DNA from: Branchiostoma floridae
Lineage: Eukaryota > Chordata > Leptocardii > Amphioxiformes > Branchiostomatidae
Length of the DNA stretch: 64,000 nucleotides
Direction of reading: 5' to 3'
Assembly (NCBI RefSeq): GCF_000003815.2
Contig: NC_049979.1
Span: 22,198,285 to 22,262,284, forward strand
The notes beneath the pieces are model-generated. The model worked only from the letters and a program-made list of their open reading frames with translations. It ran no database searches and was not told where the DNA came from. Each line of letters begins with the position of its first letter. Within the stretch, counting starts at the first letter, position 1. Positions 1 to 64,000 of the stretch are shown piece after piece. Position numbers and translations under genes: made by a program.

Positions 1-391
1 TAGGGCATACTTAACACCCTTGGGCACTTAATCCTGGTCGAGAGGACAGATCTGAGTTGTGCAGTCTGGTATTCACAGTATTCAGACGTTGGTTAGAACT
101 ACAAGAAACTTCAAGCTCTACCTGTTAACTACCCTTGTAATCAATGAAAAAGTTCCCACTATGATGACATGTGCCACAAAAAGCATGTAAAAGCACCTAA
201 AGCACTTTCCCTGTTGCAAATAAAAAGGGTGGGTGGGTTGTTTTCTTTGCTCGCTCGCTTGCAAATTCAATTTGCACGCAGGAATCCTGCACGCAGGAAT
301 TTTCATCACGATCGCACGATTTGTTCTAGTTCTGGAGATACATTCCTGGAAACGCCCCTTCCTCACGCTCACATGCTACTGAAAACTGTAC
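1..391. other. UBR1/2 intron reaching the window edge
   Basis: No exon is visible. The short ORFs on both strands here lack splice or family support. A 13-base GAATCCTGCACGC-type direct repeat at about 281-300 is minor. Confidence 0.6.
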
Positions 392-491
392 CTGCATCGA
401 GGTCAGCAGTTCCACCATTATCTTGAAACCATTCAAGAACTTTCTCTTCAACTGGTCATTCCACTGGTCTGGTACCATGGACAGCACATAC
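392..491 (-). CDS. UBR1/2: UBR1/2 exon, last one in the window
   Basis: It reads [20 protein letters not shown] then [13 protein letters not shown]. The YVL...P..W...L...FL.GF...L.LL..MQ pattern matches UBR1/UBR2. It ends in phase 0 with donor CAG|GTACAG, so the gene continues left of base 1. Confidence 0.94.
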
Positions 492-3400
492 CTGAAAAAC
501 AAACAGACATGAAATATACAGCTAACAACAATATCATTCACATCTTCAGAACTTTTCATTGATTTTGTTATGCAAAAAGTAGTTTTCTTCTTCATTAGAC
601 TACTGGTACAAGTTAAATACAAATACTTCAGTTTGAACAAATATATCCAGGGAAGTTGCTGTTTGACCAATGAGAGCATCTACATGTCTGTTTAGTAATA
701 TTTGAATTCCTATGCTTTCATTTTGCATTTCTACATTTTGACAAAGGTGGGTGGGGCTCTGCCAATGGGATCAATCCATTATGACTTCTGACTTTCCCCA
801 TAATTTTCTGAGTGCACAAGTGTGTTAATGCTTCAGGCTTACTTGAGGTCCAACAGTGGGAACTGCAGCCTCCTGAAGTTCTTCTGTAGCTTCTCCCTGT
901 CCAGCAGGTACCTGCCGTGTCTACAGCTGGCACACTGGTCCAGGAACGTACGGATCACTATGGCCAGTAAGTCATGCTCCATGATCAGGTATCGAGCCTG
1001 GGATAAAGATGGCAAGGTGGTTTTGTGGTTAGAATGTCTAAGACCTATATCGCATTTCCAAATTGGGCAGCTTTCGGGAACAAAAAGTATATATTGAACT
1101 TAACAAGACATAAGAGAATAGTCGTAGGCATATTTGTGTGTGTTTTTACATATAGGCCACAGCAAGTAAATTTTATGGATGACATCCTCTGCAGACTGCA
1201 AAAATAGTGCGATAGGGCGGAAAAAAAACAAGATGTGTGAAAAAAAACAAGATGGCTACATTTTCAAAAATACAACATGTAGGTACCATAAAGTTGTGAT
1301 GAATGTTGTAACAAGAATTAAAGGGACAAAACATGGTATCAGAGCCAACAAGGCATTCAGTTCTGTATTCAAGACATGTACTGGTGTGGTAAAAGTGACA
1401 CTAGTGTGGTAGACTGGCATCACCAACAAAGTTGGTAACCACATTAATGCGCGCGCTGATGTCATCCATAAAATTTACTTGCTGTGGCCATACATTACTA
1501 TTATTGTTTCCACAAACAGCCCGACCAGGCCTTAGTTTGGAAATGTGGCATTAGCCTGAATCAAGCTTCAAGCAATCTTTCCATTGGCTGCTTGAAGGTT
1601 CATATCAAACACTTATAAGTTTGAAGGAAAATTTTAGAACATCCTAATCTGTTGATTTTGTACAAATTTGTAAGCATGGGCTGTTACCATGGTGTTAGGA
1701 GGAGGCCCAATAATCCCAGACAGTAATACATTGTGTTTTGTAGATATGGCTGGTGTTCACAGTCAATTACTTAATGATTCTGTTATCAAATGCCAAGCAG
1801 GCCTCGTTGCAGGTCCATTCTTACATTGATCATGCCATGATATCAAAGAACATTGTCACAATAGTTTCCTGAGGATCCTTTTGTATCTTAACCCTGAAAA
1901 AAAGTGGGTAAGTGACTTACAGAAGAGCAAGGGCAGCTTAAATGAACTGCACACCTCAGGACATAGCTCAATCATCCATGGTTTTCCCTGCTCTCTTACC
2001 TTACGTTTTCCAGAGGGGCATCGCCCCAACAGTAATGATCATAATTAGTTGAGTTTTGCTGGGCATTCATTAGAGTAGATCTCTACAGTCAGGTGGGGGC
2101 CATTCTGCTCCAGTTTGAGACACTCTTCTGTTTCAGTCGAATCCTTTATAACTATGTCCCAAAATTTAGTGCCTGGGCGCAGCTGAGAACTTTTTACACA
2201 TCCTTGTAGTGACAAAGGAAGGTTCACCAGGAGAGTAAACCATTTCCATTCACGGGTTTGAGACTTACCAGAGTGGGGACAGTGAAGATCTGGACAGACA
2301 GGGATATGATGGACACACCGTGGTCATGGTCATCAGCCATGAAGTCCTTCTGGACCTGGGGGTAGTTCTGTTTCAAAAAAAAAAGCCAACAATTAAAATC
2401 TATTGCAGTCTTTCACAAATATGATATGGAATAAAGTGAAAGTGGCACTGAATCAGTCTTAGCTCACAGAAGAGAATCCACTATCTTTCACTAGTGGCAC
2501 TGACAAAAGGTAGTGAATTCTACATGAAACGTCTGACTGTTTCCAAAATCATACCCAGTTGCTTGAGTAATTGCTACTTGGTGCATTTACAGGTTCATTG
2601 TACAGAAATTCTTAACTCTTTACAACAAAAACATTGAATCGTAGGCCATTGATAAATGCTCTGTCTAGGGACTAGAGCCCCTTCTAGTAGTGAGCATGTC
2701 AGGTGAGCAACAAGAGCCCCAGGATTCCAACTCCCAAACCTCTTTACCCAGAGGCAGGTAGCTAACCACTGGACTACACACATTACCTAACATAATCAAA
2801 CATAATACATTGAAAATAAACCAAAAAATCTCACCCTTGTGTACAGGACAGAAAACTGCTTCTTGCTCTCCTGATCCATAAGAAGACTACAGGAGAGAGA
2901 AATTGTCATCTAAATATTGAACAACCATACACAGTACTCTTATTATAGCCTTAAACAACAAAACATGCTCAGCATTCTTTGGTAATTCATAACAGGTTAT
3001 TGGTTTCTGCGTTACTACATTCTTAATGTGCTCTCCTACAGTTATTTTCTAATGGAGAGGTTCTGAAACGGTAGTGCTGAAATGTACATGTAAAGGCAGG
3101 AAACATAAGAAACAAAGCTTACTAACTCTGGGTCTCAGAAATATTGTACACTTACTAAACTATTGGAAGGCAATGTTTGCATGCATTTAACACATGTCTC
3201 AATAACACACCATGTACATTGTATAAAGCACAGTATCTATAAGCTGGTCCACAGCGAGAACTGTGCATGCTCGAGATCAAAAGTGAAAGCCCCAAACTTG
3301 TAAACAGGTCCTGTCCAGACTCTCTCTGGGGCGTTCAACTTCAACTCAATATTATCCTCGATACAACATACTTCACATGCACAGCTAAAACCATGAAATA

Positions 3401-6400
3401 CATGTAGCTTATTACTTAGGTCAACGTCAAACCATTGCCCTGCTCACCTGCCCATCATGATCTGGTGACACTGGACTCGAGCAGCTGGGAAGGGAAGCAA
3501 CAAGACATTCAGTTAGTAACAGATGATTGTACAGCTGTGCAGTATATTTCTTTACATTATAACTATGCCACGACGATGTTCAATATGTGTGCTCCACAAT
3601 GATATGTATTTTGTGGTATCTCACAGGCTTCTACATATACTTGTATATTACAAGGGCTTCCACAGAATAATTTGAATGCCACAACGTTGCGTGCAACACT
3701 GTACAAGTGTGTTGAACATCTGAATACCAGATTCCGATGTGCACAATGAAATTTATGTTCTTACAACGTACAACTTTTGTATCAGGACAACAAATTAATC
3801 GGATAGTGCATTCCTCATGACCTTGTTCCCAGACCTCTTTCTGATTGATTTGGCCACGGGGCAGTCAGACCCACATTTGGGCTGGTATCTTGGGTGATAC
3901 AGAACATGTATTCTCTATTTATCATAAATCCTTCTCTCTCAGTCTCTGTGAGTTTTCCGTATTTATAACTACAGAAGTGCAAGAGAATTCAGGGTAGTAC
4001 TGAGGAGGTAATACAGATGACATTAGACCAAAGTGATTGAGACTCACTCTTCCACAGTGCAGTGTCTGCCAACATGAGCCTCTCTACCACACAGGGGTCT
4101 CCTGTAGGGGGCTGCTGCAGCGCAGTGGTGCACAGGATATGTCTCAGGCCATCTGCAGCACAATGTACACATGTACAGTACAGTCAACAAGAAAATTATC
4201 TAGACCCCTCATCATTACTTTTAATAGTTCTGTTATACTGAAAATGGCTTTGTTCTTAACTACAGGTGCAAGTTGGGAACATTCTGAACATAAGTAACAG
4301 AGTACCATAGCATGGTAGAATTCTTATATTATATAAGTTATAAGCATTTTAACACAATGTATAGAAGAACAAATAGAAGATCTCAAACACAACTTTTTGT
4401 GGGTTTCTTGTGTTATTCATTATTGTGAATTTCTGGCTGGGCATTTTTCAACTGGCTCAAATATTTAAAGGCAAAAGATATGCCTATAGTGGCCAAATGA
4501 AGACAGGAACCTATGGTTCTGAGACCTTTCTGGGACCATTGACATAACTTCCTGTCAGTGTCCCAGACTGAATAGCATATAAGTAAGTGTGGAAAAATTA
4601 ATGCACAAACAGACTCACTAAAACTTAGTAAAAGCAGAAGTAGTTATAAAAAACTCCACTAAAATCCATGTGGACTAATTTCCAGCATAGTTCCGAATCT
4701 TTGGAACCTTTTAGAACCCTGACTCACTCCTCAAACTGAATTACATGTAGTACTACTCAATTTTAACAAGGAGGTTGAACCTCCTTGATTTTAATAAAAA
4801 GATCCATTGAAAAGGTGATAGGCAACATTTGCTATAATGGTAAACATCCTTCTTCTTTCTGCCATTCAAATCACAAGGTTTACCATGACTCTTCTTATAT
4901 TGGATGGGGAAATTTCAGAAAGCAGGACAACTTTTCAAAGTTTGATTAGTGCAGAATTACTCCTTCAGGCAAGTTGGAGAACCAATGCAAATCCAATTAA
5001 AAACAGGCCTGTGAAGAGGTCACATCCCTGAAGGGCCCTGATTACATTACCTTTGAGAAATTGGATTGGAGGTGTCAACTCTGCCTCTTCAGTGGTTCAG
5101 TCTCTCAAAGCCACAATTAAAAAGAGTGCTGATGAGCCCTTGTTAAAAGTTCTAATAGGGATGGTGTCAGATTGCTATCCATCACTGACTGCAACACTAC
5201 CTGTAATTTGTACATACATCACACTAGTCCTGTCAGCGTGTTTAAGGTCTTATTGCTGTATAATTCCAAGTGTATACAATACTTTAAAAGAGTTTGGTCT
5301 AAACTAAAAAAAAAGTATGTGTTTATGTTGACAATGGATCCCCTTGATTAAAGCTTGTTTATTACAGACAGGATTAGGTGGGAAAGTTGGGGCACCTACG
5401 CCATTATCGGACGTGTAGGTTTTTTGTCCTGAGGGTCAGGCTCAGGTAGCAAGAGGGGTAGATTTGGGGGGACATCTTTTTATTGCCTTAAGAACGCTTG
5501 TGTGCTTGCATTAGAAAGCAATACATCTCCAGAAAACTCCTTGCTTATTGGATGTGTGGCCAAAGTGATGAGTGCGTATTTACTCATTAAAACCAAAGGT
5601 ACAGCCTAATTGTTGGAAGGCCAGTCCTTCCTCATTTGCCACATTTCATCACCATTTCACACATCCTAACCAAGGTTGGGAACTCCCTAAGAGGTTTGAC
5701 AAACCCAAACGCAATAAAGGACCCTTACAGCAATAGCTAACTGTTCATTCATCCATGGACTTTCTTTCACTCCTCATTGTGACTTCGTTGAATAGACAAA
5801 TTACAATGCTATCTTATTTTCGTGGTGATGCAGGCATTGCTGTGTTTGAAACTCCTGCGGGTCCGCACAAAATGAAAACAGATCAGGTAACTCGTAACTG
5901 CTCTCCGCTCACCCCAGCCCATCTCCAAAGTTTTAAACTTCAAATGCTGCCTATAGAGGTAAGGACACATAATTGGGAGTCTGTATGCCTTTTTACATGT
6001 TTAAGTGTTATCAGCCATTTAAATTCCACGTAATTCTTAGCAGGACTCAAATTCAACATGCATAGTGTAGTAGATACATTCCACATACAGCGTAATCAGC
6101 ATTTGAATTTAAGCATAAAGCAAAGCCGGCCTCACAAAGTTAACTTAAGATGTAGCCGCTGCTTTCTATATTTAGGGTAGACCATCAACAGTATACCCCA
6201 TGCCCCCCTTATTGAAAACCATAGAAATGAAAAATATGTAGGAAGTCAAATGTCAGCTGCCACAGATGATGACATTTTCTTCCTGTTAGCAAAAATCAAC
6301 TTCACAAAACTTTGTTATTCAAAATCTTGGACCTACTAACTGAGTACTGCATGTTTCATACTGAAAGAGATAAATGCTGCAAGAGCCTGTTTTGTATTAA

Positions 6401-9400
6401 AAACCTGCTAAACCCACTCCCTACTGACTTATACTGGGAATCATAAAACATTAACGTACATTCAATGAAAACCAAGCATGCACAAAGTCAATTTTAACTG
6501 CCAAAGATGAGAAAGGTTTATCATTCATTTTGCAATTGCAAAATTTGACTTCCTGCTGTAACATCCGTTTAGTATGAACGTGTCTCTGCCATAGTCAAAA
6601 CAACCATAATCAGTATAATTTGACATTTGATAATTCCCGTACACTGAACTAAATTCTCAATTCTAAATTACAGTTAACTATATAGAATTTGGACTGCAAA
6701 TTACTTGTACATAGATGTGACTGGCTGTTCAGTGTAATATAACCAACTGCTCCCCAGTTTGCTTGGGGAGTGGTTGTTACCAAAGTCCAGGGATGGTCCT
6801 AAAAGTGTGACATATACTGTAGGCTTAAAGCAGCTATCAAAAGTTAGGCTTGGTACAAAGGAGGAGAGAAAGTTACTACCACCAGAAATATTCTGAAATA
6901 TTGACCATAAAATCATCAAAAGCACGGAACATAGCAAAGAGAGAGACCTCCTTTTTTAATTACCTTTCTCAATTTGGGCTGCACACTATATAGGGCACAT
7001 TTTGTAGGTGATTATCAAAGGACCAAATATTGAGAAAATAATGTACAACGTAACATGCCTAAGGTAGCTTTGATACAAAGAAATCTGTTAAATTATTACC
7101 ACCCAGAAAAAGTCTGAAATACTACACAGAAAGTCATCAAAGTGTTCTTACTTAATCTATATTGACAGTTTGGGCAGCACAGTGGATGAGGTGCTTTCCT
7201 GTCATGATTATCAAAGTTAATATGTAGTGATAAGGTCATAAAAATCCCTAAAATAGTTAACTACTACCTCCACAAAATAGTCTCTGATATTATGAAGAAA
7301 GGCATTAAAAGTAGGCCAAAAGGGGCTTAAAAGTTACTTAATATTGATATGTAAATCCTGAAATGTTTGTTGTGGTTTTATTTTCGCATTTTTTGTTGTG
7401 ACCACTCTACTGTGAATCGGTGACACTACACTGTGAAAACCTCTCCTTCTACCACAAATTTAAGTCCCTGCAAAAATAGAATGAAAAATCCTTTGGTCCA
7501 GTCTGGTCTAGTTTGTCTGGTTTGGTCCATCCTATTTGGCCCATCTGGTCTGATCCTTTGTTAGGTTAATCAGGACATTTTTGGGCACATTTTTTTCCTG
7601 TCAGCAACATCATCATCGGTTGACGTGCTTACACGTGACGGAGTTATACCACCCCTTATGCCATGGGTGACATACCCTTTTGCTGCTGATCACAAGACGG
7701 GGATGCGCCAGGTCTACTATCCAGGTGAATGGTGCAAATCACCGTATGGCTGATACATGCGAGAAGGAGGTTCACCAGGTCTCAGTCCAGGTGATTTGAA
7801 GTGAATCATCAACTCCAGACAGAAGGGATTTGCACCATTGCACACTGGGACATGCCCCTACTCTGTTTGACCATCTGACCACAATATGTACATGTACAAG
7901 GCCTTACCTGAATGGTTGACGACTTGCCCCAGCCAATTCAGCACTTTTTGTGCGAATGCCTGATGTGCACACACAGACGTGTGCATCACCTCCACCTTCA
8001 GGGGCTTGGAGCGCACTGATGATGTGCTCTTCTGGAGACCAATAAAACAGTTACAAAGTTATGATTATTCTATATTGTGGATTTTATTGCGCTCAACTTG
8101 TTGAAGTGCAATCGTAACAACTAATGGGATATCATGTAAGGGCCACAAACAACCTTTCCACTTATATATAACACAAGGCAAGCAAGGCAGTAATAACACA
8201 GACATGATTGATCAAATGTGTGGTTGTGTTGTATTTTACAGTGCCATCACAAAGGTAAGAAATTTTTTTAATTATTCAAATAAGAAAAAAGACACTATGC
8301 TGGAAGGACACAGGTCTACTTGCAAAGTCACCATAAATGGCACGACAGCCTTTCCATACACTTGATCTCTACATGCAGCAGAGAAGAGATCTTCAGTAGA
8401 TACATGTGATGAACATTCCCAATGGACTTTTGATTAAATCTCCATATTTTTGAGACAAGCTTTGCACAAAAAAAGCAGCCCAGATTAGTTACCATCGATC
8501 TGACAGATAGTGACTGACAGTCCCTAATATAATTCATAGCCAACCAATCACAAAGTTCCAATAACTCATGCTGATTGTGGGGATACTGCATGTACATGTT
8601 GTAATTACAAGGTCAGGCTTAACCATGGAAAATTGCCCTCCGAAGTCTGTGAAATTAATTTTGACACAGAGGAAGTTCAAGCTTTGCTGGATAACCACAC
8701 GTTACTGATACTGATAGTACAGAAATGTCCCATCATGTTATGGAAATCCAGTTACATGTAGTATGTTTATTCATGGACAAGACAAGATTTGGGGTTTCAC
8801 AGGTTCTGGACTTGTAGACCTCAAAGACAGTATGTACATGGTAAAGAACTTGGTATAAAGGCCTTTTAGAATGTTATTACAGTCAAAACTGCTCAAAGAT
8901 GACCACCCAGGGACCAATAAAATCTGCTCTATGTGTGCAAGATGTCACTATGACAGTTTTCTTATGTCAATGAGACAGTTTATCGAGGGGACCACTAGGA
9001 AGTGGTCACGTTTGCCAGGTGATCCTAATGTGGAAATGATAGCTTGTACAGGTTTGAGAAAATATGTATGGGGTTTCCTTTACAAATGAAGAAGTTAGGT
9101 ATACAACTTAGTGATTGTCTTTGCAGTTCTTTAACATGGCAGTAAAGGCATAAGACAAGGCAAAGTTCTTTTTTTTTGTGTCATCTTAAGGTGAAGTATA
9201 ATTTTTTTCCAAGTAGCAAATAGTGCAACATGGCTTTGCTATGTCTCATGTTTTTAAAATGTAGTTTAGCACATCAGGTCACCCCTATTCTTCTTGAAGT
9301 GTGTTGGGCTCTTTTACATGCAGGGGTTTGATGCTTTTAAGCTAGTATTCCTGAAACTCCCTCATACGCTGGGCTGCTGGCTGTACGTCACCATCCAAAA

Positions 9401-12400
9401 TGACTAATGTCCAAGCTGGGGCCAACCCTGGGATCGAACCATCGCCCACGGATCCTTGGAATTTCAATTCATATTGCAAAGCAGTTGGAGTTCTTACCCC
9501 TTACACCACCAGGATAAAAAGAAATTTCAACAAACAATTTAAAAAAAAAACCCTTGCAGTCAGTCTTTAAAGAAAGATGCTTTTAACAAAGTACCAATGT
9601 CTACCTGAATGACAGTGCGGGCCTCGTCACAGCTTTTTCGGTTGCCATATCTGACGGAGCTTCTCCCCTGTAAAGAAATATCATCCATGAGTCGTTCATG
9701 ATTTTTAGGGTAAACCCAGTTTAGCCAGCATTTACATGATGTTTTGTGTTCAAGATTAAACTAAAACAAAAAATCAAATACAATGTCTTTTGTAAAGAAT
9801 ATACACCCATAAGCCATTTGAATTACACATGCACAGCAAAATACATTGTAGGTAATCTGTCAAAGTTGAAGACCCTTGTGACATAAAACAAAACTTATCT
9901 AGACATGCATTAATCATGATCTAAACAAGAACTGGCCTACACCTTAACCATAATGCATATCGATGTGCATGGTTAATCAGTCATCAGACTTACATGATTG
10001 TGTATTTCTAAATGCTGGAAGAATGTTTTATGTTTTTCCCCCTACCTCTCTGTCCACCACAGTGGCAAACTCGACTGCTTCCTTCGACTCGCAATTTATG
10101 GCTTTTGTCAAGGCATTGATGACCTGTGGGGGGAGGAGGGGGGTATATCATTGCAAAAATATGTTTCTAATCTACAACTTAGCTACAGAATTGCTTCTAT
10201 TGTGAACACTGTAAAAACCTCCTTTTCCCTTCTACCATGAAACAAAGCCTTCATGGAATTAACAGTTACTGAATGTACCGCTACTGTAGCTTGCACTTTT
10301 CCTCCAACAAGATGAATTTTCAAATGACAAAAGCTTATTAATAACTTTACTGACTCCTACCTGAAATAAAGTTGAACTGTAATCTCCAACAGAAGAATTT
10401 TGTGTGTCCAACTCCAACTCTAGTCTTAGTCCAGGAATGAGAAGTGGAACATTTTGAATCCAATTTTTTGTGTGTTGGAAATGACAGTTCACCTTGCTTC
10501 CGAATGATTTCTACTAACACAGATGAACTTTCAGGCTGACTTCCTACCTGTTCATAAGTGTGGATCTCATCATTGAACAGCATTGTCACGTATGTATTCT
10601 GGGAAACACTGCATGGGGAGAAAAACAGTTTTTAAAAGATACAGAAATGATAAAAATACCTCCTCGCCAAGATTTGACTGTAGTCAAATCTTAAGTGATA
10701 ATGATATCATACCAGTCTAGCTGCTCAATGGACAAATGAGGTACTCGTTCACTTTTACATTATTAACAACTTCAATCTACCATGGAAATTCCCCTGGCTT
10801 TTTTTAACAAGTACAATGAACAATGGACTAAGGCATAAAGTTCTGTCCTATGGCCTGTAACCCTTTCCAGTAGCATGCAAGTGAGTATGCTAATACTAAA
10901 AGTTAGTAGAAGGTCAGATAATGTTCCCTTTGAATATACAACACTGCAAGACAATTTGACAAATCTTTGACAGTCTGCAACTTTTCTTGCATAGATCAAT
11001 ACTTTTTGCCTACTTGAATCCATTTAAGTGACTCATCCTTGAAGAGTTGATGTCAGTATTAAAAACAACTCAAAACTAATTTAGGATTTTAAAGAAATGA
11101 GTCCGACCATAACTACCACCTACCAACCAAGGCCGTCATCAGTGATAGTAGTTTTCCGGGAACTGAAATGTCCCATTTGGAGAGTCCAATAATACCATGA
11201 ATTAGATACTAAGAGGGTGTCAGCTATTAGAGCAATTTGTGCACTTAAGTAAATGAGGACAACATTACAGGCTCACAAGTATTAAACCAGGAGTTAACTT
11301 CATCCTTCAGTCCTCTTGGTGCAAACACAAAATAGACACTTCTTTGATTTGTGGGATTTTTGAAATCTGTTAATCAATATTATCTTTATAGCTTCATCTT
11401 GTTCTTCCTCTCATCATTCTCAATAAAGGTCTGGCATGATGTTAGTCCATGTACACTTGTAGCTTGTAAACAAGGCTGTGCTGCTGCTTATGTCTATAGC
11501 CAAACTCAAAGGGCCCCCTACTCTTCATAACAAGTATGTTGTTGTTGTGTGTTGGGCTCTCTAAGTCTAACATGCAGAAGTTTGATGCCTGAGGCTCCAT
11601 ACACAAAGGTTGATGGCTATACATCACCATCCGAAATGACAAATCCCTTACAATATCAAATTCCTTACAATGCATTAGGTGAAGTTAGTTACATGCTAGG
11701 TTAAGTGCTCCAGTGAATCTATTCCTAAACATGTCTTCCAAGCCCTGAGTAGCCATCTTATAGAGATAACCTTCAGTGTCCAATATAAAAGTTCTCAACA
11801 CCCTGTCCTCCATATCAGATGTCATATCACTTGTCTCATAAAGGCATCACTCATCATCTACAAGTCAGTGAGAAGGAACGGGCATGTCCCTGACACAGAA
11901 GTCCTTAATACAGTACCATATCCCTGACCTCACCACAGCTGATATATCTTCCCACATTGTGTCCCTCCTACGCACACATCCCACAGTGCCTATAGAGATT
12001 TAATATGGCCGTGATGACGGGGTTACTCCAGGCCATTGTGCTGCGGCACAAACTAATGGAGGAATACACACACATCGTACAAAGCTGTGCTAATGAACGG
12101 GTCGATCTTTAAAGGGGATGGAGGCAGCGTATGGAAAGCCCTGCCCTGGATCAGTAGTAATTTTATCCATACTTAATTAATGATAAGGTGCTGCTCGGCC
12201 AAGCCTTGTCCTGTATCTGTGATAAGGTGGGGAAACCTTGGGAGATACTGCTGTGTTGGTGGGGCAACTATCTCTTAATGTGCTTAGTCTATCAACAGAT
12301 CTGCAGACAACGTTATTGGAAATATCCTGTCTACAAAGACAAGATCTATGAAACAGGACACACTGATGAAGGAAATACTAGTCTTTGTATCAACTTTTTG

Positions 12401-15400
12401 TTGTAACAAAGACATATTTTATCCCTAACCATGCAATTTTTAACATGGCTTGAAGTACTGGATACACAGGAAATACTGAATTTGAGCCCTGCTCTAGACT
12501 GTACAGACCTAGGTTCCAGGTCCTGGGGTAGTCCGCCCATCTGCTCCCACAGCAGCATGTCCACAGCATACTGCAGGGCAATCTTCAGTACCTCCCAGGC
12601 ACGGGCAGCAACGTCTGGGGGAAGCTTTTCTATCGGGTTCTAAAAAACATGATATACATATATATATTTATGACAATAATTAGGTTTATTGCATAATCAT
12701 GCCCAATTGATGCATTGAGATACATGAACAAAAGAATAATTAATAAAACTACATGTATGCTATGCTTTATCAATATCTATACTAAACATGCTTCTTCTTT
12801 TTTCTTACAATGCAGTACAGTATGTGATTTGTTGGATTTCTGAGACACAGAATGGCTGAAAATTGAATGTCTTGTACAAGGCATTCAACATAAAGGTCAG
12901 ATCTGTATTTCGTGTAAGCAGCTTTCTCTCTTCAGTTTCCTGGTCCTGTGTTACCAAAAATGACTGTCAGTATTCTCATCATGGGATTCGGGTGCCCTCG
13001 GGATTCGGGTGCCCTCCAAGCTGCTTTATCAGCCTTCAACAGCCAACTGACAAGAAAGTTAACTCAACATGGTACCTGATGGCTAAATCACACTTCTCGC
13101 AATCCTACCACTGATCAGCCTGACCGTAAGAGATTGTTTAACACACTACCTGGTTGCCATTTACCTGACTCTGTTGTCCAAGTCCCTGTTTGTGGATGTC
13201 ACACCAGGGATCCTGCTTCCATGCCTCCACATCACCACAGTCACAGTACCCACCACCTCCAGACGTACTCATCTGTGGGAACATACAAATGTAGGACATT
13301 ACATCAGCAACATCATACGTCCTTTGTACTGTATGTTAATCATAACAAACTGGCACAGTTTCACCCCAGTTTTGTACAGTATGTATGAGCTATGTAAGAC
13401 CAGACTAGATTTTATCCTAAATGTTAAGTATCTTTCCCAAGTCCCAAGTGTACAACATTGGAGCCTTCTAGAGATTTGTACTGAGAACTTTTAGATTTTA
13501 AGTCATAAACCATAACCACAAGACCACCATCTTGTGTGTGTATCATTTTCTCCCTCACTTCCTGACACTCTAATGTATTATAATATCTACCAACCCTCAA
13601 GCACACAAACATTCAGACACATGAAAAACAAAACCTCCATACACGTAGTACATGTACACAGGCAAGAAGCAGTGTGCATGATTGTGCCAGGCAAGAAACA
13701 ACTAGAAGTCTACCTTGATTAAGTTACCCCTCAGAGAACCGCACTTCTACCATCAATGATGCTCACTGCCACACTTTTGATCTATACTGATTTATTGAGA
13801 GACTGTCCCAGATGCTACTTAATTGGACACACTTTTCCCATTGATATCACCTCTTGTGTGCCATTTAACAGCATGAACCAAATAGTGCTGATCCTCTATC
13901 TATACCCGCTCAAGGCTAAACATATCAATGTATCTGTCCACCCGGGGACTACCAGTTAAGTGCAGCGGATCAGAAGTTAAACAAGTAATCTGTTCTGGCA
14001 GTACAAAGCTCTGGTCAGCCATATTTCCTGCGCAGAGCTTTGCTGAGGGAGTTCTGAGCCTGATGAGTGGCTGTATGCAGGCTGGATGGCCACTGTCTCC
14101 AGAGGCAAGCTTTTTGCTATACAAGCTCCTCTTTCACTCCTACACTGTAGGTCCTCCTCGGGTCAATTTTCAACTCTATCCCCATTCCCTTGATGGCCGT
14201 ATGGTGGTAATACTTCAGCAAACAAACTGTTTCACAAATTCAAAGGAATTGCCTATCTTTTATCTGTGACGCTGCAACAAATTCCAATAAATGCAAGATT
14301 CATCAGAGCTCCTAGTCAGAATACTGGCTTCATATGCACTTTTGTGCACCCAAAATTGCAGCTGTGTACCTCATTTTTGACTGAGGGCTCACTGGTGCAC
14401 TTAGAATATTAGATAGTTAGATATATAATGTCAAATATCTAAGTATAGAGTTACGTAGCTCAAGGTACAGTTGTGTGCATATACATGTACTAGCGTGGAA
14501 CATATTTTTGACACAAATACAAGTGTCAGGAAAAAACTTTTGCGATACCAATTGCGTAAATTTTTAAGTTAGCCATACAACTGGGGGTCAGTGCCACATA
14601 TTAAAGCTTGTAACTGGGTTGGCAGATTTTTTTCTGACATTCTTCTTAATTTCAAGTTATGCAAACTGTTTCTGATCACCTAAATTTTTAGGTTTGGCAT
14701 ACCAGTCCATGAGTCCACCTATTCCTAAAAGGTGAATTTACAGCCCTGCACATGACGTAACAAAATATAGATATATTTAAAGACCTATAACACAATGCAT
14801 GTAATGTATTAAAGATAATTACTGTTGGCTTACAAATGTATGTAATAAGGTACACATATCGTTGATACATTGCTTCAGCCCTAATGGTGTCAGTACAAGG
14901 ACTGAACAAGATTGGACAAGATAAAGAAGATACACGTTCCCATCTGTACTGACTTCTTAGACTGTCATCTAACAACCAGCATTAAGACACCAAAGGGATT
15001 AACCAGTGTCTTCAACTCATCTCTTCTGATTTAAGAAACTGCATAAGATGCCATTCTCACGGCTTATAGATAAATAGGTGGGTGACATTTTATACAAGTA
15101 TCTTTGACATGTTTGCTTGGATGTCAAAACTAGTGATGATATGACGAATATCGAGAGTTACCAAAGGCTGGCTGTTCATTTTTGGGAATACTTACATGTA
15201 GGCGCACTAGTGCACCCATAAGTCAAACTTTTGCTACACAGAAAATATATTGGGAGTGCAACAAAATATAGCAGTAGAGTGTCAGCAAAACCTAATGAAC
15301 CTTCTTCAAACCTAAACCTGGACTAAATTGTTTGTGAAAACTTGTGGNNNNNNNNNNNNNNNNNNNNNNNNNNNNNNNNNNNNNNNNNNNNNNNNNNNNN

Positions 15401-18400
15401 NNNNNNNNNNNNNNNNNNNNNNNNNNNNNNNNNNNNNNNNNNNNNNNACAGCCTTGTCACAAACTTTTAGAGTAGGAGGCTAATATATGAAGGTAGCAGG
15501 CAAGGCACGTAGCGGCTTGCAGCGAGCCACGAAGTAGCGAGTGGGGGGGAGGTACGGGAGGGGGGTGTCCCCCGTCCCGTAGGGGGGGTTTGGGGGGCCT
15601 CCCCCTGGGAAAATTTTTTAATTTAGACCCCTAAATATGGTTTGGGGGTGTATTTTGGGTAACTTTTATTGTTATGTTTAAACTTTGAATTGACAAAAAA
15701 ATCCTGAATTTCAAAAAAAAAATTGGCATAGGTTCCCCGCTATGACCCCTAACCGGGGGCCTGGCTATCAGAAAACTGCCAGAGGTTTATCAAAACAAAT
15801 TGCTGGGGGGTTTTGTAACGGGCAGCACTGGACTTAAACTTTTATTTTTTTAAATTCTACCCCAAAGTAGCCGGCTGGAAAAATGTAAGTAGGCGGCTAA
15901 AATCGCCGCCTGCCGCCTTGTTTTGACAAGGCTGCATCATGTAAATTCCTCAGTGCCAACATAGTCTTTGACATTTGCAAGAAAATTTTTGTTTTTTTTG
16001 TGATCCACCCATGATATTAGTCATGAGGCATATTGCATAAAATTCTATCATAACAAATTAATTTTAAAGGAATCTTCACATGTACACGCTTCAACACATA
16101 TTGCTTACCATGAAAAAAACAACAACAGACATATGACTATGAGTAAGGGAGGTTTGGCACCAAGTAGTGATGTGTGCAAGCCATGAAGATACACATACAA
16201 TAAGAATGGAACATCACTGTGAAGAAGGGCAATAGCAATAAAGTACAAAGCAATTCACCAATATGTGATCCACCAAAATAAAGTTTTCTAATGGACCACA
16301 AAAAGTGGTCATATTGACCAGGTCAGGGTGGCTACTTGTACAGGTTTAACTGAGTTTGACACCACAGTTACATCCCTACCTGCAGGAGTATGTTGGCTCT
16401 CCCACTTTGAAGACCTTCCCACATAGCTGGGGAGGGTTGTTGAGGGACTGAAGCTGCTGAAACACTGCGGCTGGGTTCCCTCCACACAGGAACCACTCCA
16501 GCGGCTCAAACAGTACATCCCTGCAGGGGAGAGGGGGAATTCACTGAAGAGACTTTATGGCAAGGTGGTTAAGGTGCTTGACTTAGAATCAAAAGGATAT
16601 AGGTTTGAATCCCTAGCGGGTCCCAAATGTTGTGCAGAAATACGAAAAAACCTCCTCGTAAAATAGAAGGCTCTTTCATTAACCCTGAAATGTCTGTCAG
16701 TTTTCCCACAATTTTGATAAATCACTTTTTCTGCCAACTCTGAACTCTACTTCCTATCAGTCTGGATGAGACTATTTTATACCCCATTTCATGTCACTCT
16801 GTGGTGAGATGTGCCTAGCATATTGAAATAACTGCTGAAACACAAACAGAAACACACAGTAAAAATACCTCTGTACACAATAACTCTGTAAACGGAGGTG
16901 AAAAAAGCGACTACCTTGAAAGTTTTTCCTCTGCCTGGACAGCATCAGGTGTCCTCTGTGTGCTGATGGCCACCTCTGCTGAAGTGAAGAATATTTTGGG
17001 CACCTGCTGTGCCCAGTACTGGTACAGGGCATTCTTCAGCTGCCCTCGCTCATACGCCCCCTGCAGCTGCTGCTTGGAGGAATGAAAAAGGATCATTACT
17101 TGCAGTGCAACCTTTGACAGGATGTAATTTGTTTGTTATATTTGATCAGGTGGGAGCCTCTTTCATAAAATTGATATGTACCCCTAGCTGTATTACTAAA
17201 AATCTTGAAAAGTTTGCGGTAGATTTATTTTCACCATGACGTCCCCACCACAAATCCCAACAATTGAAGGGACACAGCGAGTTTGTGTTTCCAATGCCAG
17301 TTGTACGGAATTGTTTCAACTGCAAACTTCGAACACTGCAAAAATTGCCTTTCTCCTAAATTGTGTTCCCACAAAAATAAATGAATTTACAGCAACAGTG
17401 CCAAGAGCAACCCCAAAAATCAAACCACTGAAAGTTTTTAAAGATCTACAGTAGTTCATATTTCCCTCCGTACATGTAGTTTCATAGTTCATGTTGGTCA
17501 ATTCTTTACTTTTTTTGCTAGAAATTATACATCATTTATTACTAACTCTAGTCAGTATCTGTAACATAACCAGGATTTTATTTTAGTGCAATGGTAATGG
17601 CATGGTAGTGAAGCGACCAATCAGGAGGTTGGTGTGGAAGGGGGGTCTTGGCCCTTCCACGGTGAGATTTGAAAAGGCACTCTCGGTACTATCACATGTA
17701 ATTTGAGGGATTTGGGGGTCAGTTTTGAGTGGCATGTCATCATTTTTCATTGTTCAGACATTGGTTAGACATCGTTCAACAAGTAAATGATAGCAAGGTA
17801 CGCCAGTTAAAAATAAGCGCGGCGGTCCTCATTTTAGCATGGTGGTTACAAATCATAGACAGAGTAGTGGCCCGATACGCTAAAATGCACTAGCTAGAAC
17901 TCTAATAACTCGTCTTATCATATACTAGTAGTACATGTATTGCCTAGGAGTAGCATGACCAGTTGTAGTAATGTGGTAACCAGAGCCAATTGTTTGAACA
18001 GGCCCACATTTCTTATCTATTTATATTAAACTCATCAATTATCACTTGAGGGCAAGTTGAGGCCATCAATTACGTTACAACACAATTATGTAAGATTTGA
18101 TATCTGGCTGGAACTAGTGGTGTCATAACATACAAGAGCGGACAAGGATGTTATGAGCACAAACACAAAATAGATTAAAATTTTGGAATAACAAAAAAAT
18201 CATTGCTACTGAAAACCCTGGAAAAAATTCACTTTCAGCAGTTTTTTACTTTAGTCAATACACTATACAGTGACATCTCCACATCTATCCATGGGACAAT
18301 CCCACCCACGGAAAAAAATCGCACTAGTCCAATCAGGCCAGTACAGTAGGACATGCTCTTCAATCGTAACTTTTACTGCCATGGGCAATCAGGCCATTGG

Positions 18401-20080
18401 ACTCATCACATATGGATACAAGTTACGTTTTGTAGAAATCTCATTGTTTTAACTGAATCCAAAACCGCTGTAAAATGATTAGAAATGTATCCAAAATAGC
18501 TTTTCAGTAATAAAAGGATGTTTACTTTTACGTTGATATTGACTTGATATTTTTTATATTTGGTGCAAAATAGGCTAAATATAACCTCGATACTGTCGAA
18601 GGCATGCTGGTGTCACTGTTGGGTCACTGTTGGGTCACTGTTGGGGCATCTTGCCACTTGCGTTATTTTCTAACTTAACAAAAAAAACCTCATGCTTGCA
18701 ACCGTCACCTAGATAGGTTCGCTTGCGTCACCTCTAGGTTCCGTGGGGGTACGTCTGCATTATCAAACCCCGCAGCGACACAAGCACAGTGTGAGATACC
18801 ACCTTAATACATCACAATCTCTCCTTCAAACATGTGACTACTAGTATCATCAAATTGTCTTACGATAACTGCTGTCCTATAATATCTGTGCTATGCATTT
18901 GCCATCAATACTGCAATAAAGCTCAACAAAATTAACGACAAACAAGAGCATGCTGTCTTTTCAAAGATAATGGTGAATGGACATTAATATATAAAAACAT
19001 ATGCAAGTGCTATTTACTATTAATAATTTGCCTTTATCATCTGGCTCTAATTAGCTTGTTCACACATCCAACTGTGCTGCGCAGGTCAAAGGTGAAGGCC
19101 CCTGTAAACTGTTTTGTCTTAACTACGCTTCATTATACATGTTGGAAATACATATGGCATTGTTTGGTTGGTTTGCATAGGGGGACTACACAGTTACTTC
19201 AAACCATAAAAAATCACCCCCATATGCTAACCTGTTCTGTCAAGTGCCATCAAACACCTTTAGAAGAAATTTTATACAACTAGTCTGCAAATAGACCCCC
19301 CTCTGAAAAGAGCCCTTGGATTGGTCCTGTAGCCTCAAAACAGCCATCTGGCAATGATTCATGTCCAGACCTACTTTATTGTCCCAGGGGCCTTCATCAC
19401 TTTGACCTGCTCATGCGAGGTTGGATCCATGAACAGGCTTATCGATAGTGGGAGGAAGAGTAGTTTCCTCCTCTCTACAATCTTGTGAAACATCCCTAAC
19501 TTGACCTGCCTTCTGGTATCATACATAAGGTTTTGGCAAGGAAGTTGTGGGGACATCATTTACATAAAAAACAGCATTCAATATACAAATATAAGCAAAT
19601 ATAAGCAACAATAACTATTGGATTTCTAATCAAATTTTGAAACAGGGCGAAATATACGGTATATTTTTAACGACGTGGTTATGCATAATAATTTGTTTAC
19701 TACAACGCCATTTACTACCAAGGGCTGTTACGATTACTCACCAGACTTCGCAAACATAGTTTACATCATAGAGAAATTGAATGTGATACCAGGGCATGCA
19801 AGAATTACTATTCTATAACACAAACAACATGATATGACGTTAACGTTACGTATGTTTTTTCCTGACCAGAGTCTATGTCGCTTGAGGTATGCAATCGGGC
19901 CATTCGGCGTCGAAATTTTCACGTTTGGCCCTTTTTCGAAACATTCTAACAGTAACTTAAGAAGCGAAGCTCTTGAATTTAGTTGGATATGTCATCAAAC
20001 AAGTAGATATATCCCAGACTAACCTGAACGATTATGGAAACGTTGCAACCTTCCAGATTTCCTGCGATTTTGGCCGCCAT
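392..20080 (-). CDS. UBR1/2: UBR1/UBR2-type E3 ubiquitin ligase (N-recognin), 5' half, 15 exons seen
   Basis: This gene encodes the N-terminal part of an N-recognin, a cytosolic/nuclear RING-type E3 that binds destabilising N-terminal residues and ubiquitinates the protein (Arg/N-degron pathway). Fifteen exons on the minus strand join in phase: 20024-20080, 16915-17072, 16380-16520, 13165-13272, 12509-12639, 10548-10608, 10046-10123, 9605-9667, 7908-8031, 4048-4152, 3448-3484, 2835-2886, 2269-2367, 843-997 and 392-491. They give about 490 residues. The UBR zinc-box halves ([12 protein letters not shown] and [14 protein letters not shown]) and a ClpS-like domain ([13 protein letters not shown]) are diagnostic. 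The segment around [17 protein letters not shown] and the [13 protein letters not shown] region also match the UBR1/UBR2 family. One exon inside the zinc box is missing (see the gap). The gene continues past the left edge; RING and C-terminal domains are not in the window. It looks like the pre-duplication UBR1/2 orthologue, and I cannot separate UBR1 from UBR2. Confidence 0.93.
843..997 (-). CDS. UBR1/2: UBR1/2 exon ([11 protein letters not shown])
   Basis: It reads [20 protein letters not shown] and ends [12 protein letters not shown] with the Lys codon split (AA|G). It continues PTLAR.LI.E..L from the previous exon. Confidence 0.94.
1155..1489. repeat. foldback/MITE with perfect 32-bp inverted ends
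   Basis: The 32 bases at 1155-1186 (starting GGCCACAGCAAG) are the exact reverse complement of 1458-1489 (ending CTTGCTGTGGCC). The enclosed 335 bp has no ORF of note. This is a non-autonomous inverted-repeat element in a UBR1/2 intron; ATA occurs on both flanks, but a target duplication is not certain. Confidence 0.8.
1490..2268. other. UBR1/2 intron, nothing recognised
   Basis: AT-rich intron sequence. I see no exon, RNA gene or clear repeat structure. Confidence 0.5.
2269..2367 (-). CDS. UBR1/2: UBR1/2 exon ([17 protein letters not shown])
   Basis: It has 33 codons: [20 protein letters not shown] then [13 protein letters not shown]. The QKDF..DDH......LSVQ.FT.PTLA signature is one of the most conserved stretches of UBR1/UBR2. 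Phase 0 at both ends. Confidence 0.96.
2655..2785 (-). repeat. tRNA-derived SINE-like fragment
   Basis: Read on the minus strand, 2777-2757 gives GTAGTCCAGTGGTTAGCTAC, like a pol III A box, and GGAGTTGGAATCCT at about 2721-2735 is like a degenerate B box. The spacing (about 40 bases) fits a tRNA-derived head. No cloverleaf is expected to form, so it is a SINE rather than a tRNA gene. Confidence 0.5.
2835..2886 (-). CDS. UBR1/2: UBR1/2 exon ([11 protein letters not shown])
   Basis: A 52-base exon reading [17 protein letters not shown] after a split Ser. It joins NYPQVQKDF of the next exon at phase 0, as in the family's LLMD...F...F..NY.QLQKDF segment. Confidence 0.92.
3448..3484 (-). CDS. UBR1/2: UBR1/2 micro-exon ([11 protein letters not shown])
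   Basis: A 37-base exon bounded by CCCAG and GTGAGC. It reads [11 protein letters not shown] with split codons at both ends that fit its neighbours exactly. It is too short for ORF scans and was found by phase continuity. Confidence 0.88.
4048..4152 (-). CDS. UBR1/2: UBR1/2 exon (DGLRHIL)
   Basis: It reads [15 protein letters not shown], later [14 protein letters not shown]. The DGLR.IL and ..RLML.D..LWK motifs match the family. The first Asp is split across the intron (G|AT). Confidence 0.93.
4760..4794. repeat. micro-palindrome with 7-bp flanking direct repeats (copy A)
   Basis: A 21-bp hairpin at 4767-4787 (arm CAAGGAGGTT, one-base loop, arm AACCTCCTTG) is flanked on both sides by the identical 7-mer ATTTTAA (4760-4766 and 4788-4794). 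It is one of four such units in the window. Confidence 0.85.
7350..7475. repeat. diverged MITE copy (GTAAATC...TTTCG family)
   Basis: It shows the series GTAAATCCTGAAATG, TGTGGTTTTATTTTCGCA, GTGACCACTCTACTGTGAATC and ACCACAAATTTAAGTCCCTGC, in the same order as the copies at 41276, 48264 and 17190. Confidence 0.6.
7908..8031 (-). CDS. UBR1/2: UBR1/2 exon after ClpS-like domain
   Basis: It reads [20 protein letters not shown] then [15 protein letters not shown]. The KPLKV.VMH....HQ.F....L.WLG pattern is typical of UBR1/UBR2. It ends in phase 1. Confidence 0.95.
8866..9030. repeat. dispersed repeat, GTGGTCAC...GCCAGGTG family
   Basis: It shares ACAGTCAAAACTGCTCAAA and AAGTGGTCAC..T..CCAGGTG with copies at 16280, 40203 (containing the reverse complement) and 41876. 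This is an interspersed noncoding element; the ORF inside it is not supported as a gene. Confidence 0.6.
9299..9512 (-). repeat. tRNA-derived SINE
   Basis: On the minus strand the head at 9510-9490 reads GGTGGTGTAAGGGGTAAGAA (A-box-like), and 9440-9430 reads GGTTCGATCCC, a near-perfect B box. The body (GTGTTGGGCT...CATGCAG...TTTGATGC on the plus strand) recurs at 11547-11645, which supports a mobile SINE family. Confidence 0.75.
9605..9667 (-). CDS. UBR1/2: UBR1/2 exon, end of ClpS-like domain
   Basis: It has 21 codons, [20 protein letters not shown] then Q, phase 0 at both ends. The GRRSV.YG...C..A pattern closes the ClpS-like domain. Confidence 0.95.
10046..10123 (-). CDS. UBR1/2: UBR1/2 exon, ClpS-like domain
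   Basis: It reads [20 protein letters not shown] then TVVDRE, 26 codons with phase 0 at both ends. The helix and A..FA..VDR.G pattern continues the ClpS-like fold into the next exon. Confidence 0.95.
10548..10608 (-). CDS. UBR1/2: UBR1/2 exon, start of ClpS-like domain
   Basis: It reads [20 protein letters not shown]. The LFND..HTYEQV motif is the type-2 (bulky hydrophobic) N-degron pocket of the ClpS-like domain shared with bacterial ClpS. The first base completes a Ser codon from the previous exon. Confidence 0.95.
10609..12508. other. UBR1/2 intron
   Basis: A 1.9-kb intron without exons. It holds a 24-bp palindrome at 10670-10693 (arms AAGATTTGACT / AGTCAAATCTT, 2-base loop) and the SINE body fragment at 11547-11645. 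Confidence 0.6.
11547..11645 (-). repeat. SINE body fragment
   Basis: It shares GTGTTGGGCTCT, CATGCAG, TTTGATGC and CATCACCATCC.AAATGAC with the SINE at 9299-9512 but lacks the tRNA-like head. Confidence 0.6.
12509..12639 (-). CDS. UBR1/2: UBR1/2 exon between UBR box and ClpS-like domain
   Basis: It reads [20 protein letters not shown] then [13 protein letters not shown]. The helical AW..L..ALQYA.D.L.WE pattern is that of UBR1/UBR2 after the zinc box. The donor is CCTAG|GTCTGT, phase 2. Confidence 0.92.
13165..13272 (-). CDS. UBR1/2: UBR1/2 exon, second part of the UBR zinc box
   Basis: The exon has 36 codons reading [18 protein letters not shown] then KQDPWCDIH. It supplies the later Cys and His zinc ligands and the acidic CDCGD turn that contacts the N-terminal basic residue in this family. 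Both ends are phase 0, and it joins the next exon ([10 protein letters not shown]) directly. Confidence 0.95.
15348..15447. other. assembly gap (100 N) within the UBR1/2 intron
   Basis: A run of exactly 100 N, the usual placeholder for a gap of unknown size. It lies between the exon ending PTYSC (16380) and the exon starting MSTSGGGG (13272). Family members carry about 25-27 residues between these points, with the central Cys/His zinc ligands, and I find nothing encoding them in 13273-16379. The missing exon most likely sits in this gap. Confidence 0.95.
15449..15934. repeat. DNA-transposon-like element with CAGCCTTGTCA inverted ends
   Basis: CAGCCTTGTCA at 15449-15459 is matched by its reverse complement at 15924-15934; sub-terminal AGGCGGC-type words are also partly inverted. 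The interior carries G-runs (about 15541-15600) that could cause assembly trouble. It abuts the N gap, so the gap may be repeat-induced. Confidence 0.65.
16280..16335. repeat. fragment of the GTGGTCA...CCAGGT dispersed repeat
   Basis: It contains GGACCACAAAAAGTGGTCAT and ATTGACCAGGTCAGGGTGG, aligned in order with the copy at 41960-42020. Confidence 0.5.
16380..16520 (-). CDS. UBR1/2: UBR1/2 exon 3, first part of the UBR zinc box
   Basis: The exon reads [20 protein letters not shown] and ends [14 protein letters not shown]. This is the entry to the UBR box, the zinc fold that binds type-1 (basic) N-degrons. The last Cys is the first ligand after the KVGEPTYSC motif. Phase 2 at the end requires a following exon that begins with one base completing Arg, but no such exon is visible downstream. 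Confidence 0.93.
16555..16640 (+). repeat. tRNA-like SINE head
   Basis: The sequence GGCAAGGTGGTTAAGGTGCT followed 35 bases later by GGTTTGAATCCC has A-box and B-box spacing. I read it as a tRNA-derived SINE, not a functional tRNA, because the acceptor stem does not pair. Confidence 0.5.
16915..17072 (-). CDS. UBR1/2: UBR1/2 exon 2
   Basis: The exon reads [20 protein letters not shown], then a VPKIFF segment that resembles the conserved N-terminal region of UBR1/UBR2 just ahead of the zinc box. It starts in phase 0 and ends after the AG of an Arg codon (phase 2). The acceptor could be AAG at 17073-17075 or, three bases on, CAG, which would drop one Gln. Confidence 0.85.
17190..17392. repeat. 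MITE copy (GTAAATC...TTTACAG family)
   Basis: It starts near ACTAAAAATCTTGAAAAGTT and ends ATGAATTTACAG, with internal TTCACCATGACG and CCTTTCTCCTAAATTGTG blocks in the order found in the better copy at 41276-41471. Confidence 0.6.
18612..18647. repeat. short tandem repeat, 12 bp x 3
   Basis: GTCACTGTTGGG is repeated three times without change. Confidence 0.9.
20024..20080 (-). CDS. UBR1/2: UBR1/2 exon 1 with start codon
   Basis: This exon has 19 codons, beginning [12 protein letters not shown]. The ATG sits in a good context (AAG before, G after), and the donor CAG|GTTAGT lies at phase 0, matching the phase-0 start of exon 2. A nearer GT (GAAG|GTTGCA) would break the frame, so it was not used. 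No in-frame upstream ATG near this one looks better. The N-terminus is less conserved in this family, so this exon is supported by splice signal and phase rather than by homology. Confidence 0.7.
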
Positions 20081-22826
20081 CTTGAATGGCGAACAAGGTA
20101 TCCCAGCATGCAGCGCGACGTCCGTACGTCCGTTCGTAGGTCCGCGGTGACGATGCTTTTTTTTACCTTCGTCAAAAGGTTGTGTTTTAGGGTGCGAACA
20201 GTTTGTTTGTTTGCCTGTCTGTTTGTGGACAGCATAGCTTGAAAAGTTGTGAATGGATCTTTTGGTATGTTGGAAGTTTTTTTGTGTGCAAAATAAACAT
20301 GACCAATATAGGCGCCTTGGTGGTTTTCCATGGTACTGCAGCAGGGATGAATGAAGAGGCATCAAGAAGGGATGCATAAATTTTCATGATTTTTGACCTG
20401 AAGGTGACTTTGATGGTAACGTTATACCAATTATGCAATTATACGTGACATGCATAACCCATGAGGGTTGAGCTAAATGACATGAATTGCATTGTCAACT
20501 TGGTTCGAGAGGAACATAAAAGATATGAATAATACAAATTATGGCATAATTTGCTTAACTAATGAGAAAATTGCTTCATGCGTAAATAATGGTAATAGCG
20601 TAACGTTATTCATACTAGTGACACATGTAGCTTTGATAAAGGCTGACATCATCAGATATTATCTTGATCTTGACAAAATTTGCATAATCAATGAAGAGAT
20701 GCTTCAATCATGACCACTTGCAGCAAACGTGACTTGATGTAAATCATGCGAATAAGAGACTTGTTTGCATATCATTTGCATCTTAATGAGACAACATATT
20801 TGGTGAAGGTATGGGTCCTGGCCGAATATAGCTGTGCGTGGCGATTGGAACAATGACATAGTATTTAGAAGTTGGAAGAGATATATAAAAGTTTTCATGG
20901 CTGTTTTGAGACGATTCAAACTTTTTTTCATGTGATTCATCTGATCTTCCTCTGGATGCAACGGAAAAGAGCGGCATGCTTAGAGAACTGTAGAACAAAC
21001 GACCGTGTAGCGCGCTAGTGAGAGACAGCTGTTGGTCCGGGAATAGATTTTTATGTGCTTCATATAAGGATAACCCAACACAGTTTGTCTAACAAATTGA
21101 ATTCTACAAGAGGGCGAAGTTTTCATTGGCTCATCCTATTCAAGCATTAAGTTTGCATGCCGAACATTAGGTAAATGAAATACATCATAGCCTGTTCGCT
21201 TAGGCAGTAACAGTGGGTATTTCTTTAATACAGTACCCAATACCGGTACAGAAAATGATGCCGACAACATCAATGATCATATGCCGGTACTGCGTACCTG
21301 AATTCTACTTACTCTGTTTAAAAAAAAAAGAAAAAAAGATGAAAATTAAGAGACGGAAAAGCATTAAAACATTATGTAGGCGATTAAATCAGTATTTTGA
21401 TTTGACCCTAGCCCGGGTTCTCTGTTGAACTGTCTTTATATTTGCGTCATCGTTGAAGACCATTATGTCAAAACTTTCAGATACAGTGCACCTAGCCCTC
21501 TGTACCGGTACCTGTACCTGATCTTGATGTTACGTTTAGATTCTAGCCGATGTACAGCGGTTGTTCCTGGTGACCACAGATGGCGCTATCCCAAGCCGTC
21601 AACAAGGGTCAGTGGCCGACAATGACTCTTGCTTGCCTCTGTCTCAGTGAATGGCAACATCACTGACCTTTTGCCATTTTTTCTCATCGGACAGCGCCAG
21701 AGAACGGGATCTGAGGCTTGCCTAAGAAATCTTCTTTTATAAACCCTGGTGTATAAACTGGTATCATATCTACTCGTTAGTTCTCTCGGTCTGAGTTATA
21801 TAACACTTCATATGTCATCATGTCATGGTGGTTGTTTGGTGCTGCCACGTGACCATCGTATCAAGGTATGCAAATCAATGCAGATCAAGAGAGGTGAATC
21901 GGGCCAATCTTATGTGTAGTGTCCGGTTGCTTGTGCTACGCGGAGGAACTTGGACGCCACTGGTGACGCACACTTGCGATCCGCCGGTACTGTCGTTCGG
22001 AGGCTCTCAGTGCTCTTGATTTCTGCTTTTATCAGATTTGAATTTATTGCGGTGTGTTCAAATATGTTCTGTCAGTTCTGAGGGAGTGGACAGTCATCTT
22101 CTTCTTTCCTTCGGCAGACTAATCTTCAGTACAGTTTAGAGGCCGTCTAATGCAGTGTGGACTACCAATAGCACGTGGCTACTAGGTACGTGTATCTACT
22201 CATCAAAGTATTTACCTTGCTTGTTTTTCACAATCACGGCCATGACATTAGCAGTCAGCTACGCGGCCTCGCATGACCAGAGCATAGATGCTACAGTTGT
22301 TGAGCTATGTCCAACTTTATTTTCAAGCTTTAGTTATGGCTAAGCAAAAACCGATGTAAAACCTGAAAATATGTCTGAGAAGCGTGGGTAAAGCAAAAGG
22401 GTCGGAATACCAGCCTACTGGATATTTCAACCTGATTTTCAATGTCGCTTCAGACAAGTTGGCCAGTGACGGAGGAACTGCTTAGAAATATTTTCATATA
22501 ATATAGCAACGCGACATTTATGTCAGTCTGTACATGGCCGGTAATAAGAAATATGAGACAAAAATTGAAAGTAATTCATTTGCTATACCACATGAAAAAT
22601 TAAAACAGCCATGAGATTCGAGTGTTATTAGTCTTTAAGAACAAGACAAAAGCATCCCGCATATCGCGATAATGACCCAAGCTCTGAGGGAAATAACATT
22701 AGAGTGGAATAACGCCCGGAGCTCGAGCATCTGCGATCTGCTATTGTTGCTGCCGCGTGTGAAGAGTTGAAGCTGATTATGATATCATTCGGGTACTACT
22801 TCAAACAGCGGTAGTCGAAAAGCCGT

Positions 22827-22918
22827 AGCCTGGAGTCCTGTCTTGTTAGCTTTGGCCCGCTCCCAACAAGTGGTTGGCAGGGGAACGGACCAAAGCTAAT
22901 AATACTAGACTCCAGGAT
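22827..22918. repeat. foldback element, AGCCTGGAGTC ends
   Basis: AGCCTGGAGTC at 22827-22837 pairs with GACTCCAGGA at 22908-22917, and TTAGCTTTGG pairs with CCAAAGCTAA inside, giving an imperfect hairpin. AGCCTGG ends are shared with the foldback at 37511. Confidence 0.65.
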
Positions 22919-23860
22919 AGAATAAACGCACGCGTAGCATCCGTACTGGGAGATCTGAAAAGAAATATGATTGTGAATTTTTCAACCAACTTGTTGTCGC
23001 TAAATGTGAACAGCAAAGGGATTCATTTATGCCACGTCACATGTAAATCTTTATTACCGTATGTTACAAACTTCATCATCATGAAAAATTACGTAAAGGT
23101 AGCCGAAACTGTGTTGCACATGTAATGGATGAATTTTAATCTAGAGGTATGGACCATAAACAAAACTGTCAACTGCAAGTGACATATGCATATGCGTTTA
23201 GTGACAAAACGAAGACTGTGAACTCAATCTCATTGATGCGGTAGACAATTCACTGTTAGCACCCTGTGCTTCTCTGGATAGCGCGTTGCTATGTCGTCAT
23301 CGTCGCCGGTTATCATGCCGATGAAGAATAAAGGTCTCCACTTCACTTCTTTATCTTTTTATAGTCTGATAAACAGCTGCACTGACAACTGAAGTAGTGT
23401 GCAGTAACTGAGACATTCAACATGCCCTCGGTTCCGTTTGGTTAGACGGGGCCCTCAACGGTGATCGTGGAAAAATTTAAAAAAATTAACACAAATTACA
23501 TTTCGCACTCAGAGATGTGCGATCAAACACCTACTGAAGTTTGTTTACATGCTTGTTTGTTTGATTTAAAAAGAATACCACTGTCTTGAATCTGCTCAAC
23601 ATTTCAGTCCCCGACCTCAACTATTGTCTCCTTAAATTGAATTTCAACGAAAATTATTCAACAGCCGAATTCTATCGCTTCTTTATTTCCGTCATTGCTT
23701 CTGTCTGCTATATTGAGCAGATACGTTTTACTTAAGATTGGAGTATTCAACATTCAATGCATTTCAAAGTGATCAATATTATTTAAATGGATTGATAATT
23801 AGTCTTTATTTGGTCTAGATCCGAGAAGTCACGGCAAGCAGTGCTATGGGCGATGCAATG

Positions 23861-23898
23861 TTCTAACCAAGGAGGTTGGACAACCTCCTTGTTCTAAC
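23861..23898. repeat. micro-palindrome with 7-bp flanking direct repeats (copy B)
   Basis: The longest copy is 24 bp at 23868-23891 (arms CAAGGAGGTTG and CAACCTCCTTG, 2-base loop GA). The 7-mer TTCTAAC stands on both sides (23861-23867 and 23892-23898). Confidence 0.88.
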
Positions 23899-25170
23899 TT
23901 TATTTGGTAACCCTAAACATACGAAGACACAAATATCAACAATCATTCAAAGGGGGAACAATATCTCTGCTTCCTGAAGTTGTTACGTGTTTTTGGTATG
24001 TCACGGACTAACGGTTATACAGTTACAGATGCAGAAGCAGGTATGTCACTACACGGAAGGACAATTATTCTGGCTATACTACAGATAAAGATGACTAGTT
24101 CCCTCGAAAAACGAACGACTTTAATGCTTTGATTGTGTTAAATAAATGAACGACCTCATCGCCCAGATTTTGATTACACCGATACGGTGACAGGATAGAC
24201 TGAGGGAAACGATTTTATTTTGCATGTGGAATGCTACTACAGTACTGGACTGAAATGTCGGTACCGACACTCATTTACATACTGTGACATGGTGCGTATG
24301 TCGCTATTTGAAAAGTCAGGAAAATAATCATGGCTTTTTTTGTAAATCTTTCGAAAAGACAGCTTCAGATAACGATAAGGACATGTGAGTAGTTAGTCAA
24401 ATGTATCGATGTTATCAACTGATTAACAGCCCCCAAAACCTCTTCAAGTTTAGCTATGATAACTTAGTCCGTACCTTACTCATTTACATAACGTTATACT
24501 CGTAGAGAGCATACCATCGCGCCGGTAACAGTGGTATGACAAGCAAGTATCAATCTTGTTGATATTTCTGCTGACAGTGTGTCAATCAAACTGGAGAATA
24601 TCCCTCCCCTCAGAAGCTTCTCTTGAGGAAAATTAATTTGCTACTCGGGAATATCACCAAAAGGTAGGTCTTGACTGCCGAGCAAGGCGTTTGGCTGGAG
24701 TTTTATAGTTATACTTCGCAGTTTTGATGCCAAGCAGCTCCTAAAAGGCTAGAAATTTTTATGTTTATATTTATGCAGTCGTACTTTTTCCCATATCGAC
24801 TGCTCCCTGTCGTTTGGCTGTGTCGATGTATGTACACATTCTCCCATGTCCGTCGCTCCTTGGTGGTGTAATAGATTTTGTGCCGTCTTCTTTATTTACG
24901 TTTAATTTTACTTGAAGTCAATGGTATATACATATATTCTTACACACGTGCACTTGTTGCCAGGCGGTGTGCAATGTTTATACTAAACGCTGCATGACGC
25001 GGAATATATCTGGACGTCGCCCTAATGCTGCGCTGGCCACCATCCAACGTCAGGTGCGCTGACGTACGCTTCAAAATACACCAGCTAGGCATCTGCGCGC
25101 GCACGAGCTGGTAGCAATCAACGAGCCAGGCGTAAACATGGCGTGCTCTTCGGTACGGGGCGGTAGCCAT

Positions 25171-25178
25171 TATATATA
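25171..25178 (+). promoter_or_regulatory. possible TATA box of the nuclear-receptor gene
   Basis: TATATATA lies in an otherwise CpG-richer stretch about 250 bases ahead of a strong donor that could end a 5' UTR exon. Position is suggestive only; the start site is unknown. Confidence 0.3.
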
Positions 25179-25204
25179 ACATAGGAATAAACCGGAGTGT
25201 TTAC

Positions 25205-25431
25205 GTTTTTGCGGTATAGTGAGCATTTGTGGGACATTGACACAGTGACTGTGGTTTTGGTTGGTGTACGTGACTTTCGCATTTCCAAACGTTGCGTCCC
25301 CGTATCTGGTTTTCTAGGTCAGTGGGTCATGTGACACAGAACTGTCGCCGCTCAAAACGAAATGATTTGCATCGCGCGCCGTGGCTATGGCGGACAGCGA
25401 GACGTAGGGCTACAGCCACCTACCCGCGAAG
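25205..25431 (+). other. 2DBD-NR: possible 5' UTR exon of the nuclear-receptor gene
   Basis: The segment ends at GCGAAG|GTAAGC, a near-ideal donor, and 26079-26080 offers an acceptor (TCTCCCGTGCAG) ahead of the coding ATG. The left boundary is arbitrary. It would carry short upstream ORFs: ATG at 25387 closes after six codons, and ATG at 25362 would run through the splice to a TAG just inside the next exon. Confidence 0.4.
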
Positions 25432-26120
25432 GTAAGCCTTGTTCTGCGCGATCGCGCCTCCTTGTCGGTCCGTAGGCACGCCAGAACGTCTCTGTAGTCT
25501 CTCTCCTGCATGCAGGAGTTGTCATGGGGTTAATGGGGGCTGTTGAGACGAGAAGAAGCCGTACGTCCGGCTGCGTGCGTAACTAGGTCAGACTGGCAGT
25601 AGAGAGAACCGTGTATGCATAGCCCGGTATCAACAGACGGGGGTTGGGTGAACAGGCGGGGTGAGAAATATGGCGTGAAACAGCCCCTCAGCTCTCCGAG
25701 GTGAATTTTTCCTATTTCAGGTACATGTTGATCAGTTATCACGTCAGTATGTGGTGACGTTGTTGGGTGTAACGCTGCTGTATGGATCAGAAATCCTGCT
25801 GTCCAGTGCGCTGGACATACGCCTCCTCTCCGCGGCATGTCCCAGAGGGCCGAGCCCCTGACCGGACAGCCGCGGACGAGACGCGGTTTGTCCGCGTGCT
25901 GACCCCGAGACGCGCGAGTCCAGATGTAAAGAAACGACCCGGCAATGCCCGCTGGTAACCGCCATCCCATTTACCCAGCAGTACTACAACTGACGTACCG
26001 ATAGTGTTTTTAAAACGACTGTATACACGTGAATCTGAACATGGTATAAACACGCTGTGTTTCTCGGCTCTCCCGTGCAGGCTAGACCGTGAGCAGACAA
26101 GCGGCGCGTCGGTCCGAGCC

Positions 26121-26402
26121 ATGGCCACGACCGCCGAGGGATGTAGCTCCACCGGCGACTCCAAACCGTCAACGACATCCCAATCCCTCGGACCAGGCAC
26201 GCCATGTTCGCCCTCCAACCTACCAGAGCAGGTGGGGCCTCTATCGGTACCTCGACCGAGCCAGTCGCAGGCGTCCCCGCCCGGGCTGGGCAGCACCATG
26301 ACCAAGCGAGCGGTCCCGCCCGTCGCCCTGATCCCCTGCCAGGTGTGCGGCGATGTGTCGGTGGGCTTCCACTGCGGGGCCTGCGTCTGTGAAGCTTGCA
26401 AG
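26121..26402 (+). CDS. 2DBD-NR: 2DBD-NR exon 1: N-terminus and first finger of DBD1
   Basis: It codes residues 1-94, [16 protein letters not shown] to CEACK. The finger is C73-x2-C76-x13-C90-x2-C93, with extra Cys at 85 and 88. ATG 26121 is preferred (GAGCCATGG context, after a likely acceptor at 26080). An in-frame ATG at 26004 would need 26004-26080 to be exonic. The donor AAG|GTGGGT is phase 0. Confidence 0.88.
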
Positions 26403-29400
26403 GTGGGTTCCGACTTTTACTGGTGCGATATCATGGCAAAGAGTACAACAGCTGTCAATTGTTTTACTTCATTTGAATTACAGAAGACAATAGCACAGGT
26501 GTATAGGTATTCATGAGCAACACATACAGGTGTATCATATAGTATGAGCTCCAAGTTCAATGGCCTTACGTTACACAAGGTGACGACTTTATTTTGTCAC
26601 TTATCGATACTTGTTTTGTATTGTGTGTGTTTACTAAAAATCATTAACAGTGTTAGATTCCTATTTACAAATTTTATGTGAATGGGGGGATGTTCATGCA
26701 AATATTCAGTAATTGCATATTTCCTGATAGGTACTTTTTGTATACCTGAACAAATCTTCATTTTGTTTTATAGTGATATGTGAAATGTGGATATTTCACA
26801 ATATATTTGCAATATATTTGTTTGTGCTAAATTTAAAGATGGTTGCAGATTACATGGAAGAAATTATGAATCATTGATTTCAATGTTCAGGAATTATGTT
26901 ACGCTTTGCAGAAAATGTTAATAATGTGCTGTAACTTATGTGTACAGATCACACTATACTTTAACCTATACATCTCACACTGTATAGGTTGCTAAAAGAG
27001 ATGAACTTTTTTTTGCTCTATAGTTTTGACCATTGATTTACTAACAGTGCCAAGTTTTTAAAATTTTGGTGGAAAACTATGTTACTTAATTCATTTATTT
27101 AGTTTCCTTCAAAGAAAAAAAATACACAAACGCACAAGATATTTTCATTTTTCCACATTTGGGTGAACCAACTTGGATAGCGTTTTCTTGCACTCACAGC
27201 AAATACACATAGCAGTATGTAGAAGCTTTAACTAGACAGTACTTACTTTGTAAGCACAAACCTTATAATAACTTCCAAGTTGAAGAGTTTTCCCCATATT
27301 TTTATCCTCATTCAACGTTCAACATTACTGTACGCACCCTTAACTGTCATAACGAAGATTTCATAAACGATACTCTGAGTTTAAAATATCCTGGATATAG
27401 AATTGGATGCAAGTCTTTCCGTAACTGCGTTAGCTTGACCTACTACTACTATTGTGATAAACTTCTATGTCCATGGTATATGTCGAAGCCTACTGTTGGA
27501 TAAAAGGCCATTTGTAACCAAGGAGGTTTCCTTGTTGTAACTATGTATGATTCCCTGTTTACAAAGCAACAAATACTAGTTCAAAGCATGCCCTCCTTAG
27601 CATATCTCACAATGCTACCTGCTGTGTATTTTTATGACCAACATGTATTGTTACTTAAGAACACCAAGATTGAAAAAAATCTTTTATACTATAGCTGGCT
27701 CATAATTCATGATATCGCACATAGTTTTCCATTGCATATGATTGTTTGTTACAATTTGTATCTAAGTTTACAGATGACACACTGAGTGTGTGAGAACTTG
27801 ATAGTGATTGTCGATAATGTCTGCTTCTATTGATGCCAAAAGTTAGTGTTTATATCAATTGAAAAGGAAACGCTTTTCTACGAGTAGTTAACTTGTGATG
27901 ACTGTTCAGTTACACCATGAAGAGGTTTCTATCTACATGTAACGTTACCTCTGAGGATTCCATTATAATAGATATAATGTTATCTCCCTTCAGTTGTTGA
28001 TCTACATTGTACACTGTAGCTATATAGAAGTTTCCTCTTCTTTTATCCTAGCCATTGGGAAAGTCATGAGGAGAGTCCTAAGAAAGTCTGTCAAGTAGCT
28101 TACAAAAAGCTTACTTTGGATGGCTGCCCCATATCAGTGCAAAAGCTACTTGTCATTTAATGCAACATATAAATGTATCTTCTGGGAATAGGAATTTACC
28201 CACTATTTTTACTCATGTTATTTTTCAAGAAAGAATATACTGTGCCTGGGCATGATAAAGTAATTCATGACAAACTCCCATTTTTGATTTTGATGTATAC
28301 TGTTTTTGTGTGCTCTGAGTTATCAAGTAACTGTTGGTTACATCTTAAATTTGATACTATCATCGGAATCATTTTAGAAATGCCTTCTTCACAATTGATT
28401 ATCTGAGTTGTACTTCTGGTCTATAGGTCTTCTGGAACTAGTTCTAGTAAGTTAAACCCTCATGCTATAGATCGCTTCATCTCAGTCATCTCTGTTATGG
28501 AACTCTTCAGAAGAGACATCACTGTAGAGAGATGTTTCATTCGATTTTACAGACTCAAATGTTTGGCAGCCAATACAAAGCTGAAAAGATAAAACAAAAA
28601 CAGACGTAGAACTGCATTTAAATCTCATATACAACTTACAAGAAATCATATCGTCTCCACTGCTATACTGAATAGATCTAGGTAAACCAGTGCACAGTTA
28701 CTGCATGGAGGCAGTCTACTCTCCAATGCACCCAAGCTGCCCTTTCTTTACATATTTACACAAATGGACTTTGGAATATTCCACATTGAAAGCTAATTTA
28801 GAAACTTAGTTACACTCGTGACTGACAGTATGGGGTGACTTTCTCACTCACTGTAACTTCTTAGTATTTTGTTATAGGAAATTAAACCAGACATGATCAT
28901 GATCTTACCACTCCCTAGTTACTACAAAGATATTGAATTTCAAAGATGTTATTTGGAAAGAAAAGTTTCTGTTTTATCTTTTCTTATCACGTGCAGAAAG
29001 AAAGAAAGCACTATGGAACAATGTTTTTGCATTGTGAGGTCTGTGTGTTTTCTGGCTCTGGGCTGTCTCCAGGATCTGTCCCTCTGTCTTGGGATGAAAA
29101 ATTAATTCTTAAAATTTCAACCCCATCCATCGAAAAAAATCTGAATTTCATGACATCTAATTGATGAAAGTGTATTTTTGTAAGCTTGAAATGACAGGTT
29201 TATCGGCGAAAATTAAAAACACGGGCTACCAAACAATGAGTGGAACGGAAAAGAATTTAAGCAGAAGATAGCCCTGCATTTTGTGCAAAAAGTGGCCGTT
29301 AAACCCAATGAGTTGTTGTTAAACACTGAACACCTGAAACACCTGAAGCTCTAAAGCTGTGTCTATCACCTGTATCTAATCTTCGGGATGAAGAGGTAAA

Positions 29401-32400
29401 AGAGTGGAAGATCAGGTATTAGGAATTGTTCAGCTAGACTGGTAGCCATTAAAATTGCTTGTGATTTGTATACTGCCAGAAATGTATACTACTCTTCTAC
29501 AATCCCAAACAGAAGAGATAAAAATGTGTCAAAAAGCCCACTATGTTGGAACAACTGTTGCTTTGAACATATCGGACAGAAAGTGGGTTATGGTATTTCT
29601 TTTATGGAGTGACAGAAAAAACACATATCTGTCTGAATGATGCAAAAAGGCACTGTAAGATTGAAGTTTTAGCTATCTGATTTGACACCAAACAACACCA
29701 AAGTCATTTGTTTGTCACAATTGTATTTGCTTCTTTCTTCTCCTGTTGACCATCAGGCACTTCTCTAGGTATCCCAGCCAAAAGATGTATGGCTAACAAA
29801 AAAAATGAAAGGCTGACATGTCTTGTGATCATGTTAAGTTAAAGGAGAAAATGTCTTTATACTTCAAACATTAATGTAGCAAGTCCTAAATGAGTTGCAC
29901 ATTGACTGTCTCAATATGAACATGAAGAAAAGAATTGGCATTTCCAGCACTTTGTGACCAAGAGGAGATATAAAACCATTGCAGGTGTAGTATGTTTCTT
30001 CTGCTCACATTGACAGCCTGTCAGTTTTTAGATAAGCAGGAAACATTGTAAACTTGTCCTGCATGCACTGATCATTTCTGAAAGGTAAGAACTCAGAGAA
30101 GGACATGTCTGTTGGTGAAAAGGAGTCTGTGGTTCAACTATCGCACTCTACACCTCTTTGTTTCTATAACTTATATATGACTGTCATTAGTGTAAGAAAC
30201 GTTGAACAGTGCCAGCAGCAGGGCTCTCTGCACCTTTAATTTTGGGGAAAGACAGCGTGACAGCTAAAAAGGTCCAGAGGGATGGATCCTGGAGACACCC
30301 CTGATCAGAAGTCAAGCCCTCATGCTCTCAACTGTATGAGGCTGTATATAAGTATGACCCAAGCATGGCGTCCTTCCACTACGAAGTTATAATCAATCAA
30401 TCTTGTATGTTTTGATGTTCTGCTGATGCTACATTGTAGTATAAGCCCTCCCATTGAAATGGCAAAGGATGTACGGATACGGCAAAGGATAACGGGTGAC
30501 ACTGCAGGAGATGGAAAATATCTGAGTGTGTATGGTATGCATTTCATTGAGAGGGATGTTTTTCAAGAAAGTAGGGTACTGGTATTTAACCCGCAGGTCA
30601 CACTGTATTTCCACATATCTGGTAGTTAGAAAATTCACTGTACTGGCATGAGATGTGACCTGGGGGCCAGACACGTTTCCATCCTCTGCAGCAAAAGTAG
30701 GACACGATGTCAGGTATGTCTGCCGCCATGTTGTGTGGGGCGGCCATGTTTCTTTTGTCACAAACGTCAGGATTGCTTGGAAACACGAAGGATTAAAAAA
30801 AGGAGTATAGATAGACCAACTTCAAGATATATATGTAGAAACTTTGTACCAGACACACACACCTAGGGTTTGTGAAACTATTAAGACTCTCAGTAATTGT
30901 AAAAACTTGCACTGCAACTTAGAGCTATAGCCATATTTCCACCTTACTGGGCAAGTATTAAAGTCTAAGTACTAGTAGTAGTAACCATCTCAACGTGAAA
31001 AGGTGGCATGCTAGGTTAGAATTTGCCGATGTACCAACTCTCTGGCTCACTACTTAATTAGAAACTACTGAATTTCACATAGGGAAAACATAATGATTGT
31101 TTTTCGATAATACATTCATTTGTATAGATACCAATCAAGTTGAAATGGGAGTTGACCTGTATGAGCAAACTATAGAAATCCAACATAAACCAGTTATGAT
31201 TTTCTCTGTTTGGTAATGGGGAGAATAGGAAAGTCTTGTATAGAATTTCAAAGGCTTGACTACACAGTTGTCACTGTAGGAGGGATATCTCCTGTCCTCC
31301 TATCATTCTCTATTCACTAATCTTACTGCCTGTTTGCAGTACAACAGGTTCGAAAATTTCTTTAAACATAAACACATGGTTTCTTGGTCATACTGCACCA
31401 CTGCACGGAAACTCGGCGCTCAGTACCAATAGCCCGGAGCAATCAAAATACAGATCCAAACTGAATAAGGGTCACAGCACCATGTTCAAGTCATACCCTG
31501 CCAAAAGAAAGTTATACCTATTGTGCTTTCAGACTTCAGGAAACTACATTTGATGGAAGTCCTCATGGTCTGACTGGACCAGGGAAGCCCCCAAAACTAC
31601 TTGTATCAAGCCAAGTCACAATATTGATACGTATTATACAGGCTAAGACTACAACGTCTAACAACCCTATTTATCAGACATTGCTCTATGCGGAGTGTCT
31701 AGATCTGTGTTAGAAAAGTAGGAAAGTCTTTCAATGGATTGTGATGTCACAAAGAAATACCGACTACTGTCTACCTGAAGCCTATATGAACAGGTTTGGT
31801 GCAGCAGTTTTTAAACCAGTTTATGGACATGAGATGCATAAAAAGTGTAACAAATTTTCAAGAACAGCTGTCTTTCCATTTCTTTTTCACTCAAACCTTC
31901 AGTCCAAGTAACCATAGCTTTGCTTATTTCCCAACTTAAAAGGCTTTTGTTTTGTCAGAAAAGGGAAGACTTTCAAGTCGTTTGCAAGATCAAAGTAGGA
32001 GTGAATCAAATCAAAAGAATAGTCTAATAGTAATCAAAAGGCGGTACATCTAAGTACTGTCTCACATCAGGTTGCGAGTTTGCCAGAATGAAATATTGAG
32101 AATACCTGTTTGGAAGAATGAAATGTTTAAATTGCCTGTTGACTAAATTAGTAAATGGAAAAGCAATTTTACAGCTCTTCCATTTTCTGTTACAATCAAA
32201 ACTCGGCCGTGAAATGTTTTGTTTAAAAAAAAAAGGCCTGTGAAGTTTATAAATATATTTCTCAGCAAAATTAACAATGAATCAGAAAGTCAGTCCAAGA
32301 ACACATATTTATGAGAAAGATGGGTAGCAAGTGTTGTAGCCAAATTGTGTTACAGTTGGGAACACACAGTATCAAGTTCAGGACAAAGCAACAAAGTGTT

Positions 32401-35400
32401 AGAGATGGATAGAAGAGCCATGTGTGGCTTGCAATTCATACAACAATGTGTTCTTCCTTGCGATGAAACTTGAGTCTACCTGTTTTTCATGGAGGATTTG
32501 TGATTGCCCAGCCAAAACTACAGACACGGTTAAGTATTTGTCAGACAATTTTTATTTACCAATGTTTATCATGTTTTTTTTAAGGTGTTATGTATTTTCT
32601 GTCTACTGAATCATCTTTATTCAGTTGGTGGCCAGGAAAATGTAGCTTATTCTTTTCCATCAACATGGATTCAAAGTTGCTTGTGCGTTGTGGGAAATGT
32701 CGGAGATAGTCACCACTTGGAAATGTTATTTGATATCAAATACAAACAACTTTTTTAAACACTAGGCTTCAACCAATCTGTCTTTAGGTAGCTGTTTGTA
32801 TTAAGTTATAGTCAACAATTCTTTTTGCTGGTCTGACAGGTGCAGTGCAGAAATATACTGAAAAATGCCTTTTAGTCAAGTTTGCTTTGATGTGATTTTG
32901 CAGTAAGGAGAAAATGGAGTGTTGCGGGTGGTAAAGTTCGCAATAGCGCTATAGTCAACGTATCATACAGTAATGGAAACACTAGTGGTTTTATCTTCAA
33001 GGTGTTGGGGTCACAGTGAAACATTTAGACATGAAATCACCGCAAAAACTTTGAAGTATTAGAGTACTTGGTTGCTTCCCTGGTTGCTTCTTCCCAGTGT
33101 CCAGTTTTCGAGGGCTAGACAAGTGTCAGCATGTTGGTAACTCTGGTGGTGAAGCAGACATCACACATTCCACCAACAGATAGCACATCTAGGTCAGGAA
33201 TGATGGATAGCTTCAAGCTTGATACAAACATTCTCCTTCAACTGTTCCTACCTAATATGAACTTTCACAATCATGTACAGTTGTTAATGCTTCACTGTGC
33301 ACAAAATTGATGTGCCTTTATGAAAATGTGTGGAGTGAAACATCATTTTTGAGAACAGTTTGGCTGGTATTTTCTTGCAGTCACCATGTTGGATTCAATT
33401 GACCACGACTCTTCTAGAGACCAAATAGCTATCTTGACATTTTTGTGCTTTATGTCATGAAAAATGAGCAGGTATGAATTCTGCATGTGGAATTGTGGAT
33501 AGTCCAGCACAACACTGTGGTCTTTTGCTTATGTTATCAATAAAATAACTGCCATATCAAATTGATATGATTGACCTGCATTTTTTATGCTATGTGCACA
33601 CCAGACAGACAAATGGCAGACAGATATGAATTCATAATCATATAGCAAACACAGGCTGTCATGCAAATGTATTGGTTTCACTTGAAATTTTTCACTTAAG
33701 AAGAATGGGTAATCCATTGTTGTTATTTTTTAAAGAATATACAGTTTACTTCAGAAACTGTAGCCATCATTTAGCTCTTGTTATAGTATAACATAACACT
33801 TTTTGATGATGCAGAAAATGTAATCTTTCTTGATTTTGCTTGGTTAATATATTCAAAAGAAAGATGACCTACTTCACTATCATGTGGATATGACTGCCAG
33901 ATTAACAAGATTACATTAAGCATTTTTATTCCTTCATGAGAAGTAAAATGTTCAATGTAGTATACTTGCTGTGAACATGTGCTGTACACTTAGTAAAGCT
34001 CAATTGCCATCAGTGGAGAAAAGATTTTATTTTAGTTCTGATTCAAATGTCTGTGTGTTGGTCTGCTATTTGTCTGACAAAAAGCAGGAATATGTGACTG
34101 TGTGCGAGAATATGATTGATAATCTTTCTTTCAGGCTGCACATTTCTGAGCATGAAACTATCATTAATTTTTGTCATGAACTTCATGCAGCAATCCATAT
34201 ACCTTTTGCTCAGGTGCTTACCAGACTGAGTGTAATTTCTTTTGTGGAACACAATGTATATGTGGACAAGTGTGCCTTATCAAACCATTAGGAGCACAGA
34301 AACAATTGATGCACAGAAACATCAAATAAAATAGAATGTCAGCAAAACCTAATTGCAAACCTAGAGTTACTGCCTATCTCTTGAGCTTGAATTTGCAATT
34401 CTTTTAGCTAACTTCAATACAACAAAGATAGTACTAATACAACAAAGGCTTTACACTTCAGTGTCAAGAACCTGCTTTATGATAAGTGTATAATAGTACT
34501 GTTATGTGCTATTACATGGTCTTACATGATTATATAGGTGTACTTTATGTCAAGAATTAGGTGCACTACTCTAATTTTGTTTGCACCATAGTGCATGCAT
34601 GTCTGCACCCAGTATTTCAAGTATGTCAACTGAAGTTGTGGTAGCTGAAAGTGAACTGCACAAGCTTTAGGCAACTGTGTTACTTCTCTTATAATCACTT
34701 AGCAAGAGCGCATTGGTGGAAAGAACTATGGTAACAAGATAATGACCATTTAGCTGGTGTTAATTCATTAGAAGACTGTCGTAACATCATGGGGAGAAAA
34801 TAACAAGCGCACTTGACTTACTGCTGTGTTCAATGTCATACCATACAAAAATGGAGCGAGCTCTTCAGCAAATGGTGTTCAAACTTGCAGATAGCTGTAT
34901 TGGGGGTAGATTCTTAATACGGGAGATGCACTGTCTAGACCATTCTGCTTTTTTCTAATAGTAAGTGTGGCAATGCAATTAACCAATGGGAAGTTATGTT
35001 GGGTTTTGTGCATGAGGCAGACTGTTTCCTCACTATCTTTGATAGAATAGGAGAATTAAGACTACTGATAAAATTACAGTCTGTTTTATTTTATGTGTGT
35101 ACTTTGATAAGTCAATAGATTAAAGGAGGGGTTCTAGAAAGGAGGTTAATGATTGATATGTAAAGAAAAGGAAACCATATTTTTGCCACAATTTTTAGTA
35201 GCCTCATAACTACATGTGCTTGATGACTACCTGATAAGCTTGACTGCATATGTCCTGTTGGTGAACTGAGCTATGTTTCTTGTAATGCAATATCCACAGT
35301 CCAAAACAAAGGCAGTGTCATGCCTATTTATCACCCTTTCAGTTCAAGGCCACGTTAGGATATCTGCGGTCAGAGGGAAAAATAGTGACTCGCCTTCCCA

Positions 35401-38400
35401 GAAACCATAGGAGTACAAAGAAACCGCCCTGCCAAAAACCACTTCCTGTTTTCGTAGCAATGCGCGTGTGTGTAGAATAATTTAGAAGTCCAAATCGTCC
35501 AGATCATCTTCAGTATACATTGAACTATCTTGTGTAGAAGTGAATGTTGCTAATGGCTTCGTGACGGTGAGAGAAAGAGGATGTCTTTTTGATGGAGTTA
35601 GGGAGCTCTGACTGATTACAGTGGCAGTATGCCAGCGATGCTCTTGAATTCGGGCGTGACCTTGGAGGCATAGCGACATTGGAGGGCACTGCATCATGCC
35701 TCAGTGAAGTACAGTCAGACAGCACAAGAAACCTGCCTGTAGACGGAACTGTTAAAAATCACCAATATGCCTAGCAGTTCAAGTCATAACGACAATGGTT
35801 TAAGTTAAATTTAATGCATCTGATGTATTATTTGCAGCCAGTAGGTACCCAATTTTTTATAGTAATGATATTTTTTTATGTGCTTGATGCACCTCCTTGA
35901 ACACGGGACCCCCATTTTACCTCCCTTCCGAAAGATGAATTCATGAATAGGCATTGTACATGAATGTGAGCAAGAAGATGTGAAAACTGCACTCACCACA
36001 CTCTGCCTGGCTGGAAAAAGTCTTTTCAACAAACATACAGTTACTTTTTTACTTTAAGATAAGATAAAAGTAGAAAAAAACACAATTAAGATGTAAACGC
36101 AGTGTTAAAACATACATTTGATTGTAGCCGTGTTTTATTGTCTAACACATGCAAAGGAGTCAGTTGTTATTAGATCAGACTGTCTCCAGCTTTTTGTTGC
36201 TTTTGAAACATATAAAGATATGTTTTCATCAGTTTCATGTCATGAAGTTCAGATTTTTTAGACATTTGTCTGTCCTAACAAGCAAATTTGTGGAGACAGT
36301 TCTGGCCCCGGTACAATACATCTCATGTTACGAGGATGGCTCCTTAAATTTCCGTGTTAATTTAAACAGAAACACCTAATGACCAAATGACTAGACACTT
36401 CATCATGGTACCTTAATTTTTGCATTGCCTGACAAAAACTAGGACAAATGTTGCCATTAGGGTTTGTATGTTGTTGATAAAAATCACTTGCCATGATGAT
36501 GGGCAGATATGAAGATCATTTGTCATCATTTGCCCAAATCTTTTCCCACTGTAAGTGACAAAAAAGGGTAAAATGTTTCCATGTAAATTATTGGAAATGG
36601 AGAATTTTCCCAGGTATATTATATGAATGATACAGTCAGTCCATTTGTTGTTGGTATCAATAGAAAATATGCAAGCATAACAACAGTGCCCTGAGGGAAA
36701 GAGGTGCAAACAAAATGCAATACCTGTTGTATGACGTCTGGTACAAGCTGCTTTTAACCCTCAGGGCGTGCGCCTGTTACTTGAAAGACTACAATATAGT
36801 CTGGAACGTACAGATATGATTAACTCAACAAAGATGTATGAAAACGTTAACATACTATTGCAGGTTCATTGTAGTTGTACAAGTCAGACTGGGTTACAAG
36901 TCAAAGCACTGCGATTTAATCAAGTCTCTAAGGTCTTAGCATCTCAGTTTTACGATCAGTTTCACCATTTTCCTAATTACCCTCCATGTCAAGCAGACTA
37001 CTGTACAAGCATAGTAGCACAGTCCATAGAAGTAGTTTGTGGACGGACTCCAGAAAATACCAGCTGTAATTGGCTACATTATAGTTATAGGTACAACAGT
37101 ACTCTGATGTGTAACTCACTTTGTCTTAAAAATGTATACTAGTAGTATGGCTGCTAGATGCAGTAAGACTACAGATCAGCTTGGTCCCACTTTACACCTG
37201 CAGTAAAGCATTGGTACAAATGATGTTGGTGGCAATATTGCTGGCGACAGTAATTTTTGTGTGTGTAAAAGGGAAAAGGTTGTACAAATGCTTTTTTCTG
37301 CAAATCATCCTGGTTCCGCCTTTGCAAGCCTGGTCGTGTGAGCCCTCAGTGGGTAGCCTACGATACTCCCTGAAAATATATTATGGCCACAGTTGCATGC
37401 CTCAGAGTCAGACCCCCCAAAATATTGAAACACTGAGGGAGGGACATATTCTTACATGATTATCACACAACAGCATATTGTTGTCAGCCTTACTTTTACC
37501 TGAAAGGAAGTAGCCTGGATACCAGACCCCAGCCAGATGTAAAAAATATCTATCCCCACACCATAGATATTTTTGAGATCAGGCTGGGGTCTGGTACCCA
37601 GGCTGGAAAGGAAGATGCAAGTACATTGTAGTAGTATTTGTGAGGTGGGGCAAGTAACCCCATTGCTACCTTGTTGAAATCCCTGTATGTTCATAACATT
37701 AAGTGTTGCAGATAAGACTTGATAAACAGCCTCATAAAGATAATGGGCAACAGGGTTGAGCCTTGTAGTACATGGGGATTATATTATGGTTGTGCAGTCT
37801 TGCTATTATCATATTGTCTTGTTTTCATGTCATGATATATTGTTTGCCCTATAGCTCATCTGCGACATGTACATGTATGCAGTGCATGTTTGATATTGGA
37901 GATTATGCTTAAGCGATTCCAGCGTATGCATGTTGCATCAAGTTGTTTGGGAAACTGGGTACTCTGTGAGTCTATAGAGTCAAAGTCTGTCTTAAGGTTT
38001 TTTGCGTCACGTATAGTGAATATAGGGAGTTCTACACTACAAATAACGAATATCAACATCACAGTGGATCAATTTCCTGTTTTCGGGATTTCTCAAACAG
38101 AAACTAGTTCCTTATCTGCGTATTGTATCAAAGCACTAAGGCAGGTGCAAGTCCATCAATAACCGTCAGAGCTGCAGGGGAGGCTGTACTTTCATCCCTA
38201 TAGAAACCTGTGAAAGAAAGCTGCCATGTGTGGCCGACTCCCAGGTGCACATCTGTGCAGGTCTGAAGGTGAGGGTCAGTAGGTGAAGCACAGGCTCCAG
38301 CAGTGCCAGACCTCTAGTGCAAGGTCCTATCCTTACCATGACCTCTCTATAGAAACTCAGCCTGTTGAATAGAGGGTCCGGGCTGCCCAATTTAGGTCCG

Positions 38401-41400
38401 GAGCACTTGTAGTTGGCATGTGTGTGATGCGTCCTGAATAGGCGCTGGCCTATTCTACAGGTAATGATGCAGGGTTGTTTTGTGTGGCCTAGAAACAGAC
38501 AGCTGGTGGGGCAGTCTGCAGGATAAAATATGTACTGACCTCACAACCCCTCACAGCAGCGTGAACCCTCTGAGTAGCCTCTTCTTCTTGACATTCAGAG
38601 GAAGGTCTGGTTATATACCAGATTATCACAGCCTCACCACATCCTGGCCATACTTTGAATGTGGATTCGAAAAGGCTTGGTGCGTTAACCTAGCACCACA
38701 ACTGTTTTATTGTACATAGAAAAAGCGTTTCAAAGAAAATATGCTGGAATTCTCTCTACGTACATAGTACTCTTCTTATCTTAATGAAAAGCCCATTCCA
38801 GAGAAAAAGAACGTAGAGGACCATCACACCAATCAAGTCTATAGGCTTTATAGCTGTAGTTCCCAATAGGAGTCTCATTTACTGGTCCTTGTGTCCTAGT
38901 TCTGTAGGGTGGAGGGCATTAGTCAGTCTGTGAAGTGATTTATCTCATTGTCAGTACTTGGTTAGGCCTGTCCTCTTCCATCATCCTTTGTTCTGCAGCT
39001 GCTTATGAAAATGATTTGAAACCTTCTTCCTGAAACCAAGTAAAAAAATTGGGGTCAAAAATCATCCCATGTTGTTACTGCAGTCATAGATGGGGGACAT
39101 TGTTACTTGTACATCTTCGTCATGCAATTTCAACATATAAGTACTTGTTAGCAGGGCCAAATAATATATTTTATTCAGGTGCATTTTACTCAGCACCCAG
39201 TCACATTCTTCACCTGATCGTTGTACATTTGCAAACTCAGGAAAATCTAGGGATTTTGGGTGCTGTTGATTTGTTCTCGCACAGCACACTTCAAAATACT
39301 ATTACCAGAATGTCAAAATTGCATGACAAACTACACAAAATTAAGGTTTATTTTCCAAAGTATATAAGTATACAAATGTACAAGACTTGGTATATTTCTA
39401 CAGACAATGTATTATTTTGTATTGTACTGATTGCAAATTGATTATCAATGAGATTTTTTAACTAAAACTTTGCCAGAAGATAATATTGTGCTGAATGCAG
39501 AAAGACGAAGTTTCCATTTTGTCTGCTTGTATTTTGTACATTTAGAATGCTCATACACATATATTTCATCTCTGCCAAATGGTTCAAGGTATAAGTAGCA
39601 CTGTCCCCCACTATTTTAATAAGCTACATGTATGTAGCGTTCAATGAATAATGTAACATGTACATTGTGTACATGTTTAATCTTCTATCAACAAATTTAT
39701 TTTTCATCGAAACTTAAATTGGGTAAGTCCACTTATAACGTTAGATTTTAAAAAGAAGTCACTTGAAATTTTTCATATTTATGTGCTGTAAGATGGATTG
39801 AACCCAAATTTGTACATAAGTCGATAGCTTACTACTGTAATACTAGATATCATCTGTATTGTAAATAAGGCTTAAAGTACCAACCAAAAAACATAATAGA
39901 TTTAAAAAACTCAGTGTTGACCAATGACAGAAAGTTTATGAGACTGTGACAAGGTTGTTCGTCGGTTACTTATGTGTAAAGGAATGCTACATCTACTTCA
40001 ACCCTTTTATTAGAGGCCTATGGTGCAGCTTAAACACTATACAACTACTCTTTACTATTTATACTGGGTTTTTTTACAGGTCCTACATGTAGTCTTTTAG
40101 ACTATCTGTCAGAAACTGTTCCAAGGATTTTTGCACTTCAGGCCAATTAGTATGATTGCTCTTATGCATGGTCATTTTAGAGTTTGGGGGTTTCATCTCT
40201 GATACAGTCAAATCTCTACAACTAGTACAAGTGACCACCTCTGCATAAGGACCACCTGGCCAATGTGACCACTTGTTGGTTGTCCCCTAGATAAGTTTTC
40301 CCACAGACACAAGCAATAATCCTGTTTATAGTAACCACCTGTCCACATAAACCAGATTGTATTGGTCTTGAGTGGTCCTCTTGGACAGTTTCGACAGTGA
40401 AAATAGCAAGAATTATAAAAATTATGCAAACTGGTTCGTAGTCTAGTCTGTAATTCTGCAGAAGGAAATAGTAGTCTCAAATAACACTTAGAGAAAAGTC
40501 ACTACCAGTATTTTAGTTTTGGTATGATTTAACTTGAGTGGTCCTATTCCCGACCTATGGTCTACTCGAACGTACAGTTGTTTTGTAAAGGTGCACTTGA
40601 CACTAAGCCCTTGTGAGCTGAGCTTCACTCATGTACTATACATATAAACAAGATTGATTTAAAGCTTTACAGACACGAACATGAACATTTCAGTTTTCGG
40701 CAGGCCCAATGACATAATCTCTGCAAGCTCTTCTAGAAACAGCATTGCGCGTGTAGTTCGCGAAACCCATGGCCAGTTATTAGGGGCACCAGCCTTCTTA
40801 GAAGGTGTCAGGTCGTAGGTCAGCGGTCACACTCTGGCACTGAGAGAATTTTATTGGGCTGAGAGTCTGTCAACTTAGATGTTTTAATATATTGTCATTA
40901 GTTACTTCCAAGTTTTTGCAACATAAAAATGCCACTGGACTGATACAGATTATTTGATATGAGTAACAAATATCAAGGGAGGAAAAGTCATGTCATGTGA
41001 CCTATTTCCTTGCTTACCAGTCAGAACTCATTAACCTAGATTACAATTGACATTAACCAAGCTTTCCTTCTTCTTCTTCTATACCTGCAGAAATTCTTCA
41101 TCAGAAGTACCAAGGATGGCGGGGATCGAACCAAATTCAAGTGTAGCAAACAGCAGAAATGTGACATCACCAAGCAGACGCGGTCCCAGTGCCAGTATTG
41201 TCGCCTCCAAAAATGCCTGGCAGTGGGCATGGCTAGAAAAGGTAAGACTTAAGAAAATTTTCCACTAGACTGAGTTACTGTAAATCTTGAAACTTTCCCA
41301 GTGGTTCTATTTTCTGTTTTCGCAGTGACCTGTCCATTGTAAATTCATGAGACCACAAATTTGTCTCCCTTGTATGGCTACTGTCCTACAAAATTGTTCC

Positions 41401-44400
41401 AGCTGCGAATTTAAGTCCTTTTCCTTCCTATTGCAAAATAAAACTGCTGCGAAAGTTAAACAATTTACAGTTTTACAGTTGTGGTCTTGATCATGAGGTC
41501 TTGAAGTTCCAGTTCCTGAAAAATGTGTTCTTTGCTTCCAATCAATTATTCTAGTCAATTGAATTATGGAAAATTATAAGGTATTAGTATGATGTAAATG
41601 AAGGTTAATCATATGATATATAAAACCAAACTTATATTAGTGAATTTGATCTTGCTGCAGTGCTTATGCTGTGAATAGAATGTACAACAGTAACTAGTAT
41701 TCATGTCATTTGTATATTTTGTACATACCTGCTCAATTTTATGATTCCAAATATTTTGTTAGGATGAAAGAGAAGAATTTATATCCTGTGTATAAAATTG
41801 TGAAAATGTGTAGACTGAGACATCTAAATCTCAGTATTAACTTAAGACTGGCCATGCTGATAGAACTTCCAATTTACAGTAAAACTGCTCAAAAAGCCCA
41901 CTCAGGACTGATGAAACCTGGTTCATGTCGACAGGTGGTCACTGTAGACTAGATTCTACCAATGAGAAAAACTATATTGAAAGGTCCACCAAAAAGTGAT
42001 CACATTGGCCAGGTGGTGCTCAAGAAGTTGTGGATGAATCCTTGTGATAGTACTACTAGGAAAAACGTTGGGAAAATGAAAATCAAGTTTGATAATGGGC
42101 CACCTAGCGTAGATAGTTCTTAATATAAGGAACTGTAAGTGGTGTAGGTTTGGGACCCCAAGTATTTTTTTGGGGGATCTGCAGGGACCAATTTTTTGTC
42201 AAGCTTTGAAAGAGAATAAATCAAGAAGAGGTTGATGGATTGTCATGATCAAATAGCTTTCAACTTAGCCTTAGATTATTAATGTAGTGTTGATTATGAA
42301 AATCAGGAACAAGTTTGCATAATTATTTTTAAGGAGGAAAGTTTATATATATTCCCTGCATTCCATGATAGGACACTCAAACATGTCCGTAACTTAGAAA
42401 GAATGGATGCATTTATGCAAATGAGTTTTGTAGGGGAAATGAGAACGAGCATAATTTCATGGAAAATGTTGGGAAGAGAACATGATAGTCTAAGACAATT
42501 CATGCAAATGAGGACTTTATTTGCATAATCAGTAGAAAATATTTACAACACTTAAAAAGTTATCTATCATTTGACAAATCAATGGGGTATTGGAACTCTA
42601 GTTTTAAAATGTTAAATGTAAATTTGACATGTTTCACCTTAAAATGTATCTGTTTTATTTGTGTACACTGTATGTTGAAAGCAAACAGGTTGAAATTATT
42701 GGCAGCTTAATAATTTACTACAAATTTTTATGTGTGTCTATTCTATTTGGTTCGATTTTTTTGGGTAAAGTTACCGTCAGACAGGTTTCTTGCCATCCCT
42801 TTTCTCTCCTTCATAGGCCATCAGAAGCGTCATTAATTTATACTGTCTGGGCCATTATGTGTGCCCTACTTTGTTGCCCTAGATAAGTCACATCTATTGC
42901 AACCTAAATGGTGAAGCAAAAAATTGTGTCCCAATTTGCTTACTTTGGTACAGTTAGTCTGAATCTATCAGCATCAAGGAAAATCAATAGTTTCATCTCT
43001 GCTGCTGATGCGCCCTTCATTATTCCTTCATCCCTGTCACTGACAAGCTAGCCAGCCAGACAGGCTTATTTACATAAATTTCAGTCAATGGAATCTAGGT
43101 CATGGGATTTGTTTCTGCTGTGGGGATTTCTGGGTTGCCATGTTTGTCTAGCTCTTGCTGTACAGGCCACTTGGGTATTGACCCCCTTCAATCCTGTTTT
43201 GTGTGTGTGTGTGTCCGCAGGTGACCGTGCTTCCAGCAGCTCGCAGCCGCCGGTGACCAGAAGTCCCTGCAAAGTCTGTGGGGCGGAATCCTCGGGGTTC
43301 CACTTTGGGGTGGACACCTGTGAAGGATGCAAGGTACATAAACCACAAGACACAAGCCCCCCTCCCCACAACCACACACAATACTTAACACCAGCTCGCA
43401 TTACCTGTCCTACCCAAGACAATCATTAAAGCAGGGCTCAAAATTCACTTTTGGTAATGTGTGGCCCTGGTGCACCTTACCTATTAGTAAGAATTTAGGT
43501 GCAGAGAAAAAATTTGGGTGCACTACATGGACTTAAGTTAGCAAAATAAAATCTAATTGTTACAAACCTTACTGTTTAGAGCTTGAATCTGAAATTTTAT
43601 GGCTAACTTCAAATATTGAACAAGTAGTACAACAAATAAATATGCTGTATAGAAATGTACGATAGTGATCATACAAAAATATCCAAGTGCACTCACAGTG
43701 GAAAAGGTCCACAGCTCGAATTTGGGGTGTATTTCGAGCCCTGTTTTTAAAGTGTTGCATCAGACTGTCCAACCATAATAATTATCCCTAGCATCATGAG
43801 GCCAGTAAAGGAGAACCATCCACTTAGATACACTATTTATGACCAAACTTTCCTCAGATACATGTGCTAACAAAATTTGTTTTTTGGGAAGTTCAATTAT
43901 CTTATAGTTCCAGTTAGAAAATAGGAAATGAAAGTCCAAAACGTCTGTTGTAACCTATGTCCCTAGGGTAAACAAAAATATGGCTGAAATGTTTTAATGG
44001 TAATTGGGCTGTCTGTCTGCCCACCTGCAAGGACTGAAATATTGGCTACCTCATAGTCACAGCTTTGTGTACCTATATTTGTGTGAAGCTGCTGTTGTCT
44101 AGGATCAGCATAGTCTTGACTCCAACCACCAGACTTACGTTATTTAACGTTATTTAACGTTATTTAACATTATTTAAAAAGTTTGATGTTGACTATAAAA
44201 TTTTAGAAAAGCAGCAAGATAACTTCAAAAAGATAACATAAGACCATAGCCTTCCTAGTGAAAGTAGAGCATATTTGTCTTATTTATCTGTGCATACACT
44301 AAGATAAAATCCCCAGTATGAATATGTTTGTAAATACATCCTAACTGTTGACCTATCATACGATACATGCCCAAGCTGTTCAACTGTCCTAACCTTCATG

Positions 44401-47400
44401 ACAATCATCAAGTTACAAATCTACACTGATCATGATGGCATAGCTTTGTTTTCTATACCAGACTTATATGTTTTGGCAGCTCAAACCATGTACAAAATCA
44501 AAAATATAGAATGGTAAGCCGAGATGTATGCTACTTGCGTTGAGATGAACCCTGCTTTTCTCACGGTAAGGCCATCTTTTACGTCTACTGATGCTCCGTT
44601 AAAGGTCAAAAGCAACAAGTGTCCAATGCAGCGTACAGATCTACAGATATAGCAGGGTGGTACTAAATGTCAAGATGAGTGTTAGTTGTCTGTGGTAAAA
44701 GTTTCCTCTTGAAAACAGTTGTGAAAAGTTCACAAATTCTCAATCATTGACAATTCAAGAAATTAAGCATGTAGTTACCTTTGATATGCGGAAATTTCCA
44801 GGTCCTCTTCAAACAAGTATACAACAAATATTGAAAGAAACATAAAAAGAAGGCTTATATCATTAAAGTCAATAAAATCTGATCACAAAGCACATTGTAC
44901 TGTTAAGAAGAGAACAATGCCAGCTTAAGACTGCCTCCTGAGGATGACTGTGCACAGGTAATATTATCATCAATCATGACTCAGTGGATATTCTTGTCAA
45001 GTTCCCTGACATATCTAGTCAGATTGGAGCCATCCTTGAAAACCTGGATAGAGTAAACTTTATCTCAGCAACAGATCCTTCTTGTCAAGTCTTTAAAAAA
45101 AGGAGTTCAACTTATGTTACAGTATCATGTATACCACTTACATCAAAATATAGTATAGAGGGAAAAAAAATTGTCTATTGGAGAAATGGCATCTACACAA
45201 ATTGATATTGACAAAAGATAGCTCATTGATTGAGCACAGAACTGCTTGATGAAACTTGCTACAGACATGGTAATGAGCTCTCACATCAGGTGACAGTCAT
45301 GATGTAAGGTTGGATTAGGCCACACCAGTTTTATTGGTTGATTCTCTGATTTCAATGCTAAGATATAATATGATAAAGCTGAGTTAAAATCTGAGGGCTG
45401 TACCTTTATACAGACAGCTTCTAGCAGTAAATACAATAAAGATGTAAAAATATGATTTTGAAGTACATGTATTCTTCCCAGCCTTTTGTTTCCATCTTGA
45501 CCAATTTTTACCAAAGAATGTCAGAGAACCAAAGAAATGAGTTGTAGTGGCCTAGGTTAGCCCGTTTTCTGATGTTCCATCTGGGTCAGACTGTGTGAGT
45601 CCTGATAACTCCTGACAATGAAAGGTGGATGGTATGATTGACCCAATCAATCACAAGCTTAGTCAATTGGGTCAGTCAGCCCATAGGGAAAGGGTTGGTC
45701 AGAGTTGACCTGTCTGCCTTGTCTACACTTTACAGTCTAACTGTTGCCCACTGTTGGGGAGTCATAATTGATCTACTTTGTCCAGGTCAATGGATGCAAT
45801 TTTTTATCACAGATCGAAGTTTCAGTTCAACACCTGAACTTCCCCAGGAGATGAGGTATCCAAATAAACGGAAGGGGAAGTGTATTCCAAATGATCGACA
45901 TCATCATCATCCAAATGATGAGTGAATATTATGTTGTGCTCTCCCTAATGTAAAGGTTCTTAGTACAGGTTAACTTGTTGGCTTGAAGGGCACCAATGTA
46001 AAGGGCCCCCCCGTGGAACCAATTGTACTGATCAAAATGTACATTGTTGTACACAATCAAGCAAAGCGGTCTCCATAAAATTTGCCTCTGGAAACAAAAA
46101 AAAATTTCATCTTCATGAAATTGATGTGAAAATGTATTTTTCTAAGCTTGAAATGACAACTAAACTTAACCTAAAATTCCACAACCTCATACCTCTGCCA
46201 AATGATGATAACCTTTTCGAGTGATGTATTTTAGATGTACCTCATTGATTATGCAAATTAGGTGACCTTTCGCACAAATAATGTCAGTTGATCTTTTCTT
46301 AAAACACCTCTTACAACACAATTTAAGTTCAAGTAAGGTCAGTCCTGACTGTTACACTTGGTAAGCCGTAAGTGATACATATAGAGGAAGGGACCGAGGT
46401 GTTTGATATATAAAGGCACATCAATGTTGAACATGGAAGAGCTGCTGAAAATCAATCATAGCAAGCAAACAGCAAACAGCAATCAATCTATGTCTCAACT
46501 TGAAAACACAATGCTATCTGTAGTGTGAAGCGAAATAAATTCTTCTTCAGCCGTACACACTTGCCATTGCACAGGTGTATCTGAGGAGACTTATGCCAAC
46601 CCAAGTAACGTCACAAATGTCATGCATCTGTGCTTCAATGGACAGAGACGCCCACTCAGAAATCTAGAAGGACATTTCACAAAAGCCAACGTCTCAGTAT
46701 AGTGTATCAATTTTGTATCAAAATTGTTTTTCTAATATCACCACCTGTGGCCTGGCAGATTATTTGTCAGTTTTTCCAAAAGGGACTCAACGTGACAGCT
46801 GTGCAGGGTGGCAGACCATAATAGAATTAACCTTGACTTTGCGGAGATAGAATCAGATTACATTGGAGCTGTTTGAATCATGGACAGTGTAATGGCCTTG
46901 TTGCTTTGTTAACACTAATGCGCAATGGGGTATGGAAGTAAACAAGATTGTCCAGCACAAGGTACAATACATGTACCAGATGTAAGCATGTACAATGTCA
47001 ATGGAATCTTTGAATACACTTGATAAGGAAAGGAGTAAAATGAAGTGAAGCACTATCAGTGCATGTTGAGATATGAATGATTTTTTGTAATGTACATTGA
47101 TAAAGGTTTTTGAAATCATTGTAGAAAATTGTCCTCAAATAATTATTAGAAGGGAAAAAAACAAATTTAAGTTTTTGTTTTCATGATTTATCTATCGATT
47201 TTTGTCAGAGTTATTCATCCTATTTCAAGTAGCATTCTTAATAGTTATCAACCTCTTATAGTCTACCCTTGATAATCTTTAATTGAAATGATGTAGCAGG
47301 TCTCAAAAAATCTTGCCTCATCTTTTATCCTTTAAGTTGAAAGTTGTCAGTAATAAATTTTTCTACAAATTGTAGTGCCGCCCAATGATAAATTGCACTA

Positions 47401-50400
47401 TTTTGTACTTGAACCAGGTAATAATGTAGTGGTTACTGTACATTGTACATTTAGGCTGTTCAATAGTTACGACTCTGTTTGACAGTAGTTGCTTGTGCAG
47501 CTTTTACCATTTAATAAATACTTAACATGCTAGAAAAAATTGTGTTTCTTCAAAAGAATCATTTACAATGACATGACACACCTTCAGTCACCTACATGAC
47601 AAAACTATCATTATAGCAACATCCTAGAATACATTCTCAGTTATTAGTCTGGACACATCAGATGGGTATGTGAGCAGATTCACAATATCTGGGGGCAAGG
47701 ACCGCTAAGGAGAGCAGCCACAGCTATTAAGCAGAAGTGAAGTGTCATCGTCTGAGCCATTGCACATTTAACATTCAACAAAAACATTGCAAATGTCATT
47801 ACTAAGGAAAAGACTTACTTCTGTACTTTGTTCTGCAAATTTTTAGTTTTATTTTATTAAGATTGACTACATGGAACAAACTTGAATGCTGGTTGTGTTA
47901 TTGAATCTGACAGTTTGCCCCAGAAATACCTGACCCAAATGTTGCAGGATCTTACCATTCCACGTACACAGTCCATTAACAGGCTGAACGAGGCATAACT
48001 GCCCAAGATATATAGGCAAAGAAATGGTCAGCAAACTTACCTTTCCTTTCTAGGCCATTTTCTGGGTCACAGGTGGGATTTACAGATAAAGCAATAACCA
48101 TCATACCCTCTGGTTAGGCAACCTCAGCTATTTGTCATAGGATTTTCTTGGCATTTACTGCAATATGCTGTTATTGCATTTTGTTGCCTGTAATTTTTCA
48201 TCAGTCTTTGGTATAATTGTCGGATTAAACTCATCATGACAGAGACTGAATCATCAGCATAGTTCTGTGTATCTTGAAACTTTCACAGTTGTTTTACAGT
48301 TTTCACATTGACCGGTCTACTCTGAATCCATGGCACCGGGAATATGCCTCCCTTAGACTTAGTACATTTCCCTCCTATCACAAAATATAACCATTACAAA
48401 AGTTATTCAGTACATTCTTACACAACTGACACAACAAGTATGATATGACATCATAGGATTTATGATATGATATAGATAATGAATGTGACTCCCAAACTTT
48501 TGTTTTTTTGTGCAATTACATATTTTCTCATGTTACCTTATATAAAATGCAAACAAGATAGTATAGTATACAAAAATAATTATGGTGAATACTGAAGTAC
48601 ATAATTTACCTACTTGACTAAAATTTTATTCTGATTACTAGTATTCATGCCTTTTTGTGATTTGTTCTTCAGGGGTTTTTCCGGCGTAGCCAGCTGAAAA
48701 CGAAGAATGGAACGTATGAGTATGAATCCTACAGATGTAGCAAGTCCAAAGACTGTGCCATCAATGTGGTCACAAGAAACCTGTGTCGCTACTGTAGATA
48801 TGCAAAGTGTCTGGCAGTGGGAATGTCGAAGGAAGGTCAGTATTAACCTATAGTTAACAATATTATTCATACTCTTTATAACATCTCCTGTTAATGCTCA
48901 CTGTCATAATTTTGCAAACGAGATCAAACTACAATTGTTCTTGATTTGCAACTAACAACTAGACTCTACTGCACTACATTTTATTCTTGAGAAAAACAGC
49001 AGGTTTACAAGGGGTTAATGAATAGTTTTTGATTGTTGATAAATGTTTAAGTGTCTACGAATGACCATCCATCTGAGCATGTGCCTAATATGACGTTCTG
49101 ATCTGCGGGCATTGTCTACCAGTGAGGGACCCTGAATCAATAGTATTTCATCACCAAGGTATGGTGGAGTAAAATTGCATCAACCTAAATCGGGGTCAGA
49201 CAATTGGGGCCCTATGGAGGGTGATACTACTTGTTTTTATGGTGCTGCTGCCAAGTCTATATTGACAGTCACATATCCACACATTCACACACATGTACAC
49301 CTAGAAAAAACATGTTGGGCTTGACAACTTTGATTGTTAATGCCTCAACCCATACAGTCTATTACTAAACAGTACCTGTCAAGCTGAACTTTGGATTTTA
49401 AATGCTGATGAGAAAGTGTTGCTGATGAATCAGACATCAGTCCTTGTCAGAGTGACCTATGACCTATTGTGAAGGGGAAGCCATACTGATTGACACAGGC
49501 TGGTCCACATCGCTGATACTGAGCTGGCCTGACATTTGGCTGTATTAAAAACCTTTTCAGAGCGGAAGATGCCATGAGGGATGTATTCCGTATTCATTGC
49601 TGTCTTTAAAGAGTCTGGCAGTTGATCACAATGAGTCGTAACATTATCAGAACGGGAAATCTTTTGGCCTAAATGTTTTGAAGATTCATTGTACCATTCA
49701 GACCATGAAGAGTCGCAGCAACAAGTTTATTGCAAATTGGTTTCCAAAGCCTAATTGCAAGTTCTTAGAGTTGAGAAACATTTAGTATGTGATAGAAACA
49801 TACAGTACATGTAGGAAACAAAACTTGAGACAAGGACAGTGATTGACATTATTGTAACAAGAGGCAAATTCAAAAGCTTAATATGTTTCTAGACAAATTG
49901 GTTTTGGCTTCTGTTTTTTGTTGTTGTAGAGGAACAAAGGCAAGGTTTCCCCTTTTTGTAATAAATCACACATAGCATCCATAGTACCCAACAAGTCACC
50001 AAATGCCAAGATGAACATGAAAATTTGCCCACAAGAAGTAAACAAAGCTATGATGTGTCATGGTCTTCAGGCTGATCCCAAAACATGATCTTTCTTCATT
50101 CTGCTGATAGAAATACTGTCTCAGTACTGGGAAGTCAAGTCAGATAAAATTTATCGCACAGCTATAGCACCAGATACAGCGTAACTGGCAAAGTATGTAT
50201 GAGACTACTGACTAGTTGCATTGATTTAGTACAACCTACATGTAAATTGTGTCGCCTCCTCCACCTTGTCATGTAGTACAATCTACATGTAGACTTTAGA
50301 AGATAATGAAGGAGATGGGTCAAATTGACCCATGTTACATCAGTATTGTTGTCATGGTCATGAGCCATAACTGGGCAAAGACTCAGAAACACACCTGTAT

Positions 50401-53400
50401 CAGTGAGACTCAAAGTAGCCACCTATTGACTGATAAAAATTCCAAACCATGGTTCCAATTGTGATCCTATCCAGGCACTGTTGCCTCATACCTGCTTACA
50501 TGTACACACCATGATAATTTAACTGCAAACATCATATACATCTAGTCATGACATCAGGTTTTCCAATGATGAGATGTCTAAGTACTAGTGCTAACTTACC
50601 AATTCAATTCTGATGAGGCATAAAAATAATGCAATTAACAATGGACCTTAACGGTCTACCCTGCTCTACTGAGTGTGGTAAGCCCTGGTCAGGTCATGCC
50701 ATAAATCTTCATCTTGACCTTGCCAGCACATCATTAGCCTGGAGTTCTGTACCGCTGATCGGTCGTGCTGATAAAAGTGGACAAATCAGGACAAGCCACA
50801 CATACACATGCCCAGCGGTCAACTGTACAGGGTACAGTTTGGCTTTCATTCTGTGCACAATGTTACATGTATGCTCTTCCGCTTTACTATACTTTACTCT
50901 AGTGTTTAGAGTCATGATATAGGAAAGATACCATTTTGTGGATTTGTAACATACATCTTTATTTGCCTATCCACAGGTATCAGAATGGGTCGCCAACCCA
51001 ACTACCTCAAACATGGGGTGCTGCAACAGCTCCAGTCACCCTCATCTGAAGGAAATGGACACAGCTTTCCGACCTCCCCACCCATTCCTACTTCCCCCAA
51101 CATTCCTACCTCCCCAGGGGTGCCCATGTCTCCCAGCATCCCCATCTCGCCGACGTCGTCTACGCACCACTCTCAGCAGCAGCCGTCCCCGGTAGGCAAC
51201 TCCTACTCAAACTCCTACTCACAGGTTTGTTCACATCACCAGTCAACTGCCATTTGGCATAACATACCATTTTTTTTACGATAGGTACAAGCTTATAGAA
51301 CCAGACTGTAAGGTTTCATCCACTCTAACACTCTTTTCAATAAGTGTGGTCCCTTTGGGATCTTTAAAGTACTCAAGGTGTGGGTCTACTCAAACGTGGG
51401 TCTCCGGCTTTAAGTCTCATTAGAGAGGTGTGTAATAGGCCAGTTAATGTGTTATGCTGGATGGCAGTGATAACGGCTATATACATGTAACGCTGGTTCA
51501 CCTTTATCCGAGGGTAACCTATATTCGGTTTTTGTAAGAAAAACACATTTAGGGATATGAAGTTGGCGGACGGTGGTTTCAAATCGGAACATTTTGAAAA
51601 TACTGCAAATTTGAAACCACTGTCAGCAGACTTAATACTCCTAAATGTGCTGTTTTTAAAGACAACGGATAAAGGTCACCCCACGGATAAAGGTGAACTA
51701 GCGTTAGATATAGACACAGCTGTCCCTAACAAAAGCTAGGTACTCATTTTCACCTGAGTGAAATGGAGAAATAGGTCTAAAGTGACTTTCCCAAGTCATT
51801 ACTAGTCATGTAACATTGGGGTTTGCTATGGGATAGATTCTGATTCAACAACCCTAACCACAAGACAACCTCTCCAAGGTAATCACATTAAATCTTTTGG
51901 TAGCATAGCATCTTCAAGCTGTTGATGTTCAGGTTTGATGTATTACACAGAACGTGTTAGTTTGGGCAAGGACGTTCAACCTCCTTGGTTTGGGTTGATT
52001 CTGTAGAAAAAAAGATGGGTACAGAGAACTGGGTTAACACCAAACCATATCTCTGATGTTAACCATGTACATACATTTGTACCAGCACAAAATGTGATCA
52101 CCTTGACTGAATCAAAAAGGTGTAGATGAAATATACATAGCTGTGGTATTTTTATTGTTGTTTGCCATTGTCCAGAACCCAAGCATTACATAGTATCCTC
52201 TTCTTTTTCTCAGGTGTCATCTTGGGGAGATACCCAGTCAACCCACTCCAGCATGCAATCTCTACCTAGCCCCCACAAGTCCTACCCCCTCAGCCCCCCT
52301 CCCGCCACAGTCCACATGACGCACACAGACATGAGCTACTCTTCTCCCAATGCGGCTGCGACTGTAGCTTACAGTAATGTGAATTCCTTGGCACAACTTC
52401 TCCCAACGTCGCCTACTTCTCCCAACATGGGTCCCATTCCAACGTCACACTTTTCTCCCATGCACAGCATGCCGACTTCCCCCTCCCCTCTCATGCACCA
52501 AAGTCCCCTGCAGATGCACCCCTCCCCATCTACCACAAGCCAGCTCATCAGCGCAACCTACCCCGGCCCTGGCCAACAGATGCAGACAGGGAACATGGCC
52601 AGTCCAATCCCCTACCCCCCAGTGGAGCACTTCATCCCCTACGGCCCAGCCTCAGGTGTGCCCCCTACCAATGGGGGGCCTGTGGACATCGCAGAGTTCT
52701 TGCCAGTGGAAGATGCCTTCAAGTATCTCAATGCTGTTAGGGAACTGGTGGGTATCTCTACTTACTTTTACTACGATGACCGTAACTTGGCATACCACTG
52801 TACAAAGGCTTTGTTTTCAGTGTGCCAGTTTGTTATGTTCTTGTGTGTCTGTAGCATTTTAATGCACCATCATCAGAGTGGCAGGAAGTGATTGGGAAAA
52901 TTGTGTCAGTGAAAAGTTCAAGAGTGACAGGAAGTATCAGATCAGGCAGGTCAATGGAAGAGGCTTGTAGGAGGAATTGTTTTTGGTCTGTCGGGTTTTT
53001 GTAGCTACAGCTACAACTGTATAATATATATTTTTCATGTTCACAGTAGCGTGACAGGAAGTAATCAATGGCATAATTCACATAATGAAGGAAATGCAAT
53101 CAAGCGAGACGTTTGAAAAACTGTAGCTATTTCACAGGGGCTACCGTTGAACTCTTGTTGGTCCATAGTTGACGCTGAAGGGACCTTGATCTTTAAGATA
53201 CAAGTGCAGTATTGTGCATTCTACATTGTAAATTATGTCATCACCAAAAGGTGTTGTAATCAAAAGAACATACACGTACCTCCTCCAATTCAGGTTCAAA
53301 CAATGTACCTAGTGACAGTATTAAAGGCTACAAAATACATGTACATGTACATCTTTAGGCAAGTATGTCAGAGATGTCCAAAAATGATAAAGCCCAAAAG

Positions 53401-56400
53401 GTGTCTGCTTTTAAATTATCTCTCCTTTTTGTTGGTCACAAAGAAGCTGTTGAGAATTTTTACAGCTCTAAAAACTGCACCAAAATTCTGCACCAGTTGA
53501 GATAATAGCATTTCCACCTTTGTGGTGCTATGGTATAGTAGGGTAATTAAGGTACATTAGAGCCATGGCTATTCCACTGATCTACCAATACTTCAGAGCC
53601 TAGCACGGTAACCAGTTGTGATGACACATAGCTCATGATGGCCTTGGCCTGACAGTTGCAAACCCCAGGGTCAATAGATTCCAGGACAGAGCCTGACATC
53701 CATGTCCGGACATTTCTGGGTGGGGAAACTCGAACACCTAGCACTGCAATCTGGTTGATGTGCCTTCCATCTCATGCACAGTTCCGTGAGTTTTTGTGCT
53801 AAATTTGTTTGCCTTGATATAAACAATAAACCAACATATTGATTCACATGTGAGGACCATGCAAGTAAAATACTGAGAAATGTGTTGTAAACTGAAAAGT
53901 GGATCAGCTAGGTCTTACCTGTTAGAAAATTTTCTGTTGTTATTGGGGGACCTGCACGGGGGAGGGGGGGAGTTGATGCAACATCGAATGCTCTATGAAA
54001 AATTCCGAAAGACAGCAGCTGGCACAGACACAAACTACGCAGATTGCACAGATTATGCTCCACTTGAAATTTGAACAAGCTAGCTATGGATATTTGGAAT
54101 TAAAACTTGCTGATTATGCTCTACATGTTATAAGGCATGTAGGCCCCTTAATTCAAATCAATTCAGAACTTCAGCGTTTAACATAATCGTAACACTACAT
54201 TATGAAATTGGTATGTGCCTTCTTTATTACCTAAACATACAATGTATTAGCGGTACAATTGTTGACAAAAGGAAGTCATTAGTTTGAATACACAAAAATG
54301 ATGGACTGACAGTGTATAGGAAGTATATCTACATTATTTGTCGTACATTGAGCAGGTAAAGGTTAAAGGTTAGAAGCTTCATGTTGAAATGTTACAGGTT
54401 GTTCAACCAGTTCCAACAGATGGTGTCCCGTGCCCTTTTGCTCCTCCAGAGATCCCCTGATTTTGATTTTTTTTTTATCTTAATGCAAAATATATTTTTA
54501 GAAAAATACTTAAAATCTTGGTGACCTTGTTTGCTGACTTGAATGTTTTTTTTTTTACTATTCTTGTCATTTATAAAGCCAAAATAATCTCCACATAAAG
54601 CTCTTGAATGTACATGCGACAGGTATTGATTTAAGATCCATTAGGCTTTCGGCTGTGGTGAACATAGAAAGAAAACATGTACATGATACAATTGTAGAAA
54701 ATAAGATATTAACTATGATGTGTATACAGTGTGTGATAGGTTTTAATGTTGTAATGTCCGTTTGAAAAACAAAATGCCCAACCCGCCTTTTTTAACGGTA
54801 GGTTGTTAAATGCACTCAGTATTATCCTGCCATTGTTGTGTCTGGATTGGAAGGTCTGGTTGTCTGACCACTCCTGTATGTTGACATGACCTAGATTTTA
54901 CAATGGCTGCATGACAGCGTTAACTAGCAGGCTTTTTTGTCAGGAAGGAAATCTGTAAAAAAATATTCACGGTTCTGAAACAGAAGGGCAAGTCATGGAA
55001 TCCAACAGGTTTTCAAACAAGTGAATGATTATTTAAATGTTGTTGTTGTTTTTCTTCAAAATTTTTACAAAGTCCAAAGGTTGGAGGGTGTGGCACATCA
55101 GTGGATGTTGTCTGAAGAATAGGTCAGGTGGCCTAGAAAGAAATGTCATGGGTTGTCCTTCTTTTCTCACTTTCATCTTGTGGGATGACTGACGGTTGTC
55201 GCTCACTTAACTTTCATCTCAAGAACTTCGACTATTCCCAGCTGTCAGTGTAACTGGGTTACTCCTTGTCTCACACTACATCGGGGCTATTTATAAACCA
55301 GACACACAGTTCAGACTGTTGTTTGCTGACCAGGACTGTCTGTTATGTAAGGTTACAGGTAACAAAGGTGTGAACACGATACTTCTGGTCACACTGGGGC
55401 TGTCCTGAATCCCTCAATTCACACAGGTGTCCTTTTTTAGTCTGAAACATGTATAACATACAGATACAGCCATTAGGTCCGCACATCATCCCTGCAGGGG
55501 TGATAAATAACATTTGTTGAGGCCACAATAAGGTTTTGTAGGGACGGAATCAAACACGACCTCCCTTAGATAAACCTCAGACTGGACCTTGTACAAGCAC
55601 AAGACTTGTAGTGAGGCCATTGAATGACTTGGCAAATTGCTTTAAAATGCCTTCTATGTTTGCTTGTACTTCAATATTGTATAGTTTGAGAATAAATGAG
55701 TCAACTAAGAGAAGCACTGTAGCATTCGTGGCTACAAGTACTCACATTATATCAATAAGTAGTAGATGGCTTGTAAGATTTTCTGTTTGACAAACATTTC
55801 TAAAGGAACAAAAATTAGATGATGATAGGAAAATGTTACAGTATCCTCTTTAGCTTCACTACTCACAAACAACAACAACAATGCATTGCCTGTAGAATAA
55901 ATTCCTGCTGTCAAACATGCACATTTTAAGCATCAGACATCAGATAGTACCGGCAATAAATTTTGACAACTGTAGTAAGCTTTTACGAAGAGCACCAGTT
56001 CAACAGGAGATACCTTCAAGAAATATTTAGAGTTAATCATATGTTTTGTTTGATTGATTGCAGTTCATTTATTATGTAAAAATGGTTTTAAATAATACAT
56101 GTATGACCTGTCACTAAATGGTGAATGTGACTTGCATACGGAAAGTATAAAACTGCAAAAACACAGACATGCAGACCAAAAACAATACCTTCCTGTGAAT
56201 CAGTAGCCTCTTCCATTGACCCCATGTGCTGGAATGTCTGCCTTATGTGATGCATGACTAGTTCTACCAGCTCTGAGCTTAACCAGAACTGAGCTTAACC
56301 ACTCCCCACAAGTCTGACCATTGTGGTGACACCATCTTCCCACTCACTTCTTGCCACTCTACTGACAGTGCATAAAAAAAAGCTATGAAAATGGAAGAAC

Positions 56401-59097
56401 ACAAACATTCAGACACACCAAGAACAAAGCCTCTGTACACAGAGGCAAAATTGATCATATCATCTGGGTAAAATGTGTGAGCAACATGTCATGTATACAG
56501 TATTTGACATTACTGTATTCACCAGTTTTGACATCTTTATTTTCCTGCTCTATTCCTCAGCCTGAAGGAGGCAGGAATCTGGCCGAGCATGAACTGACAG
56601 TGGAGAACATCTGGGAGAAGATGATGCTGTCCTTCAAGAGAAACGTTCATGTCACCACCAAGTTTGCCAAGAAGATTCCAGGTACATTCTTCTCATCTCT
56701 GGCATTGGGGTTCATGAAAAAAGGAGGAGAGTCTGCATATATTTGTGTCCTTGTAATATTACCAAGCAAGAAACCCAACCATCTCAGCAATGTGATGATT
56801 AAACTGTGTAATGTACTGTACTGTACATGTTGAAATGTTTGCAGTGGTTTTATTTTAACAAAGGGTAGTGATGAAGACACTATACTGCAAATGTACCTTT
56901 CTAGTATATCACTACTCTACCACAGAATTTTTTCAACCAAGAATTTATAACCTTTCCCCTTCTACCTGGAAAATAGAAAATAGACAAATAAAATGTACAC
57001 AGTATGTGACAGATGTTTGTTTTGTCCCCTGTAGGATTCCGTACTTGCTCCATCGATGACCAGATCAGCATGATCCAAGGAGCGGCCTTCCCCATCAACT
57101 CCTGCATCCTGGCCCTGGACTACAACCCTGTCACCAACGAGATGAACTACTTCAACATGACGGAGATGGAGAGGACCGCCATGCCGCGACTTTTCCCGCC
57201 TTTCGCACAACTGCCCGTGAAGCTGCCCGACATCTGGAAGAAGATCCTTGCCCTGAGAATGAACAAGGCTGAGATGACGCTGTTCTGTGGCATCCTTCTT
57301 ATGTCCCCAGGTATGGCATGATGCAGGGTATGTTTGTATTGTGAACCATGTCAATCAGTCCTACACATCTGTGCATAACTGTCCTTGTGAAGCCCTGCAT
57401 AACATGCGTATCTGTTCTCCTCGTGGGTAGTATCAATACACCCATATCTGCTGCAGGATATGGAGCAGACAACAGTATATTTTTTAAGGTTGTGGATCAA
57501 ATAAAATAAACAGCACAAGAAACATTACCTCACTTATTCCCTTTCATGCATATAAAGGTACATGATTTGTATCATAAAAACAAAACAATTGCAGCACACT
57601 TATGTACCTTAATGTACTCGGGTCAGAGATTCAGTCCCTATAAACTGTGGTCTGTTGGAATCTTGATCTAAATAGGGTCTGTATGTAGGGTCCTAGCAGT
57701 TTGATGGCAAATTTTGAAGAGCCAATTTTTGTATGTTTTGTCCTGGACATGCTATAGTCTTGATGTTTTGCTGGCAGAGTAAAGAAGCAGTGTAGGCTAA
57801 CCCCTCCTGGCAACCTGCCCTGGAACTGCAGGCATACTGTTGTCAAAGAGTATCAAGGAAGATAACAGAACATAGGAATGGCAGATATTTGTCTGTCACA
57901 CAAGATATCACACAATCATAGTTAAGTAGCAAAAGAATCAGACAACTTGACAAATCCTCTAAAGAGTTGGATGTGTTGAATAGCATCCACTATCAATAAA
58001 TGTCACAATAAGAAATCATGGTTATTAAGATGACATGTAGCTGAAAAAGAATTGAAAATGTCGAGGGACTCATCTGACTGTTCATGACAATTTACCCATT
58101 TGTTTTGCAGACACTGCAGGCCTAAAGGACCCCAAAGGTGTTGAGATGTTACAAGGAAAATTGTACTCAATCTTGGAAAAGTATACTCTAGGTAAGTGAC
58201 ATGAAATTGACTACATTGTGTACATGTAAGATGTGTACCCGTGCAATGGGCTAGTCAGTAGAGTGTTCATCCTGCATTCGAAAGGTCAAGAGACGGGGGC
58301 CGCCATAGGCATCATCCATGCATGGTGTAGAAGGACGTTTCAAAACTAGCTTTATGGGTACATTCAGGGCTGTAAATTATCTCTAGGAGTATGATTTTAC
58401 CTCTTGAATAAAGATATTTTTTACATTTTTCACACTTGACAGGACGTTTTTTTGTTGTTCTTTGCCACATACTGTAAATGCAGAAATGTTCGCGGTGGAT
58501 TAATGTTCGCGGATTTCGCGGCGGCCGCTTCACCGCGAATTTAAAACCACCGCGAACATTTTTTCATAACAGTAAGAGACTACAGTGCATGGTGCTACCG
58601 CGAAATTAAATCCACCGCGAAAAGTCCATTTTCCCTCTACCGCGAAATTAAATCCCCGCGAACTTAAATGCATTTACAGTATGACATTGAGTGTTATTTG
58701 GCACATATCACATGGTATGTTCTTTGCTGCATATGACATGGTGTGTTCTTTGCTGCATGTGACATGGTGTGTTCTTTGCTGCATGTGACATGATGTGTTC
58801 TTTGCTGCATGTGACATGGTGTGTTCTTTGCTGCATGTGACATGATGTGTTCTTTGCTGCATGTGACATGGTGTGTTCTTTGCTAGGTTTGATGTGACAT
58901 GGTGTGTTGCTGGTTTCCCCACAGCTCAGGGAGTGATAGGTGGAGTGAGTGGGGTAGTACGCTTCCAAGCCATGCTGCAGGCCATAATGGCTCTCAAGAA
59001 GTTGAACGAGGAGCACGCTGAGAGGACCAGGCAGATCACCAAGGTCATGCCCTTCCTCAAGATTCCACAACTCTTCAGTGAACTCCACAAGGTGTAG
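26121..59097 (+). CDS. 2DBD-NR: nuclear receptor with two DNA-binding domains (2DBD-NR), 10 coding exons
   Basis: A ligand-type transcription factor with two tandem C4 zinc-finger DBDs. Coding exons 26121-26402, 41091-41241, 43221-43333, 48673-48835, 50977-51224, 52214-52747, 56561-56681, 57035-57310, 58111-58191 and 58925-59097 join in frame to 713 codons. DBD1 (C73 to about 144) has P-box CEACKKFF; DBD2 (C161 to about 236) has P-box CEGCKGFF. This CEACKK plus CEGCKG pairing is the reported hallmark of 2DBD nuclear receptors. DBD2 is followed by an NR1-like extension (GIRMGRQP). The hinge (about 237-475) is rich in S, P, M, H and Q. The LBD follows, with the family signature FAKKIPGF..C..DDQ (532-547) and a candidate AF-2 helix LFSELH (706-711). 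Partners and ligand are unknown. Orthology to a named human receptor is not expected; the family is absent from vertebrates as far as I know. Confidence 0.94.
27512..27541. repeat. micro-palindrome with 7-bp flanking direct repeats (copy C, shortened)
   Basis: The 16-bp core CAAGGAGGTTTCCTTG (27519-27534) has lost part of the right arm. It is still flanked by TTGTAAC on both sides (27512-27518 and 27535-27541). Confidence 0.82.
34340..34640. repeat. interspersed element, GAGCTTGAAT...GGTGCACTA family
   Basis: It shares ordered blocks (AATTGCAAACCT, GAGCTTGAATTTG, GCTAACTTCAATA, AGGTGCACTACT) with the MITE at 43432-43743 and with 15278-15325. Confidence 0.5.
37502..37614. repeat. foldback element with 9-bp direct repeats
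   Basis: AGCCTGG.TACCAGACCCC at 37512-37530 pairs with GGGGTCTGGTACCCAGGCT at 37586-37604, and AAATATCTAT pairs with ATAGATATTT in the middle. GAAAGGAAG stands on both sides (37502-37510 and 37606-37614), which fits a target-site duplication. Confidence 0.82.
40203..40400. repeat. GTGGTCAC-family dispersed repeat
   Basis: It begins ACAGTCAAATCTCT and contains GGCCAATGTGACCACTTG, the reverse complement of the block seen at 41995-42015; it ends GAGTGGTCCTCTTGGACAG. Confidence 0.55.
41091..41241 (+). CDS. 2DBD-NR: 2DBD-NR exon 2: second finger of DBD1
   Basis: It codes residues 95-144, [20 protein letters not shown] through [17 protein letters not shown]. The finger is C112-x5-C118-x9-C128-x2-C131. 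Together with exon 1 it gives the P-box CEACKKFF. It ends one base into codon 145 (donor AAAG|GTAAGA). Confidence 0.97.
41276..41471. repeat. MITE, best copy of the ACTGTAAATCTTG family
   Basis: The left end ACTGTAAATCTTGAAACTTTC pairs with the right end GAAAGTTAAACAATTTACAGT, giving imperfect inverted ends. It lies 35 bases after the exon 2 donor. Confidence 0.72.
41876..42025. repeat. GTGGTCAC-family dispersed repeat
   Basis: ACAGTAAAACTGCTCAAAAA, GACAGGTGGTCACTGTAGAC and AGTGATCACATTGGCCAGGT occur in the same order as in 8866-9030. Confidence 0.6.
43221..43333 (+). CDS. 2DBD-NR: 2DBD-NR exon 3: linker and first finger of DBD2
   Basis: It codes residues 145-182: linker [16 protein letters not shown], then [20 protein letters not shown] and CK. 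The finger is C161-x2-C164-x13-C178-x2-C181. Enters in phase 1 and leaves in phase 0 at CEGCK|G, the same residue and phase as the DBD1 break. A (GT)n run lies in the acceptor tract. Confidence 0.96.
43432..43743. repeat. MITE with CAGGGCTC inverted ends
   Basis: The left end CAGGGCTCAAAATTC is matched by the right end ATTTCGAGCCCTG (imperfect inverted repeat). It lies 98 bases downstream of exon 3. The interior shares blocks with 34340-34640. Confidence 0.72.
44138..44176. repeat. short tandem repeat, CGTTATTTAA x about 4
   Basis: Three exact 10-bp units and one with CATTATTTAA. Confidence 0.85.
48264..48405. repeat. diverged MITE copy of the 41276 family
   Basis: TATCTTGAAACTTTCACAGT, TTTTCACATTGACCGGTCTA and TACATTTCCCTCCTATCACA follow the order in 41276-41471. 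Confidence 0.6.
48673..48835 (+). CDS. 2DBD-NR: 2DBD-NR exon 4: second finger of DBD2
   Basis: It codes residues 183-236, [20 protein letters not shown] then RCSKSKDC and [19 protein letters not shown]. The finger is C204-x5-C210-x9-C220-x2-C223. P-box CEGCKGFF is NR1-like. Phase 0 start and phase 1 end repeat those of exon 2. Confidence 0.97.
48836..50976. other. 2DBD-NR intron 4
   Basis: A 2.1-kb intron. I see only short AT-rich stretches and no supported element or exon. Confidence 0.6.
50977..51224 (+). CDS. 2DBD-NR: 2DBD-NR exon 5: DBD2 extension and SP-repeat hinge
   Basis: It codes residues 237-319. [14 protein letters not shown] is the C-terminal extension that contacts the minor groove in NR1-type receptors. 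Residues 267-296 (51066-51155) are five tandem hexapeptides of form hydrophobic-P-x-S-P-x ([30 protein letters not shown]), each a possible proline-directed phosphosite. The end is Gln/Ser/Tyr-rich. Confidence 0.93.
51488..51706. repeat. MITE with TAACGCT.GTTCACCTTTATCCG ends
   Basis: TAACGCTGGTTCACC at 51488 and GGTGAACTAGCGTTA ending 51706 are inverted copies with one mismatch. Inner ACATTTAGG / CCTAAATGT and GGTTTCAAAT / ATTTGAAACC blocks also pair. It is in intron 5. Confidence 0.85.
51960..51994. repeat. micro-palindrome with 7-bp flanking direct repeats (copy D)
   Basis: A 21-bp unit at 51967-51987 (left arm CAAGGACGTT with one change, right arm AACCTCCTTG) is flanked by GTTTGGG on both sides (51960-51966 and 51988-51994). 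Confidence 0.85.
52214..52747 (+). CDS. 2DBD-NR: 2DBD-NR exon 6: long low-complexity hinge
   Basis: It codes residues 320-497, [20 protein letters not shown] onward, dominated by S, P, M, H, Q and T with many SP and TSP motifs. The end, [22 protein letters not shown], is likely helical and leads into the LBD. The donor CTG|GTGGGT is phase 0, and the frame stays open 144 bases into the intron. Disordered, possibly a transactivation or regulatory region (inference). Confidence 0.9.
52748..56560. other. 2DBD-NR intron 6 (3.8 kb)
   Basis: AT-rich intron with no exon. ORFs in this stretch are short and unsupported. Confidence 0.6.
56561..56681 (+). CDS. 2DBD-NR: 2DBD-NR exon 7: LBD start
   Basis: It codes residues 498-537, [20 protein letters not shown] to TTKFAKKIP. 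The helix 3 end KFAKKIPG opens the LBD signature. It leaves in phase 1. Confidence 0.93.
57035..57310 (+). CDS. 2DBD-NR: 2DBD-NR exon 8: LBD core
   Basis: It codes residues 538-629, [20 protein letters not shown] onward. The F..C...DDQI.M...A motif completes the LBD signature (helices 3-5). Later [20 protein letters not shown] matches the helix 7-8 region, where L.L...E...F is typical. Confidence 0.95.
58111..58191 (+). CDS. 2DBD-NR: 2DBD-NR exon 9: LBD helix 8-9 region
   Basis: It codes residues 630-656, [20 protein letters not shown] then ILEKYTL. The SPD..GL.D...VE.LQ..L...L..Y pattern is a standard LBD feature. Phase 1 on both sides. Confidence 0.94.
58233..58300 (+). repeat. weak tRNA-like SINE fragment
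   Basis: GGGCTAGTCAGTAGAGTGTT and CATTCGAAAGGTCA resemble the D-arm and anticodon-side part of a tRNA-derived SINE head; the B box is poor. Confidence 0.3.
58468..58683. repeat. MITE with perfect 15-bp inverted ends, CpG-rich inside
   Basis: CATACTGTAAATGCA at 58468-58482 is the exact reverse complement of 58669-58683. The interior is rich in TTCGCGG / CCGCGAA and itself folds. TA at both ends fits a TA target. It is in intron 9 of the receptor. Confidence 0.88.
58703..58913. repeat. 26-bp tandem repeat, 7 units, next to the last acceptor
   Basis: TTCTTTGCT recurs at 58720, 58746, 58772, 58798, 58824, 58850 and 58876, exactly 26 bases apart. Later units alternate CATGGTGTG and CATGATGTG, which hints at a 52-bp doubled unit. 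The array stops about 11 bases before the acceptor of exon 10. Confidence 0.95.
58925..59097 (+). CDS. 2DBD-NR: 2DBD-NR exon 10: LBD C-terminus and stop
   Basis: It codes residues 657-713, [20 protein letters not shown] to [15 protein letters not shown], then TAG at 59095-59097. The helix 10-like stretch [16 protein letters not shown] is followed by LFSELH, which fits the AF-2 core pattern (hydrophobic pair, x, Glu, hydrophobic) with a polar last position. Confidence 0.95.
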
Positions 59098-62000
59098 ACC
59101 TTAAGACATCAGGAGGTCCACTTGTGCAAGCAGGGCAACTCACACATACGAGCCATCTGGTACGATGGATAAAACATACATAACGCACAATACATACTAG
59201 GAAATACAACTATTAGTATATATATTGAAATCTACTTTATAGAAATGGGTTAGTGCAATCTCTCTCAGGACCATGCATCGATGAATGTTATATAAATGGT
59301 GGGAGGGTTAAGTTGCTAGCCCCTCAATGACAATGGGGCATGTAAACAGTATGAAACTCTGCTCTTGTGGGCCTTATAGTACAACATATATACCTGCATA
59401 CAACTTTTATATTGGATTTTGGTAATTTGTCAATGAAGTGACCAACTCAAAACTCATCATAAGGGTCAATATTTCATGCACACTGCTATTAGCAGTACTG
59501 TGTTACTTACAGTTATTACACATCTTCATAGTAACTCGGGATTTGAACATTTACCGTCAGTATGGTTCCTTGCTCAAAGTTTTCTGCCCCAAGTAAAGTA
59601 TAAAGAAAAAGAGAGAGAGACCAATGGTTAGTTACTACGAGCTCCTCTACCATAGGAATGGCAAGTAAAAAACCTGTTCTATTCTACAGACCATGTCATG
59701 TTGGACCTCAATTGAGATTCTGTTCCACACAAGTATGAATTACAATTCTTAAGCCCCTGTCGCACAGCTGACAAGGCTGTTTGTTAATGGCCAGACTGTT
59801 GTTGATCTCAAAATCACCCAAGAGTCGTGCATATTTTTTGCCTAAAAATGTACAAATTTAACTGAATTCAGTTACCTGCGAACACTGTGATATTAACTGT
59901 CAAAATTGTACTTTAGAGTCGTAGACTTGTTGGCTGATGGATTTTTCGTGCTGTGTGACAGTGGCTTTACCGCAGCTTTGCCCAGCTGGCTTTGTATGAC
60001 TGAGTTGCTTTATAGGCTTGCTTGCTATTCTGCCAGCCTGCTTCTTAATGCTTGCACGTGTTCAAGGTAGAGTTGTAAAGACTAGAAAAACGTGGATGCC
60101 TCTTGACAGACAGCCACCAGTCTTTCTGCAGTGCTTGCTATACAGAAAGTAGGGAGGGACTGTAATTAGCCCAGGGTGGGAAGAAATATTGATTTGCTTT
60201 GTTTGACGGTCCCCATGACTTTTTTAAAAATTCATTTCTACGCTGCAGAGAAAATTTGCTCTTTTCTTGTATGGCGCAAAGGTAGTTGCATGGTGGTACA
60301 AGTAAAGTTTGACTTTCACTTGAAAAATTTTTACAAGTAGGTGAAAATACATAACTCTCTATTTGGCAAGTTTGGAACTAAAAGTTCCTTTTCAAATGGG
60401 TACAAAGTAACCTAGAAAAGAAAAACAAGTTTCTATATGATTTTGTTTTTTTTAGATTGGAGCATTGAATGTTCTGGAATGGTGTAACCATCAGATGAAA
60501 GTGAGCATATTGTATATAAGCTTGTGGCTATGTGGGCAGTGTGAGTTGGGTCTTCTGGTGACTGTCACTCTTAAGATGACCCAATACAGACACTGCTGCG
60601 GACAACGTTGGAGTTGTCCTTAAGAAAGAGAGGCCTTCCGTGTATGTCGTGTCTAAAACATTTGCTAAAATTTATGAAATGCTACAAGTATTTTGAGTGT
60701 GCGACTTTCCTATATTCTTAGCTTGCTCTTGCTTTTTTTATGCTGAATCCTGCATGTAACCAAAACGAACATTCTCTCCATTGAAATTCCAACTTGTGAA
60801 CACTTCACACCCTGAAGATTAGAAGGATGGAAGAAGAAACAGAGAAATGTGTAAAATCAGCCAGGAGTTAGAACGGGAGACAGGGGTGAATGTTCTAAAG
60901 GCCCTCAATAGTTTAGGACTAAGACAGTATGCGTACATCAATGGTACTGTGTGCTACAAACAGTTGGTACCGACCTCATCCATAAAAAGAGTCATCTGAA
61001 ATACTTCCTTACTTAAAGTTGATGAATACTGCATGTGGTGGTGAAGCTCATAGAGCTGACACATTAAAATAATTGTGTATTGTCTCATGTATTTTAACAA
61101 AAAAAATTCTACTACGTAGAGAAGGTTATATCAGAGTATTTGACTGGGAGAAGTATTAAGCATTTCCAACACACAAATTAACTGTGAAACTTGAATCCTC
61201 CAAATGATATACCTCGGTTATACAGACTATAGTTCAGGAACTTCTCTGTGAAGCTCAGGACAGTCGATGCGCCAACAAACAGTACATTTATGCTGAGTAC
61301 GACACAACGTTTGAAAGCTGTGCTTCCATTAAGTGGAGTTACAGAGACCTATATCATTATAGAAACGTGCATGCTTATCCCGCACAAGGTACATGTATGG
61401 GTTCCAACATGGCCACACCTTCTCCTGAACTGTGACCATGTAGGACATTGTTATTTTTAACAGTAATATTACTACTAAGGTTTTAATGGTATTTTGGGAA
61501 AGAATTTTTAAATACTGTAGGAAAATCATTGTTATTATATTTAGATGAGTTCTGAACACTCTCAGGGGACAGTCTTTGCTGTATGGTGGGAACAAAATGT
61601 ACCAAGAGTACATGTAGATGGATACATGGAGTGGAGTGTGAGCAGATTATTACTTCTAAGAAACTCCGAAGATTCTAAATCCTTTCCCAGAAGAGAAGAT
61701 CACCTTCTGAGATGCCAATTTACATTTTCAGTTGACATCCTCAACCATTTGTAATCTGTGATTGTATATCGTAGATTCCAAAAGAATATATGTTACCTTC
61801 AGAAAAGTTCATCAGTGTTTGACTCCTGCCAGCCATGCCTTGTCAGATGAACACATACGCACACGAGTTTTTCAGGTATTTAACATTTTACACAAGACAT
61901 TGGACTTCCATGTATTTTGTAGTGCATTTTTACTATGTGATCTGTACACGTGTATGTACGTCGTACATATAGCAGAAGACATCTAACAAGACTCTACCTC

Positions 62001-62610
62001 AACCAGTACTGTAAGTATTCTGTTAGAAATCATAGGATGTTCTGTCTTGTGGGAATACAGAATCTCCTTCAGGGACCCAAATGTTGTCTGTACAACATGG
62101 CTGTCAGGACTGCATCACGCTCCACTTCCTGTATTGGAGACTTCGTATCCACCTTTTTGAAACTTTCCTCACATCAACAATCTCCTGGAGTGGAGGAATG
62201 GACCTTATGTTTCCATGAGCTTTAGTTGGAATTGTGATGATAAGGTTTAGATGTGAAAAAGTTCCAAAAAGGTGCTTTTGTGACTATGGTTGGATTGAAT
62301 ATACTAAGGACGAGGTGTTTGAAACAGGGTGTTAGAGAGACATTGGTACCCATGGTATGGGTTACAACAAGAGTGTCTCACTCGTACATACCGCACAAAT
62401 ACGCACACTTTTTCTGATAACGTTTTTTGATGGGAAAATATTTGGTATCTTCTCTGATGAACTGATCTGATTGTGTTCTGTGTCTTCTACAGAAAAGATA
62501 TAGGTTGAGGCCAGCCATGATTGTGAACTCTGAGTACTTTCTGTGTGTTAGTACTATAAGGACTGTCATAATCTTGTGGTGGCCAACAATAAATCTGCTA
62601 TCAAAAAAGA
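59098..62610 (+). other. 2DBD-NR: probable 3' UTR of the 2DBD-NR
   Basis: From the stop codon to the first clear AATAAA I found (62588-62593) there is no other gene. A 3.5-kb 3' UTR is plausible but not proven; earlier variant signals cannot be excluded. Confidence 0.4.
62588..62593 (+). terminator. candidate poly(A) signal
   Basis: AATAAA on the plus strand, followed about 20 bases later by a GATGGTGTTCTTG stretch that could act as the downstream GU-rich element. Confidence 0.4.
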
Positions 62611-64000
62611 TGGTGTTCTTGCATGTACTGAGTTTTTCATTTTAATTAAAGTATTCACATTATCTTCAGAGGTTTGAGTGGCATGAATAATGGCTAGGGA
62701 TGTGTATTTACTAGATAATAGGTTAGGTGTGATGTTATATCTATGAATTTATTACTGCTCATTACCACTACCCATCACTTACTAATGATTTGTTCATTAA
62801 CATGATAAAATGATATTTGTTCATGTTTAAAAGTCTATTAGTAATTCACTGATGAAAGGTGAGTCCACATGAAATAATCCATACACTGACTCAAAAGGGC
62901 CAGCTTCCTGTGCCTGCAGTTGCAATACAACTGCTAGGTGATGCTGTTGTACTGCGCACAACATAGCATTAGACCACATGTAAATTCTATGGATGATATT
63001 GGCACATGCGTTCATTTTCACCTCATTTCAAGGGAAACAAATTTCTCTACATTTTTAAATGTAGTCATCATGTTTTTTTGCCCCTTTTTTCACGTGCCAC
63101 CTTATTTTTTGAGTGTGTAGGGATGCCATCCATAGAATTTACTTACTGTGGCCTAAGCTAATCTTAGGACAGATTCAAATTGATACAGCAAGTGTAAGCT
63201 GAGCCAGAAAATAGGGGACAGGGCTTACAATTGCTTTTTTTAATCCATGATCAAACTGCAAGCATCATGGAAAACATCCCACCAAAACTAAAAAGGCACA
63301 CCAAAGTCATAGCACCCAGGGGGTGGGAAAGGCACTATGCAGGGACATGTGTGTTTACTTGTGTGAGTGTTCAGCACCAAGGACAGTTATGTTCGCTTAT
63401 TGTTGTATGGTGTTCAGCGCCAGGGACAAGTTTGTTTACCTGTGTGTGAATGGGGTTCAGCACCAAGGACAGGCCTATTTGCCTTATGCAGACCAATGAG
63501 GTTTTTTATACCTCTTTATGAAGACAGTAAATGAATACAGAAATCCCTTCATGTACCTAAGACCACCTAACAGAGGCGACCGCGAGCAAGATAAGTCTGC
63601 AACACCCAACGCGGCAGTCTAATCATCCATGGAGACTCCGGGAGGGAGAACTTGCTTGTATATTATAGTAACGATAACGTTATACATTTATTACATATAA
63701 CGTTATTCATATAATGTATATAACGTTAAGATTAGAACCCCCTTCCACCCCCGAGTCGCCACGGCTACTATCAAAATGGTTCGTCGTACGATTCGATGCT
63801 AAAGAACAAAACGTCTCACATTAGCCTTATCACGACGTGGTTTCAGTTACGGTCTCACAGTGCCTCCTAGTGATAAGACAGCAAAGTGCAGGTATTTGGT
63901 TTAAACGTTGATATTAGGAGGGGAAACTTGGAAGTTGATTGGCTAACGCGAATTTAACGTTATATGGTTGGTAAAGCTAACCAAGATATAGCAGTGGCCT
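62611..64000. other. downstream intergenic region
   Basis: No gene is supported. It has a 43-bp repeat at 63345-63475 and an AT-rich run with repeated AACGTTA words at 63668-63728. The last 500 bases are richer in CpG and could be the 5' flank of a gene outside the window. Confidence 0.5.
63345..63475. repeat. 43-bp imperfect tandem repeat, 3 units
   Basis: GTTCAGC.CCA.GGACA starts at 63369, 63412 and 63455, exactly 43 bases apart; GTTTAC.TGTGTG and TGTTCGCTTATTG lie between. Confidence 0.85.

Follow-up and report, generated by a model that had tools for sequence, protein, structure and literature searches.

The forward strand of the Branchiostoma floridae DNA analysed here, a window of 64,000 nucleotides, carries between positions 26121 and 59097 a complete amphioxus gene for a nuclear receptor that has two DNA-binding domains (DBDs) instead of one. 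The gene is confirmed by a model built on the genomic sequence, in which ten exons (Table 1) splice to a protein of 713 residues without an internal stop across a span of 32,977 bases. GT and AG border nine of the nine introns and the phases match at all nine junctions, so that the joining of ten exons without a frame break, proposed in an earlier sequence-only reading of this DNA, stands. Exon 9 was located by a scan for open AG..GT segments, and the start ATG lies in the context GAGCCATGG.

Table 1. Exons of the two-DBD receptor gene, in positions of the window
Feature	Position	Strand	Content
Exon 1	26121..26402	+	Start codon, A/B region and first zinc finger of DBD1 to CEACK; ends in phase 0
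Exon 2	41091..41241	+	Remainder of DBD1 (from KFFIRS) and first residues of the linker
Exon 3	43221..43333	+	Remaining residues of the linker (19 in all); DBD2, first zinc finger to CEGCK; ends in phase 0
Exon 4	48673..48835	+	Remainder of DBD2 (GFFRRS...CLAVGMSKE)
Exon 5	50977..51224	+	C-terminal extension with G-box RMGRQP and NYLKH; start of the Pro/Ser-rich hinge
Exon 6	52214..52747	+	Pro/Ser-rich hinge to the start of the LBD
Exon 7	56561..56681	+	LBD; signature begins (FAKKIPG)
Exon 8	57035..57310	+	LBD; remainder of the signature onward
Exon 9	58111..58191	+	LBD, helix 8 region
Exon 10	58925..59097	+	C-terminus of the LBD, AF-2-like LFSEL, stop TAG

The domain structure of the joined protein is evident both from Pfam, which finds zf-C4 twice (E 1.3e-45) and Hormone_recep, the ligand-binding domain (LBD), once, at residues 516-691 (E 4.6e-12), and from the spacing of its cysteines. 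The protein has two copies each of the zinc-finger spacings C-X2-C-X13-C-X2-C and C-X5-C-X9-C-X2-C, at residues 73-93 and 112-131 in DBD1 and at residues 161-181 and 204-223 in DBD2. These results bear out the earlier claim of two complete C4/C4 DBDs with a single LBD, and the two P-boxes are present in the order then given, CEACKK in DBD1 (residue 90) and CEGCKG in DBD2 (residue 178). The spacer between the fingers is 18 residues long in DBD1 and 22 in DBD2, compared with 15 in an amphioxus RAR-like domain (counted by eye); a combined finger pattern matched DBD1 only, because its spacer limit was 20 and the DBD2 spacer exceeds it. Between the domains lies a linker of 19 residues, with the GM of DBD1 and the initial Cys of DBD2 taken as its limits, a delimitation from which published boundaries may differ slightly. 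DBD2 is followed by the five-residue pre-grip SKEGI, the G-box RMGRQP and the motif NYLKH, which places a His fifth after the G-box; no G-box was seen behind DBD1.

The LBD passes the Pfam cut-off. Its signature, in helices 3-5, comes close to the published consensus but has C in place of L/V/I at one position and M in place of L/V at another; the strict pattern gave no match. The AF-2 reads LFSELH and thus ends in His where the published core, two hydrophobic residues, x, E (Q or R in group A) and a final hydrophobic residue, has a hydrophobic one. Among solved structures, the best match of DBD1 is ROR-gamma (E 1.1e-19) and that of DBD2 is RAR-alpha (E 3.7e-24), with 88 distinct sequences matched in each case, and the LBD is closest to RAR-alpha (E 1.6e-14; 442 matched), followed by Rev-erb-alpha (1.9e-14). 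The alignment of the LBD with RAR-alpha begins at helix 3, runs almost to the end and retains the Lys of FAK; read by eye, it also retains the AF-2 Glu at the end of the chain and has Ile at the position of the retinoid-binding Arg.

With its order of A/B region, DBD1, DBD2, hinge and LBD, the gene is almost certainly the amphioxus 2DBD-NRA, and most likely Bf2DBD-NRA of B. floridae. A 2DBD gene in amphioxus has been in print since 2023: one 2DBD-NRA gene is listed for each of B. floridae (Bf2DBD-NRA, XM_035818392), B. belcheri (Bb2DBD-NRA, XM_019778353) and B. lanceolatum (Bl2DBD-NRA, CAH1264236) (Wu and LoVerde 2023, PMC10497141). The features given there for group A are an EACKK-EGCKG module, 17-22 residues between the DBDs, a five-residue pre-grip, the G-box RXGRQ(P/S) and a His fifth after the G-box. 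The P-P module, the linker length, the pre-grip, the G-box and the following His are all found in the gene described here, together with the hallmark of 2DBD receptors, tandem complete C4/C4 DBDs with one LBD. It is like the published amphioxus 2DBD-NRA in its host, P-P module, linker, G-box with His and single copy per genome, and no difference emerged from this comparison of published features (PMC10497141).

Other members of the family are more distant. The echinoderm 2DBD-NRB is likewise a deuterostome receptor with two DBDs, but its P-P module is EACKS-EGCKG and it forms a separate group in the published tree (Wu and LoVerde 2023, PMC10497141). Schistosoma mansoni has three genes, Sm2DBD-alpha, -beta and -gamma (Wu et al. 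2007, PMC1810520), against one in amphioxus, as compared by description. Eg2DBD-alpha of Echinococcus granulosus (PMC6844482) shares the two DBDs, the EACKK first P-box and a structure of ten exons and nine introns, the exons being compared by number only, whereas it comprises 830 residues in 10,868 bases against 713 residues in 32,977 bases here. The flatworms, molluscs and crustaceans that the sequence-only reading had named as earlier hosts agree with the 2007 study of Wu et al. (PMC1810520), in which flatworms, Daphnia and a limpet were found to have 2DBD genes; Daphnia is not named in the main text of the later paper (PMC10497141). The same reading had dated the family to before the protostome-deuterostome split, a conclusion already published with the addition that at least two 2DBD genes were present in the urbilaterian (Wu and LoVerde 2023, PMC10497141). 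The loss in vertebrates that this reading also proposed would rest on vertebrate databases, which yielded no 2DBD gene when searched in 2007 (PMC1810520), and on the 2023 list, which contains no vertebrate (PMC10497141). The statement of the 2007 paper that the sea urchin has no 2DBD gene (PMC1810520) was overturned by the 2023 paper (PMC10497141). For functional studies of two-DBD receptors the amphioxus gene is of moderate interest.

Given long introns, of which the 14.7-kb intron 1 behind exon 1 is an example, one might ask whether a pair of adjacent receptor genes, or a collapse in the assembly, has been taken for one gene. We consider this extremely improbable, as phase is kept at every one of the nine junctions and the junction of exons 2 and 3 yields a linker of a length inside the published range. 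Intron 2, which separates the DBD1 and DBD2 parts, is just 1979 bases long, and none of its five longest forward-strand open frames matches an LBD (they gave two unrelated sub-threshold hits). The gene is also free of N runs, the sole run in the window being at 15348-15447, outside the gene, and the same architecture has been published from three Branchiostoma species (Wu and LoVerde 2023, PMC10497141).

The two DBDs of this single gene are identical to each other at 40 of 74 aligned positions. They were compared with other domains of the same genome whose names (ROR-like L055, Rev-erb-like L043, RAR and so on) we assigned by motif and take as presumptive. The best pairwise score for both DBDs is with the ROR-like domain, but by identity the Rev-erb-like domain exceeds it for both (38/71 against 35/71 for DBD1; 43/72 against 42/71 for DBD2), as does the RAR-like domain (43/71) for DBD2. 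In a tree of DBD1, DBD2 and 21 DBDs of the same genome (71 columns), 4 of the 20 inner branches are well supported; DBD1 sits on a long branch, and the nearest row by path to each of DBD1 and DBD2 is ROR, without good support. Sixteen of the 21 rows were joined by hand from two exons, with junction residues guessed in L047, L052, L053 and L057, and domains with a missing or unclear finger were dropped (L006 with its larger copy L059, L042, L044, L045, L046, L054, L058 and L060), as were the near-copies L038 and L039. The tree speaks neither for nor against a grouping of the two DBDs (p-AU 0.484) and therefore does not separate the duplication of one domain from the fusion of two receptors. In the published analysis, first and second DBDs form separate groups, both beside subfamily I (Wu et al. 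2007, PMC1810520).

The placement of the ROR-like domain at the top by score, of the Rev-erb-like domain as the closer of the two by identity, and of ROR as the poorly supported nearest row by path, in each case for both DBDs, would suit a conventional subfamily I receptor of amphioxus (ROR/Rev-erb type) to which a further finger domain had been added by accident, in this genome alone. Such an origin is scarcely credible when the genome holds separate ROR-like and Rev-erb-like domains (L055 and L043) and when the G-box, the length of the pre-grip, the His and the linker of the gene all fit 2DBD-NRA. Moreover, the P-box CEACKK is reported to be unique to 2DBD receptors (Wu et al. 2007, PMC1810520).

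An intron cuts both DBDs of this receptor at the same codon and in phase 0, between CEACK and K in DBD1 and between CEGCK and G in DBD2, and consequently exons 2 and 3 together constitute a cassette that can be removed in frame. The cassette measures 264 bases; the form that skips it is an uninterrupted frame of 625 residues, with one hybrid DBD and the P-box CEACKG in the predicted product, and skipping of exon 2 alone or of exon 3 alone breaks the frame. It is conceivable, if unlikely, that this symmetric cassette was the origin of the two-DBD form and switches it to this day, the omission of exons 2 and 3 giving a normal single-DBD receptor with P-box CEACKG. If so, one amphioxus gene would supply two receptors with different DNA sites. 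The intron state at that codon was visible in 20 of 24 other receptor loci, with a phase 0 intron in 6, a phase 1 intron (donor one base on) in 8 and no intron in 6; this survey took in 24 of the 27 listed loci, with phases read from sequence and the one-exon domains L001-L005 excluded. As the same intron position occurs elsewhere in the family, the position is old and not special to this gene.

The same-codon phase 0 cuts, the 264-base cassette and the uninterrupted 625-residue frame could also be taken to mean that the locus mostly yields a single-DBD receptor, by joint skipping of exons 2 and 3, after which CEACK runs on into GFFRR without a shift of frame. Cassettes that preserve the frame are not unusual in themselves, however, since exons 6, 8 and 9 are multiples of three as well, and every zinc-binding Cys is kept in both DBDs, as would be expected of two maintained domains. 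In print, too, the amphioxus records count as two-DBD proteins (Wu and LoVerde 2023, PMC10497141), and we regard a predominantly single-DBD output as very unlikely compared with a receptor that carries both domains. The words intron, exon, splic and isoform are absent from the main text of that paper (PMC10497141), and a search of the literature on single- versus two-DBD splicing found no paper, a search too narrow to call the cassette unreported.

The number of such genes was approached through searches of the amphioxus genome itself. A DBD1-DBD2 query gave at least 50 matches. Exons of the gene in the window account for five of these (at 91, 93, 96 and 100%, and exon 5 at 65%), the remaining 45 having an identity of 70% or less; a family search with E up to 1 found at least 62 zf-C4 pieces. 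No other first finger that the pattern caught ends in CEACKK, CEACKS or CLPCKS, as a second 2DBD gene might; the catch did not extend to L054/L031 and L058/L025, whose first fingers were not visible (L058 holds 697 N). Over the fingers covered, this agrees with the published count of one 2DBD gene per amphioxus genome (Wu and LoVerde 2023, PMC10497141). The only other CEACK among the caught first fingers is found in CEACKAFFKRT, at L053, of which L019 and L026 are further readings.

The same searches brought to light a cluster at C4:21591680-21637291, where five receptor finger pairs of one type, presumably NR1H-like from their motifs, lie on one strand within 46 kb. LBD pieces were found in two of the four gaps of this cluster, one above and one below the cut-off; silence in the other gaps means little, the genome-wide LBD search having missed the LBD exons of the window's own gene. 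The five finger pairs may represent five separate genes, and the agreement with one 2DBD gene per genome is limited by this cluster as well.

How the two-DBD receptor might act can be inferred from its motifs and from published relatives. DBD2, with its P-box EGCKG and G-box RMGRQP, would be the domain chiefly in contact with a half-site of the AGGTCA type and the sequence 5' of it, and DBD1, with P-box EACKK, might make a second, different DNA contact or stabilise the complex. A model of Eg2DBD-alpha pointed to DNA reading by only one DBD, with the other perhaps stabilising (PMC6844482). Gel-shift assays with S. mansoni DBDs on AGGTCA repeats showed no binding (Wu et al. 2007, PMC1810520), which leaves the DNA site unproven. 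The LBD would pair with a second copy of itself rather than with RXR; among the relatives, Sm2DBD-alpha was reported to form homodimers and no RXR heterodimers (PMC1810520), and for Eg2DBD-alpha1 an LBD homodimer and no RXR heterodimer are stated (PMC10497141). The AF-2 helix would recruit coactivators, probably under the control of a hydrophobic ligand.

The surroundings of the gene offer some further observations. Upstream of the first ATG the frame remains open for 54 codons (25959-26120) and contains no other in-frame ATG, and at the far end a 26-base tandem repeat (58656-58915) fills the end of intron 9 directly before the acceptor of exon 10. Seven neighbouring open reading frames, picked by eye from 24 of at least 90 aa, gave no Pfam match above the cut-off (CFEM and ClpS appeared below it), so no neighbouring gene is named, and ARAGORN found no tRNA gene in the window. 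A plasmid search with exon 4 returned no match; this search and a scan for bacterial promoters and terminators are uninformative on this gene.

Elsewhere in the genome, a fluorescent-protein query, presumably engineered from an amphioxus fluorescent protein, gave 68 exon-sized matches with up to 88% identity over one exon. These matches, like the boundary repeats described below, speak for an amphioxus host. The exons cluster at C4:24.57-24.65 Mb and C17:14.83-14.93 Mb and also on C14 and C3, and some of the matches have an internal stop.

Finally, several receptor loci carry tandem copies of an exon boundary. At L048 (C156:687500-690500, minus strand), which we take to be an EcR-like receptor, copies of the intron's 3' end and of the beginning of the second-finger exon recur every 116 bases and give four acceptor-like sites, only the last copy being complete; two copies of the end of the first-finger exon are also present, 52 bases apart. 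The same exon boundary is repeated three to four times at L042 (C18:8595570-8597794, minus strand) and L058 (C148:434500-444400, minus strand), in steps of 164-185 and 142-154 bases, respectively. Three receptor loci repeated at the same second-finger boundary exceed our informal expectation. 'Mirage' intron-exon repeats have been described in the amphioxus Adh3 and globin genes (PMC3087553), and the tandem boundary copies at L048, with those of the same kind at L058 and L042, fit this type of repeat.
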